From: Povalibacter uvarum
GTDB lineage: Bacteria > Pseudomonadota > Gammaproteobacteria > Steroidobacterales > Steroidobacteraceae
Assembly: GCF_014202975.1 (NCBI RefSeq)
Contig: NZ_JACHHZ010000001.1
Coordinates: 310,001 to 374,000, forward strand
Length of the DNA: 64,000 nt
Direction: 5' to 3'
In this document: one piece after another, positions 1 through 64,000 of the stretch
How the letters are laid out: every line of letters starts with the position of its first letter
How positions within the stretch are numbered: position 1 is the stretch's first letter
Program-made: the position numbers and the translations under genes
The notes under the pieces: model-generated
The model's database searches: none
The model's input: only the letters and a program-made list of their open reading frames with translations
What the model was told of the DNA's origin: nothing

Positions 1-31
1 TGATCCCCGTGTACCCCGTGGAGAATCCTGT
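1..31. repeat. Arm of a CCCCGTG 9-nt repeat element, cut by the window edge
   Basis: The first bases contain two CCCCGTG units followed by GAGAATCCT. This closely matches the right-hand arm of the element at 27436-27472. It lies just beyond the stop codon of the fumarase gene. Only one arm is visible because the window begins here. It is part of the 9-nt-unit family also found on both sides of prfC. Confidence 0.6.
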
Positions 32-46
32 TTCTGTTCCTGGTCT

Positions 47-1606
47 CTATCCTTCCACTTTCACCGGAATCTTCCCGATCTTCTTCTGCCACTCCGCGGG
101 TCCCGTCTCGTGTACTGACGTGCCTTTCGAGTCGACCGCAACAGTCACGGGCATGTCCTTCACGTCGAACTCGTAGATCGCTTCCATGCCGAGGTCCGCG
201 AATGCAACGACGCGGCTCGACTTGATCGCCTTCGAAACGAGATAGGCAGCGCCGCCGACGGCCATCAGGTAGGCCCGCTGGTATTTCTTGATGACCTTGA
301 TCGCTTCCGGGCCGCGCTCGGACTTGCCGATCATGGCGATCAGGCCGGTCTTGCCGAGCATCAGTTCGGTGAACTTGTCCATGCGCGTTGCCGTCGTCGG
401 CCCCGCCGGACCGACCGCTTCGTCCTTCACTGGATCGACCGGGCCGACGTAGTAGATCACGCGGTTCGTGAAGTCGAGTCCGGGAGGCAGCGGCTGGCCG
501 CTGTCGATGAGTGTCTGCAGTCGCTTGTGAGCTGCATCGCGACCCGTGAGCATCTTGCCGTTCAGGAGCAGGCGCTGGCCGGGTGTCCAGGCGGCGACTT
601 CCGCCGGCGTGAGCGTGTCGAGATTGACGCGCGTCGCGTCCGCCGATGCCTGGAACGTGAGTTTCGGCCATAGATCCAGATCGGGCGGATCGAGTTTCAC
701 CGGGCCGGAACCGTCGAGCACGAAGTGCGCATGGCGCGTCGCCGCGCAGTTGGGAATGACGGCGACAGGGAGCGACGCTGCGTGCGTAGGATACGTCTTG
801 ATCTTCACGTCGAGCACGGTGGTGAGGCCTCCGAGGCCCTGTGCGCCGATGCCGAGTGCGTTCACCTTGTCCATGATTTCCAGGCGCAGCGCTTCGAGCT
901 TGTTGCGCGGGCCGCGTTCGCGAATCTCGTGGATGTCGATCGTCTCGAACAAGGACTCCTTGGCGAGGACCATGGCCTTCTCGGCGGTTCCGCCGATGCC
1001 GATGCCGAGCATGCCCGGCGGACACCACCCGGCACCCATCGTCGGCACCGTCTTCACGAGCCAGTCCACGATGGAGTCTGAAGGGTTCAACATCGTGAGC
1101 TTCGATTTGTTCTCTGATCCGCCGCCCTTGGCCGCGAGTGCGATTTCGACTTCATGGCCAGGCACGACTTCCATGTGAATCACGGCCGGTGTGTTGTCCT
1201 TCGTATTCTTGCGCTCGAAGTACGGATCATCGACGATCGATGCGCGCAGCATGTTGTCCGGATGGTTGTAGGCGCGACGCACGCCTTCGTTGATCATGTC
1301 GGTGAGGCTCATCGTCGCGTCCCAGCGCACGTTCATGCCGACCTTGACGAAGATCGTGACGATGCCGGTGTCCTGGCAGATGGGCCGGTGACCTTCGGCG
1401 CACATGCGCGAGTTCACCAGGATCTGCTTGATCGCGTCTTTCGCCGCGGGACTCTCTTCGAGCTCATAGGCTGTCGCCATGGCGCGAATGAAATCGGGGG
1501 AGTGGTAGTACGAGATGTATTGCAGGGCGTCGGCGACGCTCTGGATCACATCGTCCTGGCGGATCACGCCGCCCGAGGCGGCAGCAGGCTGGGGCTTGGC
1601 AGACAT
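47..1606 (-). CDS. fumA: Class I fumarate hydratase (iron-sulfur)
   Basis: Interconverts fumarate and malate in the TCA cycle, in the cytoplasm. The 519-residue length fits the single-chain class I fumarases, in which the alpha and beta domains of two-subunit hydro-lyases are fused. Cysteines at about 77 (CQDTG), 195 (GWCPPG) and 287 (IPNCAATRH) have the spacing expected for the three ligands of the oxygen-labile [4Fe-4S] cluster. The ATG start is followed by a short Ala/Pro-rich leader. Downstream, at the window edge, is a repeat element. The symbol could equally be fumB or fum; related tartrate dehydratases are normally two-subunit, so fumarase is preferred. Confidence 0.95.
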   Translation of the reverse strand: MSAKPQPAAASGGVIRQDDVIQSVADALQYISYYHSPDFIRAMATAYELEESPAAKDAIKQILVNSRMCAEGHRPICQDTGIVTIFVKVGMNVRWDATMSLTDMINEGVRRAYNHPDNMLRASIVDDPYFERKNTKDNTPAVIHMEVVPGHEVEIALAAKGGGSENKSKLTMLNPSDSIVDWLVKTVPTMGAGWCPPGMLGIGIGGTAEKAMVLAKESLFETIDIHEIRERGPRNKLEALRLEIMDKVNALGIGAQGLGGLTTVLDVKIKTYPTHAASLPVAVIPNCAATRHAHFVLDGSGPVKLDPPDLDLWPKLTFQASADATRVNLDTLTPAEVAAWTPGQRLLLNGKMLTGRDAAHKRLQTLIDSGQPLPPGLDFTNRVIYYVGPVDPVKDEAVGPAGPTTATRMDKFTELMLGKTGLIAMIGKSERGPEAIKVIKKYQRAYLMAVGGAAYLVSKAIKSSRVVAFADLGMEAIYEFDVKDMPVTVAVDSKGTSVHETGPAEWQKKIGKIPVKVEG

Positions 1607-1795
1607 GGTTCTGATCGCGGAAATCGCAGAAAAACGGGCCCGGAATCTACCATCGCCGGCCCGGACGGGGGAAGGATGGCGGTCGCCTCTCCAGCACTGT
1701 GCTGGCTTTGCCCGTGCGCAAGTGCCTATTAATCCTGGCCTGCGGCACGGTTACCGTTACCCGCGCCGCCTGAATCGCCCTTCGCTGGAGTCTCC

Positions 1796-2398
1796 ATGAT
1801 CGAACCCCGCCCCATCGTCTTGGAATACCGTGGCATCCGCCTCGAGCCGCTGACGGAGGAGCACCTCCCGGGTATCGCCAAAGCAGCCTCGGACGGCGAG
1901 CTGTGGAAGCTGTGGTTTACGGCTGTACCGACCCCGGATGGTGTGAGGAAATGGTTCGAGTTCGCAATGGAAGGCCTGAAGGCCGGCCACATGCTGCCGT
2001 GGGCAGTGCGCGAACTTGCCAGCGGCGAGATCGTAGGCAGCACGCGCTATCACGACATCATTGCGCCGGTCGATCGCGTGGAGATCGGCTACACGTTTTA
2101 TGCGCAGAGCCGCCAGCGCTCGAGCGTGAACACGACGTGCAAGCTGATGCTGATGATGCACGCCTTCGATACGCTCGGCTGCAAGGTCGTGGGCTGGAGA
2201 ACGGACAACTTCAACTTCCGCTCCCAGCGCGCCATCGAGGCGCTCGGTGCGAAGAAGGACGGCGTGATCCGTCACAGCCAGGCACGCAAGGATGGGACCG
2301 TTCGCGACACCGTCATGTACAGCGTGCTCGCGAGCGAGTGGCCGGATGTGAAGCGGCATCTGGAGCTGCGGCTGGCGAGAAATGCGAGCCGCGAGTGA
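1796..2398 (+). CDS. GNAT-family N-acetyltransferase (RimJ/RimL-like)
   Basis: A 200-residue cytoplasmic protein with the layout of RimJ/RimL-type acetyltransferases. The N-terminal strand (RGIRLEPLTEEHL) leads to a central IVGSTRYHDI strand and EIGYTFY. An acetyl-CoA-binding region around 110-150 ends in NFRSQRAIEALGAK, the usual N-x-R-S-x-x-A-I-E-x-L-G signature. A GGAG ribosome-binding site lies 5 nt before the ATG at 1796. The substrate (protein N-terminus, amino acid or antibiotic) cannot be told. It converges on the DUF1841 gene, with a repeat hairpin between them. Confidence 0.85.
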   Translation: MIEPRPIVLEYRGIRLEPLTEEHLPGIAKAASDGELWKLWFTAVPTPDGVRKWFEFAMEGLKAGHMLPWAVRELASGEIVGSTRYHDIIAPVDRVEIGYTFYAQSRQRSSVNTTCKLMLMMHAFDTLGCKVVGWRTDNFNFRSQRAIEALGAKKDGVIRHSQARKDGTVRDTVMYSVLASEWPDVKRHLELRLARNASRE

Positions 2399-2423
2399 GG
2401 CGGTGCTGCGTGTCTGGAGGAAG

Positions 2424-2521
2424 GCTATGAGCGGTGAGCGGCGAGCTGCTAGCCAGAGGGGCGACGCTGGCTGCCAGCCTGCGCTACTCGGATTTCTGGC
2501 TCACAGCTCATAGCTCACCGC
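2424..2521. repeat. Inverted pair of heptamer arrays (GCNNTGA units)
   Basis: The left array has five consecutive 7-nt units at 2424-2458: GCTATGA, GCGGTGA and then GCGGCGA, GCTGCTA, GCCAGAG. The right array at 2494-2521 has four exact 7-nt units in the opposite orientation; read on the minus strand they begin GCGGTGA, GCTATGA. The two arrays face each other across about 35 nt, so the transcript can form an imperfect long hairpin. The element fills the gap between two converging genes and starts 5 nt after the DUF1841 stop codon. Confidence 0.75.
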
Positions 2522-2526
2522 TTCCC

Positions 2527-2961
2527 TCATCTCAATCTTCGCACTCGTTCGAGGTAGCTCTGCTCATCCGGCGGCATGCCGCTGCGCTGTGCTTCCCACA
2601 ACGTCTCGGCGAGGCAGTCGATCAGGCGGTGTTCGGCCTCATGGGGATCGCCCATGCGCTTCACCACGTCGTCGAATGCCTTGCGAATGCCGGGCGGTCG
2701 ATCCGTTGCGAGTTGATCGCGGATGGCAAGGTGCAGGCCCATGTGGAGGAACGGATTCGACTGGCCGCCCTCGGGCGTGTAGTCGCGATCGATCACATCG
2801 TCGCGCGCCTCGAGTGCGGTCTGGTATTCGGGATGCAGGTCGATGACGTCGGCCACCTGCATCTCGAGCGGCTCCATCGGCAGGCCGGCGCGGCGTTTGC
2901 GCCAGGCATCGATGTAGACGGCTCGAAGCTGGTCGCGGGACTGAGTGTCGAAGAAGGGCAT
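2527..2961 (-). CDS. DUF1841 family protein
   Basis: A 144-residue soluble protein recognised as DUF1841 from its MPFFDTQSRDQLR start, the HPEYQTALEARD segment and the NPFLHMGLHLAIRDQ block. The last block carries conserved His and Arg residues. The function is not established. It is the last gene of the rsx-nth minus-strand run, 21 nt downstream of nth, so it is probably co-transcribed with electron-transport and base-excision-repair genes. No signal peptide or membrane segment is visible. Confidence 0.85.
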   Translation of the reverse strand: MPFFDTQSRDQLRAVYIDAWRKRRAGLPMEPLEMQVADVIDLHPEYQTALEARDDVIDRDYTPEGGQSNPFLHMGLHLAIRDQLATDRPPGIRKAFDDVVKRMGDPHEAEHRLIDCLAETLWEAQRSGMPPDEQSYLERVRRLR

Positions 2962-2982
2962 GGGTCGGATTCTAGAGTGTCG

Positions 2983-3696
2983 TCAGCGCTTCTTCGACCG
3001 CGTCTGCGATCGTGCCGCGATGCGAGCGCCGATCGGCGTGCTGGATGGCCTGGCCGGCGCCGCCGCCTTGGTCTTGTCCTTGAACTCGCACAGGTCCGCG
3101 ATGAGGCATTCGGGGCAGCCGGGCTTGCGGGCGAGGCAGACGTAGCGGCCGTGAAGGATCAGCCAGTGGTGAGCGTCCTGCTTGAATTCGTCAGGGACTA
3201 CCTTCAGCAGCTTGTCCTCGACGGCACGAACGTCCTTTCCTCGGGCAATGCCGGTGCGATTCGAGACGCGGAAGATGTGCGTGTCGACAGCGATCGTGGG
3301 ATGGCCGAACGCAGTGTTCAGGATCACGTTGGCTGTCTTGCGTCCGACGCCCGGAAGCGCCTCGAGTGCTTCCCGCGATTCGGGGACTTCGCCGCCATGA
3401 CGTTCGATGAGCAGCCGGCAGGTCGCGATGACGTTCCTCGCTTTCGTGTTGAACAGGCCGATCGTCTTGATATAGCGCGACAGACCTTCCACACCCAACG
3501 CCAGGATGGCTTGCGGCGTGTTCGCCTCGCGATAGAGCACTCGCGTCGCCGCGTTCACGCCTTTGTCCGTTGCCTGCGCGGACAGGATCACCGCGACGAG
3601 CAGTTCGAACGGGGTTCGATACTCGAGCTCCGTGGTCGGATGCGGGCGAGCGGCTTTCAGGCGCTTGAAGATCTCAGCGATTTTGATCGGGTTCAT
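2983..3696 (-). CDS. nth: Endonuclease III
   Basis: DNA glycosylase/AP lyase that removes oxidised pyrimidines. All hallmarks are present: the helix-hairpin-helix LPGVGRKTANV with catalytic Lys120, catalytic Asp138 (AVDTH), and the [4Fe-4S] loop with Cys187, 194, 197 and 203 in C-x6-C-x2-C-x5-C spacing. These numbers coincide with the E. coli enzyme. The C-terminus is extended by about 25 basic residues (237 versus about 211). Its start overlaps the end of rsxE by 23 nt, the familiar rsxABCDGE-nth arrangement. Confidence 0.97.
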   Translation of the reverse strand: MNPIKIAEIFKRLKAARPHPTTELEYRTPFELLVAVILSAQATDKGVNAATRVLYREANTPQAILALGVEGLSRYIKTIGLFNTKARNVIATCRLLIERHGGEVPESREALEALPGVGRKTANVILNTAFGHPTIAVDTHIFRVSNRTGIARGKDVRAVEDKLLKVVPDEFKQDAHHWLILHGRYVCLARKPGCPECLIADLCEFKDKTKAAAPARPSSTPIGARIAARSQTRSKKR

Positions 3697-4282
3697 GCCG
3701 GTGACGATTCAGGAACCAGTTGCGGACTGCGAGCAGCAGGCCGAGCGCGATGAATGCGCCGGGCGGCAGCATGGCCAGCAGGAATCCCATGTCGGAAGGA
3801 AACAGTTGCACACGATCCATGCCTGTCCACTCGGCGGCATGCAGCAATGAGCCACGGCCGACGAACTCGCGCGCGGCGCCGAGAATCACGAGGACGAGCA
3901 GCACGGAGAAGCCACGGCGCGCGGCGTTGGTGAGTGCGATGCGTACGGATTGTCCGGGAGGCAGCGTCAGCAGTGCGAGATTCGCTACGAGCAGCGGCAG
4001 GAAGAACGCGAGCGTGTCGTAAAGACCATGCAATCCTGCATCGAGCCAGAGCGACATGCAGCCGATGACAGTCGCGAGCATGAGCATCCGCAACGCGTGC
4101 GTTATGCGCGATGGCAACGACGCAGGCAAAGCCGCCGTGAGCGCGACGAAAATCCACGAGAACAGCAGGGCGACACCGATGCCGAAAGCGCTCGCGAGCG
4201 TATCGCTCATCGCTACGGCGGGGCAGAGCGCTACGACGAGCCAGCGGGTTGACTGCAGTCCAGTCGGTGTCGCTTGGTTCAT
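3674..4282 (-). CDS. rsxE: Electron transport complex subunit RsxE
   Basis: Integral membrane subunit of the Rsx/Rnf complex, which couples electron flow between NADH and ferredoxin-type carriers to ion movement and in E. coli keeps SoxR reduced. About 202 residues with roughly six hydrophobic segments; the first carries VVALCPAVAMSDTLASAFG, typical of the RnfA/RnfE pair. The frame is open much further upstream, but the ATG at 4282 is chosen because it overlaps the rsxG stop codon (ATGA) and gives the normal family length. The C-terminus overlaps the nth start. Confidence 0.93.
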   Translation of the reverse strand: MNQATPTGLQSTRWLVVALCPAVAMSDTLASAFGIGVALLFSWIFVALTAALPASLPSRITHALRMLMLATVIGCMSLWLDAGLHGLYDTLAFFLPLLVANLALLTLPPGQSVRIALTNAARRGFSVLLVLVILGAAREFVGRGSLLHAAEWTGMDRVQLFPSDMGFLLAMLPPGAFIALGLLLAVRNWFLNRHRHEPDQNR

Positions 4283-4923
4283 GGCGACGCTCCAGAGGAG
4301 GTCGCAAAGATCTGATCGCGTCTCGCTCCGTAGTACTCGAGAGCACGGCGTGTTGCCTTCACGATGGCTCGGGGCGTCAGTGTCGCGCCGGTGAAGCTGT
4401 CGAAGTCGCCGCCGTCCTTGCGAACGCTCCACCGCTGCTGAGGCGGATCGGCGAGCGAGCGGCCGCGGAAGTTCTCGATCCAGTCGCGGCGACGGTTCTC
4501 GAACTGATCGCCGAGGCCCGGTGTTTCCTGGTGGCGGACGACCTGCACGCCGATGAGCGAACCATCGTAGGCAATTGCAACCAGCAACCCGATGGGCCCG
4601 TGATAGCCATCGGGTGCGACGGTGTGCAGGATCGCAGCGACGGGTTCGCCATTGCGGCGTGCGCGGTAGATCGGCACCGGCTGGGGGATGCCGAGGATGT
4701 CCGGCGACACGACGTCGATCCGGTCGGTGAGCAGATCGTTGTCGTGCGACGAAGGAGCGACCAGCGCGTCGAGGCGCTGCTGAATCCATGCCTGTCGATT
4801 GCGCTCGATGCGGTCGTGCGTCGCCCCGGCCACCAGCGACAACACCGCCGCGAACGCGACGGCGCACGCGATCAGGATCGCTGCCGATGCGGGACGCGAC
4901 AAGGAATCAGCGCGAGTGGCCAT
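4279..4923 (-). CDS. rsxG: Electron transport complex subunit RsxG (covalent FMN)
   Basis: A 214-residue protein with one N-terminal membrane anchor (about 12-34) and a periplasmic FMN-binding domain. The covalent flavin motif SFTGAT ends at Thr181, the residue expected to carry FMN through a phosphoester bond. It transfers electrons between RsxD and the rest of the Rsx/Rnf complex. Its stop overlaps the rsxE ATG by 4 nt, and its start lies inside the end of rsxD (17-nt overlap), indicating translational coupling along the operon. Confidence 0.94.
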   Translation of the reverse strand: MATRADSLSRPASAAILIACAVAFAAVLSLVAGATHDRIERNRQAWIQQRLDALVAPSSHDNDLLTDRIDVVSPDILGIPQPVPIYRARRNGEPVAAILHTVAPDGYHGPIGLLVAIAYDGSLIGVQVVRHQETPGLGDQFENRRRDWIENFRGRSLADPPQQRWSVRKDGGDFDSFTGATLTPRAIVKATRRALEYYGARRDQIFATSSGASP

Positions 4924-5935
4924 AGATGCGGGGCACGGTGAAGCGGTCGATCAACGGCGCCGAGAGGTTCATCAACAGCACAGCGAATGCGATGCCGTCA
5001 GGGTAACCACCCCAGCTGCGGATGACGTACGTGATCACGCCGATGCCGGCGCCGTAGATCAGCTTGCCGCGATCGCTGGTCGCTGAAGTGACTGGATCCG
5101 TCGCGATGAAGAATGCCCCGAGCATGCTTGCACCCGCGGTCAGGTGAAACATCGGTCCCGGATAACTGCCCGGATCGACGGCCGACATGATCGCGGCGGG
5201 AATCGTCAGCCCGGCGAGCATGGCGACGGGCGTATGCCAGCGGATGAGGCGTTGTGAAAGCAGCCATACACCGCCGGCAAGCAGTGCAACGTTGATCCAG
5301 TCCCAGCCTCGTCCTCCGAGCATGCCGAAGATCGGCTGGGCGGTCGCTTCCTGCAGCGTCTGGCCCATGGCCACACCGGTTCTGAGCGCGTTCAGCGGCG
5401 TCGGCGACGTGACTGCGTCCCATTGCAGCGAGGTCGGCAGCGAGCCCGTGAAGATCGTATGGAGCGTCTCAGGGAGGCTGAACGCAACGGTTTGCAGCCC
5501 GGAGATGTCCGGCGGCAACCAGCGCGTGAGCTGCGCCGGAAACGAAACCAGCAGTACGGCGTAGCCGACCATCGCGGGATTGAAGGGGTTCGAACCGAGT
5601 CCGCCGTAGAGATGCTTCGCCACGAGAATCGCGAAAGCGGTGCCGCTGACGATCAGCCACCAGGGAGCGAGCGGTGGCAGGCACAGTGCGATCAGTACGG
5701 CAGTGATCGCGGCGCTGCCGTCCATCAGGAACTTCTGCACCGGCTGGCCACGCAGGCGCAGTGCGAGGGACTCCGCTGCGACTGCGGCTGTGACTCCGAG
5801 CAGGATCTGGATCACCAGGCCGGGTCCGAAGAAGATGATGTGCAGACAGATCGCGGGCAGCAGGGCGTAGAGCACCTGTCGCATGACGCGACCGACCGTG
5901 TTCGCGGGAGCAACGGTGTGTGGCGCGGCGGTCAT
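4907..5935 (-). CDS. rsxD: Electron transport complex subunit RsxD
   Basis: A 342-residue polytopic membrane subunit of the Rsx/Rnf complex, related to NqrB. Hydrophobic helices run from about residue 20 onward. DAVTSPTPL at 173-181 falls where the family carries its covalently flavinylated Thr (Thr179 here). The Ala that normally precedes that Thr appears to be Pro, a small deviation worth an alignment. GGLGSNPFNPAMVGYA is a strong family signature. The start ATG overlaps the rsxC stop (ATGA). Confidence 0.94.
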   Translation of the reverse strand: MTAAPHTVAPANTVGRVMRQVLYALLPAICLHIIFFGPGLVIQILLGVTAAVAAESLALRLRGQPVQKFLMDGSAAITAVLIALCLPPLAPWWLIVSGTAFAILVAKHLYGGLGSNPFNPAMVGYAVLLVSFPAQLTRWLPPDISGLQTVAFSLPETLHTIFTGSLPTSLQWDAVTSPTPLNALRTGVAMGQTLQEATAQPIFGMLGGRGWDWINVALLAGGVWLLSQRLIRWHTPVAMLAGLTIPAAIMSAVDPGSYPGPMFHLTAGASMLGAFFIATDPVTSATSDRGKLIYGAGIGVITYVIRSWGGYPDGIAFAVLLMNLSAPLIDRFTVPRIYGHSR

Positions 5936-7374
5936 GGCGGCGATTTGCGCCCCGTGATTTCGCGTCGCTTCTGTTCCAGTCGCGCTCGTTGTTCATTTTC
6001 GATGCGCACGAGCCGTTCGCCTCGTGCCTCGTAACGTTGCCGCGACAGATGGGCCTCGCTGCGCGCCAGAAGCTCGGCCTGCACGGGTACCTTGGCTTCG
6101 CGGAAGCGTTGCGTGAGCGGGATCTGGCTCGGGCATACATAGTCGCAGCAGCCGCACTCTATGCAATCCATGAGTCCGAAGGACTCGAGCGCAGCGACAT
6201 CGTGGGCTTGTGCCTGCCAGTGCAGTTGCTGCGGCAGCAGCCAGGCAGGGCAGACTTCGGAGCAGTTGCCGCAACGGATGCAGGGCATCTCAGCGCTGCG
6301 CGGGTGCAGGTCCGAGGGCGAGGGCACGATGACGCAGTTCGAGCCCTTCACGATCGGCAGCCGGTCGTCGCTGAACGCCAGGCCCATCATCGACCCGCCC
6401 ATGATGAGGCGTCGGTCGTCGGTCGTGTAGCCGCCGCAGTCCGCAATCAGGCTGGCGATCGGCGTCCCGAGCCGCGTCTCCAGGTTCGCCGGCTCCCGCA
6501 CGCCGCTGCCGGTGATCGTCACGATGCGGGTGATCAATGGCTCGCCATCGCGAATCCATCGCGCGACGGCGGCGGCAGTGCCCACGTTCTGACAGAGGAT
6601 GCCGATGTCGGAAGGCAGCCGGCCGGCTGGAACCTCGCGGTCGGTGACGGCAAGGATCAATTGCCGCTCGCCGCCTGCGGGATAAACGTCCGGCAGAGTG
6701 GCGATGCGGATGTGCGGCTGAACCTGCGCCGCTGCCGCTCGCAGTGACGCAATGGCTTGCGGAACGTCATCTTCGACAGCAATCGTGCATGACACGGTTC
6801 CCAGCGCGTGCATGAGCACATGCGCCCCGAAGACAATATCCGCTGCCCGCTCGCGCATGAGCATGTCATCGCAGCTGATCCAGGGTTCGCATTCCGCGCC
6901 GTTCAGAAGCAGGTGCAGATCGGGCTGCGCAACCGCTTGCGAGAGTTTGCTGGCTGTCGGGAACGTCGCGCCTCCGAGTCCGACGATCCCGCCGCGTGCA
7001 ATGTGATCACTGAGCTGCGCCGGCGACATCGACGCGTAGTCGACTGCTGTATTGGCGTTGTCGCGCCGGTCCGCGAAATCATTGCGAATCACAATGCAAG
7101 GCGACGACGCAGCGTGATACGCGACTGGCCGGGGTTCCACGGCGATGACGCTGCCGGAAACTGGCGAATGCACCCACGCACTGATGTCCGACGTGGGCTC
7201 GGCGATGGGTTGTCCCAGCAGTACCGCGTCGCCGACCTTCACGAGCGGTCGCGCCGCTGTGCCCGCGTGCTGATCCAGCGGAAGAATGACTTCGGCGGGC
7301 ACGGACGCCGCACGAAGCGGCGCGGCTGTGGAACGCTCCTTGTTCGTTTCCAGGCGCAGGCCGCCGCCCGTCAT
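5932..7374 (-). CDS. rsxC: Electron transport complex subunit RsxC
   Basis: Peripheral NADH-oxidising, FMN/Fe-S subunit of the Rsx/Rnf complex. About 480 residues with a Gly-rich nucleotide site (GIVGLGGATFP, then LLLNGAECEPWIS). Two [4Fe-4S] ferredoxin motifs sit near the C-terminus: CIRCGNCSEVCP and CIECGCCDYVCP. It is the short form and lacks the long repetitive tail of the E. coli protein. Two starts compete: ATG at 7374, used here, and GTG at 7386, which overlaps the rsxB stop (GTGA). Both keep the N-terminal GG-x-L motif. Confidence 0.94.
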   Translation of the reverse strand: MTGGGLRLETNKERSTAAPLRAASVPAEVILPLDQHAGTAARPLVKVGDAVLLGQPIAEPTSDISAWVHSPVSGSVIAVEPRPVAYHAASSPCIVIRNDFADRRDNANTAVDYASMSPAQLSDHIARGGIVGLGGATFPTASKLSQAVAQPDLHLLLNGAECEPWISCDDMLMRERAADIVFGAHVLMHALGTVSCTIAVEDDVPQAIASLRAAAAQVQPHIRIATLPDVYPAGGERQLILAVTDREVPAGRLPSDIGILCQNVGTAAAVARWIRDGEPLITRIVTITGSGVREPANLETRLGTPIASLIADCGGYTTDDRRLIMGGSMMGLAFSDDRLPIVKGSNCVIVPSPSDLHPRSAEMPCIRCGNCSEVCPAWLLPQQLHWQAQAHDVAALESFGLMDCIECGCCDYVCPSQIPLTQRFREAKVPVQAELLARSEAHLSRQRYEARGERLVRIENEQRARLEQKRREITGRKSPP

Positions 7375-7382
7375 TGCGCGGA

Positions 7383-7901
7383 TCACGTCACTGCTCCGGT
7401 CATCGCCGCCTTCGGCCGCATCTCGATGCAATCGACGGGGCAGGGCGGGATGCACAGTTCGCAGCCGGTGCAGTCATCCGTGATGACGGTGTGCATGAAC
7501 TTCGAACCGCCGATGATGGCATCCACCGGGCACGCCTGAATGCACTTGGTGCAGCCGATGCAGACGGCCTCATCGATCCAGGCGACCGCGGGTTGCGCCG
7601 GCATGACGCCGAATTTCGGATCGACGGCGATCGCCTCGCGTTTCAGCAACTCGGCGAGTTCGATCATCGTGCGTTCGCCGCCGGGTGGGCACTGGTTGAT
7701 GCCGGCTTCTCCACGAGCGATCGCGGTCGCATACGGCTTGCAGCCTTCGAACGTGCAGCGGCGGCATTGGGTCTGCGGCAGAAGATCGTTGATGCGATCG
7801 ATCAGTCGACTCTCGTTGCTCGCTGGTGATTCGCGCGGCCACAACAGGGCGACTGCCAGCAGCGAGACCAGGGCGAAAGTGAGAGCGAATGCGGCGAACA
7901 T
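7383..7901 (-). CDS. rsxB: Electron transport complex subunit RsxB (polyferredoxin)
   Basis: A 172-residue membrane-anchored iron-sulfur protein of the Rsx/Rnf complex. The N-terminal anchor covers about 2-20. It is followed by a [4Fe-4S] domain ([11 protein letters not shown] with a fourth Cys in NQCPPGG), then two ferredoxin motifs ([12 protein letters not shown] and [12 protein letters not shown]). It relays electrons between RsxC and the membrane flavoproteins. Only 3 nt separate it from rsxA, and its stop may overlap a GTG start of rsxC. Confidence 0.95.
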
Positions 7902-7904
7902 GCG

Positions 7905-8474
7905 TCAGTCGCCCAGGATGCCGATCAGTCCCATCAGCGAGAGCGCCATCAAGCCCGTCGTGATGAGGGCGAGCGGCGCGTCGCGGAAGGCGGCCGGCGC
8001 ATTCGCCTGGCGGATACGCTGCTGCAACGTCGTGAATGCGAGCAGCAGGAGTGCGAACAGGATACCGAGCCCGATGCCGGCCCAGACTGCATTGCTGAAC
8101 CGATCGATCCCGGTGCTCAGCAGCGCCACGCCGAGCACGGCGCTGTTCGATGTCATCAGCAGGGTGAACATCGGCTGCACCGGTGTCCAGCGCGAGGATC
8201 TCGCCATGACTGATGAGAGGATCTGCGCCAGGAGAAGAATGAGGATGACGAGGGCGAAGGTGCGCAGGTAGCCCAAAGCGAAGGGCTCGAGGATCAATCT
8301 CTCCAGTGCGTAGCCGAGCGGCGCGACGACGGACAGGAGGGCCAGCGAGCCGACAGCGATCCCAGTGGTCGCATCGAACTCATCGGTCTGTTCGAACGCT
8401 CTCAATCCCGTCAGCGCCGGCGCGTAGTGGCAGACCAGGACGGCGCTGAGCAAGATCAGAAGGAGCGAAGACAT
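7905..8474 (-). CDS. rsxA: Electron transport complex subunit RsxA
   Basis: First gene of the rsx operon. A 189-residue polytopic membrane protein with about six hydrophobic segments, homologous to NqrE and paralogous to RsxE. ALLTTSNSAVLGVALL-like text (seen here as TLLMTSNSAVLGVALL) contains the Asn-rich segment typical of RnfA. No clear Shine-Dalgarno precedes the ATG. Upstream lies a heptamer repeat array separating the operon from metG, so the operon promoter must read through the metG end or lie in that array. Confidence 0.92.
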   Translation of the reverse strand: MSSLLLILLSAVLVCHYAPALTGLRAFEQTDEFDATTGIAVGSLALLSVVAPLGYALERLILEPFALGYLRTFALVILILLLAQILSSVMARSSRWTPVQPMFTLLMTSNSAVLGVALLSTGIDRFSNAVWAGIGLGILFALLLLAFTTLQQRIRQANAPAAFRDAPLALITTGLMALSLMGLIGILGD

Positions 8475-8483
8475 GACGGAGAA

Positions 8484-8549
8484 GCGGTTGGCGGTTGGCG
8501 GTTAGCGGTTCGCAAGAGCCCGAAGGGGCGTCCGCTAACCACTGGTCAC
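8484..8549. repeat. Inverted heptamer array (GCGGTTA/G units) after metG
   Basis: Four uninterrupted 7-nt units at 8484-8511 (GCGGTTG, GCGGTTG, then GCGGTTA, GCGGTTC) face an inverted copy at 8532-8549. On the minus strand the latter begins GTGACCA, GTGGTTA. The metG stop codon lies within the right arm. The same unit recurs at 17019-17046 and 40056-40069. The arms can pair in the metG transcript, so the element may act in 3'-end formation or stabilisation. Confidence 0.75.
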
Positions 8550-10669
8550 TTCACTTTCATGCCCGGGGTGGCGCCTGCGTCCGGCGACAGCAGGAAGATG
8601 TCTTTGCCGCCGGGGCCCGCGGCGAGAACCATTCCTTCCGACGTGCCGAACTTCATCTTGCGGGGTTTGAGATTGGCAAGCACCAGCGTCAGGCGGCCGA
8701 CGATCTGGTCCGGGGTGTACGCAGAACGGATACCCGCGAACACCGTGCGTTGCGCATCGCCGATGTCGACCGTGAGCTTCAGCAGCTTGTCCGCGCCTTC
8801 GACGAACTCGGCCGCGAGAATCTTCGCGACGCGGATGTCGATCTTCGCGAAGTCGTCGACGGTGATTTCGCCTGCGGGGGGCTGCTGGCTACTGGCTTGC
8901 TGGCTGCTGGCCGGAGCCTCGGGTTGCTTCTTTGCGGCTTCGTTCGCGCTTTCGAACAAAGCATCGAGTTGCTTCGGGTCGACGCGCGTGATCAGCGGCT
9001 TGAAGGTGCCGAAGGCATGGCCGGTCGGCAGGAACTTCGCCGGCGTCGAGCCTTGGGCGAACAGATCCCACGTGAGCGGGCCACTGTTCAGATACTCCTC
9101 CGCTTGTTCGGCCAGCGCCGGAAGGATGGGCTTCAGGAACAGCGTGAGTGCCTTGAACGTCGCGATGGCGGACGCGCAGATCTCGCCGAGTTTCTGCAGA
9201 TTGGCGGCGTTGCTGGCCGCGTCTTTCGCGAGGATCCAAGGCTTGTACTGGTCGACTTCGGCATTGACCTTGTCGGCGATCTCCATCGCAAGGCGGATCG
9301 CGCGGCTGAACTCGCGTTCTTCGAACGACTCGCGGATCTCATTCGCGCGCTCGAAGGCCGCGCTCAGGGCCGCGGTCTGCGCAGGCAGGGCGGGCATGCG
9401 GTTGTCGAAGAACTTCGCAAGGAACGGCGCCATCCGGCTGGCGATGTTCACGTACTTGCCGACGAGATCCGAGTTCACGCGCGCGACGAAGTCTTCCGGG
9501 TTGAAGTCGATGTCTTCGACGTTCGCATTGAGCTTCGCCGCGATGTAGTAGCGGAACCACTCGGGATTCATGCCGACTTCGAGATACCGTAGCGGACTGA
9601 TGCCAGTGCCGCGCGACTTGGACATCTTCGCGCCGGACACGGTGATGAAGCCGTGGACGTAGACGTTGTTCGGCACCTTCTGTTTCGCGAACTTCAGCAT
9701 CGCGGGCCACAACAGCGTGTGGAAGTAGATGATGTCCTTGCCGATGAAGTGGATCTGCTCGACGTCGGGCGCAGCGAGGAATTCCTCGTAGCTGCGCGAT
9801 TCGCCGTTCGCACGCGCCTTGCCGCTGTCGAAGTAGTTCTTCAGCGAAGCGAGATAGCCGATCGGTGCATCGAACCACACGTAGAAGAACTTGCCCGGCG
9901 CGTCCGGAATCGGAATGCCGAAGTAGGGTGCATCGCGCGAGATGTCCTTGTCGGTCAGCTCCTGATCGCCCTGGCCTTCGAGCCATTCACTTGCCTTGTT
10001 CTTGACGGCAGGCTGAAGGCGCGGCGTTCCGTCGACCGTCGCGTTCAGCCATTCGCGCATGAACTGCTTGCAGGCCGGATCGGAGAGCTTGACGAAGAAG
10101 TGATCCGACGTGCGACGCACGGGTGTGGCACCGGACAGCGTCGAGCGCGGATTGATGAGATCCGTCGGTTCGTACGCCTTGCCGCATGCCTCGCACGCGT
10201 CTCCGTACTGATCCTGCGTGTGGCAGTTCGGGCATTCGCCTTTCACATAGCGATCGGCGAGGAACATGTTCTTGACCGGATCGAAGAACTGTTCGACCGG
10301 GCGCTTCTCGACCAGCCCGGCCGCATCGAGATTGCGGAAGATGAGCTGCGTGAGCGCGGTGTTCTCCGGCGAGTGCGTCGAATGCCAGTTGTCGAAGTGG
10401 ATGTGAAAGCCGTTCAGATATTTCGGCCGGTCTGATGCGATCCGGTCCACGAGCTGCTCCGGCGTGATCCCTTCGGCTTCCGCCTTCAGCATGATCGGCG
10501 CACCGTGCGCATCGTCAGCGCCCATCCAGTGAACCTTGTTGCCCACCATGCGCTGGAACCGCACCCAGATGTCCGCCTGGATGTACTCCATGATGTGCCC
10601 GATGTGGAACGGACCGTTCGCGTAGGGCAGTGCCGTCGTGACGAAGAGATGGCGCGGGCTGGAAGTCAT
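8546..10669 (-). CDS. metG: Methionyl-tRNA synthetase
   Basis: Charges tRNA-Met. About 707 residues with the class I motifs HIGH at about 21-24 and KMSKS at about 346-350. The zinc knuckle has two CxxC pairs (CPNC, CEAC) at about 145-163. A C-terminal EMAPII-like tRNA-binding domain ([14 protein letters not shown] onward) supports dimerisation. The linker between the anticodon domain and that tail is a Ser/Gln/Ala tract encoded by a heptamer repeat (8881-8911). The ATG at 10669 is preferred over an in-frame TTG at 10684. The stop codon sits in a repeat arm. Confidence 0.97.
8881..8911 (-). repeat. Heptamer array inside metG, translated as a linker
   Basis: Read on the minus strand, this is a run of CCAGCAG, an 8-nt CCAGCAAG, CCAGTAG, CCAGCAG and CC. 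It is translated as two ASSQQ-like blocks (residues about 584-597 of MetG), exactly in the flexible linker before the C-terminal tRNA-binding domain. The unit CCNNNAG is the same as the intergenic array at 24343-24373, including the occasional 8-nt unit. This indicates that an element of the intergenic family has been accommodated in a coding region. Confidence 0.65.
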
Positions 10670-10750
10670 TGGGGAGGCTGGCAAATCCGGGAGAAAGGCG
10701 GGGGCGGATTATGCCATGGCGGCCGTCGGGGGCGCGGGGCGCGTCACCCG

Positions 10751-11872
10751 CTACCCCACGTCTTTCAGATGCTCGAATTTCGTCTTCGTAATGGCCTTCT
10801 TGTAGGCCTCTTTGCCCGTGATGATGGCTTTGTCCAGCAGGTCCTGGATGGCCGAGTCCATCGTCTTCATGCCGTGAGAGGCGCCACTCTGCATGGTGTT
10901 CTCGAGCTGGTCGAGTTTGCCCTGGCGGATCAGGTTGGCGACAGCCGGAGTGTTCACGAGGATTTCCAGTGCGGCGACACGGCCGGGCTTGCCGGCCCGC
11001 GGGATCAGTTGCTGAGAAATCACGCCGCGCAGCGACGTTGAAAGCATCGCGCGCACGTGCGACTGCTTGTCGGCCGGGAACGCGTTGACCATGCGATCGA
11101 CCGTCGGCGCAGCGCCGTTCGTGTGCAGGGTGCCCATCACGAGAATGCCCATCTCGGCGGCGGTGACCGCGATGCTCATCGTTTCGTAGTCGCGCAACTC
11201 GCCGACCAGGATGACGTCGGGATCTTCGCGCAAGGCGGAGTGCAGGGCGTCGGCGAACGACGGGCTGTGGGTGCCGATCTCGCGCTGGCTGATCAGGCAG
11301 CTCTTGCGCGGATGGACGAATTCGATCGGGTCTTCGATCGTGAGAATGTGGCCTTTCAGGCGCGCGTTCATGTCGTCGATCATCGCGGCGAGCGTCGTCG
11401 ATTTGCCGGAGCCGGTCTTGCCCGTCACGAGGATCAGGCCGCTGTTCACCTTGCACAGGTTGCGTACGGCGTCCGGCATGTTGAGCTGATCGAGCGTCAG
11501 CGCTTTCGACGGGATCGCCCGGCACACGCAGCCGAGTCCGTAGAGATGGCGCATCACGTTCACGCGGAAGCGCGAAACGCCCGGAATGATGTACGCGAAG
11601 TCGGCGCCGTGCTTTTCCTCGAGCCGCAACTGCGCGGCGCGGGGCATGATCTCCATGAGCACTTCCTGCACGAACTCCGGCTTCAGCGCGTCGGGACGCA
11701 GGTTGTGCAGTTCGCCGTACAGGCGGATGCGCGGCGGGTCGCCGGCGATGAAGTGCAGATCCGAGCCGTTGCGGCTCAGCACGTCCTTCAGGAACTCGTC
11801 GATCTTGCGCGGGACGTACTGATTGCTCGTACCGCCCGTCGCGGGAGAGGTGCCGGTGGCTTCGGTGCTCAT
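10751..11872 (-). CDS. PilT-family type IV pilus motor ATPase (paralog 1)
   Basis: Hexameric secretion/retraction ATPase of the PilT/PilU family, 373 residues, acting at the inner-membrane base of type IV pili. After a disordered N-terminus (about 1-20) come a PAS-like N-domain (GSDLHFIAGDPPRIR), Walker A GKTGSGKST at about 147-155, an Asp box (LTIEDPIEFVHP), Walker B ILVGELRD and the His box GTLHTNGA. AVANLIRQGK corresponds to the retraction-linked AIRNLIRE motif of PilT. The stop of the neighbouring paralog is 4 nt upstream. Assignment between pilT and pilU is uncertain. Confidence 0.88.
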   Translation of the reverse strand: MSTEATGTSPATGGTSNQYVPRKIDEFLKDVLSRNGSDLHFIAGDPPRIRLYGELHNLRPDALKPEFVQEVLMEIMPRAAQLRLEEKHGADFAYIIPGVSRFRVNVMRHLYGLGCVCRAIPSKALTLDQLNMPDAVRNLCKVNSGLILVTGKTGSGKSTTLAAMIDDMNARLKGHILTIEDPIEFVHPRKSCLISQREIGTHSPSFADALHSALREDPDVILVGELRDYETMSIAVTAAEMGILVMGTLHTNGAAPTVDRMVNAFPADKQSHVRAMLSTSLRGVISQQLIPRAGKPGRVAALEILVNTPAVANLIRQGKLDQLENTMQSGASHGMKTMDSAIQDLLDKAIITGKEAYKKAITKTKFEHLKDVG

Positions 11873-11876
11873 GGAA

Positions 11877-12971
11877 TTATCCCGGCGCCAGATCCAGCTT
11901 CGGCAGAACGCTGGTATCCGTGACGTAGCGGGCGAAGAGTTTCTTGTCGGACGCGTAGACGTAAGCGTCGTCGGCGTCGATTTCCTTGGCCTGCACGTTG
12001 GCGAGCAGGGCCTGGTCGAGCATCTGCATGCCGAGGTCCTTGCCCGTCTGCAGCTGCGAGGGAATCTGATGGGTCTGGTCCGTCATGATCAGCTTCGCGA
12101 TCGCGCGCGTGACGATCATGATTTCGCAGATCGCCTTGCGGCCGCGCTGATCCGGCGTCTTGACCAGTACCTGCGTGACGACGGCGATCAGGCTCTGCGA
12201 AAGGAAGCTCTTCGTCTGCTCGCGCTCGTCGGCCGGCAACGCGTCGACGATACGATCGATCGTCTTCACGGCGCCGGTCGTGTGCAGGGTGCCGAGGACC
12301 AGGTGGCCGGTTTCGGCGGCGGTCATCGCCCAGCGGATCGTTTCGGCGTCGCGAAGCTCACCGACCAGGATCACGTCGGGGTCTTCGCGCATCGCTGCGC
12401 GAACGCCTTCGGAGAAGGAGGGCAGGTGCGTGTTCAGCTCGCGCTGGATGACCTGGCTCTGCTTGCTCTTGTGCACGAACTCGATCGGATCCTCGAGGCT
12501 GATGATGTTCACCCGGCGTGTCTGGTTCAGGTGATCGATCATCGCGGCCAGCGTCGTGGACTTGCCGGTGCCGGTCGAGCCGGTCACCAGGATCATGCCC
12601 TGGTGGTTGTCGCAGAGCTTCTTGATGGTGGGCGGCAGGCCCAGCCGGTCGAGCGTCGGGACCTCGGACGGAATGGCCCGGAACGTGGCGCCGACTCCGG
12701 TGTCCTTGCGGAACACGTTGACGCGGAAGCGGCCGCCGTTGGCCGAGACATACGAGAAGTCCACGTCGAGGCCGCGGCGCAGCTGCTCCTGGTTCGGCTT
12801 GCTCATGATCTCGGCGACATAGCCCTCCAGTTCCACCTGGCTCAGGTCGCGGAACTTGATGGGCATCAGGTCGCCGTACATCCGCAGCATCGGCGGGAGG
12901 CCGACGGCGAAATGGATATCGGAGCATCCCTGGTCGGTGCCGAGCTTGAGGAAGGCGTCAATGCGGGCCAT
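11877..12971 (-). CDS. PilT-family type IV pilus motor ATPase (paralog 2)
   Basis: Second PilT/PilU-family ATPase, 364 residues. The N-domain starts GCSDIHFAVGLPPMLRMYG. Walker A GSTGTGKST is at about 129-137, followed by SLEDPIEFVHKS, Walker B ILVGELRDAET and GTLHTTGAVKTIDR. The C-terminal region, with AIAKLIMTDQ in place of AIRNLIRE and an extra tail after residue about 330, is less PilT-like, so it could play the PilU accessory role. It is tightly coupled to paralog 1 and lies 131 nt downstream of the HEAT/kinase gene. Confidence 0.87.
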   Translation of the reverse strand: MARIDAFLKLGTDQGCSDIHFAVGLPPMLRMYGDLMPIKFRDLSQVELEGYVAEIMSKPNQEQLRRGLDVDFSYVSANGGRFRVNVFRKDTGVGATFRAIPSEVPTLDRLGLPPTIKKLCDNHQGMILVTGSTGTGKSTTLAAMIDHLNQTRRVNIISLEDPIEFVHKSKQSQVIQRELNTHLPSFSEGVRAAMREDPDVILVGELRDAETIRWAMTAAETGHLVLGTLHTTGAVKTIDRIVDALPADEREQTKSFLSQSLIAVVTQVLVKTPDQRGRKAICEIMIVTRAIAKLIMTDQTHQIPSQLQTGKDLGMQMLDQALLANVQAKEIDADDAYVYASDKKLFARYVTDTSVLPKLDLAPG

Positions 12972-13102
12972 GCGGTGGCGATGGGCTCAAATGGCTTGTC
13001 TGCCAACAGCCTACAGGGGATTGGCTCCCGCGGGGAGGGGGCGGGCAATCCATCGGACGAAGTGGCGAATGGCGGGGACGAGTGGCCCCGCCCGGAGTGA
13101 GC

Positions 13103-15502
13103 TCAGAGAGCCCTTTCGAGAGCGGCGCGCATCTCGTCCATGCTCTGGAACCGTTTCGCCTTATCGACGGCCATGGCCTGGACCACGATGTCGGCGAGCG
13201 GCCTGGGCAATGAGGGATTTACCTCAAGCGGCGACTTGGCCTTTCCCTGAACGTGCTGGTACATGACGGACATGTGGTCGCCGCGGCTGTAAGGCGGTAC
13301 GCCGGTCACCATCTCGTAGAGGATCACACCCAGGCTGTAGATGTCGGCCCGTTCGTCGACCTTCTTGCCCAGGATCTGCTCGGGGGCCATGTATTTCGGC
13401 GAACCGATGACGTAGCCGGTCTTGGTCAGCTGCGTATCGCCTTCCTTGTGGGCGGCGGCGACGCCGAAGTCCACGATCTTGAGCAGGTGCTCGTTGTTGA
13501 TGAGCACGTTGGCGGGCTTCAGGTCGCGATGCACGATGCCGGCCTGGTGCGCGACCGACATGCCGGTCGCGATGTCGATGCCGTACTGCACGGCGCGCTT
13601 CAGATCGAGCGGTTTCTCGTTGACGATCTCGGCGCCGAGCGTATGCGACGGGAAATACTCCATCGAAATGGCGTAGTTGCCGCGCATGAAAAGGAAGTCG
13701 TAGATGCGGATGACGTTGCGGTGCGTGATCTTGCGCGAGTAGCGCAGTTCGTGCACGAAGCGCTTCATCATCTCCTCGTCCTGGGAGACGTTCGGGTTCA
13801 GGAACTTGAGGATCAGGCGTTCCTCGACGACGGTGTCTTCCACCAGTACGACCGTGCCGAAGGCGCCCTTGCCGATCTTTTCGATGAACTTGTAGCGGCC
13901 CTCGAGAATCTCGCCCGGCTTGAGCGCCGCGACGTCGAGCTTCTGCGAAGTCGCTGCCGATTCCTCGGCCTTCTTGATGACCTGATCGACGTCGCCCTTC
14001 TCGATGAGCAGCGTGCGCGCCGGCTCCGCCATGCGGCTGGCCTTGGCCTGCGCCGCGATGGCCGTGCTCGAGTACTTGTTGTCGAGCTCTTCGACCGCGT
14101 GCACGGCTGCCTGCATGATCGTCTGGTCGCTGGTCGTCGAGCCGACGGACTGGATGTAGTTGCGCACGCTGTCCGCGCGCTTGTCGTCGGTGAGGCGCAC
14201 GAGCGCATTGATCGCCTCGACCTTGATTTCCTTCTCGGGCCGGTCGAGCAGCTTGATCATCGGCTCGATGGCCTTGATGTCACCGATCTTGCCGAGCGCA
14301 CGAATCGCCGCGGGCAGCGAGCGGGTGTTGTCGGATGCGAGCAGCTCGATCAGCACGGGCACCGCCCGCTTGCTGCCGATTTCGCCGAGCGCATCGATGG
14401 CGCGTTCGCTGACCCACCAGTCCTTGTCGCGGGTGGCCTCCAGCAGGAAGTTGACCGCCCGCTCGTCCTTGGTCTGGTTGAGGATCTCGATCGCCGCGCG
14501 ACGGACTTCCTCGTCCTCGTCCTTGATGAGCTCGATGACTGCATCGACGACGCGAGGACCACCGATCTTGCCGAGGGCGTCCGCGGCGCGAGTGCGAACC
14601 CACCAGTCGTCATCCTTGATGACTTGCAGGAGATGCTTGATGTCCCGGGCCGTTCCCAGGTGATTGAGCACCTCGACGCCGGCGCGTCGTGCGTATTCGT
14701 TCTCGTCTTTGAGCACTTCGACGAGGTACTTCATCGTGTCCGGGTCTTTCGCGCGCACGACGACGTCGATCGCGCGGTTCTGAACTTCCAGGTCCGGATC
14801 TCGCAGCATCTGGCAGACGAGCGCCGTATTCACCGGGCCGTCCATCTTGCTGAGCGCGTTGAGCGCTGCCTGGCGGATCAGCTTGTTCGGATCCTTGAGC
14901 TGCGTCTGCAGCGCCGCCGATACTTCGGGCCGGTTGAAGCGCGACAGAATGCCGATGATGTGCATCCGCGCCGTCGTGTCCTTGCCGTCGATGCGGCTCG
15001 TGAGCTCGCCGACGGTGGATGCGTCCGCCAGCTCGCCGATGATGCGGAAGAGCGCGGCCTTCTCGTTCGACTCCTGGTTGTAGGCGTGCTGCAGGAGTTC
15101 GCGCACGGTGAAGCGGTTCTTCTGGGCGGCGATGATCTCGATCACCGCGGACTTGGAGACCTCTTCGCGGCCGAGCAGGTCGATCAGCATCGATGCGTTG
15201 TAGTTCGTGCTCGCCGTGAGCGCCCAGCCGACCGCCGCGATGGTGCGCGGGCTGCCATCGACGAGGCCCTGGGCGAGGATCGGGAACGTCTTGTTGTCTA
15301 CGAGCTGCGCGAGGATCTCGACGTAAGAAGCGGTCTCGCGCTTATCGGCGACCGAAACGGCGTCGAGAATCTTGGGGATGGCGCCGGCGCCGATCTTGGC
15401 CAGCCTCTGGAACGCCTTCTGTGCGTCCGGATGAAGCGGGTCGCCGAGGGCTCTGATCTCCCCGATCAGACGTTCGGCTTTCAGGTCGGAAAAGAAACTC
15501 AT
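13103..15502 (-). CDS. HEAT-repeat protein with C-terminal Ser/Thr protein kinase
   Basis: A 799-residue cytoplasmic protein with no membrane segment. Residues about 1-490 are a solenoid of HEAT/PBS-lyase-type repeats (recurring DALGKIG and VR-x-x-A motifs). Residues about 535-799 are a complete Hanks-type kinase: glycine loop GKGAFGTV near 543, the Lys of LILKF near 563, HRDLKPAN near 656, DFG near 675 and MAPEQ. It lies upstream of two pilus-motor ATPases on the same strand, so a role in controlling pilus retraction or surface sensing is inferred, not shown. A CATAAT -10-like site lies upstream. No close functional relative is known to me. Confidence 0.88.
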   Translation of the reverse strand: MSFFSDLKAERLIGEIRALGDPLHPDAQKAFQRLAKIGAGAIPKILDAVSVADKRETASYVEILAQLVDNKTFPILAQGLVDGSPRTIAAVGWALTASTNYNASMLIDLLGREEVSKSAVIEIIAAQKNRFTVRELLQHAYNQESNEKAALFRIIGELADASTVGELTSRIDGKDTTARMHIIGILSRFNRPEVSAALQTQLKDPNKLIRQAALNALSKMDGPVNTALVCQMLRDPDLEVQNRAIDVVVRAKDPDTMKYLVEVLKDENEYARRAGVEVLNHLGTARDIKHLLQVIKDDDWWVRTRAADALGKIGGPRVVDAVIELIKDEDEEVRRAAIEILNQTKDERAVNFLLEATRDKDWWVSERAIDALGEIGSKRAVPVLIELLASDNTRSLPAAIRALGKIGDIKAIEPMIKLLDRPEKEIKVEAINALVRLTDDKRADSVRNYIQSVGSTTSDQTIMQAAVHAVEELDNKYSSTAIAAQAKASRMAEPARTLLIEKGDVDQVIKKAEESAATSQKLDVAALKPGEILEGRYKFIEKIGKGAFGTVVLVEDTVVEERLILKFLNPNVSQDEEMMKRFVHELRYSRKITHRNVIRIYDFLFMRGNYAISMEYFPSHTLGAEIVNEKPLDLKRAVQYGIDIATGMSVAHQAGIVHRDLKPANVLINNEHLLKIVDFGVAAAHKEGDTQLTKTGYVIGSPKYMAPEQILGKKVDERADIYSLGVILYEMVTGVPPYSRGDHMSVMYQHVQGKAKSPLEVNPSLPRPLADIVVQAMAVDKAKRFQSMDEMRAALERAL

Positions 15503-15863
15503 CGAGTCGTCTCGGTATCCTTCGCTCCGGGCCGGGCTTTGAATGCGAATCCTGGTTCGCCCCAGGTTTTATTTCGCCAGATCCTCGCAAGCGTAACCGC
15601 CTCTGGCTGTGGGGCGAAATGAACCTTTGTCCGGTGCATTCGAGCGCTGGCGCGGATTATGCCACGACTGCTGCGCAGCAACCGCCCACCGCGCATCAGA
15701 ATTTCCCTCATAGATGCGAGTTCCGGTGCTGCTACGAGGCTGCGCGGAAGCATGACGGGCGCATTCCGCTACAATCCGTGCCCCATTCGAGCCGCTTGGG
15801 GTTTTCCCTCAGCGGCCGTTTTCGCTCCCGCGCATGCGGGATTCATCCGGGACCGATCGCTAC
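15503..15863. other. Divergent intergenic region between the HEAT/kinase gene and apbC
   Basis: No convincing gene is present in these 361 bp. Visible signals are a CATAAT hexamer on the minus strand near 15655-15660 (kinase side) and TACAAT at 15770-15775 on the plus strand (apbC side), both without a good -35. A small hairpin, CCTGG/CCAGG at 15551-15566, is followed by TTTTATTT; on the plus strand it could terminate antisense transcription. Confidence 0.4.
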
Positions 15864-16958
15864 ATGACCACTGAACGTGACACGGCGGTGCGCCGTCTTG
15901 TCGAATCTTTTCGCGAGCCCTATCTCGACCGCGAGCTCGGTGCCGTGGGCGCCGTCGAGAACGTGACCGTTGCCGGCGGCAACGTCCGGCTGAACATTCG
16001 CCTGGGATTTCCTGCGCGGCGCTACGCGAGTGAACTGACGGCTGCGCTCAGCGAGCAGGTCCGGTCGCTTGGCTGGGTCGAAGCAGTCGACGTGGATGTG
16101 CAATGGAAAGTCGAATCCCAGGCGGTCAAGAACAACCTGCGTCCGATTCAGGCGATCAGGAACATCATCGCTGTCGCATCGGGGAAGGGCGGGGTGGGCA
16201 AGTCGACGACCGCCGCCAATCTGGCGCTGGCGCTCGCTCACGAAGGCGCGGCCGTCGGTCTGCTGGATGCTGATATCTATGGGCCGAGCCAGCCGCGGAT
16301 GATGGGCCTCGGCGGCGAGCGACCCGTGAGCCCGGATCAGAAATCGATGATCGCGCCCGAGGCATTCGGCGTGAAAGTGATGTCCATCGGCTTTCTCATC
16401 GACGAAGAACAGCCGATGGTTTGGCGTGGTCCGATGGTGACACAGGCGCTGGTGCAGCTCCTGGAAACCACGCGCTGGGGCGAGCTGGATTATCTGATCG
16501 TCGATATGCCGCCGGGCACCGGCGACACGCAGCTGACGTTGTCGCAACGGGTGCCCGTGAGCGGCGCCGTGATCGTCACGACTCCGCAGGACATTGCGCT
16601 GCTCGACGCGCGCAAGGGTCTGCGCATGTTCGAGAAGGTCGAGGTGCCGGTGCTCGGCATCGTCGAGAACATGAGCACGCACGTCTGTTCGAATTGCGGC
16701 CACGAAGAACACATCTTCGGTTCGGGCGGCGGCCGGCGCATGGCGCAGCAGTATGGCGTCGATCTCCTCGCCGAACTGCCGCTGGATATCCGGATCCGGG
16801 AAGAGATGGACCGCGGCGAACCCACCGTCGTCGCCGAACCCGACTCGCCGCTGGGCCGCGCCTACATCGACCTCGGCCGCCGAACCGCCGCACGGCTCGC
16901 CCGAAGGAGTTTCCAACCCGATGCACCGTTCCCGACCATCGAGGTCGAAGACACCTGA
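15864..16958 (+). CDS. apbC: Iron-sulfur cluster carrier ApbC/Mrp
   Basis: Mrp/Nbp35-type P-loop ATPase that carries Fe-S clusters to client proteins. The N-terminal MIP18-like domain (about 1-90) is followed by the deviant Walker A GKGGVGKST, DADIYGPSQPRMM, and a C-terminal CSNCG (CxxC) cluster site. An upstream in-frame ATG at 15834 exists. MTTERD at 15864 is preferred because it gives the usual length of about 364 residues and follows a GGGAC sequence. It is followed by dcd, a neighbourhood common in gammaproteobacteria. Confidence 0.94.
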   Translation: MTTERDTAVRRLVESFREPYLDRELGAVGAVENVTVAGGNVRLNIRLGFPARRYASELTAALSEQVRSLGWVEAVDVDVQWKVESQAVKNNLRPIQAIRNIIAVASGKGGVGKSTTAANLALALAHEGAAVGLLDADIYGPSQPRMMGLGGERPVSPDQKSMIAPEAFGVKVMSIGFLIDEEQPMVWRGPMVTQALVQLLETTRWGELDYLIVDMPPGTGDTQLTLSQRVPVSGAVIVTTPQDIALLDARKGLRMFEKVEVPVLGIVENMSTHVCSNCGHEEHIFGSGGGRRMAQQYGVDLLAELPLDIRIREEMDRGEPTVVAEPDSPLGRAYIDLGRRTAARLARRSFQPDAPFPTIEVEDT

Positions 16959-17018
16959 TTCTTCGTCGAGGTTGACGATCGAGCATCAACCCCCGACATT
17001 TAACGTCTCACTCCCCCC

Positions 17019-17046
17019 AACCGCTAACCGCCAACCGCTAACCGCT
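17019..17046. repeat. Four tandem heptamers (AACCGCT/C) just upstream of dcd
   Basis: Four exact 7-nt units follow one another: AACCGCT, AACCGCC, then AACCGCT twice. The last ends 7 nt before the dcd ATG, so they occupy the region where a ribosome-binding site would be expected, and none is visible. They are the reverse complement of the units at 8484-8511. No matching inverted arm was found nearby. Confidence 0.7.
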
Positions 17047-17053
17047 ACTCCTT

Positions 17054-17617
17054 ATGACCATCAAGTCCGATCGCTGGATCCGTCGCATGGCCGCCCAGGG
17101 GATGATCGACCCGTTCGAGCCCGGCCAGGTCAGAGTCGCCAACGGCGGCAAGATCGTGTCGTACGGCACGTCCAGCTATGGATACGACGTGCGCTGCGCG
17201 AACGAATTCAAAGTGTTCACGAACATCAACGCGACGATCGTCGACCCGAAGAACTTCGATTCGGGCAGCTTCGTGGACCAGCAGTCGGACGTGTGCATCA
17301 TTCCGCCGAACTCCTTCGCGCTGGCGCGGACGGTCGAGTACTTCCGCATTCCCCGCAACGTGCTGACGATCTGCCTGGGCAAGTCGACTTATGCACGCTG
17401 CGGAATCATCGTGAACGTGACGCCGCTCGAGCCCGAGTGGGAGGGTCACGTGACGCTGGAGTTCTCGAACACCACGACGCTGCCCGCGAAGATCTATGCG
17501 AACGAGGGCGTCGCCCAGATGCTCTTCCTGGAATCGGATGAAGTCTGCGAGACCTCTTACAAGGATCGCGGCGGGAAGTACCAGGGGCAGCGCGGAGTGA
17601 CGTTGCCGAAGACCTGA
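17054..17617 (+). CDS. dcd: dCTP deaminase
   Basis: Converts dCTP to dUTP for thymidylate synthesis. 187 residues with the family signatures [18 protein letters not shown] (catalytic and nucleotide-binding region), [15 protein letters not shown] and the C-terminal [10 protein letters not shown]. Length and motifs match the monofunctional homotrimeric enzyme. Its leader is a heptamer repeat array, and no Shine-Dalgarno is seen. A second array lies directly after the stop, before the converging DUF3108 gene. Confidence 0.97.
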
Positions 17618-17629
17618 TTGGGGAGATGG

Positions 17630-17680
17630 GTGACCGGTGACGCGTGACGAGTCAGAAGGCCGGCTCGTCAGTCGTCACTG
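17630..17680. repeat. Inverted heptamer arrays (GTGACGN units)
   Basis: Left array: GTGACCG, GTGACGC, then GTGACGA, GTCAGAA at 17630-17657. Right array at 17662-17680, on the minus strand: GTGACGA, CTGACGA, GCC. It fills the space between the converging dcd and DUF3108 genes, and the right arm contains the DUF3108 stop codon. The architecture is the same as at 2424-2521, with a different unit sequence. Confidence 0.7.
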
Positions 17681-18424
17681 GCCGTGCGTCAGCTCCACCA
17701 GCGTCATCACCGTCTCCACCTTCCCCTTGCGTATCTGTTCCGCGCGGGCGGCGATGAACTCCAGCGATGGTGCGTGCCAGACGCGGGAAATCCGATTCGA
17801 ATTCGGGCGCGTGCTTTCGTAGACGACGGTGTCCAGCGCGCCGAGCTTGGACTGCACTGTCTCGGTCTTGCCGCGCGTGTAGGTGTAGTGACGGATGTTG
17901 TCGCCGTTCACCATGGCGATCGTGCCGGGCTCGTGTCCCTGCAGCAGCGATGTCATCGCGCCCAGCTGAATCGACAGCCGATCCTGCATTCCCGGTTCGA
18001 GCGCCAGCTTGACGGGCTGGCCCTCGTAGCTGCCGCTGACGGTGAGATCGGTCCAGTTGAAAGTCAGCTGCCCGTCGCCCTTGTTGCCTGACTTGCCGTC
18101 ATCGAGCTCCCACTGAACGGGCCGCAGGCCGTCTGGCGTCACTTCGAGAATCGTGCGTTCGAAGGCAGCGCTGCTGACGACGAAGCTCGCCAGCGCGGAA
18201 GGGCTGGCCCGGGTTTCCAGGACGTAGCGTTGCGGGCTGCTGTCCTGCCGGAACTCCATGCGAAGCGTGCCTGCATTCAGGCCGCGGAAAGTCACGGCAT
18301 AGGTGGCAACGAACGGCTTCGGCAGCGTCGCTGTCGCTTGCGTCGCGAAGCTCATGAATACGAGCGAAGCGATCGCGAGCGATCGGGCGAACCACGCGCA
18401 TTGGGCAAACCTGGCACGGTGCAA
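17675..18424 (-). CDS. Periplasmic DUF3108 protein
   Basis: A 249-residue protein with an N-terminal signal peptide (hydrophobic core about 12-30, ending ATQATA). The mature part is beta-rich, starts PFVATYAVTFRGLNAG and has the SYEGQPVKL and HYTYTRGKTETV segments typical of DUF3108. Its biochemical function is unknown. It lies 1 nt downstream of purN, an association seen in other gammaproteobacteria, so co-transcription with purine genes is likely. The C-terminal end overlaps a repeat arm. Confidence 0.85.
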   Translation of the reverse strand: MHRARFAQCAWFARSLAIASLVFMSFATQATATLPKPFVATYAVTFRGLNAGTLRMEFRQDSSPQRYVLETRASPSALASFVVSSAAFERTILEVTPDGLRPVQWELDDGKSGNKGDGQLTFNWTDLTVSGSYEGQPVKLALEPGMQDRLSIQLGAMTSLLQGHEPGTIAMVNGDNIRHYTYTRGKTETVQSKLGALDTVVYESTRPNSNRISRVWHAPSLEFIAARAEQIRKGKVETVMTLVELTHGQ

Positions 18425-18425
18425 T

Positions 18426-19100
18426 TCACTCTCCTTCCGTCGTCACGGGCTCATCGAGGCGTCTGCCATCGAGCCAGGCCCTGTCTTCGCGCAACTCGAG
18501 CCGGCCCTGCGCAAACCATTCGATGGCTTCGGGATAGATCCTGTGCTCCTGGCGCTGAACTCGCGCTGAAAGGTCAGCTTCGGTGTCGCCCACGAGCACT
18601 GGCACGCGTGCCTGAATAATGACTGGGCCGCCATCCAGTTCCTGTGTGACGAAATGCACGCTCACGCCGTGATGCGTGTCACCGGCCTCGAGCGCGCGAC
18701 GATGGGTATGCAGCCCACGGTATTTCGGCAGCAGCGAGGGGTGGATATTCAGGATCCGGTCAGCAAAGGGGCCGATGAAATTCGGCGTCAGGATACGCAT
18801 GAAACCCGCCAGCACGACGAGCGACGGCGAATAGGAAGCGACGAGACTGGCGAGAGCAGCGTCATACGCCGGGCGATCGGCGTAGTCGCGTGGACTCAGG
18901 GCTGCGGCGGGAATGCCGAACTCGGCGGCCGTCGCGAGCCCCACGGCGTCGGCGCGATCGCTGATGACCGCGCGGATTTCGACTGTGAGCTTTCCTTTCG
19001 TCGCCTGCTCCGCGATCGCTCGCATGTTGCTGCCGCGGCCGGAGATCAGAATGACGATCGGCAGAGGGGCCGATCGTTCGGACGCGGTGCCGCCGGTCAT
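18426..19100 (-). CDS. purN: Phosphoribosylglycinamide formyltransferase
   Basis: Transfers a formyl group from 10-formyl-THF to GAR in purine synthesis. About 224 residues. [13 protein letters not shown] binds the phosphate, and the catalytic Asn-His-Asp set is visible in [14 protein letters not shown] and [13 protein letters not shown]. The frame is open further upstream, but the ATG at 19100 overlaps the purM stop (ATGA) and gives the family length with a short Ser/Ala-rich lead. It is co-transcribed with purM. Confidence 0.96.
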
Positions 19101-20125
19101 CCGTGGATGACCACGCCGCCGTCGCCGCGCCGGATCTCGCCGATCACCGCCGGTTGTTCGCCCTGTTCCCGCAGCAGCTTCACAGCCTTGTCGGCGTGCT
19201 CGGCGGCGACGGTGACTGTCATGCCGATGCCGCAATTGAAGGTGCGATACATCTCCTGCGAAGCGATGTTGCCTGTCTTCTGCAGCCAGTCGAACACTTC
19301 GGCGCGCTGCCAGGTTTTCGCACTCAGCTGGACCTCGAGTCCGCTGGGAACGACGCGCGGAATGTTTTCCGTGATGCCGCCGCCGGTGATGTGCGCGATG
19401 CCGTGGATCGGCACCGCTTTGGCGAGCGCGAGCAGCGGCTTCACGTAGATTCGCGTCGGTGCAAGCAGCGCGTCGTAAAGGAGACCAGAGCCGAGCTTCG
19501 TCGTCGCGCTGGCCTTGCCGACTTTGATGAGCTTGCGAATGAGCGAGTAGCCGTTCGAATGCGGGCCGGAAGAGGGCAGTCCGATGAGGACATCGCCCGG
19601 GCGCGTGCGACTGCCGTCGATGATGGCGTCCTTCTCCACGATGCCCACGCAGAATCCGGCGAGATCGTAGTCACCTTCGGCGTACATGCCGGGCATTTCT
19701 GCCGTTTCGCCGCCGATCAGCGCGGCGCCCGCCTGCACGCAGCCTTCGACGATGCCTTTGATGACCGACTCGGCGACGTCGATGCTCAGCTTGCCGGTGG
19801 CGTAGTAATCGAGAAAGAAGAGCGGTTCAGCGCCCTGGACGACCACATCGTTCGCGCACATCGCGACGAGGTCGATGCCGATCGTGTCGTGCCGGCCGGT
19901 CTCGATCGCAAGCCGCAGTTTCGTGCCCACGCCGTCGGTCCCGGAAACGAGCACGGGGCGCCGATACCGCTCGACGGGAATTTCGAACAGCGCGCCGAAG
20001 CCGCCGAGGCCGGCGAGCACTTCGGGCCGCATGGAGCGCTTGACGGCCGGTTTGATGCGTTCGACGAGTTCGTCGCCGGCTTCGATATCGACGCCGGCGT
20101 CTTTGTAAGTGATCGAGTCAGACAT
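19097..20125 (-). CDS. purM: Phosphoribosylformylglycinamidine cyclo-ligase
   Basis: AIR synthetase of purine biosynthesis, 342 residues. Family signatures: [15 protein letters not shown] at the start, [24 protein letters not shown] and [13 protein letters not shown]. It is the first gene of the purM-purN-DUF3108 operon and is divergent from the DUF2066 gene across 127 nt. A TAAAAT hexamer on the minus strand near 20200 may be its -10, without a good -35. Confidence 0.97.
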
Positions 20126-20252
20126 TCGAGCCTCTTGTGGCGGCGGCGGCCAGAGCGTGTGGGCTGGCGGCTACCGGCGGATATGGGAGCGTGTGGTATT
20201 TTACACGGCCAATATCCCATGGCGGGGATGCAAAGTTGCCCGACGGCCAGCA

Positions 20253-21257
20253 ATGACTTCACGACTTCTCCCACGACTGCGGTTTCTCCTGTTGGCGGCG
20301 CTGCTGGCGGTCGCTCCGGCGTTCGCCGTGACCGTCCCGGACCTGTACGAGGTCGCGATGCCGGTCGCCGCCAGCCGGGATGCGGCTTTCGTGGACGCGC
20401 TGAAGGTGGTCGTCGTCCGGGTCAGTGGCCGCAGGGACGCCGCGGTCCGGCTGGGTGGGGCGCTGAACAATCCACGCCAGTACGTGCAGCGGTTCGGTTT
20501 CACCGCCGACAACGTTCTCCAGGTCGGATTTGACAGTGTTTCGGTGGACAAACTGCTCACCGATGCGGGGTTGCCGGTCTGGGGGCGCGAGCGGCCCGCG
20601 ACACTCGTCCTGCTGAATGTGCAGGCCACCGACGGCTCCTCTTACTGGATCGATTCCGCGGCCTCCACCGTCGAGCGGGAAGCGATCAGCCGGGCCGCCA
20701 AACAGCGTGGGCTGCCGATCATCTGGCCGGAAATGACGACTCAGGATCGGACACAGATCAATGCGGGCGTCGATGCCAGCGCCGACCCGTCGGCGTTGCT
20801 GCAGGCCGCAGCTCGTTACAACGCCAACGCAGCATTGCTCGGCACCGCGCGAACCGACGGCGCGGGCGGGCTTTCCGTGCGCTGGACCCTTGCTTCCGAT
20901 GACGGCGCTGCAAGTGCCGCGGGATCACTGGAGGAGGGCGTCAATCTCGCAGCCGACACGTTCGCCCGCGTGTACTCGGCATCGGGCACGACGCTCGACA
21001 GCGTGATGGTCGAAGTGTCGGGGATCGGCAATCTCGGTGCGTATGCGACCACGCTCAACTATCTCGAAGGCATGACGCTGGTTCGTGGCGTCGCGGTGGA
21101 GCAGGTGCTCGGCGACACACTGCGATTCAAACTCGCGATCCGCGGCGACGCGACGACGCTGCGTCGGGCACTGGCGCTCGACGGCAAGCTCGTCCCGCTT
21201 GCGCCGGCGGACGCGGCGGCGCCGGTGGATCGTCTGCAGTTCCAGTATCAGCCTTAA
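20253..21257 (+). CDS. DUF2066 exported protein
   Basis: About 334 residues. The start at 20253 (MTSRLLPRLRF) gives a clean signal peptide ending APAFA at about residue 25. The mature region begins VPDLYEVAMPVAASRDAAF, the usual DUF2066 opening, and includes LLLNVQ-type strands and a YNANAALLG segment. Function is unknown. Its place between purM and hda is conserved in Pseudomonas-like genomes. It is followed after 24 nt by a phospholipid synthase gene. Confidence 0.85.
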   Translation: MTSRLLPRLRFLLLAALLAVAPAFAVTVPDLYEVAMPVAASRDAAFVDALKVVVVRVSGRRDAAVRLGGALNNPRQYVQRFGFTADNVLQVGFDSVSVDKLLTDAGLPVWGRERPATLVLLNVQATDGSSYWIDSAASTVEREAISRAAKQRGLPIIWPEMTTQDRTQINAGVDASADPSALLQAAARYNANAALLGTARTDGAGGLSVRWTLASDDGAASAAGSLEEGVNLAADTFARVYSASGTTLDSVMVEVSGIGNLGAYATTLNYLEGMTLVRGVAVEQVLGDTLRFKLAIRGDATTLRRALALDGKLVPLAPADAAAPVDRLQFQYQP

Positions 21258-21281
21258 GTTGCCGGCGCCGCGTTTCGCGAA

Positions 21282-21857
21282 ATGTCGTCCAGCCTGCGTT
21301 TCATCCCGAATGCGCTCTGCATCCTGCGCATGCTCCTGGTGGTGCCGGTCGCCTGGCTGCTCGCGAATCATGAATTCCGCCTGACCCTCTGGCTCTTCGC
21401 CTTCGCGGCCGCTACCGACGCTCTCGACGGCTTTCTCGCCAAGCGCTGCGGATGGACGACGGAACTGGGCAAGATCCTCGACCCGCTCGCCGACAAGATC
21501 CTGCTCGTGGGAGTGTTCCTGACGCTGGCGATCATGGGGCTCGTGCCGCTGTGGCTGGCGATCACGGCGATCGGTCGCGACGTCATCATTACGGCCGGAG
21601 CAATCACCTATAACGCCCTCTTCGGCGAGATCGATGGTCATCCGACCTGGATCAGCAAAGTGAACACGCTGTGCCAGATCGTGTTCGTACTGCTGGTGGT
21701 CGCCGCGCATGCGGTTGGCCACGTGCCGCGGAATGTCGTCATCGGTCTCGGGGCGCTGGTGTTCGTGACGACCGTCATCAGCGGCATCGATTACGTGCTG
21801 ACCTATTCGCGCAAGGCTGTCCATGTGAGTCGCCGCCGCCGCGGCCTGCCGGTCTGA
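21282..21857 (+). CDS. pgsA: CDP-alcohol phosphatidyltransferase (PgsA-like)
   Basis: A 191-residue membrane enzyme with several helices. The CDP-alcohol phosphatidyltransferase signature is complete: D-x2-D-G-x2-A-K-R, then ELGKILDPLADK supplying G-x3-D-x3-D. Most likely it makes phosphatidylglycerol phosphate from CDP-diacylglycerol and glycerol-3-phosphate. It replaces the PerM-type membrane gene often found between DUF2066 and hda. The exact alcohol substrate is inferred from length and overall similarity. Confidence 0.85.
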   Translation: MSSSLRFIPNALCILRMLLVVPVAWLLANHEFRLTLWLFAFAAATDALDGFLAKRCGWTTELGKILDPLADKILLVGVFLTLAIMGLVPLWLAITAIGRDVIITAGAITYNALFGEIDGHPTWISKVNTLCQIVFVLLVVAAHAVGHVPRNVVIGLGALVFVTTVISGIDYVLTYSRKAVHVSRRRRGLPV

Positions 21858-21859
21858 TC

Positions 21860-22555
21860 GTGACGAATCAACTTCCCCTGGGCGTGAAGCTGCGGGACAG
21901 CTCGGTCTTCGACAGCTTCCTGGCCGGCCGCAACGAATCGACGGTCGAAATCCTGCGCACGCTGCGCGCGGGCGAGCCGCCCACCTGCGTGTTCATTCAC
22001 GGTGTTGCCGGAACTGGCAAGTCGCATCTCCTGCAGGCGATCTGCGCGAGGATGGGCGGGCAAGGGCAATCCGCCGCGTATCTGCCGCTTACGGATATCG
22101 CATCGATGGGGTCCGAAATCCTGACGGGCTGCGGTGAGCTCGCGTGCGTCTGCATCGACGACATCGAGACCATCGCGGGCGACCCTGCATGGGAGCGCGC
22201 ACTCTTCGCGCTACATCAGCAACTCGATGAGCGGCAGGGCCGGCTGGTCGTTTCGGCGGTAGTGCCGCCGGCGGCGACCGGGATCGCGCTGGCCGATCTG
22301 CGATCGCGTCTCGGCGGAGGCTGGGTGCTCACGCTGCATTTGCTCGACGAATCGGAACAGATCGAAGCGTTGCGTCTGCGCGCGCAGATCCGCGGGTTCG
22401 AGCTGCCGCTGGAGACGGCTCAGTACCTTTTGCGCCGATTGCCTCGCGATATGGCATCACTTTGCGAGTTCCTGGATGAGCTCGACGACGCCTCGCTGGC
22501 CGCGCAACGCAAGCTCACGGTCCCGTTCGTACGGGAAGTGATCGACGGCAAGTGA
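21860..22555 (+). CDS. hda: DnaA-related regulatory inactivator Hda
   Basis: AAA+ protein that, with the sliding clamp, stimulates ATP hydrolysis on DnaA to prevent re-initiation. About 231 residues starting at GTG 21860, 2 nt after the pgsA stop. The N-terminal TNQLPLGVKLRDSSVF region contains the QLPLG-type clamp-binding motif. Walker A is GVAGTGKSH, Walker B is CVCIDDIE, and sensor/lid motifs follow (LPRDMASLCEFLDELD). Upstream in-frame codons are rejected because they overlap pgsA deeply. Confidence 0.93.
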   Translation: MTNQLPLGVKLRDSSVFDSFLAGRNESTVEILRTLRAGEPPTCVFIHGVAGTGKSHLLQAICARMGGQGQSAAYLPLTDIASMGSEILTGCGELACVCIDDIETIAGDPAWERALFALHQQLDERQGRLVVSAVVPPAATGIALADLRSRLGGGWVLTLHLLDESEQIEALRLRAQIRGFELPLETAQYLLRRLPRDMASLCEFLDELDDASLAAQRKLTVPFVREVIDGK

Positions 22556-22566
22556 TCGACTGACGT

Positions 22567-23693
<1,127 letters not shown>

Positions 23694-23695
23694 TC

Positions 23696-24013
23696 ATGGC
23701 TTACCTCTCATTGTCCGCATCGTTGCGTACGTTGCTGCTGACCCTCTTGTGTGTCGGGGTCTGCGGCTGCGCGGGCGCACCGGCCCAGGAGATGAGCAAT
23801 GCGCGACAAGCCATCAAGGCCGCACGGGACGCCGGTGCCGCTGAAGTTGCTCCGCAGAAGCTGAACGAAGCGCAGTCCCTGCTGGAACAGGCCGAATCGA
23901 GTCTGCAGAAGGGCGACTACAAGGGCGCCCGCCGCAGCGCCGTCGCTGCCAAGGGCAGGGCCACCGAAGCGCTGAGCGCCGTCCAGCCCACGACCCGCAA
24001 AGAGTCCGGCTGA
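23696..24013 (+). CDS. Small DUF4398-like lipoprotein
   Basis: A 105-residue protein. The hydrophobic N-terminus (about 8-22) ends in VGVCGCAG, a plausible lipobox with Cys24 or Cys26 as the lipidated residue. The mature part is a single amphipathic helical segment (NARQAIKAARDAGA, then QSLLEQAESSLQKGDY) typical of DUF4398 envelope proteins. Its function is unknown. It is followed after 22 nt by acylphosphatase. Confidence 0.75.
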   Translation: MAYLSLSASLRTLLLTLLCVGVCGCAGAPAQEMSNARQAIKAARDAGAAEVAPQKLNEAQSLLEQAESSLQKGDYKGARRSAVAAKGRATEALSAVQPTTRKESG

Positions 24014-24035
24014 CCGGATCTCACCCGCTCCCACA

Positions 24036-24323
24036 ATGGCTTCCGTGATCGCACGCCGCTGCTTCGTCTCGGGCAGGGTCCAGGGCGTCTTCTATCGCGC
24101 ATCGACCCGCCAGCGCGCCATCGAACTGGGCCTGAGCGGCTACGCCTGCAATCTGCCGGATGGACGGGTGGAGGTCCTGGCGGTCGGTGATCCCGCCGCC
24201 GTTCAATCGCTCGTCGATTGGCTCGCTATCGGTCCGCCCGCCGCCCACGTCACAAACGTCGACGTGTCGGACATCGCGCTTGATGAACTCGGAAAGCTCC
24301 CCGCGGGCTTCGCGACGAGATAG
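24036..24323 (+). CDS. acyP: Acylphosphatase
   Basis: A 95-residue enzyme that hydrolyses acyl phosphates. The phosphate-binding loop GRVQGVFYRAST contains the catalytic Arg, and the catalytic Asn is in YACNLPDGRVEV. The length is normal. It is the last gene before a convergent junction that contains a heptamer repeat. Confidence 0.95.
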   Translation: MASVIARRCFVSGRVQGVFYRASTRQRAIELGLSGYACNLPDGRVEVLAVGDPAAVQSLVDWLAIGPPAAHVTNVDVSDIALDELGKLPAGFATR

Positions 24324-24342
24324 GGGGCGCGCGCTCGTTTCA

Positions 24343-24373
24343 GGCTAGTGGCTCGCGGCTGGCCGGCTACCAG
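24343..24373. repeat. Heptamer array (CCNNNAG units) between convergent genes
   Basis: On the minus strand the units are CTGGTAG, an 8-nt CCGGCCAG, CCGCGAG and CCACTAG, then CC. The array begins 6 nt after the lytic transglycosylase stop codon. The unit and its 8-nt variant match the array translated inside metG (8881-8911). Only one orientation is clear here. Confidence 0.6.
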
Positions 24374-24378
24374 CTTCT

Positions 24379-24945
24379 TCAGTTGTACTGCCACCGATTC
24401 GCCAGCCTCGTCAGCACCAGATCGGAGTACGTCCGCCTTCCGAGGCTCCCGTTGTATCTCGCCAATGCCCGGGCGTAGTCGCCCTTTTCGCGATCGAGGT
24501 AGAACTTCAGGATCGTGCAACCCATGCGAATGTTCTGCGGGATGCGCACGAGTTGCTCGTTCGTCATCCCGAGCTGTCGCGGCCAGAACGGCATGATCTG
24601 CATCAGTCCGACGGCCCCCGCATGCGAGACGGCCCAGCGGTCGAACCGGCTTTCGACATCGATCACCGACATCACCAGGCCCGGTGGCAGGTTCAGTCGC
24701 TTCGATTCGCAGTGAACGTGATAGAGGATTTCCGCGCGTTCCGCGGGATCCTTGAGGATGCGCTTGAGTTGCGGCTCCATGGCGGCGAGCCAGACCTGCT
24801 GATCGAATTTGTCCTCGAAGCACTGCTCGGCCTTCAGCGCCTGCTGCAGCAGCTTGCCGAGCTCGGGATCCTGCTGGCGATCGGCGAGGGCCGCGCCGGC
24901 GAGCGAACACAGAACGAGCAGCAGAATCGTGCGCAACGCGTGCAT
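24379..24945 (-). CDS. Lytic transglycosylase (SLT domain)
   Basis: A 188-residue exported murein-cleaving enzyme. The signal peptide is about 1-21 (cut after ALA). The SLT/lysozyme-like domain covers about 85-188, with the catalytic Glu in VIDVESRFD, then SHAGAVGLMQIMP and ALARYNGS, the three family motifs. No lipobox is visible, so it is probably soluble and periplasmic. It is shorter than MltE/Slt enzymes and resembles small DUF-free SLT proteins. Confidence 0.88.
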   Translation of the reverse strand: MHALRTILLLVLCSLAGAALADRQQDPELGKLLQQALKAEQCFEDKFDQQVWLAAMEPQLKRILKDPAERAEILYHVHCESKRLNLPPGLVMSVIDVESRFDRWAVSHAGAVGLMQIMPFWPRQLGMTNEQLVRIPQNIRMGCTILKFYLDREKGDYARALARYNGSLGRRTYSDLVLTRLANRWQYN

Positions 24946-25033
24946 GACGAGGGAAATCCGTACCTGGCGGCATCGTGATATCGCGGCACCGGCGTTGCAG
25001 CGACCTGTGTCACAGCGCCGCGGTTGTTCCGTG

Positions 25034-25063
25034 TTGTCGGGTCCGCGGTGCGCACCCTATCAT
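25034..25063 (+). promoter_or_regulatory. Putative pssA promoter
   Basis: TTGTCG at 25034-25039 and TATCAT at 25058-25063 have an 18-nt spacer. A transcript from here would have a leader of about 130 nt before pssA. No riboswitch-like fold was recognised in it. A second TATACT at about 25079 lacks a -35. Confidence 0.35.
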
Positions 25064-25200
25064 GGCGAAAAACGTCGATATACTGCCGCCCCCGGCCAGC
25101 GACCGAGGATCAGGTTGGGCCTGCGGCTCGGGTCAGGTGAGGAACCGCCGCCGCAACCGGGCATTTCCCCATTGAACACCGCCGCCGGAAAGAAGATCGC

Positions 25201-25995
25201 ATGAGTGCCGACTCGGAATCGGAAATGCAGCAGGACAACGCGCAGGAAGCCCGGCCCGGACGGGGCGTGTACTGGCTCCCCAATCTGCTGACGACGGGTA
25301 CGTTGTTCGGGGGCTTCTACGCCATCGTGGCCGCGATCGACGGCAATTTCGGGCGCGCGGCCACTGCCGTATTCATCGCGATGGTCTTCGACGGACTCGA
25401 TGGCCGCGTCGCGCGATGGACCAAGACGCAGAGCGACTTCGGAAAGGAGTACGACAGCCTCTGCGACATGGTCGCGTTCGGGCTCGCGCCCGCGATCTTC
25501 GTCTACCAGTGGGGGATCGAGCGCATCGCGGATTACGGGCAGTTCTGGACGCGCTTCGGATGGCTCGCCGCATTCTTCTATGCCGTTGCCGCGGGATTGC
25601 GCCTCGCACGTTTCAATTCGCGCGCTGCTGTCGCCGACAAGCGTTATTTCGAGGGGCTGCCCAGTCCTTCCGCCGCGGCAACAGTCGCTGGCTTCATCTG
25701 GCTGGTGAGCGAAATCGAGGTCACCGGCCTGCCGCGGCTCGTTCTCGCGTTCACGGTTTCGATCATCGCGGGCGCGCTGATGGTCAGCAAATTCGCCTAC
25801 TGGAGCGGCAAGGAACTGAACGTGCGCGGCCGCATCCCGTGGATGTACATGCTCGTCATTCCGCTGATTTACGTGCTGGTTTCGCTGGCGCCGCTGTCGT
25901 TGTTCGTCGCGTTCGGCACGTACGCGCTGTCCGGGCCGGGGGTCTGGCTGTGGGTCAAGATGACGAAGAAAAAGCGACCGGTCGAGAACGCGTAG
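25201..25995 (+). CDS. pssA: CDP-diacylglycerol-serine O-phosphatidyltransferase
   Basis: Makes phosphatidylserine, the precursor of phosphatidylethanolamine. A 264-residue membrane protein of the Bacillus-type (integral) PssA class, unlike the E. coli ribosome-associated enzyme. The catalytic signature DGLDGRVAR with a downstream G-x3-D-x3-D in FGKEYDSLCD is complete. About seven hydrophobic helices follow the TGTLFGGFYAIVAA segment. The ATG has GGAAAG upstream. The next gene begins 4 nt after it. Confidence 0.94.
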   Translation: MSADSESEMQQDNAQEARPGRGVYWLPNLLTTGTLFGGFYAIVAAIDGNFGRAATAVFIAMVFDGLDGRVARWTKTQSDFGKEYDSLCDMVAFGLAPAIFVYQWGIERIADYGQFWTRFGWLAAFFYAVAAGLRLARFNSRAAVADKRYFEGLPSPSAAATVAGFIWLVSEIEVTGLPRLVLAFTVSIIAGALMVSKFAYWSGKELNVRGRIPWMYMLVIPLIYVLVSLAPLSLFVAFGTYALSGPGVWLWVKMTKKKRPVENA

Positions 25996-25998
25996 CGC

Positions 25999-26817
25999 AT
26001 GGATTCCCGACGTCTCCACTATCTGCAAGCGCTCGACATCGACGTCTGGCAACGGCGTGAGCTGATCGCGACCCGCCAGGCGGCCGCTGTCGTCGAGAAG
26101 CAGCAGCAGCCCAGCCCCGTGCGGCCGGCTGTCAGCGCGGTCGTGCCACCCGCGACAGTGTCGCAGCCCGTCATTGAGGAGCCGCCTCGCAAACCGGCGG
26201 CCGACAGCATCTTCTCGACTCCCGATGCGGCTGTGGCTGCAATGGACTGGGATGCGTTGACCGAGACAGTGCGCAGCTGCACTCGCTGCCCATTGCACAC
26301 CACGCGAACCCAGGCGGTTTTTGGTGTCGGCAATCGCAGCGCACGCTGGATGGTCATCGGCGAAGCTCCGGGGGCGGACGAGGACCGGCAGGGCGAGCCG
26401 TTCGTGGGCAAGGCGGGGCAGCTGTTGAATTCCATGCTCCGGGCGATCGGACTGGCCCGCGAGGATGTGTTCATAGCGAACATTCTCAAGTCACGGCCGC
26501 CGGGCAACCGCGATCCGCGCCCCGACGAGGCCCGGGCGTGCATCTCCTACCTGATGCGGCAGATCGAGCTGGTCAACCCGACGCTCCTGCTGTGCGTCGG
26601 GCGCATAGCCGCACAAACCCTGCTCGAAACGGATTCGCCGATAGGTAAACTGCGCGGCAGGCTTCACCACCTGGCGTCCGGGCGTCCCATGATCGTCACG
26701 TATCATCCGGCCTACCTGCTGCGCAGCCCCGGCGAAAAGCGCAAATCGTGGGCGGATCTCGTGCTGGCGATGCAGACCTTCGAACAGCTCACGCAGGAAA
26801 AAGGCCGGGCCCAGTGA
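25999..26817 (+). CDS. Family 4 uracil-DNA glycosylase
   Basis: A 272-residue [4Fe-4S] enzyme that removes uracil from DNA. The N-terminal about 80 residues are a variable Pro/Ala-rich lead starting [12 protein letters not shown]. The catalytic core has the cluster cysteines CTRC and, later, C-x17-C (ARAC to LLLC), motif [20 protein letters not shown], and motif [25 protein letters not shown] is a family signature. It sits between pssA and rimI, a pairing seen in related genomes. Confidence 0.92.
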
Positions 26818-26827
26818 GCGCTGAACC

Positions 26828-27334
26828 GTGAGCGCCGAACTCGACCTCGCCACCCGGCTGCGCGACGTCCGCTTCCGTCCCATGACGATTCCGGACGTCA
26901 GTCTGGTCGCCGCGGTCGAGCAGGCGTCCTACCAGTTTCCGTGGAGCGAAGGCGTTTTCCGGGATTGCGTCCGGGTCGGCTATCTCTGCCGCGTCGTCGA
27001 ATTCCGCGGCGAAGTCGGTGGCTACGGGATCATGTCGTTCGGCGCGGGCGAAGCCCACATCCTCAACGTCTGCATCCGGAAGGACCTTCGCACGCTCGGC
27101 GTCGGGCGTCGCCTGATGGATTACCTGCTGGATCGGGCGCGTGATGAGTACATGCAGGACATCTTTCTGGAAGTCCGGCCCTCCAATACCGTCGCGATCC
27201 GCCTGTACGAGTCGATGGGCTTTGAGCGGATCGGCGTGCGCAAGGGTTATTACCAGGCCGTCGGTGGGCGAGAAGATGCCCTGGTGTACAAGCTCGCCCT
27301 CGAGCCGAAGAGTGCGGTCAGCCCGTCGTCGTAG
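26828..27334 (+). CDS. rimI: Ribosomal protein S18 alanine N-acetyltransferase
   Basis: GNAT enzyme that acetylates the N-terminus of ribosomal protein S18. 168 residues. Acetyl-CoA binding is in ILNVCIRKDLRTLGVGRRLM, followed by LEVRPSNTVAIRLYESMGF and RKGYYQ, all typical of RimI. The start is GTG 26828, 10 nt after the UDG stop. A repeat element follows the stop. Confidence 0.9.
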   Translation: MSAELDLATRLRDVRFRPMTIPDVSLVAAVEQASYQFPWSEGVFRDCVRVGYLCRVVEFRGEVGGYGIMSFGAGEAHILNVCIRKDLRTLGVGRRLMDYLLDRARDEYMQDIFLEVRPSNTVAIRLYESMGFERIGVRKGYYQAVGGREDALVYKLALEPKSAVSPSS

Positions 27335-27350
27335 CAGGGCCGAAGAGGAA

Positions 27351-27472
27351 GATTTTCCACGGGGTACACGGGGAGCCACGGGGGAAGCACAGAAATAATC
27401 CCACCTGAATCCTCCCGTTCCCGGCAGGCGTCATTCTTCCCCGTGGTGCCCCGTGCTCCCCGTGGAGAATCC
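27351..27472. repeat. Inverted repeat of 9-nt CCACGGGGN units upstream of prfC
   Basis: The left arm 27351-27387 contains three CACGGGG blocks spaced about 9 nt. The right arm 27436-27472 carries three CCCCGTG blocks plus GAGAATCC. The arms match as reverse complements over about 37 nt with few differences and a 48-nt gap. The right arm ends 51 nt before the prfC ATG. The same right arm appears at the left edge of the window (1-31). Confidence 0.8.
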
Positions 27473-27523
27473 TCTCTTCTCTTCCGGGTACAATCCGCGC
27501 TCGATCCTCCCTCCCGGTACCCC

Positions 27524-29119
27524 ATGCCTTCGCTTCAAGACGAAATTTCCCGTCGGCGTACGTTCGCCATCATTTCCCACCCGGACGCCGGCAAGACCAC
27601 GCTCACGGAAAAACTGCTGTTGTTCGGCGGCGCGATCCAGCTCGCCGGCACGGTGAAGGGGCGCAAGGCGGCCCGGCACGCGACGTCGGACTGGATGGCG
27701 CTCGAACAGCAGCGCGGTATCTCGGTGACATCGTCGGTGATGCAGTTCCCGTACGACGGACGGATGGTGAATCTGCTCGATACGCCGGGTCACGAAGACT
27801 TCTCCGAGGACACCTACCGGACGCTGACGGCGGTGGACTCCGCGTTGATGGTCATCGACTGCGCGAAGGGCGTCGAGAATCGCACGATCAAGCTCATGGA
27901 GGTCTGCCGCCTGCGCGACACGCCGATCATGACCTTCATCAACAAGCTCGACCGCGAAGGGCGCGAGCCGATGGAGCTGCTCGATGAGATCGAGAAGATC
28001 CTGAAGATCTCGTGCGCTCCGGTGACGTGGCCGATCGGCATGGGACGCGCACTGCGCGGCATCTATCACCTGATCGAGGATCGGATCTACATCTACCAGG
28101 CGGCGGAGAAGGGCCGCGCCGGAACTGTCGCGACGATCGACGGATTGCAGAGCGACGAAGCCGGCGAATTCCTGGGCGACCAGGCGCAGGCATTTCGCGA
28201 TGAGGTCGAGCTCGTGCGCGGTGCGGCTCCGGAGTTCTCGCGTGAGGAGTATCTCGCCGGCCGGCAGACGCCGGTCATGTTCGGTTCCGCGATCAACAAT
28301 TTCGGCGTCACCGAGTTGCTTGCCATGTTCGTGGCCACCGCGCCGGGTCCGATGCCGCGCGCCACGACATCCCGTGAAGTCGCGGCGACCGAAGAGAAGC
28401 TCTCCGGTTTCGTCTTCAAGATCCAGGCGAACATGGATCCCGGTCACCGCGACCGGATCGCATTCATGCGGGTCTGCTCCGGCAAGTACACGAAGGGCAT
28501 GCGCCTGTTCCATGTGAGGCTCGGGAAGGAAATGCGCATCAGCGATGCGCTGACGTTCCTTGCCGCCGACCGACAGCACACGGACGAAGCATTCGCCGGC
28601 GATATTCTCGGTCTGCACAACCACGGAACCATCAACATCGGCGACACCTTCACCGAAGGCGAGTCGATCATGTTCACCGGCATCCCGAATTTTGCCCCGG
28701 AAATGTTCCGGCGAGTCGTGCTGCGCGATCCGCTGCGAATGAAGGCGCTGCAGAAGGGACTCGATCAGTTGTGCGAGGAGGGAGCCACACAGGTGTTCCG
28801 TCCGTTGCGCAACAACGATCTCATCCTGGGCGCGGTCGGACAGCTGCAGTTCGATGTGGTCGCGTTCCGTCTGCAGGACGAGTACAGCGTTCAGGCGACA
28901 TTCGACAACGTGAATGTCTTCACCGCCCGCTGGGTGTATTGCAACGATGCGAAGAAGCTCGAGGAATTCCGTGCGAAGGCTTACGAGAACCTCGCGGTCG
29001 ATCACTCCGGCGCGCTCGTGTATCTCGCGCCGACACGCGTCAACCTGCAGCTGACGCTCGAGCGCTGGCCGGGCATCACGTTCAGGGAGACGCGCGAGCA
29101 TCTGGCGGCGGCGGCTTAG
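27524..29119 (+). CDS. prfC: Peptide chain release factor 3
   Basis: Translational GTPase that recycles RF1/RF2 from the ribosome. 531 residues from ATG 27524. G1 is [10 protein letters not shown]3 is DTPGHEDF, G4 is NKLDRE. The RF3-specific switch region [18 protein letters not shown] precedes G3, and domains II and III follow ([28 protein letters not shown]). It is monocistronic, isolated on both sides by inverted repeat elements. Confidence 0.97.
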
Positions 29120-29131
29120 TCGTCGCAAGAG

Positions 29132-29235
29132 GAGTTTCACACGGAGTTCACGGAGAACACGGAGAAGAATTTTTTTAACGTTTCTGATCCGGCCTCCGTG
29201 CTCTCCGTGCTCTCCGTGAACTCCGTGTGAAACTC
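29132..29235. repeat. Inverted repeat of 9-nt CACGGAGNN units downstream of prfC
   Basis: The left arm 29132-29164 starts GAGTTTCACACGGAGTTCAC and continues with CACGGAGAA units. The right arm 29194-29235 is its reverse complement, with about 25 bases identical and the rest differing by single bases. The gap is 29 nt and includes a run of seven T at 29170-29176. A further CACGGAGAAGAA copy at 29254-29265 provides the ribosome-binding site of the next gene. It begins 13 nt after the prfC stop. Confidence 0.85.
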
Positions 29236-29265
29236 CCGTTCCTGTTCGCATCCACGGAGAAGAAA

Positions 29266-30519
29266 ATGGCATCAGCGGTGTGGAACAAGCAGACGGTTTC
29301 CTGGGCGCTCTTCGACTGGGGCAACTCGGCGTTTGCAACGACCGTGATGGTCGTGTTCTTCCCGGTCTTCTTCAAACAGTACTGGAGCGCGGACGTCTCG
29401 GCGACCGAGAGCACAGCGTGGCTCGCGTTTGCCAACGGCGGCGCGAGTTTCGTGCTGGCCGTGCTGGCGCCGTTGCTGGGAACGATCGGTGACCGGGGCG
29501 GCGCGCGCCTCAAATTCCTGTTCGGGTTCACGCTGCTCGGCGTCGTCACGACGGCGGGTCTCGCCTTCGTGCATCAGGGCGAGTGGCAGCTCGCAGCGAT
29601 CCTGTTCGCGCTGGGCTCGATCGGATTCTGGGGCGGCATCATCTTCTACGATTCGCTGCTGATCGACGTCGCGCCGCGAGACAAGCTCGATACCGTTTCC
29701 GGTTTCGGCTACTCGATCGGCTATCTGGGTGGCGGCGTCCTGCTCGCCATCAATATCTGGATGACGCAGAAGCCGGAGTTCTTCGGGCTCGCCAACGCGA
29801 CCGAGGCCGTGAAGGCATCGTTCGTGACCGTGGCCGTCTGGTGGGCATTGTTCGCCATTCCGATCTTCATGAACGTGCACGAGCGCAGTGCCCCAAGCGT
29901 CAGGAAGGGCCCGGCGTTGCGCGAGAGCCTCGCCGAGCTTGCGAAGACCGTGCGTGAAGTGCGTCGCTATCGCGGAGTGGTGTTCTTCCTGCTCTCGTAC
30001 TGGATGTACATCGATGGCGTGAACACGATCCAGAAGATGGCTGTCGACTACGGGCTTGCGATCGGCCTGCCGTCCAGCAGTCTCGTCATGGCCATCCTGA
30101 TGGTGCAGTTCATCGGTTTCCCCGCTGCGCTGCTGTTCGGCTGGATCGGTCAGCGCATCAGCGCCATCGTCGGCATCTTCATCTGTATCGCGGTCTATGC
30201 TGGTGTCACGGTCTATGCGACCGTGCTCAACACAGCGACGGAGTTCTTCATCATGGCAGCCGCCACGGGCTGCGTGCAGGGCGGTATCCAGGCACTCAGC
30301 CGCTCGTATTACGGCTCGATCATTCCCGCCGAGCGTTCAGGCGAGTTCTTCGGCTTCTACAACATGATGAGCAAGTTCGCCGCTGTGCTTGGACCGTTCC
30401 TGATGGGCGCCACGGCGCTGCTGACGGGAGACTCGCGCTCGGCAATCCTGTCGATCGTGGTGTTGTTTATCGGTGGCGCGGCGATGCTGGTGGTCGCGGC
30501 GAGGAACAGGGGAACGTGA
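29266..30519 (+). CDS. MFS transporter of the UMF1/Atg22 type
   Basis: About 417 residues with roughly 12 hydrophobic helices. The N-terminal WALFDWGNSAFATTVMVVFF is the hallmark of UMF1-type major facilitators. GYSIGYLGGGVLL and GCVQGGIQALSRSYY are further family motifs. The substrate is unknown. ATG 29266 is chosen over an in-frame ATG at 29227 because GGAGAAG lies just upstream of it. That ribosome-binding site is itself a copy of the CACGGAGAA repeat. Confidence 0.87.
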   Translation: MASAVWNKQTVSWALFDWGNSAFATTVMVVFFPVFFKQYWSADVSATESTAWLAFANGGASFVLAVLAPLLGTIGDRGGARLKFLFGFTLLGVVTTAGLAFVHQGEWQLAAILFALGSIGFWGGIIFYDSLLIDVAPRDKLDTVSGFGYSIGYLGGGVLLAINIWMTQKPEFFGLANATEAVKASFVTVAVWWALFAIPIFMNVHERSAPSVRKGPALRESLAELAKTVREVRRYRGVVFFLLSYWMYIDGVNTIQKMAVDYGLAIGLPSSSLVMAILMVQFIGFPAALLFGWIGQRISAIVGIFICIAVYAGVTVYATVLNTATEFFIMAAATGCVQGGIQALSRSYYGSIIPAERSGEFFGFYNMMSKFAAVLGPFLMGATALLTGDSRSAILSIVVLFIGGAAMLVVAARNRGT

Positions 30520-30538
30520 CGGGGTGACGCAGCCGAGG

Positions 30539-31387
30539 CTAAGACTCGTACGTCGCGCTTTCCTGCCATCGCGCCGGATCCACTCTGTAATACCTTCGCA
30601 GCTGTTCATACAGCCGCGGATGTTGCGCTTCGAGTTCCGCTGATCGCCCAAAGAACACTTCAGTCACGACCGCGAAGAACTCCGCGGGCGCCGTGGCTCC
30701 ATACGGATCGATCAGCGTCGGCAGCCCGGCACCGAGGTTCGCGCGCAGCGCGTCGTATTCGCTCCAGAAGACTTGCGACCATTGGCGGAACGCTTCGGGG
30801 CTGCCGAGTCCGGGAGCACCATCCATCGTTTCATCTTCCATGTCGAGGTAATGCGCGAATTCGTGCATGACGACGTTGTGGCCGGCGCCGGGGCCTTCCT
30901 CGATGTCTTCCCAGGACAGAATGATGCGTCGCGAATCCCATGCCTGGCCCGACAGCACGCGATGACCTTCGGAGACGAGACCGGCGGGATCCCTGAACGT
31001 TTCAGGCACGATGAAGGGCGTGGGATACACGAGGATCGAGAGCAGATCGTCGTAGAGATGATTGCGCGGTACGCCAGGGCGGTTGATGACCAGCAGGCAT
31101 GCGTTCGCCGCGATGATGACGCGCATCCGGTCGGTCACTTCGAGTCCGTTGCAGCCGACGAACGATTTCTCTTTGACGAATACGTAGATCAGGCCATGCA
31201 GCCGCTCGCGAACGTCGGCTGGGAGGCGGTGATAAACCGGGACGCTTGCCAGAAGCCAATCGCGCCATAGGGGTGGGAACGGCTGGCGGCTCTGCGCCAC
31301 GCGCCGGCGGCTCTTCAGCCACGGTACGGCGAGAAACCAGAACAGTGCGCCGGCCGCGATGGCGATGGCTAGAAGTAGGGCGGGCAT
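30539..31387 (-). CDS. mtfA: MtfA-type zinc peptidase
   Basis: A 282-residue protein with an N-terminal hydrophobic segment (about 3-22) and a zinc-binding HEFAH motif in VVMHEFAHYLDMED. A downstream Glu in AEFFAVVTEVFF is the likely third ligand. In E. coli MtfA binds and inactivates the repressor Mlc, affecting ptsG. Unlike E. coli MtfA, this copy has a membrane anchor. It converges with the MFS gene across 19 nt. Confidence 0.88.
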   Translation of the reverse strand: MPALLLAIAIAAGALFWFLAVPWLKSRRRVAQSRQPFPPLWRDWLLASVPVYHRLPADVRERLHGLIYVFVKEKSFVGCNGLEVTDRMRVIIAANACLLVINRPGVPRNHLYDDLLSILVYPTPFIVPETFRDPAGLVSEGHRVLSGQAWDSRRIILSWEDIEEGPGAGHNVVMHEFAHYLDMEDETMDGAPGLGSPEAFRQWSQVFWSEYDALRANLGAGLPTLIDPYGATAPAEFFAVVTEVFFGRSAELEAQHPRLYEQLRRYYRVDPARWQESATYES

Positions 31388-31410
31388 CCTGGGTCTATGT
31401 TGCCCTGAGG

Positions 31411-33366
31411 TCAGACTTTCAACTGGCTCACCAGAAATTTAAGACGGCTGAGCTGGGAGTCGAGGGGTGTCGGACCGTAACGCAGGCTCAGGTAGAGCGC
31501 GCGGATCTCAGCGAGGCCATCCCGCAGATCGGGCCTTGCCGCAGTGACGCGAGCCAGATAGTCGTTCGGTCCTTCGTAGGCAGCGCGCGGGAGTTGTCGA
31601 CCCGCCAGCCTGCGGCAAAGCTGGTCGTAAGCCTGCGCGACCGGATCGCGCTGCCGCGAGCGGTATTGCCATGCCAGCCACGACGTCAATACGGCGAAGA
31701 ATCCGATCAGCGAAATCACGAGCGCCGTTCCCAGGGCTTCCCAATCCGCGTTCTCGAAACCCAGGTCGTCGAGCAGGGAGCGCTGCTGCTGTTCGCCGAA
31801 CTCGACGATCTGATCGTTCCAGAACGTGTTCGCGGCATCCCACGCGAGGCGCAGCTTCACCAGCGCGTCGAACTCGTTCAGCAGCCTGTCCGGGACCGGC
31901 TCGTTTTCACCGAGCGCAGCGGCCATGCCGCGTTGGACGCGTTCCGGTGCGACAGCCGCTGTCGGGTCGACGCGCACCCAGCCCTCGCCGTCGATCCAGA
32001 CTTCCGACCAGGCATGCGCGTCCGACTGGCGAACGATGAGATAGCCGCCCATCGGATTGAACTCACCGCCCTGATATCCCGCCACGACACGGGCCGGAAT
32101 GCCCGCGGCTCGTGCCAGCGTCGTGAAGGCCGAAGCGAAGTGCTCGCAGAATCCCTGCCGCGTGTTGAACAGGAAGTCGTCGACCGAGTCTGTTTCCAGG
32201 CGCGGCGGTTCCAGCGTGTAGTAGTACTGCTCGTCACGGAATTTCCGGAGGACGGCGTCGATGAAACCCCGGGTGTTTCCCGTGCGGGCGTAGATCTCCT
32301 GCGCGAGTGCTTTCGACCGTGGATTGTGTTGAGAGAGCCGCGTCTCCACGGTTCGTGCCGTGGTGGCGAGCGGCCCGTCGGATCGATACTGCGTGCGCGA
32401 TTCCAGCGAGAACGTTCGCAGCGTTGAAATCCTGTGCGACGTTACGAGCTCGCTGTCGAATCTCTGGCTCACGCGCCGATCGGACCATGCGGTGACCGCA
32501 TCCAGGCCGAATACCCATGACTGATTGTTCGGCTCGATGCTGATGTCGTACCGGTAGGTGGGGCCACTTGGGATGAGCGGCTGGCGGGGCAGGAACTGCT
32601 GCAGCCTGCGCCAGGTGCGACCATCGAACTGATGCAGGACGGGGCCGCGCCAGTAGCGCTCGTTCGGAGGGGGCATTTCACCTTCGAACCGCACCCGAAA
32701 GGCGATCGCCGAGGACTGGCTCAGTTCCGAGATGTCGCCCGGCGACATCTCATCGTCGATGCCTGTAGTGGCCGCGCCCCGGGGAGGAACCGACCAGAAC
32801 TGTCCCGGCAATCTCGGAAAGAAGAGGAACAGCAGAACGGCCAGCGGCAGGGCCTGCAGCACCATCTTGCCGGTCAGGCCCAGCGCTTCGCGCATGCTCA
32901 TCGGCGCTGTCTGATGGAGTCGCATCAGAGTGGCTGTCAGCACCCATGCGGTGACGAGCATCCACGGAAGACGCAGCAGCGACTGGTTGTAGAGGAAGCC
33001 TGCGAACACCAGCATGTAGGCGACGAATACGAGGACTGTCAGGTCGCGGCGATTCTGAGTCTCGAAGAGCTTCATTGCGCCCATCAACGCCAGCAGCGCG
33101 GTGCCCGCTTCGAGTCCGTTGAGCGTGCGATAGCTCACGAGCACGCCCAGCATGGCCGCGACGGCAATGGCAATGCGGACGAGTTTCGGCGGCAGTCGCC
33201 ACTGCCGGACTTCGATCGTCATGCGCACCACGACTGCAACCAGGACCAGCAGGACGATCCAGATGTGGAGATCGGCGACGTGCGGAGTCAGAGCGAGCAG
33301 CAGTCCGCTGATGGCCCACAGCAGCTGCTGACCGAATCGAGGCAGCCGTGACAGCGCAGCCATCAT
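31411..33366 (-). CDS. Membrane transglutaminase-like protein (TgpA type)
   Basis: About 651 residues. N-terminal helices (about 10-190) are followed by a periplasmic domain with a complete transglutaminase-like triad: Cys near 406 (QGFCEHFA), His near 450 (DAHAWSEV) and Asp near 465 (VRVDPT). A further helix near 560 and a DUF4129-like tail end the protein. The ATG at 33366 overlaps the DUF58 stop. TgpA is essential in Pseudomonas, and the moxR-DUF58-tgpA set is conserved, with the substrate still unknown. Confidence 0.88.
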   Translation of the reverse strand: MMAALSRLPRFGQQLLWAISGLLLALTPHVADLHIWIVLLVLVAVVVRMTIEVRQWRLPPKLVRIAIAVAAMLGVLVSYRTLNGLEAGTALLALMGAMKLFETQNRRDLTVLVFVAYMLVFAGFLYNQSLLRLPWMLVTAWVLTATLMRLHQTAPMSMREALGLTGKMVLQALPLAVLLFLFFPRLPGQFWSVPPRGAATTGIDDEMSPGDISELSQSSAIAFRVRFEGEMPPPNERYWRGPVLHQFDGRTWRRLQQFLPRQPLIPSGPTYRYDISIEPNNQSWVFGLDAVTAWSDRRVSQRFDSELVTSHRISTLRTFSLESRTQYRSDGPLATTARTVETRLSQHNPRSKALAQEIYARTGNTRGFIDAVLRKFRDEQYYYTLEPPRLETDSVDDFLFNTRQGFCEHFASAFTTLARAAGIPARVVAGYQGGEFNPMGGYLIVRQSDAHAWSEVWIDGEGWVRVDPTAAVAPERVQRGMAAALGENEPVPDRLLNEFDALVKLRLAWDAANTFWNDQIVEFGEQQQRSLLDDLGFENADWEALGTALVISLIGFFAVLTSWLAWQYRSRQRDPVAQAYDQLCRRLAGRQLPRAAYEGPNDYLARVTAARPDLRDGLAEIRALYLSLRYGPTPLDSQLSRLKFLVSQLKV

Positions 33367-34340
33367 GACTGCGTTTCCTCGAGGCCGTAGAGCGCCAGCG
33401 CGGTGAGGCAGCGCTGGCGATGCGCAGCCCCGATGTTCGTCCGGATATCCACACCGGGCAGCTTGAGTCCAAATGCGCGGCCTTCGGCGTGCGCATCCTC
33501 GATCCAGCGACAGAGTTGCGCGAGGCGGGCTTCCGTGCCGAGACCCGGCAGGCTCTCCCAATCGAATGTGTGCGAAGCGACAGCGGTGCCCGCGTAAACC
33601 TTCACGTGCAATCCCTGGCCGCGCGCGAATGCTTTCCATGCGATGCGTCTTGGCGAATCACCCGAGTGGAAGCTTCGCAGTCCAGCGAAGTCTTCGTCAC
33701 CACGTGCTGATTCGTGCGTGCCGCCGATGTCCGTTTCGACCGGAGGCGGCGCCAGGCCGCGCGCCGCTGGCCGGGGATAAACCACGCACGTCATGTCCAT
33801 GTGCAGATGCGCCCACGCGCGGAAGAGGCCCAACGGGTGGCGCGTAGAGATCTCGAAGTGATCCAGCTTGAGATAGCCGCGCCGGCCAGCGGGCAACTGC
33901 AGCGTCAGCACGCTCCGGCTGCCGGGTTCGATGCGCACCGGATCGGCCACGCCGAAGTCATTCCCGATCGTCACCTCGTGACGCGCAAGCGGCGCATCGT
34001 TCTCCAGCGCCACCCGGAAACGTGCTTCCTCGCCAGCGAACACAGGATCCGACGCGCCTGATGCAACGCGGATCGATGCGATGTTGCGATGGCAGTAGTG
34101 CATCGCCGTGAGGCCCAGCGATCCCAGCATGAAGCCGAGCCCGAGCGCGAGATTGTTCCCGTAGTTCATCGCGCCGAGGAACATCGCGAAGATCATCAGG
34201 CCAAAGACGACACCGAGGCCGGTCGGAAGGATGTAGATGCGGCGCCCGGACAGGACCGTGGGGTCGGCGTCGATGCCGTGACGTTTGCGGGCCCAGGCTC
34301 GGGTTCTTCGTCGCAGGCGTGCAATGAGCGAACGCAGCAC
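33363..34340 (-). CDS. DUF58 protein
   Basis: A 325-residue protein with two N-terminal hydrophobic helices (about 32-75). A cytoplasmic DUF58 region follows, with the signature DFAGLRSFHSGDSPRRIAWK at about 217-236. DUF58 proteins are partners of MoxR ATPases and often carry a degenerate von Willebrand-like fold. It is coupled to the downstream transglutaminase gene by ATGA and lies 21 nt downstream of moxR. Confidence 0.85.
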   Translation of the reverse strand: MLRSLIARLRRRTRAWARKRHGIDADPTVLSGRRIYILPTGLGVVFGLMIFAMFLGAMNYGNNLALGLGFMLGSLGLTAMHYCHRNIASIRVASGASDPVFAGEEARFRVALENDAPLARHEVTIGNDFGVADPVRIEPGSRSVLTLQLPAGRRGYLKLDHFEISTRHPLGLFRAWAHLHMDMTCVVYPRPAARGLAPPPVETDIGGTHESARGDEDFAGLRSFHSGDSPRRIAWKAFARGQGLHVKVYAGTAVASHTFDWESLPGLGTEARLAQLCRWIEDAHAEGRAFGLKLPGVDIRTNIGAAHRQRCLTALALYGLEETQS

Positions 34341-34361
34341 GGCTTCAGGGCTCCGGGTGGG

Positions 34362-35318
34362 TCAGGGGACCGCGACCGCCTTGAGCACCAGTTCGCCGAC
34401 CTCGGCCGCGGACTTCACTGAGGAATCGTCACGCGGCTTGAGGCGATGACCCACGACGCCGGGAAGCACTGCCTGCACGTCTTCGGGGAGAACCCCTGCG
34501 TGGCCATGAATGAGCGCCCACGCCTGTGCTGCCCGCAGCATCGCAATCCCTGCGCGCGGCGAAAGGCCGGACTCGAAATGCCGGGATTCACGGGTATAGC
34601 GAATGATCGCCTGGACGTAGTCGAGCAACGCATCCGACGCGTGTACGCGCGGCACCATCGTCTGCATGAGCAGCAATTGCTGTGGCGTCAGCATCGGTGG
34701 AATCGTGGCGAGAAGATCCCTGCGATCCTGCCCGGTCAGCAACTCGCGCTCGAGGAGGGAATCGGGATAACCCAGCTCGATGCGCAGCAGGAAGCGGTCG
34801 AGCTGCGATTCGGGCAGCGGGAACGTGCCGATCTGATAGACCGGGTTCTGGGTCGCGATCACGAAGAACGGAGCGGCGAGCGGATAGGTCTGTCCGTCGA
34901 CCGTGACCTGGTGTTCTTCCATGGCCTCGAGCAGCGCGCTCTGCGCCTTCGGCGTCGCGCGATTGACTTCGTCCGCCAGCACGAGCTGCGAAAAGATCGG
35001 CCCCTTGTGGAAACGGAATTCGCCCGAGTCACGCTCGAAGATCGAGACGCCGATGATGTCCGCGGGCAGCAGGTCGCTGGTGAACTGGATTCTCTGGTAG
35101 TGCAGGCCCAGCGTTTCCGCGAGGGCATGGGCCAGCGTGGTCTTGCCGACACCGGGAATGTCCTCGATCAGCAAGTGTCCACGGGCGAGGAGGCAGGAGA
35201 TGCTCAGCCGCAGCTGCTGTTCCTTTCCGAGGATGATCTTGCCCAGCTGCCGGATCGTGGCGCCGATCAGTTCGACCGGATCGGCCTGGGTGATGAGCGT
35301 CGGAACAGGTGATTCCAT
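34362..35318 (-). CDS. MoxR-family AAA+ ATPase
   Basis: A 318-residue AAA+ protein. Walker A IPGVGKTTLA is at about 54-63, and Walker B LVLADEVNRATPKAQSALLEAMEE is typical of the MoxR/RavA branch. Sensor 1 is FVIATQNP, and LSPRAGIAMLRAAQAWA lies in the lid. MoxR ATPases act as chaperones for assembly of neighbouring proteins, here probably the DUF58 and transglutaminase products. It is the first gene of that three-gene operon. Confidence 0.93.
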   Translation of the reverse strand: MESPVPTLITQADPVELIGATIRQLGKIILGKEQQLRLSISCLLARGHLLIEDIPGVGKTTLAHALAETLGLHYQRIQFTSDLLPADIIGVSIFERDSGEFRFHKGPIFSQLVLADEVNRATPKAQSALLEAMEEHQVTVDGQTYPLAAPFFVIATQNPVYQIGTFPLPESQLDRFLLRIELGYPDSLLERELLTGQDRRDLLATIPPMLTPQQLLLMQTMVPRVHASDALLDYVQAIIRYTRESRHFESGLSPRAGIAMLRAAQAWALIHGHAGVLPEDVQAVLPGVVGHRLKPRDDSSVKSAAEVGELVLKAVAVP

Positions 35319-35333
35319 GAGCAGCAGCCGTCG

Positions 35334-35397
35334 CGTTAGCGGGTGACCTGTAACGTGTAGCGGACTTTGGGCCCGATTGCACGCCGCACTTCACACC
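35334..35397. repeat. Degenerate heptamer arrays between moxR and valS
   Basis: On the plus strand GTTAGCG, GGTGACC, then TGTAACG, TGTAGCG run from 35334. On the minus strand, directly after the valS stop, GTGTGAA and GTGCGGC, GTGCAAT follow. A 7-nt rhythm with G/T-rich units is visible on both sides of a GGGCCC centre, but the units are less regular than at the other sites. Confidence 0.4.
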
Positions 35398-38235
35398 TTA
35401 CGTATTCTCGCCCTTCAGCCGCCGCACCCGGCGTTCCTGTTCCTCGATCTGGGCGATCTCGCTGCGCCGGTCGGCGATGCGGCCACGTTCCTCTTCGACG
35501 ACGGCCGGAGGCGCGTTCGCCACGAAGTTCTGGTTGCTGAGCTTCGCCTCCGACTTGGCGATCTCCTGCACGATCTTCGCCTTGCGCTTGGCAAGTCGCG
35601 CGAGCTCCGCGTCCGGATCATCGATGAGGCTCGCCAGCGGCGCGTGGATCGTCTGGCCATCGATGAGTTGCATGGCCGTCGGCGGCAGCGCCGCCTCGTC
35701 TGCAATCGGCTGGATCTCGGTGACGTTCGCCAGGAAGCGGATCAGCGCGGCACTGCCTTCGATCAGTTTCCAGTCAGCGGCCGAGCTGGCCTTGATGAAC
35801 ACAGGGAACTGACGCGAGCGCGCGACGTCGAGTTGTCCACGGATCTGGCGCACGCCGAGGATGATGGCCTTGATCGGCGAAATGGCTTCCTCGGCCTCCT
35901 GGTCGATCGGGAAATCCGAGTCGAGCGGATAGCGCTGCAGCATGATCGTCTGCGGTGCCGGGTCGCGGGTTCGCGGGTTATCGTCGTCGAACCCGCGAAC
36001 CCGCGGCCCGGCACCGGACTGCCAGATCTCTTCAGTCACGAACGGCATGAGCGGGTGCAGGAGGCGCAGATACGCTTCCAGCACTTCGAGCAGCGTGCGT
36101 CGTGCGCCGCGCTTCTGGGCATCCGTCGACGCTTCCGATTGCAGTGCCGGCTTCGAGAGCTCGAGGTACCAGTCGCAGTACTCGTACCACGCGAATTCGT
36201 AGAGCTTCTGCGCGGCGAGGTCGAAGCGGTACTCGCCGAAGAGGCGCCGCACTTCTTCGACCGTCGAGCCGAGTCGCGAGCGGATCCAGCGATCGGGGAC
36301 CGAGTATTCCACCGGCTGGTTGTCGAAGCCGTTGTCGTGGCCTTCGGTGTTCATCAGAACGTAGCGCGCTGCATTCCACAGCTTGTTGCAGAAGTTCTTG
36401 TAGCCGTCGATGCGGCCGAGGTCGAAGCGGATGTCGCGACCCATCGTCGCCAGCGACGCGAAGGTGAATCGCAGCGCGTCCGTGCCGTAGGCGGGAATGC
36501 CTTCGGGGAACTGCTTGCGCGTCGCCTTCTCGATCTTGGCCTTCAGATGCGGCTGCATCAGCCCGGTGGTGCGCTTCGTCACCAGCGACTCGAGATCGAT
36601 GCCGTCGATGAGATCGAGCGGATCGATGATGTTGCCTTTCGACTTCGACATCTTGTCGCCGTTCTCATCGCGGATGAGGCCGGTGATGTAGATCTCCTTG
36701 AAAGGCACTTCGCCCGCGAACTTCATCCCCATCATGATCATGCGCGCGACCCAGAAGAAGATGATGTCGAAGCCCGTCACCAGAACCGTCGTCGGATAGA
36801 ACGTCTTCAGCGCCGCCGTCTGGTCGGGCCAGCCCAGCGTCGAGAACGGCCACAGTGCCGAGGAGAACCACGTATCCAGCACGTCGTCATCGCGTGTGAG
36901 CTTGACGTCGTTGCGGCCGAGGTTGCCCTGCGCCTGCTGGAGGGCATCGGTTTCCGAGCGCGCGACGTACACGTTGCCCTGGTCGTCGTACCACGCCGGA
37001 ATCTGGTGTCCCCACCACAGCTGGCGGCTGATGCACCAGTCCTGGATGTTGTGCATCCACTGGAAGTACGTTTTCGCCCAGTTGTCCGGCACGAACCTGA
37101 TACGGCCATCCTCGACCGCCTTGATCGCGGGCTCGGCCAGAGGCGCGATCCGCACGTACCACTGATCGGTGAGCCATGGCTCGAGAATGGCGCCGCTGCG
37201 GTCGCCGCGCGGGACCGGCAGCGAGTGAGGCTCGATCTTCTCGACGAGACCCTGCGCTTCGAGCGCGGCGACGATTTGCTTGCGGGCTTCGAAACGGTCC
37301 AGGCCGCGATACTCCGCGGGCACCTCGTCGTTCATCGCTGCATTGGCATCGAAGACGTTGATGAGCGGCAGGCTGTGGCGCTTGCCGATCTCATAGTCGT
37401 TGAAGTCGTGTCCCGGCGTGATCTTGACGCAGCCCGAGCCGAAGGCCGGGTCGACGTAGTCGTCGCCAATGACGGGGATCAGTCGATCGGTCAGAGGCAG
37501 GTGGATCTTCTTGCCGATCAGGTGGCGATAACGCTCGTCTTCCGGATGAACGGCAACGGCTGTATCGCCGAGCATGGTTTCCGGGCGGGTCGTTGCGACC
37601 ACCAGATGACCCGAACCGTCGGACAGCGGATAGCGCAGATGCCAGAGGCTGCCCTGTTCCTGTTCAGCAAGCACTTCGAGATCGGAAAGGGCGGTGTGCA
37701 GCACCGGATCCCAGTTCACGAGCCGTTTGCCGCGATAGATGAGGCCGTCTTCATACAGACGCACGAAGACTTCGGTGACGGCGACGGAGAGGCCCTCGTC
37801 CATCGTGAAGCGATCGCGCGACCAGTCGACGGAATTGCCGAGGCGTCGTTCCTGGCGGGAGATCGTGTCACCCGACTGCGCCTTCCATTGCCACACGCGT
37901 TCGACGAACGCGTCGCGGCCAATGTCGCGACGATGGATGCCTTCCGCGTTGAGCTGGCGTTCGACCACCATCTGCGTCGCAATGCCGGCGTGATCGGTGC
38001 CGGGCTGCCAGAGCGTCTTGTCGCCTTCCATGCGGTGGAGGCGGGTCAATGCGTCCATGAGCGTGTGCTGGAACGCGTGCCCCATGTGCAGCGTGCCCGT
38101 CACGTTGGGCGGCGGAATCATGATGCAGTACGACTTGCCGGTGCCGCCGCTCTCGCGGGGGGCGAACCAGCCATTTTCCTCCCACCGCTCGTAGATGCGC
38201 TGTTCGATATCGCGGGGGGTGTAAGTCTTTTCCAT
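35398..38235 (-). CDS. valS: Valyl-tRNA synthetase
   Basis: Charges tRNA-Val and edits mis-activated Thr. About 945 residues from ATG 38235. HMGH is near 47-50, the editing domain has [24 protein letters not shown] is near 526-530, and a C-terminal coiled coil covers about 880-945. Residues about 741-761, between EEIWQ and TIMLQRYP, are encoded by a perfect-looking palindrome and are about 10 residues longer than the E. coli loop. A TATAAT -10 lies on the minus strand at 38272-38277. The frame is open farther upstream, without homology. Confidence 0.97.
35955..36014. repeat. Palindromic element translated in frame inside valS
   Basis: Arms 35955-35979 and 35990-36014 are reverse complements at 24 of 25 positions, with a 10-nt loop. 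Each arm contains 8-nt units of the CGCGGGTT type. The element is read through in the valS frame and encodes a charged Pro/Arg/Asp-rich loop. Such long perfect pairing is not expected from coding constraint, so it looks like an inserted mobile palindrome. Confidence 0.8.
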
Positions 38236-38356
38236 GGGAATCGGGAGCGGGAGACGCGAAAAGGGGCGGCGATTATAGCGGACGAGGGCGGGCGACTGGC
38301 CGTCTGCCGGGCACGACGGTGGGCAGGCCCGGTATTGCCCCTCATACTTCCCGGCG

Positions 38357-39118
38357 ATGACACCCCTCGAACTCTTTCTGGCCGCGCTTGCAGCCGCGGG
38401 GGCGGGCGCTATCAATGCGCTCGCGGGCGGCGGAACGCTGATCAGTTTTCCCGCCCTGCTGGCCATGGGGGTTCCGCCGGTCATGGCGAACGTGACCAAT
38501 GCCGTGGCGCTTTCGCCGGGCTATTTCGGTGCGACGCTCGCTCAGTGGAAGAATCTGCGGGGGCAGCGCCGGCGACTCTGGATCTGTGTCCCGGCAGCCA
38601 TCATCGGAGGGCTCGCGGGCGGAGTGATCCTGCTGCACACGCACGAGCGAACCTTCCAGTCGCTGGTGCCCTACATGCTGTTCGCAGCGTCGCTGCTGCT
38701 GGCGCTGCAGAACAAGGTCCGCGATGCGGTCGTGAAGCGGCTTGCCGATCCCGGGCACGCGAAGCGCGATCCGCTCATCGTTGCCATTCCGGTCCTGCTC
38801 GCGGGAATCTACGGCGGCTTCTTCACAGCGGGGATGAGTGTCATCGTGCTGGCGGTGCTGGGCTCGATGCTCGACGATTCGCTGACGCGACTGAACGCAC
38901 TGAAGCAGGCAATCGCTTTCTGCGTGAACATCGCCGCTGCGGTGTTCTTCCTGTTCTCCGGGAAAGTAATCTGGATCGTCGCCGCGGCAATGGCCGTCGG
39001 CGCGCTCATCGGCGGCGCAGCCGGCGGCCGGTTGGCGGGGAGCATGAAGCCCGACACGCTGCGCTGGATCGTCGTGAGCGTCGGCTTCGCGTTGGCTGTT
39101 TATTACTGGATCAGGTGA
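38357..39118 (+). CDS. TSUP-family (TauE/SafE) membrane permease
   Basis: A 253-residue membrane protein with about eight helices. [21 protein letters not shown] at the N-terminus is the G-G-G-x-L-x-x-P-x-L TSUP motif, repeated in the second half as [23 protein letters not shown] proteins export sulfite, sulfoacetate or related anions; the substrate here is unknown. It is divergent from valS and followed after 3 nt by a thioesterase gene. Confidence 0.9.
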
Positions 39119-39121
39119 GTC

Positions 39122-39574
39122 GTGTCCGAGGAACGGTTTCGCTACTTTCTGCGTGTACGTTACGGCGAGTGCGACGCGCAGAAAGTCGTCTTCAATGCAC
39201 GCTATGCCGACTACGTGGATCTGGCGACGGCGGAACTGCTGCGTGCTCTTGGTTATGAGCACGAAATACAGACGGCTGAACTGGACTACCAGCTCGTCAA
39301 GCAGACGATCGAGTGGAAAGCGCCCGCGCGCTATGACCAGGTCCTCGAAGTCTCAGTCGCGGCGAAGCATCTCGGGAATACGTCGTTCACGCTCGCGACC
39401 GAGTTCCGGATCGCGGGAGAGGAAAGGGTCATCGCCACCGCCGAGACGGTCTATGTCCATGTCGACACGCACACACTGCAGAAGCAGGCTTTGCCGCGGC
39501 AATTCCGTGATGCGCTCACGCGAGGCGCGAGCGGAGTGGCGATCGATCACGCGGGGTGGGCCGCGAGCAGGTGA
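39122..39574 (+). CDS. Hotdog-fold acyl-CoA thioesterase (4-HBT family)
   Basis: A 150-residue hotdog protein of the YbgC/4-hydroxybenzoyl-CoA thioesterase group. RVRYGECDAQKVVFNARYADY carries the catalytic Asp (of ECDAQ) and the helix-start motif. ETVYVHVDTHTLQ is the final strand. The start is GTG 39122, almost abutting the TSUP gene, so the two probably form a unit. The acyl substrate is not evident. Confidence 0.85.
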   Translation: MSEERFRYFLRVRYGECDAQKVVFNARYADYVDLATAELLRALGYEHEIQTAELDYQLVKQTIEWKAPARYDQVLEVSVAAKHLGNTSFTLATEFRIAGEERVIATAETVYVHVDTHTLQKQALPRQFRDALTRGASGVAIDHAGWAASR

Positions 39575-39602
39575 GGTCGGCGCGCTGTGGCGAATTCAGT
39601 GA

Positions 39603-40034
39603 CTAGAGGTTGTGCGACTCCAGCTCGCACCCGCGCTCCCGATAAGCCTTGTACCGTTCTCTCGACAGCCGCTTGTTCTCCGGATCGACATCGACGATTT
39701 CCGCGATCCGTTCGAAGCTCTCGACTTCGGTCGGCAGCGCATTGGTGAGATTGATCAGCAGTTGCCGGTGAGTGGAGGGCGGCGGCGCATCGCCGAGCAA
39801 TACAGCCACGCGCTCGTGCGTGGCTGCGTCGCCGTGCAGGACTTCATGCGGAATGAAGCTGCGCTCGTTGAACGTCCACAGCATGTCGTCGAGTCGCTGG
39901 GCGTCAGCGAGCGAGCCGGTCTGAACATAGACACGGATGTTCTGGTCGAACGCCTTCTCGACCAGCCGGCACGCGATGCGCAACCGCGCATCGGGGCCTT
40001 CCTGCGACAGCACGTAGAAATCGACCCGGCTCAT
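39603..40034 (-). CDS. holC: DNA polymerase III subunit chi
   Basis: A 143-residue clamp-loader accessory protein that links the polymerase to SSB. Family motifs: VDFYVLS at the start, RIACRLVEKAFDQNIRVYVQT, LDDMLWTFNERSFIPHEV and PVLLGD-like VAVLLGDAPPP. It lies between pepA and valS as usual, but a TSUP and a thioesterase gene on the other strand are inserted between holC and valS. Confidence 0.94.
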   Translation of the reverse strand: MSRVDFYVLSQEGPDARLRIACRLVEKAFDQNIRVYVQTGSLADAQRLDDMLWTFNERSFIPHEVLHGDAATHERVAVLLGDAPPPSTHRQLLINLTNALPTEVESFERIAEIVDVDPENKRLSRERYKAYRERGCELESHNL

Positions 40035-40055
40035 GATTCGTCAGCTGTCATTCCT

Positions 40056-40069
40056 AACCGCCAACCGCT
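40056..40069. repeat. Two heptamers (AACCGCC, AACCGCT) after pepA
   Basis: Two exact units of the family found at 8484-8511 and 17019-17046. They lie 3 nt beyond the pepA stop codon, in the 37-nt gap before holC. On the minus strand they are followed by GGAATGA and CAGCTGA, which keep the 7-nt rhythm. Confidence 0.5.
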
Positions 40070-40071
40070 GT

Positions 40072-41562
40072 TCACTTCTTCTTGTTCAGCAGATAGTCGA
40101 CGAGCAGCGGCACCGGACGGCCCGTGCTCGATTTCTGCGAGCCTGACTGATATGCCGTGCCCGCCACGTCGAGGTGAGCCCAGCGCAAGCCGTCGGTGAA
40201 CTTGGCGAGGAAGCATGCGGCGGTGATGGCGCCGCCTTCGCGGCCTGCGACGTTGGCCATGTCCGCGAAGTTGCTCTTCAGCCCCTCGGCCCATTCTTCG
40301 CCGATCGGCATGGGCCACGCGCGATCGTCGGCACGCTTGCCGGCTTCGGCGAGGTCCTTGCTGAGTTCTTCGTCATTGCTGAATAGACCCGAGACGTGAT
40401 TGCCGAGGGCGATCACGCAGGCGCCGGTCAGCGTTGCGATGTCGATGATGGTGTCGGGCTTGAAGCGGCGCGCGTACGTGATCGCGTCGCACAGGATCAG
40501 CCGGCCTTCCGCATCCGTGTTCAGGACCTCGATCGTCTGGCCCGACATGCTCTTCACGATGTCGCCGGGCTTCGTGGCGAGGCCGCTCGGCATGTTCTCG
40601 CAGGCTGGAACGACGCCGACGACATTGATCGGCAATTCGAGTTCGGCGACCGACTTGAACGTACCGAGCACGCTCGCGGCACCGCTCATGTCGAACTTCA
40701 TTTCGTCCATGCCGGGCGGCGGCTTGAGCGAGATGCCGCCGGTATCGAACGTGACGCCCTTGCCCACGAGCACGACAGGAGCCTTGCTGCGCTCGGCGCC
40801 GTAGTACTCGAGGACGATGAGGCGGGCGGGTTCTTCCGTGCCAGCGGTGACTGAAAGGAACGATCCCATCTTCAGTTTGCGGCAGTCCGCCTCGTTCAGG
40901 ATGCGGGTCTTGATCTTGCGATGCTCGCGGGAGAGCGCCTTGGCTGCATTGGCGAGATAGGAAGGAGTGCAGACGTTCGCGGGCTGATTGGCGAGATCAC
41001 GCATCAGGGACATGCCGGCCACGATGCCGCGGCCATGCTCGAGGCCGCGCTCGACACTGCCGCGATCGCCGCGGCTCGCCGCGGCAACCCCGAAACGGGT
41101 GAGTTTCGATTTCGCGCGCCTGGCGGTCGTCTTGTGGTCGGGGATGCGATACGCCGAATTGCCGGCCACTTCGGCAGCGATGCGGGCGAGCGCGTAGCTG
41201 TCCGCTTCGGTGACGGCCTCGAGTGACAGGTAGCTGATCGCCTCGCGTGCCGCCGTCTTGCCGATGGCAATGAGTGCCGAGTTCAGTGCCCGACGATATT
41301 GCTTGCGGCCCAGGCCGCTCTTCGAGCCCAGACCGACGACCACGACGCGCTCGACGGGACCCGCGCCCAGATCGGACAAAGTCACCACGTCACCCGCTTT
41401 ACCCTGCAGATCGCCCTTCTTGACCAGGCGAGCAATGCGCCCGCCGATCCGGCCGTCGATTTCCGCGGCAGCGTCGGTCAGCACGCCTTTGTCGTACACG
41501 CCGACGATCGCGCATTCAGTGCGCTGGCGCGCAGGCGAAGTGCTGGTCGCAAAGAAATCCAT
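40072..41562 (-). CDS. pepA: Leucyl aminopeptidase
   Basis: Cytosolic M17 metallo-exopeptidase, 496 residues; in E. coli PepA is also a DNA-binding protein for Xer recombination and carAB control. The C-terminal catalytic domain has VGKGVTFDTGGISLKP, the NTDAEGRLIL signature, and metal ligands Lys, Asp and Glu in these. GAGG precedes the ATG at a good distance. It is divergent from lptF, as in most gammaproteobacteria. Confidence 0.96.
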   Translation of the reverse strand: MDFFATSTSPARQRTECAIVGVYDKGVLTDAAAEIDGRIGGRIARLVKKGDLQGKAGDVVTLSDLGAGPVERVVVVGLGSKSGLGRKQYRRALNSALIAIGKTAAREAISYLSLEAVTEADSYALARIAAEVAGNSAYRIPDHKTTARRAKSKLTRFGVAAASRGDRGSVERGLEHGRGIVAGMSLMRDLANQPANVCTPSYLANAAKALSREHRKIKTRILNEADCRKLKMGSFLSVTAGTEEPARLIVLEYYGAERSKAPVVLVGKGVTFDTGGISLKPPPGMDEMKFDMSGAASVLGTFKSVAELELPINVVGVVPACENMPSGLATKPGDIVKSMSGQTIEVLNTDAEGRLILCDAITYARRFKPDTIIDIATLTGACVIALGNHVSGLFSNDEELSKDLAEAGKRADDRAWPMPIGEEWAEGLKSNFADMANVAGREGGAITAACFLAKFTDGLRWAHLDVAGTAYQSGSQKSSTGRPVPLLVDYLLNKKK

Positions 41563-41788
41563 GGGCAGTCCTCTTCAGTGGTTTACGCGGGCGGGCCGCG
41601 TCGCTTAACTTATGCGCAAGCCCGCGTGCTATGCCGATCCGCATCGTGACGCCGGTGTCAGAGAGATCGCTTCGGGGATCGCCCAGGGCATCGTGAGGGA
41701 TCATTTGAACGCGGGCGTAGTCTACCCGATTCGGTCGACCCGGGCCGCCCGGGCCCGAGGCGAGATCAGGACTTTCGAGGTACGGGCA

Positions 41789-42925
41789 CTGCGCACGCTT
41801 GATCGCTATATCTTCCGCGAGGTCGCCATCACCTGGATCGCGGTGACGGTGGTGCTGCTCGCCATCCTGCTGGCCAATCAGCTCGCGCGGGTGCTTTCGC
41901 AGGCCGCTGCGAACGATTTTCCCCGCGAGGTCGTATTCGCGCTCATCGGACTGACGACCACCGGCAACCTGTCGGTGATCATGCCCATCGGTTTCTTCCT
42001 GGCCATCATGCTGGGCCTCGGCCGGCTCTATCACGAGAGCGAGATGGCGGCGATCCAGTCGTGCGGCGTGGGCCCTTCGGGATTGTTTCGTCCGATCGCG
42101 GTGCTGTGCGTCGTCATCGTCGGGTTGCTGGCGTGGCTGTCCTTCGTCGCCATTCCATCGGCCAGCGCCCGTGCGCAGGCGATCCGGGCCGAGGCATTGC
42201 GTGAAGCGCAGTTCGGGTTGCTGGAACCGGGACGATTCCGTCCCTTCGCGGGCGGCAGCGTAATGGTCTACGCGGAACGTGTGGACAGTAACGGCGTACT
42301 GCACAACGTGAACGTCTTCGTCGAGCGCGACCGTGAGACGAACGGCGAAGTGCCGTTGACCAATGCAGCGAACCGGCCGCCGGGCCGCTTCGAGATCTGG
42401 ACGGCCACGCGAGCGGAACAGCGTGGCGCTGGTCAGGCCGAACAGACTTTCGTGCTCTACGACGGCGAACGGTTCGAGGGAGTGCCGGGCGAGGGCGAGT
42501 TCCGGATGATCAAGTTCAGCGAGGGTGGTATTCCGATCCGTCTCGGCGAACTGTCGAGCAAGGCGCCGAAGGCGGAAATGAAGACGACGGCGCAGCTACT
42601 GGCGTCGCGAAAGCTGGATGACAACGCAGAGTTTCACTGGCGCCTCGCTGTGCCGGTGAGCGCCGTGATTCTGATGGCGCTGGCGATACCGCTCGCGAAG
42701 CTGCGGCCGCGACAGGGACGGTTTGGGCGGATCGGCATCGCGATCCTGGTCTACTTCCTGTATCAGCAATCGCTCGTTGCCGCGCGCACGTGGCTGGAAG
42801 AGGGGGTCGTGCCGCCGGGCGTCGGCCTGTGGTGGGTGCATGCGATCGCGCTCTGCGGTGCTGCCTGGTTGCTGACTCGCGAATATCCCGTTGCACGGGC
42901 GCGCGCTGTCGCGGTGGGGGCCTGA
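41789..42925 (+). CDS. lptF: LPS export permease LptF
   Basis: Inner-membrane permease subunit of the LptB2FG transporter. The open frame begins far upstream (ATG 41612), but the first about 58 residues have no resemblance to LptF. Homology begins at LDRYIFREV. No ATG, GTG or TTG lies close to that point; the nearest are TTG 41705 and GTG 41693. CTG 41789 has GAGG 8 nt upstream and gives the family length, so it is proposed tentatively. Six membrane helices flank a periplasmic jelly-roll region (about 130-260). Confidence 0.9.
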   Translation: MRTLDRYIFREVAITWIAVTVVLLAILLANQLARVLSQAAANDFPREVVFALIGLTTTGNLSVIMPIGFFLAIMLGLGRLYHESEMAAIQSCGVGPSGLFRPIAVLCVVIVGLLAWLSFVAIPSASARAQAIRAEALREAQFGLLEPGRFRPFAGGSVMVYAERVDSNGVLHNVNVFVERDRETNGEVPLTNAANRPPGRFEIWTATRAEQRGAGQAEQTFVLYDGERFEGVPGEGEFRMIKFSEGGIPIRLGELSSKAPKAEMKTTAQLLASRKLDDNAEFHWRLAVPVSAVILMALAIPLAKLRPRQGRFGRIGIAILVYFLYQQSLVAARTWLEEGVVPPGVGLWWVHAIALCGAAWLLTREYPVARARAVAVGA

Positions 42926-42927
42926 TC

Positions 42928-43995
42928 GTGTCGGTCCTATCGCGCTATGTGATGCGGGCAGTGATCGGCTACACGCTGCTCGTCTTGCTCGTTCTGTGCG
43001 TGCTGAGCGGCCTGTACATGCTCATCACCGAGCAGGACGACATCGGCACGGGTAACTACTCGGCGACCAGTGCACTGCTCTTCGTCGCGCTCAATCTCGG
43101 GCAGACCGCCTTCGACATGCTGCCGATCGCTTCGCTGATCGGATCGCTGCTCTCTCTGGGGAATCTTTCACGCTCGCTCGAACTGGTTGTCATCCGGGCG
43201 GCCGGCGTTTCGGTGGCGCGAATCGCGACGTGGGTTCTTGGAGCGGGTGTGGTGCTGATGGGGCTTACGTGGGTGCTTGGCGAATACCTCGCACCGCAGA
43301 TGGAGCAGTACGCACGCGAGATGAAAACCTTCCAGAAGTTCCAGGACTACAGCATGGCCGGCAATCGCGGCGCCTGGGCGAAGGACGGCGACACGATCTT
43401 CTCGGTGCAGCGGCAGAGCGCGGACAGGAGCTACGGCGGCGTGTACGTTTTCCAGTTCGATGCGCAGCGACGGTTGCGCAGCATCGGCCGCGCCACCAGT
43501 GCGAGTATCGACGACAACAACCGGTGGGAGCTGTCCGACTTTCGCGAATCGCGTGTCGAGGACGACCGGATCATCCCGACGCACCAGGCATCGACGACGC
43601 TCGAAACGAACCTGTCCGCCGAGTTCCTCGGACTCGCAGCCGTCAAGCCGGACTCGATGCCGGTTCGCGGTCTGATCAGCTATGTCGGTCACTTGAAGCG
43701 CAACGGCCTCGATGCACGCACGGCGGAGACGGCGCTGTGGGCACGCATCGCCCGAACGATCGCCGTATCGATCATCGTCGTCCTGGCGGTGCCGTTCGCC
43801 TTCGGGCCGATGCGTTCGACTGGAACGGGAGCCCGCACAGTCGTCGGCATCATGATCGGCGTCGTGTTCCTGCTGCTGGCGAAGTTGATGGACAGCAGCG
43901 GCGCACTGTTCGATCTGCCGCCGATCGTGGTGGGATGGACGCCGACAGTCGTGCTGGCGCTCGTCACCAGTATCGTGGTGGCGCGTGTCCGCTAA
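42928..43995 (+). CDS. lptG: LPS export permease LptG
   Basis: Partner of LptF in LPS extraction from the inner membrane. About 355 residues from GTG 42928, 2 nt after the lptF stop. The N-terminal LSRYVMRAVIGYTLLVLLVL helix and GNLSRSLELVVIRAAGVSVAR coupling-helix region are typical. A periplasmic domain covers about 130-260, with three final helices. The lptF-lptG order and coupling are the conserved arrangement. Confidence 0.94.
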   Translation: MSVLSRYVMRAVIGYTLLVLLVLCVLSGLYMLITEQDDIGTGNYSATSALLFVALNLGQTAFDMLPIASLIGSLLSLGNLSRSLELVVIRAAGVSVARIATWVLGAGVVLMGLTWVLGEYLAPQMEQYAREMKTFQKFQDYSMAGNRGAWAKDGDTIFSVQRQSADRSYGGVYVFQFDAQRRLRSIGRATSASIDDNNRWELSDFRESRVEDDRIIPTHQASTTLETNLSAEFLGLAAVKPDSMPVRGLISYVGHLKRNGLDARTAETALWARIARTIAVSIIVVLAVPFAFGPMRSTGTGARTVVGIMIGVVFLLLAKLMDSSGALFDLPPIVVGWTPTVVLALVTSIVVARVR

Positions 43996-44001
43996 CTCGC
44001 T

Positions 44002-44562
44002 ATGTCCGTGAACGACGCAATATCCGATTCCAATCCCGCCCTACCTGGCAGTGCTGGTGTGCTGCGGCGGGTGATGGCAATGGTCTACGACCTGCTTCCC
44101 ATGATGGCGATCGGGGTTGTGGTGACGTTTGCGTTTCTGCCCTTCCTGAACGGCCGTAGATTTATTCCCGCTGAAGTCGGGGCACTGGCCTATCTGCATC
44201 GGGGGCTTGTCCTTGCAGCGGCGGCGGGGTTCTTCATCTATTTCTGGACGACGCGCGGCCAGACCATCGGAATGATGGCCTGGCGGTTGCGTGTTCAGCG
44301 AGCGGACGGCTCGCTGATCGACTGGAAGCAGGGCGCGGCCCGTGTGCTATCCGTCATGGCGCTATGGGTGCCGTTCTTCGTCGGTAATGCGCTCTTCTGG
44401 GGACACTGGACGGACCGGACGGCGCGCGGGCTGGCGATCGCTGCTTCGCTGTTGCCGGTCGTATTCGCGTACGCATGGATCTGGATCGACCGCGACCGGC
44501 TCGCATGGCACGACCGTTGGACGGATACGCGCGTGACTGTGCTGCCGAAGCGCAAGAAGTAG
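44002..44562 (+). CDS. RDD-family membrane protein
   Basis: A 186-residue protein with about four hydrophobic helices. RRVMAMVYDLLPM holds the Arg-x-x-x-x-x-x-Asp part of the RDD signature, and RGQTIGMMAWRLRV plus AWHDRWTDTRV are the later conserved parts. RDD proteins are thought to be small transporters. It lies 6 nt after lptG and is probably the end of that operon. It converges with the DUF4340 gene. Confidence 0.85.
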   Translation: MSVNDAISDSNPALPGSAGVLRRVMAMVYDLLPMMAIGVVVTFAFLPFLNGRRFIPAEVGALAYLHRGLVLAAAAGFFIYFWTTRGQTIGMMAWRLRVQRADGSLIDWKQGAARVLSVMALWVPFFVGNALFWGHWTDRTARGLAIAASLLPVVFAYAWIWIDRDRLAWHDRWTDTRVTVLPKRKK

Positions 44563-44564
44563 CG

Positions 44565-44590
44565 GGCCCGACTGTATCGACAGACGGGCC
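44565..44590. terminator. Bidirectional terminator hairpin
   Basis: GGCCCG at 44565-44570 pairs with CGGGCC at 44585-44590, and CTGT pairs with ACAG inside around an ATCG loop. A single A-A mismatch interrupts the stem. It lies exactly between two converging genes. There is no T-run on either side, so its efficiency as an intrinsic terminator is uncertain. Confidence 0.55.
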
Positions 44591-44602
44591 TCGCAGGAGC
44601 CG

Positions 44603-45682
44603 TCACTTCTGTGTCAGCGAATCCGCCGGCTTGAAGATCGCCTCGTACTTGTAGTCGGGGATCTCGAAAACCCAGCCCTGCAGTCGATCGTTCGTCGACT
44701 TCGCCGCGGCTTCGACGCTCTCGGTCGGCGTTGTCGGGGCCGGTTCAGCCTTTTCACCCTCGGCAGGTTCCGGTGTCTTCGTCGTTACATGGAAGCGCTC
44801 CGCGAGTGCAGCATCGTAGGTTGACCTCACTGCGACATAGCGCTTGTCGGCCTTCGAATAGCCGTCGAGATCGACAACAAGTCCATCGAAGGTCTTCACG
44901 GTCGCCTTGGCCGACGGCTTCTCGCTGGCGAAGTCCTGTGCCGGCAACACGTCTGCAAGGGAGAGTCCGGCCAGAGTCGAGGCGAGCCCGTTGACCGCGA
45001 ACGCGTCGGCTTCCTTGCCCTTCGGCAGGCCTTCGACCTTGAAGTCAGCGTCTGCCCGTGAGCTCTTCGCTGCCGTGTAGGAGGCCTTGGCGTCCGTCGT
45101 CACGTGAATTGACTGCACGCGATCCGCAGTCACGTCGACGACCGAGGCGCGCAGCCAATCGTGCGCTGTCGTCGATGCGCCGATCGACTCGTTGATCAGC
45201 CAGCTTGCCGGCTCGCCGGCCCGACGCACGTACGTGCCTTTGACGCCGCCGGACTTGCCGACGATCAGATTGACCGGCTTCGCGGTGCCCTCGAGTTCGA
45301 CTCTCGATCCGGTGGCGGCTGTCCCGCTGACGTCTTCCACACCGAGAGCGGCGTAGTTTTCCGGATTGGATGTCTTCTCTTCGACCGGCTTGGCTTCGGC
45401 AATGGCGAGCAGGAGTTTGCGGACCTTCGCGGCGTCCGCGGGATAGTTGGACCGTTCGGTCACGCTCCATTGCCCATCCTTGTGGACCAGCTCGAGCGCG
45501 CGTTCGTCGCCTGCCTTGAAGATGCGGACCGCAGTGACCGCCTTCAGATCGTCCTTCAGTCCCGGGTAGAGCGTATCGCTCACAGCCTCGCTGGATGAGG
45601 AGCGTTGATGCGAGAGCTGCAGCGCGATCACCAGCGCGGCAACAGCGGCCGCTGCGAGCAGGAGAAGCCTCTTCGATGTCAT
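44603..45682 (-). CDS. DUF4340 protein of a Gld-like ABC system
   Basis: About 359 residues from ATG 45682. It has one N-terminal hydrophobic anchor (about 4-22), then a soluble, probably periplasmic region of repeated beta-rich DUF4340 modules (AVRIFKAGDERALELVHKDG is the clear start). It is the last gene of the ABC cluster, 10 nt after the GldG-like gene. The function of DUF4340 is unknown. Confidence 0.82.
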   Translation of the reverse strand: MTSKRLLLLAAAAVAALVIALQLSHQRSSSSEAVSDTLYPGLKDDLKAVTAVRIFKAGDERALELVHKDGQWSVTERSNYPADAAKVRKLLLAIAEAKPVEEKTSNPENYAALGVEDVSGTAATGSRVELEGTAKPVNLIVGKSGGVKGTYVRRAGEPASWLINESIGASTTAHDWLRASVVDVTADRVQSIHVTTDAKASYTAAKSSRADADFKVEGLPKGKEADAFAVNGLASTLAGLSLADVLPAQDFASEKPSAKATVKTFDGLVVDLDGYSKADKRYVAVRSTYDAALAERFHVTTKTPEPAEGEKAEPAPTTPTESVEAAAKSTNDRLQGWVFEIPDYKYEAIFKPADSLTQK

Positions 45683-45692
45683 CGCTGCTCCC

Positions 45693-47612
45693 TCAACCTG
45701 TGTGGGCGGCTGCGCGGCCGGCCTGCAACTTGCGGCGACGCGTGATGGCCAATGCGATCGCGGCAACCGCGATCAGTATCGGGATCAGCGCGATGTTGAT
45801 CGCCTTCAGCTTCGTGCCGAGTCCCTCGATTTCCACGTCGAGGCTGCGACGCACGTCCCGCAGTTGCTTGCGGATGCGCACGCGTTCCTGCTGAAAGCGC
45901 GTCAGTTCCGCTTCCTGCTCCGCTGTCAGCTCGAGATCGCCCTGATTTGCACGGCCGGCCTGCAATTGCGTCAGCTTCTGCTCGGTGTCGCGCAATTCGC
46001 GGTCGAGTTCCTGCTCGGTCGAGCGCAGCCGATCATCCGCACGACGGCGAAGATCTTCGACCTTCGTGAACGGCCGGAAGAAGCTCTGCCGTCCGCGGAT
46101 GCTGATGAGATCGGAGCTGCCCGACAGATTGTCGAGCGCGTTCGCCAGGAAGTCGCCGTTGTTCGCCCACGCCACGGCAACGCGCTGGCCGAAGACGTTC
46201 TGACTGCGAACCCACAGCGGGTCGGCGAGGATGTCGGTATCCGCGACGAGGATGACGTTCGCGTCCTGTGCCGTCTCCTTGAGGCTTTCGCCCGGCGCGG
46301 CGCCTTCGGGAGTGCCATCCGCGAAGGCCGATTTCAGCTTGCCGTGAATGCGCGCGGCCAGGGCGTAACGCTCGCCCGTTGCCTTGAAACCGTCGAGAAG
46401 CGCGTCGCTGTCCGGAAGGAATGCGACTTTCGCCGTCGGCACCAGCGCTGCGTTGGTGCTCGACTGAATCAGCGGTTCGAACTCGATCTCCGCGTCATCT
46501 TTTTTCCTGAGCACGCCGCCAGTCATGACGTTGATCGAATCGAGGGCCGAGGTCACGACGTCCTTGCTGTCCATGCTGTCGCGATTGAAGCCGATGATCG
46601 CAATGTGCTGCGACGGCGTCTGGCCCGCCTGGAGCGCGACGGTGAGTCCCAGTTCGCGATCGCCGAGGACCTGGCCAGGGTCATAGCTCACGCCCCAGGC
46701 GTCGAGCAGCGGTCCCAGCGTCGAAGAACGGTTGCCCATCATCCCGCCCATCTGCGCCATTTGCGCCGCCTGCGGATCGTTCTCCGACTGCGGATCCATG
46801 AACGCGATCAGTTTGCCGCCGCGCATCACGAACTGATCGATGGCGTACAGCGTCTTCGGCCCGAGATCGCGCGGGTGAACGACGAGCAGGGTGTCGATGT
46901 CCGGAGCGATCGATGCCGAGTCCGTCGCGACGGTCTGCACGTCGAACAGCTCTCGCAGTTGCGAGATGCTTGCCCAACCCGGGCGCATGCCGCCCGAAGA
47001 CGGATCGAAGGACGCATCCACCGGCAGGCTCGACAGCAGGCCGATCTTCGCGCGCTGCGGATGATCGAGCCGATGAATCATGCTGGCGACGTCGTACTCG
47101 AGAAATTCTTCCTTGTCCGGCTGGAAGAACGGAATGATCTCGTGGCCATCGGTCGAGTTCGTACCCGCGAGGCCGAAGTACAGCGACTCGCCGCCGGCAC
47201 CGAGCGGAACCGCCTGCAGGCCGTACTCGGTCGCCCGGTCCTCATCTTCGGAGAACGGCTGCGGATCGATGACAGTGAGGCGCAGCTTGCCTTTCGATCG
47301 TTGCGCCATCTCTTCGAGCAGTTCGCGAACCCTCTGCGCATAAGCACGCAACGGAGGCGACTCGCGGCTCGCATCCTGCGAGAAGAAGAAATACAGGTTC
47401 ACCGGCTCCTTGAGCGATTCGAGAATCCGCTCGCTGCCGGGCGCGATCGAATAGAGCTTGCTCTCCGTGAGATCGAGTCGCGCTCCGCGCAGCAGGAACG
47501 TGAGCAGGATCGTCAGGCCGATGAACAACACTGCGAGCGCGACGAGCGCGCCGACACCGTAGATCTTGTGGCCTTTCGCAGTGGCTGACAGCTGGGAGTG
47601 AGATGAGGTCAT
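45693..47612 (-). CDS. GldG-like ABC auxiliary protein
   Basis: A 639-residue protein with a helix near 17-40, a large extracytoplasmic region (LDLTESKLYSIAPGSERIL, the family start, then FFFSQD and a receptor-like fold) and a C-terminal helix near 605-628. A coiled-coil stretch of about 90 residues rich in Glu, Arg and Gln (about 510-600) precedes the last helix. GldG-type proteins work with GldA/GldF ABC transporters. GldG is linked to gliding in Bacteroidetes, but its role elsewhere is unknown. Confidence 0.83.
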   Translation of the reverse strand: MTSSHSQLSATAKGHKIYGVGALVALAVLFIGLTILLTFLLRGARLDLTESKLYSIAPGSERILESLKEPVNLYFFFSQDASRESPPLRAYAQRVRELLEEMAQRSKGKLRLTVIDPQPFSEDEDRATEYGLQAVPLGAGGESLYFGLAGTNSTDGHEIIPFFQPDKEEFLEYDVASMIHRLDHPQRAKIGLLSSLPVDASFDPSSGGMRPGWASISQLRELFDVQTVATDSASIAPDIDTLLVVHPRDLGPKTLYAIDQFVMRGGKLIAFMDPQSENDPQAAQMAQMGGMMGNRSSTLGPLLDAWGVSYDPGQVLGDRELGLTVALQAGQTPSQHIAIIGFNRDSMDSKDVVTSALDSINVMTGGVLRKKDDAEIEFEPLIQSSTNAALVPTAKVAFLPDSDALLDGFKATGERYALAARIHGKLKSAFADGTPEGAAPGESLKETAQDANVILVADTDILADPLWVRSQNVFGQRVAVAWANNGDFLANALDNLSGSSDLISIRGRQSFFRPFTKVEDLRRRADDRLRSTEQELDRELRDTEQKLTQLQAGRANQGDLELTAEQEAELTRFQQERVRIRKQLRDVRRSLDVEIEGLGTKLKAINIALIPILIAVAAIALAITRRRKLQAGRAAAHTG

Positions 47613-47613
47613 G

Positions 47614-48351
47614 TCAGTCAGCCTTCTTCATATCGAGCACGATGGCGTTCGCGGCCAGGCTTATTGCGATCAGCGTCGCGAAATAGAGCAGGTCGCGCAG
47701 ATCGATCACGCCCTTGGCGATCGAGCTGAAGTGCGTCAGGAAAGACATCGACGCGATCGCATCGATGATGGATTGCGGCAGCAGGCCATCGAGCGCGTTG
47801 ATCGCAGGGCCAAAGCCCGTCAGCAGGAAGAGCACCAGGCACACCATCGCCGTCAGGATGAAGGCGATGACCTGGTTGCGTGTCGTTGCGGAGATGCAGC
47901 TGCCGATCGCAAGGAAGCCGCCTGCCATCAGGAAGCTTCCGACATACGCAGCGAGGATCGTGCCGTTGTCCGGATCGCCGAGGTAGTTGACCGTGATCCA
48001 CATCGGGAACGTCAGCGCGAGCGCGACTCCCGCGAAAGCCCAGGCCGCGAGGAACTTGCCGAGCACGGCCTGCCACAGCGTGACAGGCAGCGTCATCAGC
48101 AGTTCGATCGTTCCTGACTTGCGTTCCTCCGCCCAGAGTCGCATCGACAGGGCAGGGATGAAGAACAGGTACAGCCAGGGGTGGTAGGTGAAGAACGGCG
48201 CAAGATCCGCCTGGCCGCGCTCGAAGAAGCCGCCCAGGACGAACGTGCATACGCCGGTCAGGAAAAGGAAGATCACGATGAACACGAACGCGAGCGGCGT
48301 TGCGAAGTAGCTCGCGAATTCGCGTCTGAAGAGCGTGCAGATGTTATGCAT
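47614..48351 (-). CDS. ABC transporter permease (GldF/ABC-2 type)
   Basis: About 245 residues with six hydrophobic helices; MHNICTLFRREFASYFATP is a typical ABC-2 N-terminus. The segment RLWAEERKSGTIELLMTLPV is the conserved cytoplasmic coupling loop. The start at 48351 overlaps the ATPase stop by 8 nt. The upstream in-frame part is rejected because it lies inside the ATPase gene. It pairs with the ATPase and the GldG-like protein. Confidence 0.88.
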   Translation of the reverse strand: MHNICTLFRREFASYFATPLAFVFIVIFLFLTGVCTFVLGGFFERGQADLAPFFTYHPWLYLFFIPALSMRLWAEERKSGTIELLMTLPVTLWQAVLGKFLAAWAFAGVALALTFPMWITVNYLGDPDNGTILAAYVGSFLMAGGFLAIGSCISATTRNQVIAFILTAMVCLVLFLLTGFGPAINALDGLLPQSIIDAIASMSFLTHFSSIAKGVIDLRDLLYFATLIAISLAANAIVLDMKKAD

Positions 48352-49087
48352 GGGCAGCCACTCCCTGGACCGGTGCACCCGTCGTGATGGCGCGGAACAC
48401 ATCGTCGAGGCGACCGGTCGCCGATCGCGCCTTCAGATTCCGCGGCGTGTCGTCGGCAAGGATGCGTCCGTTCGAGATGATGATCGCGCGATTGCAGAGC
48501 GCATCCACCTCTTCGAGGATGTGCGTCGAGATCACGATGATCTTGTCCTTCGACATCGCGCTGATGAGCGTGCGGACTTCGTGCTTCTGGTTGGGATCGA
48601 GGCCGTCGGTGGGTTCGTCGAGAATCAGCACCGGTGGATCGTGCAGCAGCGCCTGCGCGAGTCCGACGCGACGTTTGAAACCCTTCGAGAGTGTTTCGAT
48701 CGGTTGCTCGAGCACACTGCCGAGCGCGAGGCGGGAGATCACATCGTCCAGTCGGCTCTTGCGCCGATCGCCCGCAAGTCCGCGCACGTTGGCGATGAAG
48801 TCGAGGAACGCGCGAACCGTCATCTCAGCGTACGCGGGCGCGCCTTCCGGCAGGTAGCCCATGCACGTCTTCGCGGCCAGCGGCGCTGACTCAACATCGT
48901 GGCCGCACACACGGATGCTTCCCGATGTCGGGGCCAGGAAGCCCGTGATCATTTTCATCGTCGTGGATTTGCCGGCGCCGTTCGGTCCGAGGAATCCCAG
49001 GACCTCTCCTGCCGCGACGCTGAAGGTCAGGTCGTCGACCGCCTTGAGCACGCCATAGCGTTTGGTCAGATGGTTGATCTCGATCAT
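48344..49087 (-). CDS. ABC transporter ATP-binding protein (GldA type)
   Basis: A 247-residue ATPase. Walker A GPNGAGKST is at about 34-42. The signature LSKGFKRRVGLAQALL has K-G-F in place of the usual S-G-G-Q core, as in GldA-like proteins. Walker B VLILDEPTDGLDP and switch His in STHILEE follow. It is the first gene of a four-gene unit (ATPase, permease, GldG-like, DUF4340). A GACTGCAGTC palindrome sits in the leader near 49124-49133. Confidence 0.93.
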   Translation of the reverse strand: MIEINHLTKRYGVLKAVDDLTFSVAAGEVLGFLGPNGAGKSTTMKMITGFLAPTSGSIRVCGHDVESAPLAAKTCMGYLPEGAPAYAEMTVRAFLDFIANVRGLAGDRRKSRLDDVISRLALGSVLEQPIETLSKGFKRRVGLAQALLHDPPVLILDEPTDGLDPNQKHEVRTLISAMSKDKIIVISTHILEEVDALCNRAIIISNGRILADDTPRNLKARSATGRLDDVFRAITTGAPVQGVAAHA

Positions 49088-49426
49088 GTTGTCTTGTTCG
49101 TCGCTCGTTTTTCGGTAGTTCGAAGACTGCAGTCAGACTGCGCAAACCCGTTGAGGTTCGCGAAGCGTGGTGAGTGTTCCCGCGAGAGGGCGGCGATTTT
49201 TCTATGGGTCCGGCGGGCTTTTCAAGGATGGACAGGTTTGCGATCGCCTCGGTGACGTCGACTTAATTTTCAGGGAGGGGCGGTTGACCCGGACCAGCCG
49301 TACCAGGTCATGGACGTTCATTTCGCACCGCCAAAATGGCTTTCATCGGCCGCAGCCGAAGGTCGGCTAGTAGTTTCCCTTATGATTTATTTGAAAGTTT
49401 TTGTCGATTCCTTCACAAAAGGGGTG
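49088..49426. other. Non-coding stretch upstream of the candidate small RNA
   Basis: No plausible gene is visible. The base composition becomes AT-richer toward 49375-49420 (TTATGATTTATTTGAAAG), unlike the surrounding coding DNA. A GCCG/CGGC hairpin is near 49350-49370. Promoters for the GldA-type gene (minus) must lie at its left end, but no clear hexamers were found. Confidence 0.4.
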
Positions 49427-49455
49427 TTGTGCTGCGTGACAGCAATCTGTATATT
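49427..49455 (+). promoter_or_regulatory. Strong sigma-70-like promoter of the candidate small RNA
   Basis: TTGTGC at 49427-49432 and TATATT at 49450-49455 are separated by 17 nt, in an AT-rich context. The predicted transcript start is about 49461-49463, immediately before the first paired segment of the RNA. Confidence 0.6.
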
Positions 49456-49461
49456 TGGCAC

Positions 49462-49641
49462 CGCAAAATGACGCAGCGGCGGGCCGGAAGCGGCAAGCCT
49501 CCAGGGACAACCTGGGAACTAATCCGACGCTGGCGGTCAATGCAAAGGTTGCTGAGTGTCGTGCCCGGTTTTGCGTGGCGCGACGTAGCTCGAATCCCCC
49601 TGATTGGCCGGACCCATCGCAAGATGACCGGCCTTTTTTTT
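49462..49641 (+). ncRNA. Candidate structured small RNA, about 180 nt
   Basis: Bounded by a 17-nt-spaced promoter and a textbook terminator, with no open frame. Long-range complementarity is visible: CGCAAAA 49462-49468 with TTTTGCG 49569-49575, and CGGGC 49480-49484 with GCCCG 49563-49567. Inside is a CCAGG/CCTGG hairpin with loop GACAA (49501-49515). The T8 tail would suit Hfq binding. I do not recognise it as 6S, tmRNA, RNase P, SRP or a known riboswitch. It could also be an attenuated leader of the histone-like gene, which however has its own -10. Confidence 0.55.
49606..49641 (+). terminator. Intrinsic terminator
   Basis: GGCCGG 49606-49611 pairs with CCGGCC 49628-49633. Inside, CATC pairs with GATG around a GCAA tetraloop. 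Eight T follow directly (49634-49641). It is the clearest terminator in the window and ends the candidate small RNA. Confidence 0.85.
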
Positions 49642-49644
49642 GCC

Positions 49645-49673
49645 CTGTCGTTTCGTGTGCTTCCCGTTATATT
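49645..49673 (+). promoter_or_regulatory. Putative promoter of the histone-like gene
   Basis: TATATT at 49668-49673 with a weak -35 (CTGTCG, 49645-49650) at 17-nt spacing. It lies immediately after the terminator and about 46 nt before the start codon. Confidence 0.4.
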
Positions 49674-49719
49674 TCGCCGCTCGGGATCGAAGCGGGGTTC
49701 ACTCACGGGAGGTATCGCG

Positions 49720-50238
49720 ATGGCGACTCGTCAGGAGTTTCTCACTCAGCTGCAGGATCAGCTCGCTTCGTGGACCCGGTGGGTCCAGGAGCTCCAGGGA
49801 AAGGCGCTCGCGGACAAACTACGCGACGATGCCACGGCCGTTTACCGCCGCCGCGCTTCCCATGTGAGTCAATTGATCGAGCAGGGGCGGGGACAGATCG
49901 ATCGGCTCGCCGAGGCGAGCGACGACGCGTGGGACAGCATCTCGGCCGGGGCAGAGCAGGCATGGAATTCGTTGCGCGATGTCGCCGAAAGCCTGGCTGG
50001 GCAACCCGATCCGGACGACGCTCCTGCCGCCCGACGCCGTCGCGCATCACCGGCCAGGTCCGCGAAGAAGACAAAGAAGCCGGCTCCTGCAAGGAAGGCA
50101 GCGCCGCCGAAGAAGAAGGCAGCCGCGAAAGCCACTGGCAAGAAGGCGGCCAAGAAGAAGGCGAAAGCTCGCGTCGTTCCGCGTGCCAAAGCCAAGTCCG
50201 CGAAGAAGAAGGCCCGGCGACCCGCCAGAAAGAAATAG
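49720..50238 (+). CDS. Histone H1-like lysine-rich protein
   Basis: About 172 residues. Residues about 1-90 are helical and amphipathic (EFLTQLQDQLASWTRWVQEL, then HVSQLIEQGRGQIDRLAE). Residues about 105-172 are an unbroken Lys/Ala/Pro-rich tail (AKKTKKPAPARKAAPPKKKA) ending RRPARKK, like H1/AlgP/Hc1-type tails that coat DNA. A strong GGGAGG lies 7 nt before the ATG at 49720, which sets the start. The frame is open upstream, but that part lies over the small RNA. Likely role: nucleoid compaction or regulation. Confidence 0.8.
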   Translation: MATRQEFLTQLQDQLASWTRWVQELQGKALADKLRDDATAVYRRRASHVSQLIEQGRGQIDRLAEASDDAWDSISAGAEQAWNSLRDVAESLAGQPDPDDAPAARRRRASPARSAKKTKKPAPARKAAPPKKKAAAKATGKKAAKKKAKARVVPRAKAKSAKKKARRPARKK

Positions 50239-50260
50239 TTTAAGGAATCGAGCGGCGACG

Positions 50261-51040
50261 TCAGTTCGACTTCGCCGCCCGCGCTTCGATTTCGGCCTTG
50301 TTTGCCCGCAGGAACTTGCGGATATCCGGCACGGACGGCCGATCGGCAATGCGACCGATGAGCTCCGCCAGTTCGTGCCACGGCTTGCCCCATTTGAGCA
50401 GGCGCACCGCGTCGGCCAGCATCTTTTCTTTCAGGTCGGCGGCGGCTGCGGGCTTGGGTGCGGGAGCTTTGGCGGGTGCTGCCGCGGCGGCTGGTGCCGC
50501 AGGTCTGGCTCCCGGGGTCGGTCGGACAACGGGTTTGGGTTCTGGAGCCTTGGGCTCAGCGGCCTTGGGTGCCGCGGTCGGAGCCGCTTTTGCCACCGCT
50601 GGAACTCTGAGCCGGGGCATTTCCCGCGTCGACTCATCAGTGGCCGGACGAGCGCGGGCCGCAGCCTGCACTTTCTGGATGAAAGGGGCTTCCACGGTCT
50701 GGCTCATCGTCGAGGACGTGTTCTCCCGCCCCGGTTCAGCGAGCGGCACAAAACGCTGGATATGCTGGATCCCGACGAGGTTCGCGAGAAACGCCATCAA
50801 TTCCAGTGATTCGGCAAAACGGCTGTCGCCCATGGCCTGGCGGGTTTCGCAGTGACTCTTCAGCTCGAGGATCTTCTGGCGGGCGACTTCGAGAACCCAG
50901 CGGGTGGGGCGGTCGTGCTTCGGCCAGGGCTGCGCCCGGCTGTACGCGGCATCGCTCAGCTCCGCGTACTTCAAATGCAGATCGACGCTCGCAAGCCACT
51001 TGTCGATCAGTTCGGTGATGCGGCGATCCGCAGGGGTCAT
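50261..51040 (-). CDS. Uncharacterised Ala/Pro-rich linker protein
   Basis: A 259-residue soluble protein I cannot assign to a named family. Residues about 1-100 are helical (RITELIDKWLASVDLHLKYA, HDRPTRWVLEVARQKILELK). About 130-205 are a disordered Ala/Pro/Lys linker. A C-terminal helical domain (about 205-259) begins LKEKMLADAVRLLKWGKPWH. The two-domain/long-linker layout suggests a scaffold. It converges on the histone-like gene, 22 nt apart, and lies downstream of tRNA-Glu on the same strand. Confidence 0.75.
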   Translation of the reverse strand: MTPADRRITELIDKWLASVDLHLKYAELSDAAYSRAQPWPKHDRPTRWVLEVARQKILELKSHCETRQAMGDSRFAESLELMAFLANLVGIQHIQRFVPLAEPGRENTSSTMSQTVEAPFIQKVQAAARARPATDESTREMPRLRVPAVAKAAPTAAPKAAEPKAPEPKPVVRPTPGARPAAPAAAAAPAKAPAPKPAAAADLKEKMLADAVRLLKWGKPWHELAELIGRIADRPSVPDIRKFLRANKAEIEARAAKSN

Positions 51041-51153
51041 GTCAGCTCCCGGTCACTTCGGCCGCATTATGCACGGGACTTCAGGCAGTTCTGAGATGGT
51101 CCTCCCAGAGACAGGGCGTATACGCGCGGGAATCGCGGCCGAAGCGGGAAAGA

Positions 51154-51229
<76 letters not shown>

Positions 51230-51262
51230 GCATTGGACCGGTCGAACGCCGGTCGAGGCTGT

Positions 51263-51290
51263 ATTATAGACGTCGCGGTTCCTGTCTCAA
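51263..51290 (-). promoter_or_regulatory. Promoter of tRNA-Glu
   Basis: On the minus strand, TTGAGA (51285-51290) and a perfect TATAAT (51263-51268) have a 16-nt spacer, placing the start about 28 nt before the tRNA. A GC-rich stretch follows the -10, but a strict stringent discriminator cannot be claimed. Confidence 0.7.
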
Positions 51291-51319
51291 GCGGCGTGCG
51301 CTCATTGAACGAATCAACA

Positions 51320-52684
51320 ATGCCTCAAACCGGCGGTGATGCCAGCAGACCGCTCATCGTTGCGCGCGAAAATCATCCGATCTCGCGGGCCAACATTTCG
51401 CCGAACGCGCTCAAGGTCATGTATCGGCTCAAGGAGGCCGGGTATCAGGCTTTCCTGGTGGGCGGTGCCGTGCGCGACCTCTTGCTGGGGCTGAGTCCCA
51501 AGGATTTCGACGTCGCCACCAATGCGCATCCGGACCAGGTCAAGCAGCTCTTCCGGAACTGCCGGCTGATCGGCCGGCGCTTCCACCTGGCTCACGTCCG
51601 GTTCGGCTACGAGATCATCGAGGTTGCGACCTTCCGCGCCGCCCATACGCCGATCGACGAGGACAACAGCGTCGATGAAGGCGGGCACCGCGTCCTCGAC
51701 GACCGTGGCCGCATCCTTCGCGACAATCTGTACGGCACGATCGAAGAAGACGTGTGGCGCCGCGACTTCACCGCCAACGCGCTCTACTACAACATCGAAG
51801 ACTTCTCGGTCTGGGACTACGTCGGTGGTGTTGCGGACGCGCAGGCGAAAGTCCTGCGCCTGATCGGCGATCCGGAAACCCGCTACCGCGAAGATCCGGT
51901 CCGGATGCTGCGGGCGATTCGCTTCGCGGCGAAGCTCGAGTTTCAGATTCATGCGGATACCGCCGCCCCGATCAGCAAGCTTGCGTGGATGCTCGACGGT
52001 GTTCCGCCTGCACGATTGTTCGACGAGGTGAACAAGTTGTTCCTGTCGGGCAGCGCGGCGAGCGCTTTCGATCTTCTGATTCGCTACGGATTGCTCGAGC
52101 ACCTTTTTCCCGATGTCACCCAGGCGCTCAACGAGTCGCCTGATGGCGTCGCTGCTCAGCTGGTGCGACTGGGTCTCGCAGGAACCGATGAGCGCGTGCG
52201 CGCGGACAAGTCCGTCACGCCGACATTTCTGTTCGCGCTGCTCTTGTGGCCCGCGATCAGTCGCGCGTATCAGCGGCTCAATCCGCAACCGGGCAGTGAG
52301 TTCCAGCAGATGACGCTGGCGTGCGAACAAGCGACGGCGCGCCAGCAGGCACGCGTTGCCGTGCCCAAGCGCTTCACGTTGCCGATGCGCGAGATCATCA
52401 GCATGCAGCCCCGCTTCAACATGCGTTCCGGTCGACGGGCGCTGCGTCTTCTCGATCATCCGCGCTTCCGTGCTGCGTACGATTTTCTGTTGCTGCGTGT
52501 CGCCGCGGGTGATGCGGATCCGGAACTCGGCGACTGGTGGACGGAGATTCAATCGCTGCCCGCGGAGGAGCGCATCGCGCGCGTCGAGCAGCGTCCGGCG
52601 GGAGCAGTGCAGGGTGAGGCGCCTCGCTCGGGAAACCGCCGTCGCCGTCGCCGCCGTCGTCATCCTGCCGTCAGCAATCCCTGA
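51320..52684 (+). CDS. pcnB: Poly(A) polymerase I
   Basis: Adds 3' poly(A) tails that promote RNA decay. About 454 residues. The nucleotidyltransferase core has GGAVRDLLLG near 47-56 and DFDVAT with the catalytic Asp pair, then RRDFTANALYYN and RMLRAIRFAAKL. The C-terminus is very basic, with eight consecutive Arg before HPAV. ATG 51320 is used, with GTG 51296 possible; neither has a clear ribosome-binding site. It is followed 12 nt later by folK, the conserved pcnB-folK pair. Confidence 0.95.
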   Translation: MPQTGGDASRPLIVARENHPISRANISPNALKVMYRLKEAGYQAFLVGGAVRDLLLGLSPKDFDVATNAHPDQVKQLFRNCRLIGRRFHLAHVRFGYEIIEVATFRAAHTPIDEDNSVDEGGHRVLDDRGRILRDNLYGTIEEDVWRRDFTANALYYNIEDFSVWDYVGGVADAQAKVLRLIGDPETRYREDPVRMLRAIRFAAKLEFQIHADTAAPISKLAWMLDGVPPARLFDEVNKLFLSGSAASAFDLLIRYGLLEHLFPDVTQALNESPDGVAAQLVRLGLAGTDERVRADKSVTPTFLFALLLWPAISRAYQRLNPQPGSEFQQMTLACEQATARQQARVAVPKRFTLPMREIISMQPRFNMRSGRRALRLLDHPRFRAAYDFLLLRVAAGDADPELGDWWTEIQSLPAEERIARVEQRPAGAVQGEAPRSGNRRRRRRRRHPAVSNP

Positions 52685-52696
52685 TCGGTGACGTCG

Positions 52697-53191
52697 ATGT
52701 CGGTCCTGTGGACGCCGGCGTATATCGCGATCGGCAGCAATCTGGACGATCCCGCTGCGCAGGTGCGCTCGGCGCTGCGTCATCTGGCTGCGATCGAACG
52801 AACCCGCCTGGTCGTCTCTTCCCGGCTCTATCGCTCGGTGCCGCTCGGTCCCCAGGATCAGCCCGAGTTCGTCAATGCCGCCGCCGGTTTGCTCACGCAG
52901 TTGTCGCCGCGTGAATTGCTGATGCAGTTGCAGGAGATCGAGCGATCGATGGGGCGGGCCTCGCCCGTCGTTCGCTGGGGCCCGCGACGTATCGATCTCG
53001 ACCTGTCGATGTATGGCAGCCGGCGAGTGAGCGAGCCTGATTTGACAGTGCCGCATCCGGGCGTGCCGGAGCGCAACTTCGTCCTGTATCCTTTGCGCGA
53101 TATCGCGCCGGAGGTGATCGTTCCGGGTCACGCCTCCGTGGCGAGTCTCGCAGAACGTATCGGCGACGCCGGCCTCGTACCGATTCCATAA
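52697..53191 (+). CDS. folK: 2-amino-4-hydroxy-6-hydroxymethyldihydropteridine pyrophosphokinase
   Basis: Transfers pyrophosphate from ATP to the folate pterin precursor. About 164 residues from ATG 52697 (GTG 52688 is in frame and possible). Signatures: AYIAIGSNLDDP at the start, FVNAAAGLLT, then RWGPRRIDLDLSMYG and VPHPGVPERNFVLYPL. Downstream, after 14 nt, comes the deoxynucleoside kinase gene. Confidence 0.95.
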   Translation: MSVLWTPAYIAIGSNLDDPAAQVRSALRHLAAIERTRLVVSSRLYRSVPLGPQDQPEFVNAAAGLLTQLSPRELLMQLQEIERSMGRASPVVRWGPRRIDLDLSMYGSRRVSEPDLTVPHPGVPERNFVLYPLRDIAPEVIVPGHASVASLAERIGDAGLVPIP

Positions 53192-53205
53192 CAATTCGCC
53201 GCCGC

Positions 53206-53877
53206 ATGTCCGACAAGCCTTCCATTCAGCCACCGCCGCATCGTTTCGTCGTCGTCGAAGGACCGATCGGCGTCGGCAAGACGAGTCTTGCGCGCCGCCT
53301 CGCGCGCAGCTTCGGCAGCGAGCTGATCCTCGAGCAGGCGGAGGAGAATCCCTTCCTCGAGCGGTTCTACAAGAATCCGCGCGCGGGCGCCCTGCCGACG
53401 CAGTTGTTCTTCCTGTTTCAGCGCACCCGGCAGCTCGAGGACATCCGCCAGCACGATCTCTTCGACACCGTGCGCGTCGCCGACTATCTGCTGGACAAGG
53501 ACCGACTCTTCGCTCGCCTGACCCTCGATGACGAGGAGTTCGGACTGTATGAGCAGATCTACGCGCGGCTTGCGATCGACACGCCGGTGCCCGATCTCGT
53601 GATCTATCTGCAGGCGCCGATCGATGTGCTCCTGGAGAGGATCGCGCGACGCGGTATCCGCTATGAGCAGCAGATCGACCGCGGGTACCTCGAGCGTCTG
53701 CAGGAAGCGTACGCGCGGTTCTTCCATGCTTATGACACCTCGCCGCTGCTGATCGTCAACGCGGCGCAGGCCGACTTCGTCAGCAATGATCGCGACTACG
53801 AGCAATTGTTCGAGCAGGTCCGGCGCGTTCGCAAGGGAAGGCACTACTACAATCCCCTCAAGAGCACGGCCGACTGA
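53206..53877 (+). CDS. Deoxynucleoside kinase (dGK/dAK type)
   Basis: A 223-residue P-loop kinase. VVVEGPIGVGKTSLARRLA is the Walker A region; EENPFLERFY supplies the catalytic Glu-type motif. YLQAPIDVLLERIARRGIRYE is the LID/substrate region of the dNK family. It phosphorylates deoxyadenosine or deoxyguanosine. Its position between folK and panB is conserved in many gammaproteobacteria. Confidence 0.9.
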   Translation: MSDKPSIQPPPHRFVVVEGPIGVGKTSLARRLARSFGSELILEQAEENPFLERFYKNPRAGALPTQLFFLFQRTRQLEDIRQHDLFDTVRVADYLLDKDRLFARLTLDDEEFGLYEQIYARLAIDTPVPDLVIYLQAPIDVLLERIARRGIRYEQQIDRGYLERLQEAYARFFHAYDTSPLLIVNAAQADFVSNDRDYEQLFEQVRRVRKGRHYYNPLKSTAD

Positions 53878-54065
53878 TACCGGTATACCCGCGCACCTGC
53901 CGCGGGTTCGGTGCTGCATTTCCCGGCCTGCACGCGGTTGATGTTTGGGTGCCTGTCGTTCATTCTTGGCGCCCGTCGGCCGGGGGGTTGACGCGCTGAT
54001 TGGCATCGATGCCGGGCTCGGCGATCTCCCCGCCAACTTCAGGCACTCAAATCGCGAGCGATTCG

Positions 54066-54893
54066 ATGTACAAGCATCTGCAAGAGCGGTACGCACCGCG
54101 TCCGCCAGTGAACATTGCGACGCTGCATCGCATGAAGGCCGAGGGCGAGAAGATCGCGTGCATCACAGCGTATGACGCGAGCTTCGCCACCCTGGTCGAC
54201 GATGCGGGCATCGACATGGTGCTGGTCGGCGATTCGCTCGGCATGGTGATCCAGGGGCACGACACCACCGTGCCCGTCACGCTCAACGATGTGATCTATC
54301 ACTGCCGCGCTGTCGCGAAGGGTCTGTATCGCCCGTTCATGATGGCCGACATGCCGTTCATGACTTATTCCTCGAAGGAGCAGGCGCTCGACAACGCCGT
54401 GCGACTCATGCAGGAAGGCGGCGCGAAGATGGTGAAGCTCGAAGGCGGCGCGGGTCAGGTCGATATCGTCGAGTTCCTAGCGAATCACGACATCGCGGTC
54501 TGCGCGCATCTCGGTCTGAAGCCACAGTCCGTCCACAAAGTCGGCGGCTTCCGTGTGCAAGGACGTGAGGACGCTGCAGCGGAGCAGATGCTCAATGACG
54601 CGAAGGCACTCGAGGGCGCGGGCGCGGACGTAGTGCTGCTCGAGTGCATTCCCTCTGCGCTGGGTACACGCATCACGAAGGAACTGCACGTGCCTGTGAT
54701 CGGCATCGGTGCCGGCCCCGAGACAGATGGACAGATCCTGGTGCTCTACGATGTGCTCGACATCACGGCGGGCCGCAAACCGAAGTTCTCGAAGAACTTC
54801 ATGGAAGGGCACGGCAGTGCGCTCGAAGCGGTCAAGGCTTACACCGAGGCTGTCAAAGCGCGCACGTATCCCGCTCCCGAGCATTGCTTCTGA
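54066..54893 (+). CDS. panB: 3-methyl-2-oxobutanoate hydroxymethyltransferase
   Basis: First committed step of pantothenate synthesis. About 275 residues from ATG 54066, as MYKHLQERYAPRPP precedes the conserved core. The upstream in-frame ATG at 54000 adds 22 residues without similarity. Metal and substrate motifs: ACITAYDASFATLVDDAG, VGDSLGMVIQGHD, GGAKMVKLEGG, HLGLKPQSVHKVGG and IGAGPETDGQILV. Followed 20 nt later by panC. Confidence 0.96.
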   Translation: MYKHLQERYAPRPPVNIATLHRMKAEGEKIACITAYDASFATLVDDAGIDMVLVGDSLGMVIQGHDTTVPVTLNDVIYHCRAVAKGLYRPFMMADMPFMTYSSKEQALDNAVRLMQEGGAKMVKLEGGAGQVDIVEFLANHDIAVCAHLGLKPQSVHKVGGFRVQGREDAAAEQMLNDAKALEGAGADVVLLECIPSALGTRITKELHVPVIGIGAGPETDGQILVLYDVLDITAGRKPKFSKNFMEGHGSALEAVKAYTEAVKARTYPAPEHCF

Positions 54894-54913
54894 CGATTCC
54901 CGCAAGCGCTTCG

Positions 54914-55765
54914 ATGCAAACGATCACACGTACCAGCGATCTGCGCCGCCTCGTGACGCAATGGCGCACGGCGGGCGAGCGCGTTGCCTTCGTGCCAACG
55001 ATGGGCAATCTGCATGCGGGACATGGCAGCCTCGTGCATCGCGCGAACGAGCTTGCCGATCGGGTCGTCGTCAGCGTCTTCGTGAATCCATTGCAGTTCG
55101 GTCCGAACGAAGACTTCGCGGCTTATCCGCGCACGCCGGAGGATGACGCCAGGTTGCTCGAATCGCTCGGCGTGGATGTCCTGTTCATGCCGGAAGTCGA
55201 TGAGATGTATCCGCGCGGGCAGGAAGCCACCGCGCGAGTGCAGGTGCCGGGGATCGACAGCATCCTCTGCGGCGCATTTCGGCCAGGTCACTTCACCGGC
55301 GTCGCCACCATCGTTGCGAAGCTGCTCAACCTGGTGCAGCCGGATGTCGCGCTGTTCGGCGAGAAGGACTACCAGCAGCTCATGATCATCCGGCGCACGG
55401 TCGAGGATCTGTGCATGCCGATGGAGATCGTCGGCGTGGCGACGACCCGCGAGACAGACGGGCTCGCGATGAGCTCACGCAATCGCTATCTGTCGGCGGA
55501 TGATCGCCGCGTCGCGCCGGTGATCTTTGCGGAGCTCGAACGCACGCGAAAGGCAATCGAAGCGGGATCGAACGACTTCGCCGGCCTGGAGCAGACGGGC
55601 CTCGAAGCGCTGAAGCGCAATGGATTTCGTCCGGATTATTTTTCCATTCGCGATGCCGAAACGCTCGGCGAGCCGGACACGGGCGGCGATTTCGTGATCC
55701 TGACCGCGGCACGGATCGGCCGCGCTCGTCTCATCGACAACGTCAGAGCCTCCCGCAGGCGCTAG
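54914..55765 (+). CDS. panC: Pantothenate synthetase
   Basis: Joins pantoate and beta-alanine, using ATP. 283 residues from ATG 54914. The class I-like HxGH motif is in PTMGNLHAGHGSLV; other signatures are VSVFVNPLQFGPNEDF, FGEKDYQQLMII and AMSSRNRYLS (KMSKS-like). It forms the panBC operon. Its TAG stop directly abuts the stop of the converging queG gene, with no spacer. Confidence 0.96.
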   Translation: MQTITRTSDLRRLVTQWRTAGERVAFVPTMGNLHAGHGSLVHRANELADRVVVSVFVNPLQFGPNEDFAAYPRTPEDDARLLESLGVDVLFMPEVDEMYPRGQEATARVQVPGIDSILCGAFRPGHFTGVATIVAKLLNLVQPDVALFGEKDYQQLMIIRRTVEDLCMPMEIVGVATTRETDGLAMSSRNRYLSADDRRVAPVIFAELERTRKAIEAGSNDFAGLEQTGLEALKRNGFRPDYFSIRDAETLGEPDTGGDFVILTAARIGRARLIDNVRASRRR

Positions 55766-56833
55766 CTATCGCGCGTGCTGGGCCAGCGCCCAGGACACGT
55801 GCTCTCGCACCATCGCGGATTCGCAGTCGGATCGCGACTGCAACGCCGCAACGACGTCGTCGGAAGTCGCCGCATTCCCCAGTGCCACTGCAATGTTGCG
55901 CAGCCAGCATTCGTAGCCGATGCGGCGGATCGCGCTGCCTTCCGTCCTCTCCAGGAATTGCGCTTCAGACCAGGCGAAGAGCCCGACGAGCGTCGGTGCG
56001 TCGAGTCCATGCCGGACGATGAAGTCCTTCTCCACCGCCAGCTGCGCGAACTTGTTCCAGGGGCAGACGAGCTGGCAGTCGTCGCAACCGTAGATCCGGT
56101 TGCCCATCGCCTTGCGAAACTCCAGTGGGATCGACTCACGCAGTTCGATCGTGAGGTAGGAGATGCAGCGGCGTGCGTCGAGCTCGTACGGACCGACGAT
56201 GGCCTGCGTCGGGCAGATATCGATGCAGGCAGTGCAGGTCCCGCAATGAGCCGTCGCGGGTTCATCGACCGGCAGCGGCAGGTCCGTCAGGATCTCGCCC
56301 AGAAAGAACCACGAGCCGGCATTGCGATTGATGAGATTCGTGTGCTTGCCGATCCAGCCCAGGCCCGCCTGTCGCGCGAATGCCTTCTCGAGTATCGGTG
56401 CGCTGTCGACGAACGCCCGATAGCGCGTTCCGCTGCAGCGTTCGGACACCTTGTCCGCGAGCTTTGCGAGCCGTGCGCGCAGCAGCTTGTGATAGTCGCG
56501 ACCGAGTGCGTAGCGCGAGATGTAGCCGAGCGAAGAATTCTCTAGCACTTCCTCGGCCGGCGCTGCGTCCGGCGGGAGATAGTCCATTCGCGCCGAGATC
56601 ACGCGGATGGTGCCGGGCACCAGTTCCTGGGGTCGGGCGCGCATGCGGCCGTGACGATGCATGTAGTCCATCGCACCGTGCCGGCTCAGCTCGAGCCACC
56701 GCATGAGCTTTTCTTCATCGTCATCGATCCCGATCGCCGCAATACCGATCTGCTGGAAGCCAAGGTCCTGGCCCCACTGGCGGATCTCGTCGACGAGCGT
56801 GTCGGCGGAAAAACTGGAGGAAAGTCCGGACAT
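55766..56833 (-). CDS. queG: Epoxyqueuosine reductase
   Basis: Cobalamin and Fe-S enzyme for the last step of queuosine synthesis in tRNA. About 355 residues from ATG 56833. The N-terminal domain has YLPPDA and DSAPILEKAFARQAGLGWIG. Two [4Fe-4S] motifs follow, CGTCTACIDICP and CDDCQLVCPWN, then a C-terminal HEAT-like region. The frame extends upstream without homology and over nnr. It is divergent from nnr with only 24 nt between the starts. Confidence 0.94.
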   Translation of the reverse strand: MSGLSSSFSADTLVDEIRQWGQDLGFQQIGIAAIGIDDDEEKLMRWLELSRHGAMDYMHRHGRMRARPQELVPGTIRVISARMDYLPPDAAPAEEVLENSSLGYISRYALGRDYHKLLRARLAKLADKVSERCSGTRYRAFVDSAPILEKAFARQAGLGWIGKHTNLINRNAGSWFFLGEILTDLPLPVDEPATAHCGTCTACIDICPTQAIVGPYELDARRCISYLTIELRESIPLEFRKAMGNRIYGCDDCQLVCPWNKFAQLAVEKDFIVRHGLDAPTLVGLFAWSEAQFLERTEGSAIRRIGYECWLRNIAVALGNAATSDDVVAALQSRSDCESAMVREHVSWALAQHAR

Positions 56834-56857
56834 GCGTGGCGCAAGTATACTGGCGGC

Positions 56858-58348
56858 ATGGTCCCGCTGCCGCTTGCCATTCATACCGCCGAACAGGTCC
56901 GGTCGCTCGATCGGCATGCAATCGCGCAGCTCGGCATCCCGGGTTACACGTTGATGACATCGGCAGGCGAGGCCGCGCTGACGACGCTTCGCAGTTACTG
57001 GCCTGCCGCTCAGCGAATCGCCGTGCTCTGCGGTCCGGGAAACAATGCCGGCGATGGTTATGTGCTTGCGCGGCTCGCTCGCGCTCGCCGCCTGGATGTC
57101 AGTGTCGTCGCGATGACGGATCCGCGCTCCCTGCGTGGCGACGCGCAGCGCGCATGGTCCGATTTCGTTGCGGAAGGGGGTGTGACGCGCGAATGGTCCG
57201 ACGACTGTCTCGACAACGCCGAGATCGTGGTCGATGCGATCTTCGGTATCGGCTTGTCCCGCACGCTCGATGGTTCGATGTGCGAGCGGATTCGCAGGAT
57301 CAACGAATGTCGCGCGTCGATCCTGGCGCTCGATATCCCGAGCGGGCTCGATGCTGATACCGGCCACATTCATGGCGCGGTGATTCATGCGGAGCGCACG
57401 CTCACGTTCATGGGCCTCAAGCTCGGGTTCTATCTCGGTGAAGGTCCGAACTGCACCGGAATCGTGATGTTCGATGGCCTCGAGCTGCCGACCGCGGCGT
57501 TTTCGCATGTGGACCCATCCGCACTGCGCATCGGGGATGATGCCTTGGCGCGCCTGTTGCCGAGGCGACGCCGCACGACACATAAGGGGCAACAGGGCCA
57601 CGTGCTGATCGTTGCCGGCGGTCCGGGCATGGCCGGCGCTGCGCGTCTCGCCGGCGAAGCGGCGCTCAGAGTCGGAGCAGGGCTCGTGACCGTCGCGACG
57701 CGGCCCGAAAACGTTGCGGCGATCGTCGGGCAGAGGCCCGAACTGATCTGTCGCGGAATCGAGCGTGTCGACGAGCTGACGCCGTTACTGGAGCGTGCGG
57801 ACGTACTGGCGATCGGTCCCGGCCTCGGGCAGGACGACTGGGCACAAGCGCTGGTCAATCATTCCATCCGTCTCGCCTTGCCGACCGTCATCGACGCGGA
57901 CGGCATCAATCTTCTCGCTCAATCGCCGTCGAAGGGCGAACACCGCATCCTGACTCCACATCCCGGTGAAGCGGGGCGTTTGCTCGGGATCTCGACAGCG
58001 CAGGTGCAATCGGATCGACTGGCCGCTGCGCGAGGCATCGTCGATCGGTATGGCGGCACCGTTGTGCTCAAAGGGGCGGGCACCCTGGTCGTCGAGCGCA
58101 ATGCGCTGCCTTCCATCTGCGATCAGGGCAATCCGGGAATGGCCTCGCCCGGCATGGGTGACGTGCTGACCGGAGTAATCGCGGGCATTGCGGCTCAGAC
58201 CGCGGAACTTGCCGAAGCGGCTCGCGCCGGTGTGCTCGTGCATGCGATGGCGGGCGACATGGCGGCGCGGCGCGGTGAGCGCGGTTTGCTCGCGAGCGAT
58301 CTCTTCAACTATCTGCCGACGTGCGTCAATCCAACTCAACGATTCTGA
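56858..58348 (+). CDS. nnr: Bifunctional NAD(P)H-hydrate repair enzyme
   Basis: Repairs hydrated NAD(P)H. About 496 residues. The N-terminal epimerase half (about 1-215) has CGPGNNAGDGYVLARLA and ALDIPSGLDADTG. The C-terminal ADP-dependent dehydratase half (about 225-496) has GGPGMAGAARLAGEAALRVG and the NPGMASPGMGDVLTG signature. ATG 56858 is used. A TATACT at 56846-56851 ends 7 nt before it, so the mRNA may be leaderless. It overlaps tsaE by 28 nt. Confidence 0.94.
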   Translation: MVPLPLAIHTAEQVRSLDRHAIAQLGIPGYTLMTSAGEAALTTLRSYWPAAQRIAVLCGPGNNAGDGYVLARLARARRLDVSVVAMTDPRSLRGDAQRAWSDFVAEGGVTREWSDDCLDNAEIVVDAIFGIGLSRTLDGSMCERIRRINECRASILALDIPSGLDADTGHIHGAVIHAERTLTFMGLKLGFYLGEGPNCTGIVMFDGLELPTAAFSHVDPSALRIGDDALARLLPRRRRTTHKGQQGHVLIVAGGPGMAGAARLAGEAALRVGAGLVTVATRPENVAAIVGQRPELICRGIERVDELTPLLERADVLAIGPGLGQDDWAQALVNHSIRLALPTVIDADGINLLAQSPSKGEHRILTPHPGEAGRLLGISTAQVQSDRLAAARGIVDRYGGTVVLKGAGTLVVERNALPSICDQGNPGMASPGMGDVLTGVIAGIAAQTAELAEAARAGVLVHAMAGDMAARRGERGLLASDLFNYLPTCVNPTQRF

Positions 58349-58824
58349 AAGTCGCCGACGTCCAGGCGATGAAGGCGCTCGGCCGCGCACTGGGCGAGGC
58401 ATTGCTGATGCCATCGCGCCAGGCGATCGTCGTCGCGATTCGCGGCGATCTCGGCGCCGGAAAGACCACGTTGGTCGGCGGTGTGCTCAACGGTGTGGGA
58501 TTCAAGGGGAATGCGCGAAGCCCGACGTACACGCTCATCGAGCCGTACGAGACGCCGCAGCGGCATTTCTATCATCTCGATCTCTATCGGCTGGCCGATC
58601 CGCGCGAGGTGGAGGCGCTGGGATTGCGCGATCTTCTGACGAGCGATTCGGCGCTGCTGATCGAATGGCCGGAGCGCGGCGAAGGAGTGCTGCCCGTCGC
58701 CGATCTCGCGATTTCGATCGACTACTCGGCGGGCGATACCCGTGAAGTTTCACTCGCGGCGCAGACCGCGGCGGGGGAGGAAGTGCTCCGGAAGGTCCTC
58801 GAAGTGCGATCGGACTCAAGGTAA
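58321..58824 (+). CDS. tsaE: tRNA threonylcarbamoyladenosine biosynthesis protein TsaE
   Basis: ATPase needed with TsaB/TsaD for t6A37 on tRNAs reading ANN codons. 167 residues. Walker A is GDLGAGKTTLV, SPTYTLIEPYE and HLDLYRL follow, and LIEWPERGE is the switch-like end motif. The GTG start lies inside the end of nnr, a conserved overlap. The downstream gap carries an AT-rich palindrome and the amiC promoter. Confidence 0.95.
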   Translation: MRQSNSTILKVADVQAMKALGRALGEALLMPSRQAIVVAIRGDLGAGKTTLVGGVLNGVGFKGNARSPTYTLIEPYETPQRHFYHLDLYRLADPREVEALGLRDLLTSDSALLIEWPERGEGVLPVADLAISIDYSAGDTREVSLAAQTAAGEEVLRKVLEVRSDSR

Positions 58825-58837
58825 GTGCCCTATCTTC

Positions 58838-58857
58838 ATAATTTCTATTGAAATTAT
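58838..58857. promoter_or_regulatory. Perfect AT-rich palindrome over the amiC -35
   Basis: ATAATTTC at 58838-58845 and GAAATTAT at 58850-58857 are exact reverse complements around TATT. The right arm contains the -35 of the amiC promoter. Such an AT-only dyad in GC-rich DNA looks like a repressor operator. It lacks the G/C stem of a terminator. Confidence 0.5.
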
Positions 58858-58877
58858 TGGCTACCTGCGGGTACATT
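58848..58877 (+). promoter_or_regulatory. Promoter of the amiC-mutL-miaA unit
   Basis: TTGAAA at 58848-58853 and TACATT at 58872-58877 with an 18-nt spacer. The predicted start is about 58884, only 4 nt before the first amiC ATG and 16 nt before the second. Confidence 0.5.
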
Positions 58878-58887
58878 ACGCTGCAAC

Positions 58888-60168
58888 ATGACACTCGCCA
58901 TGCGCCATGCGTCCTTCTGGGCTCGCTTCCGGCTAGCGCTCGGTGCGTGTTGCGCGGTGTTCTTTGCCTCTCTGGCGCTCGCGGCGCCTTCCGTTCTCGT
59001 CAAAGACATTCGCCTGTGGGCCGGTCCCGACGGCACCCGCGTCGTGTTCGATCTCAGCGGTCCCGCGCGCTATTCCCTGACGACGCTCCAGAATCCCGAT
59101 CGTGTCGTCGTCGACATCACTGCGGCCCGGTTCGAGAAGGGCACACTCGCGATGCCCGCCGGTCAGGGTTTCGCAAAGCAATTGCGTGCAGGCCCGCAGG
59201 GTCAGGATCTGCGTTTGGTCGTCGATCTGACTTCGGCGGCGACGGCGAATTCATTCATGGTCGAGCCGCAGGGTGAGCTCGGTCATCGGCTGGTGCTCGA
59301 TCTCGCTGGCGGAGCCGTACAGATGGCGGCGCCGGCTCCGAAGCCGGCGGTCGCTGAACCTGTTCCCGTTAAGAGTGCGCCGGTCGGCAATGGCCGTGAC
59401 GTGATCGTTGCGATCGATGCAGGGCACGGTGGCGACGATCCCGGTGCAATGGGGCGCGGCGGCTTGCGTGAAAAGGACGTGACGATGGCCATCGCACGCC
59501 GGCTCAAGGCAGTCATCGACAAAGAGCCGGGCATGCGAGCGATCCTCACGCGCGACGGCGACTACTTCCTCGCACATCGGGTCCGGATCAAGCGCGCACG
59601 CGACCAGCAGGCGGATATGTTCGTGTCGATCCACGCGGACTCGTATACGGATCGCTCGGTCGTCGGTTCGTCCGTCTACACGTTGTCCGCTCGCGGAGCG
59701 TCGGACGAGGCGGCCAGGTGGTTGGCGGAACGCGAGAACGCGGCCGATCTGGTTGGCGGCGTTTCACTCGACAACAAGAGCGACGTTCTGGCGTCCGTGC
59801 TCCTGGACCTGTCGCAGGGGGCCAGCATGAGCGCGAGCATTGTCGCCGCCGAGAAGGTCATGGGCGAGCTCGATCGCATCGGCAACGTGACGCGACGTGG
59901 CGTGAAGCAGGCGGGATTCCTTGTGCTCAAGTCTCCGGACATTCCCTCGATGCTCGTGGAGACGGCGTTCATCTCGAACGTAAACGAGGAAGCGCGTCTC
60001 AAGGACACACGCCACCAGCAGCGACTGGCTGAAGCGATTCACGCCGGCGTGCGCACGTACTTCTATGAGAATCCGCCGCCGGGTTCCTACATCGCGCAAC
60101 TGCGACAGCAGCGCGACGGCAGCCGGATCGCTTCCGCTGGCGCCGCCGGAAACGCCGCAGCCCGCTGA
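58888..60168 (+). CDS. amiC: N-acetylmuramoyl-L-alanine amidase (AMIN + Amidase_3)
   Basis: Zinc amidase that splits septal murein for daughter-cell separation. 426 residues. The signal sequence (about 1-31) is followed by an AMIN septal-targeting domain (about 35-140, VLVKDIRLWAGPDGTRVVF), a Pro/Val linker, and Amidase_3 (about 170-395). Zinc ligands are in DAGHGG, REKDVT, SIHAD, and the catalytic Glu in LVETAFIS. An alternative start is ATG 58900. The position next to tsaE and mutL is conserved; amiB is an equally valid symbol. Confidence 0.93.
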   Translation: MTLAMRHASFWARFRLALGACCAVFFASLALAAPSVLVKDIRLWAGPDGTRVVFDLSGPARYSLTTLQNPDRVVVDITAARFEKGTLAMPAGQGFAKQLRAGPQGQDLRLVVDLTSAATANSFMVEPQGELGHRLVLDLAGGAVQMAAPAPKPAVAEPVPVKSAPVGNGRDVIVAIDAGHGGDDPGAMGRGGLREKDVTMAIARRLKAVIDKEPGMRAILTRDGDYFLAHRVRIKRARDQQADMFVSIHADSYTDRSVVGSSVYTLSARGASDEAARWLAERENAADLVGGVSLDNKSDVLASVLLDLSQGASMSASIVAAEKVMGELDRIGNVTRRGVKQAGFLVLKSPDIPSMLVETAFISNVNEEARLKDTRHQQRLAEAIHAGVRTYFYENPPPGSYIAQLRQQRDGSRIASAGAAGNAAAR

Positions 60169-60217
60169 CCCCTCTCTGGTATTCTCGCGCGACCGCTGAT
60201 TCCCGCTGGTCGCTCCC

Positions 60218-62023
60218 ATGCCGATTCGCGTTCTTCCCGAGCAACTCATTCATCAGATCGCCGCCGGCGAGGTCATCGAGCGCCCTGCGTCCGTCATCAA
60301 GGAACTGATCGAGAACAGTCTCGATGCGGGCTCGAAGCGTGTGGAAGTCGAGATCGAAGAGGGCGGAGTGAAGCTCTGCCGGATCCGCGACGATGGCAAA
60401 GGCATCGAGCGCGACGAGCTGGCGCTGGCGCTGTCGCGGCATGCGACGAGCAAGATCACGACGATCGACGATCTCGAGCGCGTGGCAACGCTCGGCTTTC
60501 GCGGCGAGGCGCTGCCCAGTATTGCCTCGATTTCACGCATGCGGCTCGTTTCCCGGGCCGCCGGCAGCCCGCAGGCGTATGAAATCGCATCGGATAACGG
60601 CAACCTGAGTGAGGCAGCACCGGCTGCGCATCCGTTCGGCACGACGATCGAGGTGCGCGATCTGTTCTTCAACGTGCCGGCGCGCCGCAAATTCCTGCGT
60701 GCTGAGCGAACGGAGACGCAGCACATCACCCGGATGATCGAGCGCCTCGCGCTTTCGTGCTTCGGTACGGCATTCTCGCTCACCGTCGGCAGGAAGGTCG
60801 TCGCCGACTATCCGATCGCGAATACGCAGATCGAGCGCGAACGCCGCGTCGCCGCCATCGTCGGCGATGAGTTCATGGCGAACGCGCTGTTCGTCGAGCA
60901 CGAATCCGCGGGCTGCAAACTCTCGGGCTGGCTTTGCCAGCCGACATACGCCCGTGCCCAGCCCGATCTCCAGCATTTCTATCTGAACGGCCGCATGCTG
61001 CGCGATCGCTTGATCTCGAGCGCGATCCGGCTCGGCTATCGCGACGTCATGTTCAGCGGGCGGCAGCCTGCTTTCGTGCTGTTCATGGAGATGGATCCCA
61101 CGCAGGTCGACGTGAATGCACATCCGGCGAAACTCGAAGTCCGGTTTCGCGATGGCCGGCACGTCCACGATTTCCTGTTCCGAACGGTCGAGCGCGTGCT
61201 GCGCGACACGTACGCCGGCGCAAGCACGCCCGCTCCCGCGCCAGCGAGTATCAACACATTCATGCCAGCAGCGAATGCCGGCGTTGTGTGGCCGGCCCGC
61301 GGGCCGGTGCAATATGAGAATCGATCGTTCGCCGGCGGCCAGTCGTCGCTGAGCCTGCGCGTCGCCGAGCCAGCGATGGTGCCGTTCGCCGTCTCCGGGT
61401 CGGCGGAAGCGTCGATGGCGCAATCGCTACCGTCCGAGGCGCCGCCGCTGGGTTTCGCGATTGCTCAACTCCATGGCATCTACATTCTTTCGCAGGCGCC
61501 CGAAGGCCTGATCCTTGTGGATATGCATGCTGCCCACGAGCGCACGACGTACGAGCGCATGAAGGCTGCGCTTGGCGACGGTGGCGTCGGGAGCCAGCCG
61601 CTGCTCGTGCCGTTGTCGATCAGCGTTTCGCAGGCAGAAGCGGACGCGCTGGAAGAGCACGCGCCGATGCTGAGGCAGGCTGGTCTGGACATCGAGCGGT
61701 CAGGGCCGGCAGGCATTCATGTTCGTGCGCTGCCTGCATTCCTGAAAGCGAAGGACATCGACGCGTTGATCGCTCGCATCGGTGCGGACCTGGTAGCGAA
61801 TGGCACTTCGCGCGGCGTGGAAGAAGCATTGAACGAAGTGCTCGGAACGATCGCGTGCCATGGCGCCGTGCGTGCGCATCGCAATCTCACCGTTCCGGAG
61901 ATGAATGCGCTGCTGAGAGAGATGGAGCGCACGGTACGCAGCGACCAATGCAATCACGGGCGACCGACCTGGACCTTCGTGAGCATGAGCGATCTGGATC
62001 GAATGTTTCTGCGCGGACGATGA
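60218..62023 (+). CDS. mutL: DNA mismatch repair protein MutL
   Basis: Couples mismatch recognition to strand removal. 601 residues. The N-terminal GHKL ATPase has ENSLDAG, RDDGKGIE and GFRGEALPSIAS. A disordered linker covers about 340-405. The C-terminal dimerisation domain has VDMHAAHERTTYE, which fits the D-x-H-A-x2-E-x4-E endonuclease pattern, with Met at the second place. This suggests an intrinsic nicking activity, as in MutH-less bacteria. Its stop overlaps the miaA start. Confidence 0.96.
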   Translation: MPIRVLPEQLIHQIAAGEVIERPASVIKELIENSLDAGSKRVEVEIEEGGVKLCRIRDDGKGIERDELALALSRHATSKITTIDDLERVATLGFRGEALPSIASISRMRLVSRAAGSPQAYEIASDNGNLSEAAPAAHPFGTTIEVRDLFFNVPARRKFLRAERTETQHITRMIERLALSCFGTAFSLTVGRKVVADYPIANTQIERERRVAAIVGDEFMANALFVEHESAGCKLSGWLCQPTYARAQPDLQHFYLNGRMLRDRLISSAIRLGYRDVMFSGRQPAFVLFMEMDPTQVDVNAHPAKLEVRFRDGRHVHDFLFRTVERVLRDTYAGASTPAPAPASINTFMPAANAGVVWPARGPVQYENRSFAGGQSSLSLRVAEPAMVPFAVSGSAEASMAQSLPSEAPPLGFAIAQLHGIYILSQAPEGLILVDMHAAHERTTYERMKAALGDGGVGSQPLLVPLSISVSQAEADALEEHAPMLRQAGLDIERSGPAGIHVRALPAFLKAKDIDALIARIGADLVANGTSRGVEEALNEVLGTIACHGAVRAHRNLTVPEMNALLREMERTVRSDQCNHGRPTWTFVSMSDLDRMFLRGR

Positions 62024-62985
62024 AGGACGATCGGGCCAAGCCGCAGGGGCCTGTCGTCCTGCTCATGGGGCCGACGGGGGCAGGCAAGACCGACCTCGCA
62101 TTGCATCTCGCCGCCCGCTGGCCGATCGACATCGTGAGCGTCGACTCCGCGATGGTGTATCGCGGGATGAACATCGGGACAGGCAAACCGTCGCCGGATG
62201 TGCTGCGTCGCTTCCCGCATCGGCTGGTCGATATCCTCGATCCCGCCGAAGCCTATTCGGCGGGCCAGTTCGTGCGCGATGCGCGGCAGGCCATCCAGGA
62301 GAGCCATGGGAGCGGTCGCATTCCGCTGCTGGTCGGCGGCACGATGTTGTATTTCCGTGCTCTGCGGCAGGGTCTCGCGGAGCTGCCGACGGCGAACCCC
62401 GAGCTCCGCTCAGCGATCGATGCCGAGGCGGCCGAACGCGGCTGGCCGGCGATGCACGCTGAACTTGCGCGCATAGACCCGGTCTCAGCAGCACGAATCC
62501 AGCCGAATGACGGTCAACGGATCCAGCGTGCACTGGAGGTTTTCCGTCTGACCGGCCGGACGCTGACGGATTTTCACGCGGCGACCGTCACACCGGAACC
62601 AGGACTGCGCTTCATCTCTTATGCCTGGGTGCCGGGCGATCGCGATCGGTTGTATGACGCGATTGCCCGACGATTCGCGGCAATGATGGAAGCGGGGTTG
62701 CTGGCCGAGGTCGGAGATCTACATCGGCGGGAAGATCTGCACTCGCGATTGCCCTCGATACGTTCGGTGGGGTATCGCCAGTTGTGGGAGCATCTCGAAG
62801 GCACTGTGCCGTTGCAGCAAGCGATCACGAACGCAATCGTTGCGACGCGTCATCTCGCACGCAGACAATTGGTGTGGTTACGTGCAGATGCGGATGTAAA
62901 GTGGATCGATGCCCTTGAATCTTCCGCGAGCGCCCTAATGGAGCGCGAGATCGATTCGATAAGTAACGTCCGAGGGTCCGCTTGA
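62020..62985 (+). CDS. miaA: tRNA dimethylallyltransferase
   Basis: Adds the dimethylallyl group to A37 of tRNAs reading UNN codons. About 321 residues. The P-loop is GPTGAGKTDLAL; DSAMVYRGMNIGTGKPS and HRLVDILDP follow. PNDGQRIQRALEV and TRHLARRQLVWLR are late family motifs. The ATG at 62020 overlaps the mutL stop (ATGA). Upstream in-frame sequence is inside mutL and is rejected. Confidence 0.96.
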   Translation: MKDDRAKPQGPVVLLMGPTGAGKTDLALHLAARWPIDIVSVDSAMVYRGMNIGTGKPSPDVLRRFPHRLVDILDPAEAYSAGQFVRDARQAIQESHGSGRIPLLVGGTMLYFRALRQGLAELPTANPELRSAIDAEAAERGWPAMHAELARIDPVSAARIQPNDGQRIQRALEVFRLTGRTLTDFHAATVTPEPGLRFISYAWVPGDRDRLYDAIARRFAAMMEAGLLAEVGDLHRREDLHSRLPSIRSVGYRQLWEHLEGTVPLQQAITNAIVATRHLARRQLVWLRADADVKWIDALESSASALMEREIDSISNVRGSA

Positions 62986-63157
62986 GGCTCAGTATTAAAC
63001 GAAAGCACGATCTCGAACCTGACCTCGCTGTGCTAGACTGCGGCACTGCAACGAACGCGAGGATGGCGTTCGTGAGCTGTCGTCCGGAAGCATGGAAGCG
63101 GCGTGCCGGAAACGTTCCAACATCAAAGAATTTCAGAGTAATAACAAGGAGATAATG

Positions 63158-63415
63158 ATGGCCAGAGGGCAATCATTGCAGGACCCGTTCCTGAATACTT
63201 TGCGCAAGGAGCGCGTCCCGGTCTCCATTTACCTGGTGAACGGCATCAAGCTGCAAGGTCAGATCGACTCGTTCGATCAGTTCGTCGTGCTGCTGAAGAA
63301 CAGCGTAAGCCAGATGGTTTACAAGCACGCCATTTCCACAGTCGTTCCCGCGCGCAGCATTCGTGTGCCGACGGGCGATGAGGATGGCACTGAAGCGACG
63401 ACGCCGAGCGAGTGA
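63158..63415 (+). CDS. hfq: RNA chaperone Hfq
   Basis: Hexameric Sm-like protein that pairs small RNAs with mRNAs. 85 residues. [18 protein letters not shown] is the usual start, Sm1 is [21 protein letters not shown] and Sm2 is [10 protein letters not shown]. The ATG at 63158 is preferred over 63155 because AAGGAG (63146-63151) is then at the best distance. A 170-nt leader separates it from miaA. The short acidic C-terminus (DEDGTEA) is a minor variation. Confidence 0.97.
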
Positions 63416-63513
63416 GAATTCCTCAAGCGATGAAATCTCCGCGGACAGTCCGCGGACGATGAATGCTCTGACGATGCACGCTGGACGCCCGACGCAATAC
63501 GCGGAGAAGTCTG

Positions 63514-64000
63514 TTGTTTGAACGTCCACGCAGCGGCGAACGCGCTCTGCTGGTACGCATCGGTCTCGGCCAGCCTCCCGGCAAGGATGAATTGAACGAA
63601 CTGACGTCGCTGGCAGCTTCTGCCGGCGCCGAAGTCCTTGGCGTGATCACCGGCACCCGGCGTGCGCCCGACCCGCGACTCTTCGTGGGCAGCGGCAAGG
63701 CGGAGGAAATCCACTCGGCGGTCAAATCGCTGGGCGCGGATCTCGTCGTATTCGATCACGCCTTGTCGCCGAGCCAGGAGCGCAACCTCGAAGCGCTCCT
63801 GCAGTGTCGCGTCATCGATCGCACCGGTCTCATCCTCGACATCTTCGCGCAGCGTGCGCGTACGTTCGAAGGTCAGCTCCAGGTCGAACTGGCACAGCTC
63901 AAGCACCTGTCGACGCGACTGGTTCGCGGCTGGACGCACCTCGAGCGTCAGAAGGGCGGTATCGGCCTGCGCGGTCCCGGTGAGACCCAGCTCGAAACCG
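63514..64000 (+). CDS. hflX: GTPase HflX (partial, cut by the window end)
   Basis: Ribosome-splitting GTPase, cut off after about 162 codons. It begins at TTG 63514 with GGAG (63503-63506) well placed; no ATG or GTG start fits. LFERPRSGERALLVRIGL is the typical opening. VITGTRRAPDPRLFVGSGKAEE and ARTFEGQLQVELAQLKHL are N-terminal domain signatures. GLRGPGETQLE at the end of the window precedes the G domain. The hfq-hflX order is conserved. Confidence 0.93.
   Translation, partial: MFERPRSGERALLVRIGLGQPPGKDELNELTSLAASAGAEVLGVITGTRRAPDPRLFVGSGKAEEIHSAVKSLGADLVVFDHALSPSQERNLEALLQCRVIDRTGLILDIFAQRARTFEGQLQVELAQLKHLSTRLVRGWTHLERQKGGIGLRGPGETQLET

Follow-up and report, generated by a model that had tools for sequence, protein, structure and literature searches.

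The closest described relative found for the arrays reported here is the GGGAATC heptamer of Xanthomonas campestris and X. axonopodis. Its repeats are convergent, and much of the present architecture is already in print in the available part of that study (PMC4692102). TAACTGA direct repeats occur in Beggiatoaceae, Cyanobacteria and Bacteroidetes, where they are intergenic and patchily distributed among species. Indels between two Cyanothece strains are mostly 7-nt steps, and the spacers of close relatives are shorter and repeat-free, according to the sections available (PMC4679880). The STRR repeats of the cyanobacterium Calothrix comprise several tandem heptanucleotides in one genome, as cited within the GGGAATC study (PMC4692102). 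REPINs of the REP-RAYT system are extragenic inverted pairs capable of forming hairpins, as portrayed in the accessible part of the source (PMC3116915).

The intergenic arrays of Povalibacter uvarum and its relatives share features with each of these systems. Several tandem units per genome are common to them and the Calothrix repeats, while intergenic heptamers with a species-patchy distribution recall TAACTGA. The main genome treated for TAACTGA has 169 direct sets and one indirect set in the portion of the study at hand, mostly just upstream of start codons; facing pairs play no main part there (PMC4679880). The first-pass annotation named heptanucleotide STRRs as the nearest relative, which was a fair lead, but GGGAATC is closer on the published text available (PMC4692102). 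That text deals with one unit, whereas the present arrays use several, with periods of 7, 8 and 9 nt within one genome or genus, and the unit is not GGGAATC but RGCGGTT, GAGCNRY, GTGACNN and others. It treats the repeats as G-quadruplex formers, whereas 119 of 202 arms here fail the two-tetrad pattern. A unit change within an orthologous spacer, purine-rich edges and one outgroup-polarised gain further separate the present arrays from its account (PMC4692102). New relative to GGGAATC is that the word changes by place and species while the layout is constant.

Arrays in the window

The window is a stretch of 64,000 nucleotides from the P. uvarum genome. Of seven heptamer sites cited in its first-pass annotation, four are sound (2428-2517, 8484-8513, 17019-17047 and 17621-17678), two are weak and one was not recovered. 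GAGCNRY heptamers form a left arm at 2428-2453 (plus strand, lag-7 score 11.5) in the convergent spacer 2399-2526, faced by a right arm at 2499-2517 (minus strand, score 9.5). The RNA fold of 2418-2521, which covers this pair, has a z of -3.75. Four RGCGGTT units constitute a left arm at 8484-8513 (plus strand, score 18) in the spacer 8475-8545 between tandem minus-strand genes; the facing arm, at about 8532-8542, is decayed (fold z -1.74). A single arm of four RGCGGTT units, read on the minus strand, occupies 17019-17047 (score 17) and directly precedes the start codon (17054) of a dCTP deaminase gene matching TIGR02274. GTGACNN heptamers followed by CAGA form a left arm at 17621-17652 (plus strand, score 10; fold z -2.79) in the convergent spacer 17618-17674. 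Sequence inspection places the facing right arm, of about two units, at about 17664-17678 on the minus strand; it is paired in the fold and extends beyond the gene end at 17675.

The weak sites are an irregular array of three units at 24343-24363 (plus strand, lag-7 score 6.5, fold z -0.93) and an RGCGGTT-family remnant of only two units at 40056-40069 (minus strand). The latter, recognised in the sequence, falls under the score threshold of the window scan and carries the commonest unit of the genome. At 35334-35397 no segment at period 7, 8 or 9 reaches a score of 6.5, and the RNA fold z is 0.0.

Two facing pairs have period 9. The first consists of two CACGGGGNN units at 27358-27373 (plus strand, lag-9 score 7) and a partner at 27449-27464 (minus strand, score 7). 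The second comprises three CACGGAGNN units at 29140-29166 (plus strand, lag-9 score 13) and a right arm at 29194-29227 (minus strand, score 20); the RNA fold of 29112-29240 has a z of -9.41. Six facing pairs contain 34-55 base pairs each when folded. An Rfam search of the window gave tRNA as the sole match above the gathering score, the arrays being unmatched.

Frequency and units

At the genome level, 864 kb with 512 spacers were sampled from the full 6.32 Mb. Period-7 arrays were present in 58 of 512 spacers, against a mean of 1.0 in five simulations and a gene-scaled value of 1.2. Lag-7 segments numbered 69 against 3 at a score of at least 10, and 36 against 0 at a score of at least 14, in comparison with one order-3 Markov simulation. 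Arrays of period 7 are far commoner than in simulated spacers, contrary to the outcome that the annotation had named as refuting it. Lag 9 is also elevated (18 of 512 spacers, gene-scaled 5.6), and lag 8 is hardly raised in P. uvarum (5 of 512) but clearly so in congener G012 (12 of 182). Tandem short units are enriched in spacers over genes and over chance; genes carry arrays at about the chance rate. The pattern is mostly as first described, and more extensive than the window alone could show.

Exact GCGGTTNGCGGTTNGCGGTT has 220 matches in the 6.32-Mb genome and 18 for the reversed control; RGCGGTT accordingly occupies an estimated hundred or more arrays. Of 13 congeners, six carry this unit, one of these through a single match. 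A CACGGAG nonamer represents a second dispersed family with 70 exact matches. It occurs also in congener G002, and was absent from all 298 genomes sampled elsewhere in the phylum, a draw that includes none of the 13 congeners. Several units coexist per genome, the sets differ by species, and no core is common to RGCGGTT, GAGCNRY, GTGACNN and the others. One core may recur at several periods: in G012, GTGAC is spaced by 7 nt (34 times) and 8 nt (23 times), and GTGAT by 8 nt (8 times) and 9 nt (11 times). The claim that architecture rather than sequence is shared therefore stands as far as units vary by locus and species, and is too strong in view of the wide dispersal of RGCGGTT. Likewise, the orientation proposed as constant is so (52 of 58 two-array spacers have the G-rich arm first), and the period only partly, since 8 and 9 occur.

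A typical array holds three or four copies of a 7-, 8- or 9-nt unit, with one or two arrays per element. RGCGGTT runs in P. uvarum comprised two units in 3 cases, three in 8, four in 20 and five in one (n = 32). Manual grouping among the first 100 of the 220 places listed gave four-unit runs in 40 of 58. In G011 (64 matches, manual grouping, n = 35), 20 runs had three units, 4 had four, 8 had five and 3 had six. Four units, the number to be expected of arrays of the GGGAATC kind, therefore predominate in the one genome and not in the other. The four-unit peak of P. uvarum, absent in G011, is not predicted by open-ended slippage and counts against growth in place. Long uniform runs exist at a few loci, e.g. 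GACGGTT across 104 nt and GAGCAAT across 59 nt. Arm length appeared constant at any period at score 9 (medians 27, 28 and 26; Kruskal-Wallis p 0.53), a result that was not robust: at score 11 arm lengths differ (pooled p 0.015), with a median of 38.5 for the 9-mers of G012 (n = 4). Constancy of arm length is therefore not claimed.

Neighbouring units are more alike than in shuffled order, with 233 differences against 284.6 ± 9.9 (period 7, 65 arrays). Evidence for a 14-nt superperiod is mixed. RGCGGTT variants alternate (34 of 50 against an expected 24.5, p 0.007, one pair with C excluded), and lag-2 unit identity at period 7 is slightly raised (940 against 923.3; 40 of 1000 shuffles), while over all families adjacent units resemble each other more than after shuffling.

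Geometry and location

Two related arrays were found in 58 spacers, of which 54 hold inverted pairs, i.e. convergent facing arrays: 52 with the G-rich arm first and two with the C-rich arm first. The remaining four are direct. With the arms facing each other and the G-rich one leading, a hairpin can form in RNA as well as in single-stranded DNA, whichever the strand, as the proposal of two facing arrays had it. So far, the facing geometry has withstood all controls for the composition of spacers and the sharing of units. Of 22 A/G pairs at the variable R position, 14 agree between arms (p 0.39, three pairs with C excluded), too few for mirroring of the arms to be decided.

Arrays lie close to genes. 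Their median distance to a gene edge is 10 nt, against 27 nt under uniform placement, and 55% lie within 12 nt, against 28%. Divergent spacers are depleted, making up 16 of 158 array spacers although 28.8% of spacer bases are divergent. Short purine-rich words recur at array boundaries. The outer flanks mostly carry a generic purine-rich motif, and their complementarity to their own partner is only slightly above that to others. The loops between arms are 15-160 nt long. Compared with the sampled DNA, 54 of 58 gave no further match at E <= 0.01; a loop acting as shared core was rejected on this count, and the shared internal sequence that would mark MITEs was not found in these 54.

Among 79 loci surveyed in other bacteria, facing pairs numbered 4 at period 7, 3 at period 8 and 15 at period 9; a single order-2 Markov control yielded 1, 0 and 0. 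The period-9 pairs were mostly low-complexity DNA rich in A+T, and each of the periods 4-6 and 10-14 also produced 1-7 pairs. By eye, three period-7 and three period-8 pairs resemble the present class. The three period-8 pairs, from Bacteroidota, have arm purine fractions of 0.46/0.55, 0.40/0.54 and 0.45/0.46; having no purine-rich first arm, they depart from the purine-first rule.

Orthologous spacers

At four sites picked in G011, the array is absent from all four orthologous spacers of the approximately 93%-identical sister G001. One of these spacers measures 158 nt in G011, 17 nt in each of G001, G003 and G010, and 21 nt in G008; in G013, which is more distant, the length is 128 nt, a comparison of length alone. 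Array gain is the simplest reading at this site. Loss in G001 is also possible at the others, as outgroups clearly polarise this one only. The spacer before dcd contains RGCGGTT in three species, CAGTCAY in two and GGGATTC plus GTGAGTG in one, the rest having no clear period-7 array. Presence thus differs between species (four of four sites, dcd spacer), opposite to the second outcome named as refuting, that orthologous spacers never gain or lose arrays. Inspected by eye, the mutL array adjoins a GGTTAGTGAAG-loop block that is also present in the array-less sister, and the ffh spacer has about two degenerate units in G003 compared with four in G011. When the four G011/G001 sites were checked for a MITE-type target-site duplication, the spacer was replaced or altered, with no clean empty site.

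Origin of the arrays

Unit diversity, species-specific sets and unique loops are compatible with a process acting in place over the copying of one fixed element. The proposal of a process that makes arrays is favoured by the coexisting units, the species sets and the unique loops, and weakened by the dispersal of RGCGGTT. RGCGGTT sharing, the CACGGAG family and the recurring purine-rich boundary words suggest that something also spreads between sites. Our preferred reading, at a little under an even chance, combines in-place growth of short units with a spread of arms, retained as gene-end hairpins. An arm would arise where a few bases, local or incoming, resemble a unit by coincidence, and would grow in place by tandem duplication through slipped-strand copying; the mutL and ffh spacers, viewed by eye, and the likeness of neighbouring units point to such growth. 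Arms, rather than whole elements, may move between spacers by short-homology copying, which would make one unit dominant per genome. Hairpin-forming arrays at transcribed gene ends would be tolerated or kept, as REP/BIME hairpins probably are, and those in divergent promoter regions lost.

Facing pairs at gene ends also look like REPINs. On that view each arm would be a REP, mobilised by a Y1 (RAYT) transposase whose gene lies elsewhere in the genome. One Y1 gene of P. uvarum, L245, has on its two sides facing arms of type GGTGCCGGGYCGCGGGTTCGCGGGTT, which contain a doubled 8-nt unit and belong to a low-copy family; the same pair lies in the window at 35954-36015. Such an origin is nevertheless unlikely. 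Y1 presence does not track the arrays in 14 genomes: G009 has two Y1 matches, yet none of 70 spacers holds a period-7 array, whereas arrays occur without a Y1 match in G007 (75% complete), G010, G011 and G013. Y1/RAYT genes were accordingly rejected as the driver. Seven of 12 Y1 places were inspected (one partly N), and none is flanked by RGCGGTT, GTGAC, GAGC or CACGGAG arrays. The REPs of REPINs are biased to specific distances, as far as the published excerpt goes, and the present loops are variable and unique and the arms built of repeats (PMC3116915).

Binding sites for a protein that recognises DNA or RNA could account for units that are strictly spaced and variable at internal positions (GAGCNRY, GTGACNN), and for their placement at gene ends; so could selection of the spacing by a structural signal, namely Rho loading, a G-quadruplex or an intrinsic terminator. 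That the units lack a shared core speaks against this quite improbable explanation. Rho loading was dismissed, as the rut descriptor in the available text has YC dimers 9-13 nt apart, equal to a period of 11-15 (PMC9160355). Only 83 of the 202 arms fit even a two-tetrad pattern, and the G-quadruplex was rejected as a general cause. A scan of 2000-18000 for the hairpin and T run of intrinsic terminators, which allowed loops of 3-8 nt only, gave six terminator-like sites, none of them on a cited array.

Polymerase slippage alone, yielding ordinary simple-sequence repeats without function or dispersal, is very improbable: the few long uniform runs, the likeness of adjacent units, the G011 tail up to six units (grouped manually) and the over-representation of heptamers in many bacteria, reported in the consulted part of PMC4692102, agree with it, whereas the facing G-first geometry, the four-unit peak in P. 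uvarum, the occurrence of one unit at very many sites and the chance-level rate in genes do not.

Beyond the reading of growth in place and spread of arms, it is conceivable, though rather doubtful, that an unrecognised bacterial process writes short facing arrays at gene ends, fixing the layout (a few 7-9 nt units per arm, G-rich arm first, purine-rich edges) and not the word. GGGAATC, TAACTGA, STRRs and the present arrays would then stem from a single type of machinery at work in both Pseudomonadota and Bacteroidota.

Significance

Dispersed intergenic repeats of bacteria are usually attributed to the copying of an element; in the present arrays the layout persists and the sequence is replaced. 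The replacement is seen beside housekeeping genes (tRNA ligases, mutL, ffh) and among species whose DNA differs by only about 7%. The origin of gene-end hairpins thereby becomes directly testable through strain comparison. The comparison suggests that heptamer families described separately may form one class. Because the six facing pairs are predicted to fold with 34-55 bp, the arrays may also matter for RNA stability and for the survival of long palindromes.

Abundance of the arrays and their units

The observation of heptamer arrays in spacers of Povalibacter uvarum is real, and the arrays extend more widely than the first-pass annotation reported. That annotation listed seven window spacers with differing 7-nt units but a common layout, and proposed that some process generates arrays. 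Scoring of folding and lag autocorrelation found sound arrays at 2428-2517, 8484-8513, 17019-17047 and 17621-17678. The array at 24343 is weak, 40056 retains a two-unit remnant, and an array at 35334-35397 is unsupported. Period-7 facing sites in the window, two inverted arms around a loop, fold well (z -3.75 and -2.79). The fold z reaches -9.4 for a period-9 facing pair at 29140-29227 and -10.1 to -13.8 for four RGCGGTT facing pairs outside the window. Single or decayed arms fold poorly (z -1.74 to 0.15). Genes in the window include those for methionyl-tRNA ligase, valyl-tRNA ligase, a PilT-family ATPase and dCTP deaminase (dcd). The metG gene is 85% identical to that of an uncultured Steroidobacter MAG, the nearest named relative found.

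Spacers were delimited with a purpose-written gene caller, giving a coding fraction of 0.90-0.93 in P. uvarum (6.32 Mb, 11 contigs). In the 864 kb sampled from this genome, 58 of 512 spacers contain a lag-7 segment at the threshold score of at least 9. Five simulations averaged 1.0, and the expectation scaled from genes is 1.2. Lag 9 is likewise raised. The lag-14 signal, present in 46/512 spacers, is read as a harmonic. A separate palindromic repeat with TCATTCCCGC occurs 42 times, on both strands, in the same 864 kb (contigs C1 and C2) and is present in several of the array spacers inspected.

RGCGGTT is the commonest unit in P. uvarum, with 220 exact three-unit matches (any base between) versus 18 for the reversed control. 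Other period-7 units are GAGCNRY, GCCAGY, RGCGGAT, GTGACNN and GACGGTT; the period-9 units are CACGGAGNN and CACGGGGNN. Two period-9 facing pairs with CACGGGG and CACGGAG cores, absent from the earlier list, lie at 27358-27464 and 29140-29227. Exact three-unit matches of CACGGAG number 70 across the genome; a sample of 298 further genomes of the phylum yielded none.

Thirteen congeners (G001-G013) carry a varying repertoire. Across whole genomes, three-unit RGCGGTT occurs in P. uvarum and 6/13 congeners, and in none of 46 genomes from other genera. Three-unit AGTCAYN was found in five of the 14 genomes of the genus, P. uvarum not among them. Among 182 spacers of G012, 34 have period 7, 12 period 8 and four period 9; a single core appears at several spacings (GTGAC at 7 or 8, GTGAT at 8 or 9). 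The units are CAGGCKA and 9-nt GTGACGAAG-like ones in G002, CAGTCAY in G010, and CTGGGCN and others in G013. Period-7 arrays were found in 0/100 spacers of G001 and 0/70 of G009.

Layout within spacers

Arrays of period 7, 8 or 9 occupy 158 of 1402 spacers pooled from 11 genomes. G004 and G007, which contribute only 33 of these 1402, may be contaminated, since their sampled contigs (L146, L149, L223-L242) are low in G+C (0.35 and 0.47) and in coding fraction (0.47 and 0.64). Two related arrays occur in 58 spacers (one pair counted in each): the pair is facing with the G-rich arm leading in 52, facing with the C-rich arm leading in two, and direct in four. Counting all pairs by a purine criterion gives 56 purine-first, two opposite and six direct, besides 19 unrelated. 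Single arrays keep to this pattern more loosely: those on the left are purine-rich in 73 cases and pyrimidine-rich in 16, those on the right in 21 and 71, respectively; 29 are neutral. In L146 of G004 (3562-3762), a GTGAGTG facing pair encloses a GGGATTC facing pair in its loop.

Divergent spacers are under-used. They hold 16/158 array spacers versus 28.8% of spacer bases (p = 1e-8) or 19.2% by spacer count (p = 0.0015). The median distance from array to gene edge is 10 nt versus 27 under uniform placement. Purine-rich words are enriched at inner and outer array edges, and CAGA at inner edges (57/202 arms versus 91/1700 background windows). Inner edges match their own partner (4.33/9 matches versus 3.75 with others; 1/2000 permutations) more clearly than outer edges, where the excess is slight (3.98/9 versus 3.69; 50/2000). 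At 17048-17054, array and CTCCTT run straight into the dcd start codon, with no Shine-Dalgarno-like sequence ahead; by eye, several more start codons after right arms resemble this case.

Turnover at orthologous spacers

The spacer before dcd carries RGCGGTT in P. uvarum, G007 and G012, and CAGTCAY in G010 and G011. In G004 it holds GTGAGTG and GGGATTC arrays, one nested in the other, and in G002, by eye, a 9-nt pattern. The array of G013 is weak, and G001, G003, G008 and G009 have no clear period-7 array there. After dcd, GTGAC recurs at period 7 in P. uvarum and at period 8 in G012, both leading into GTCAGA.

G001 and G011 share 91-95% DNA identity over the compared blocks, with zero and 64 three-unit RGCGGTT matches, respectively. 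At four G011 sites, picked for having arrays, the array is absent from G001 in every case. Before ileS, the spacer measures 158 nt in G011 and 17 nt in G001. This spacer is equally short in G003 and G010 (17 nt each) and nearly so in G008 (21 nt), which is most simply explained by a gain in G011; in G013 it measures 128 nt. Before mutL (147 versus 240 nt), the block GGTTAGTGAAG and part of the loop are common to both genomes, and other short arrays occur in G010 and G013. Before ffh (121 versus 41 nt), G003 has short degenerate arms and G001, G008 and G010 have none; a loss in G001 is therefore possible. The fourth site shows a 46-nt gap with altered edges.

Known repeats and possible origin

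The arrays are new in their combination of features, while their basic kind is already known. GGGAATC repeats of two Xanthomonas genomes, the majority with four units, form convergent pairs and are scarce between divergent genes; long repeats are not common to the flanks of the same genes in both genomes (PMC4692102). TAACTGA arrays that are patchily distributed and show 7-nt indels have also been described (PMC4679880). The open-access titles and abstract openings listed in literature searches yielded no description of several units and periods with such a layout in one genome, nor of repeats in Steroidobacter. Among 79 loci from other bacteria, a few similar facing pairs occur. Two proteobacterial MAGs (L070, L076) carry them, as do Niastella (L138) and Longitalea (L137) of the Bacteroidota. 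The period-8 pairs of the Bacteroidota have no purine-rich first arm.

Movement of the arms by a Y1 (IS200-like, RAYT) transposase is a weakened but surviving explanation. Seven of 12 Y1 matches were inspected. Facing arms that contain a doubled 8-nt unit flank one P. uvarum Y1 gene (L245), and these arms also lie within valS, the valyl-tRNA ligase gene in the window. There, a facing pair of 26-nt arms at 35954-36015 has two exact GGTGCCGGGYCGCGGGTTCGCGGGTT matches. The valS reading frame is uninterrupted across the pair, which has the appearance of a RAYT/REPIN insertion into this housekeeping gene.

The loops are unique in 54 of 58 cases; thus, a fixed element is not what gets copied. Adjacent units are more similar than under shuffled order, as tandem duplication predicts. 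RGCGGTT runs, by our own grouping of matches, seldom exceed four units in P. uvarum and reach six in G011. This one unit also occupies many P. uvarum spacers. Growth in this genome thus looks bounded, and units appear to travel. Unique loops, alike neighbours, bounded runs and travelling units favour growth in place combined with copying of arms. Short seeds would enlarge in place into arms, which would be copied between spacers via short homology, and the resulting hairpins may be tolerated or retained at transcribed gene ends.
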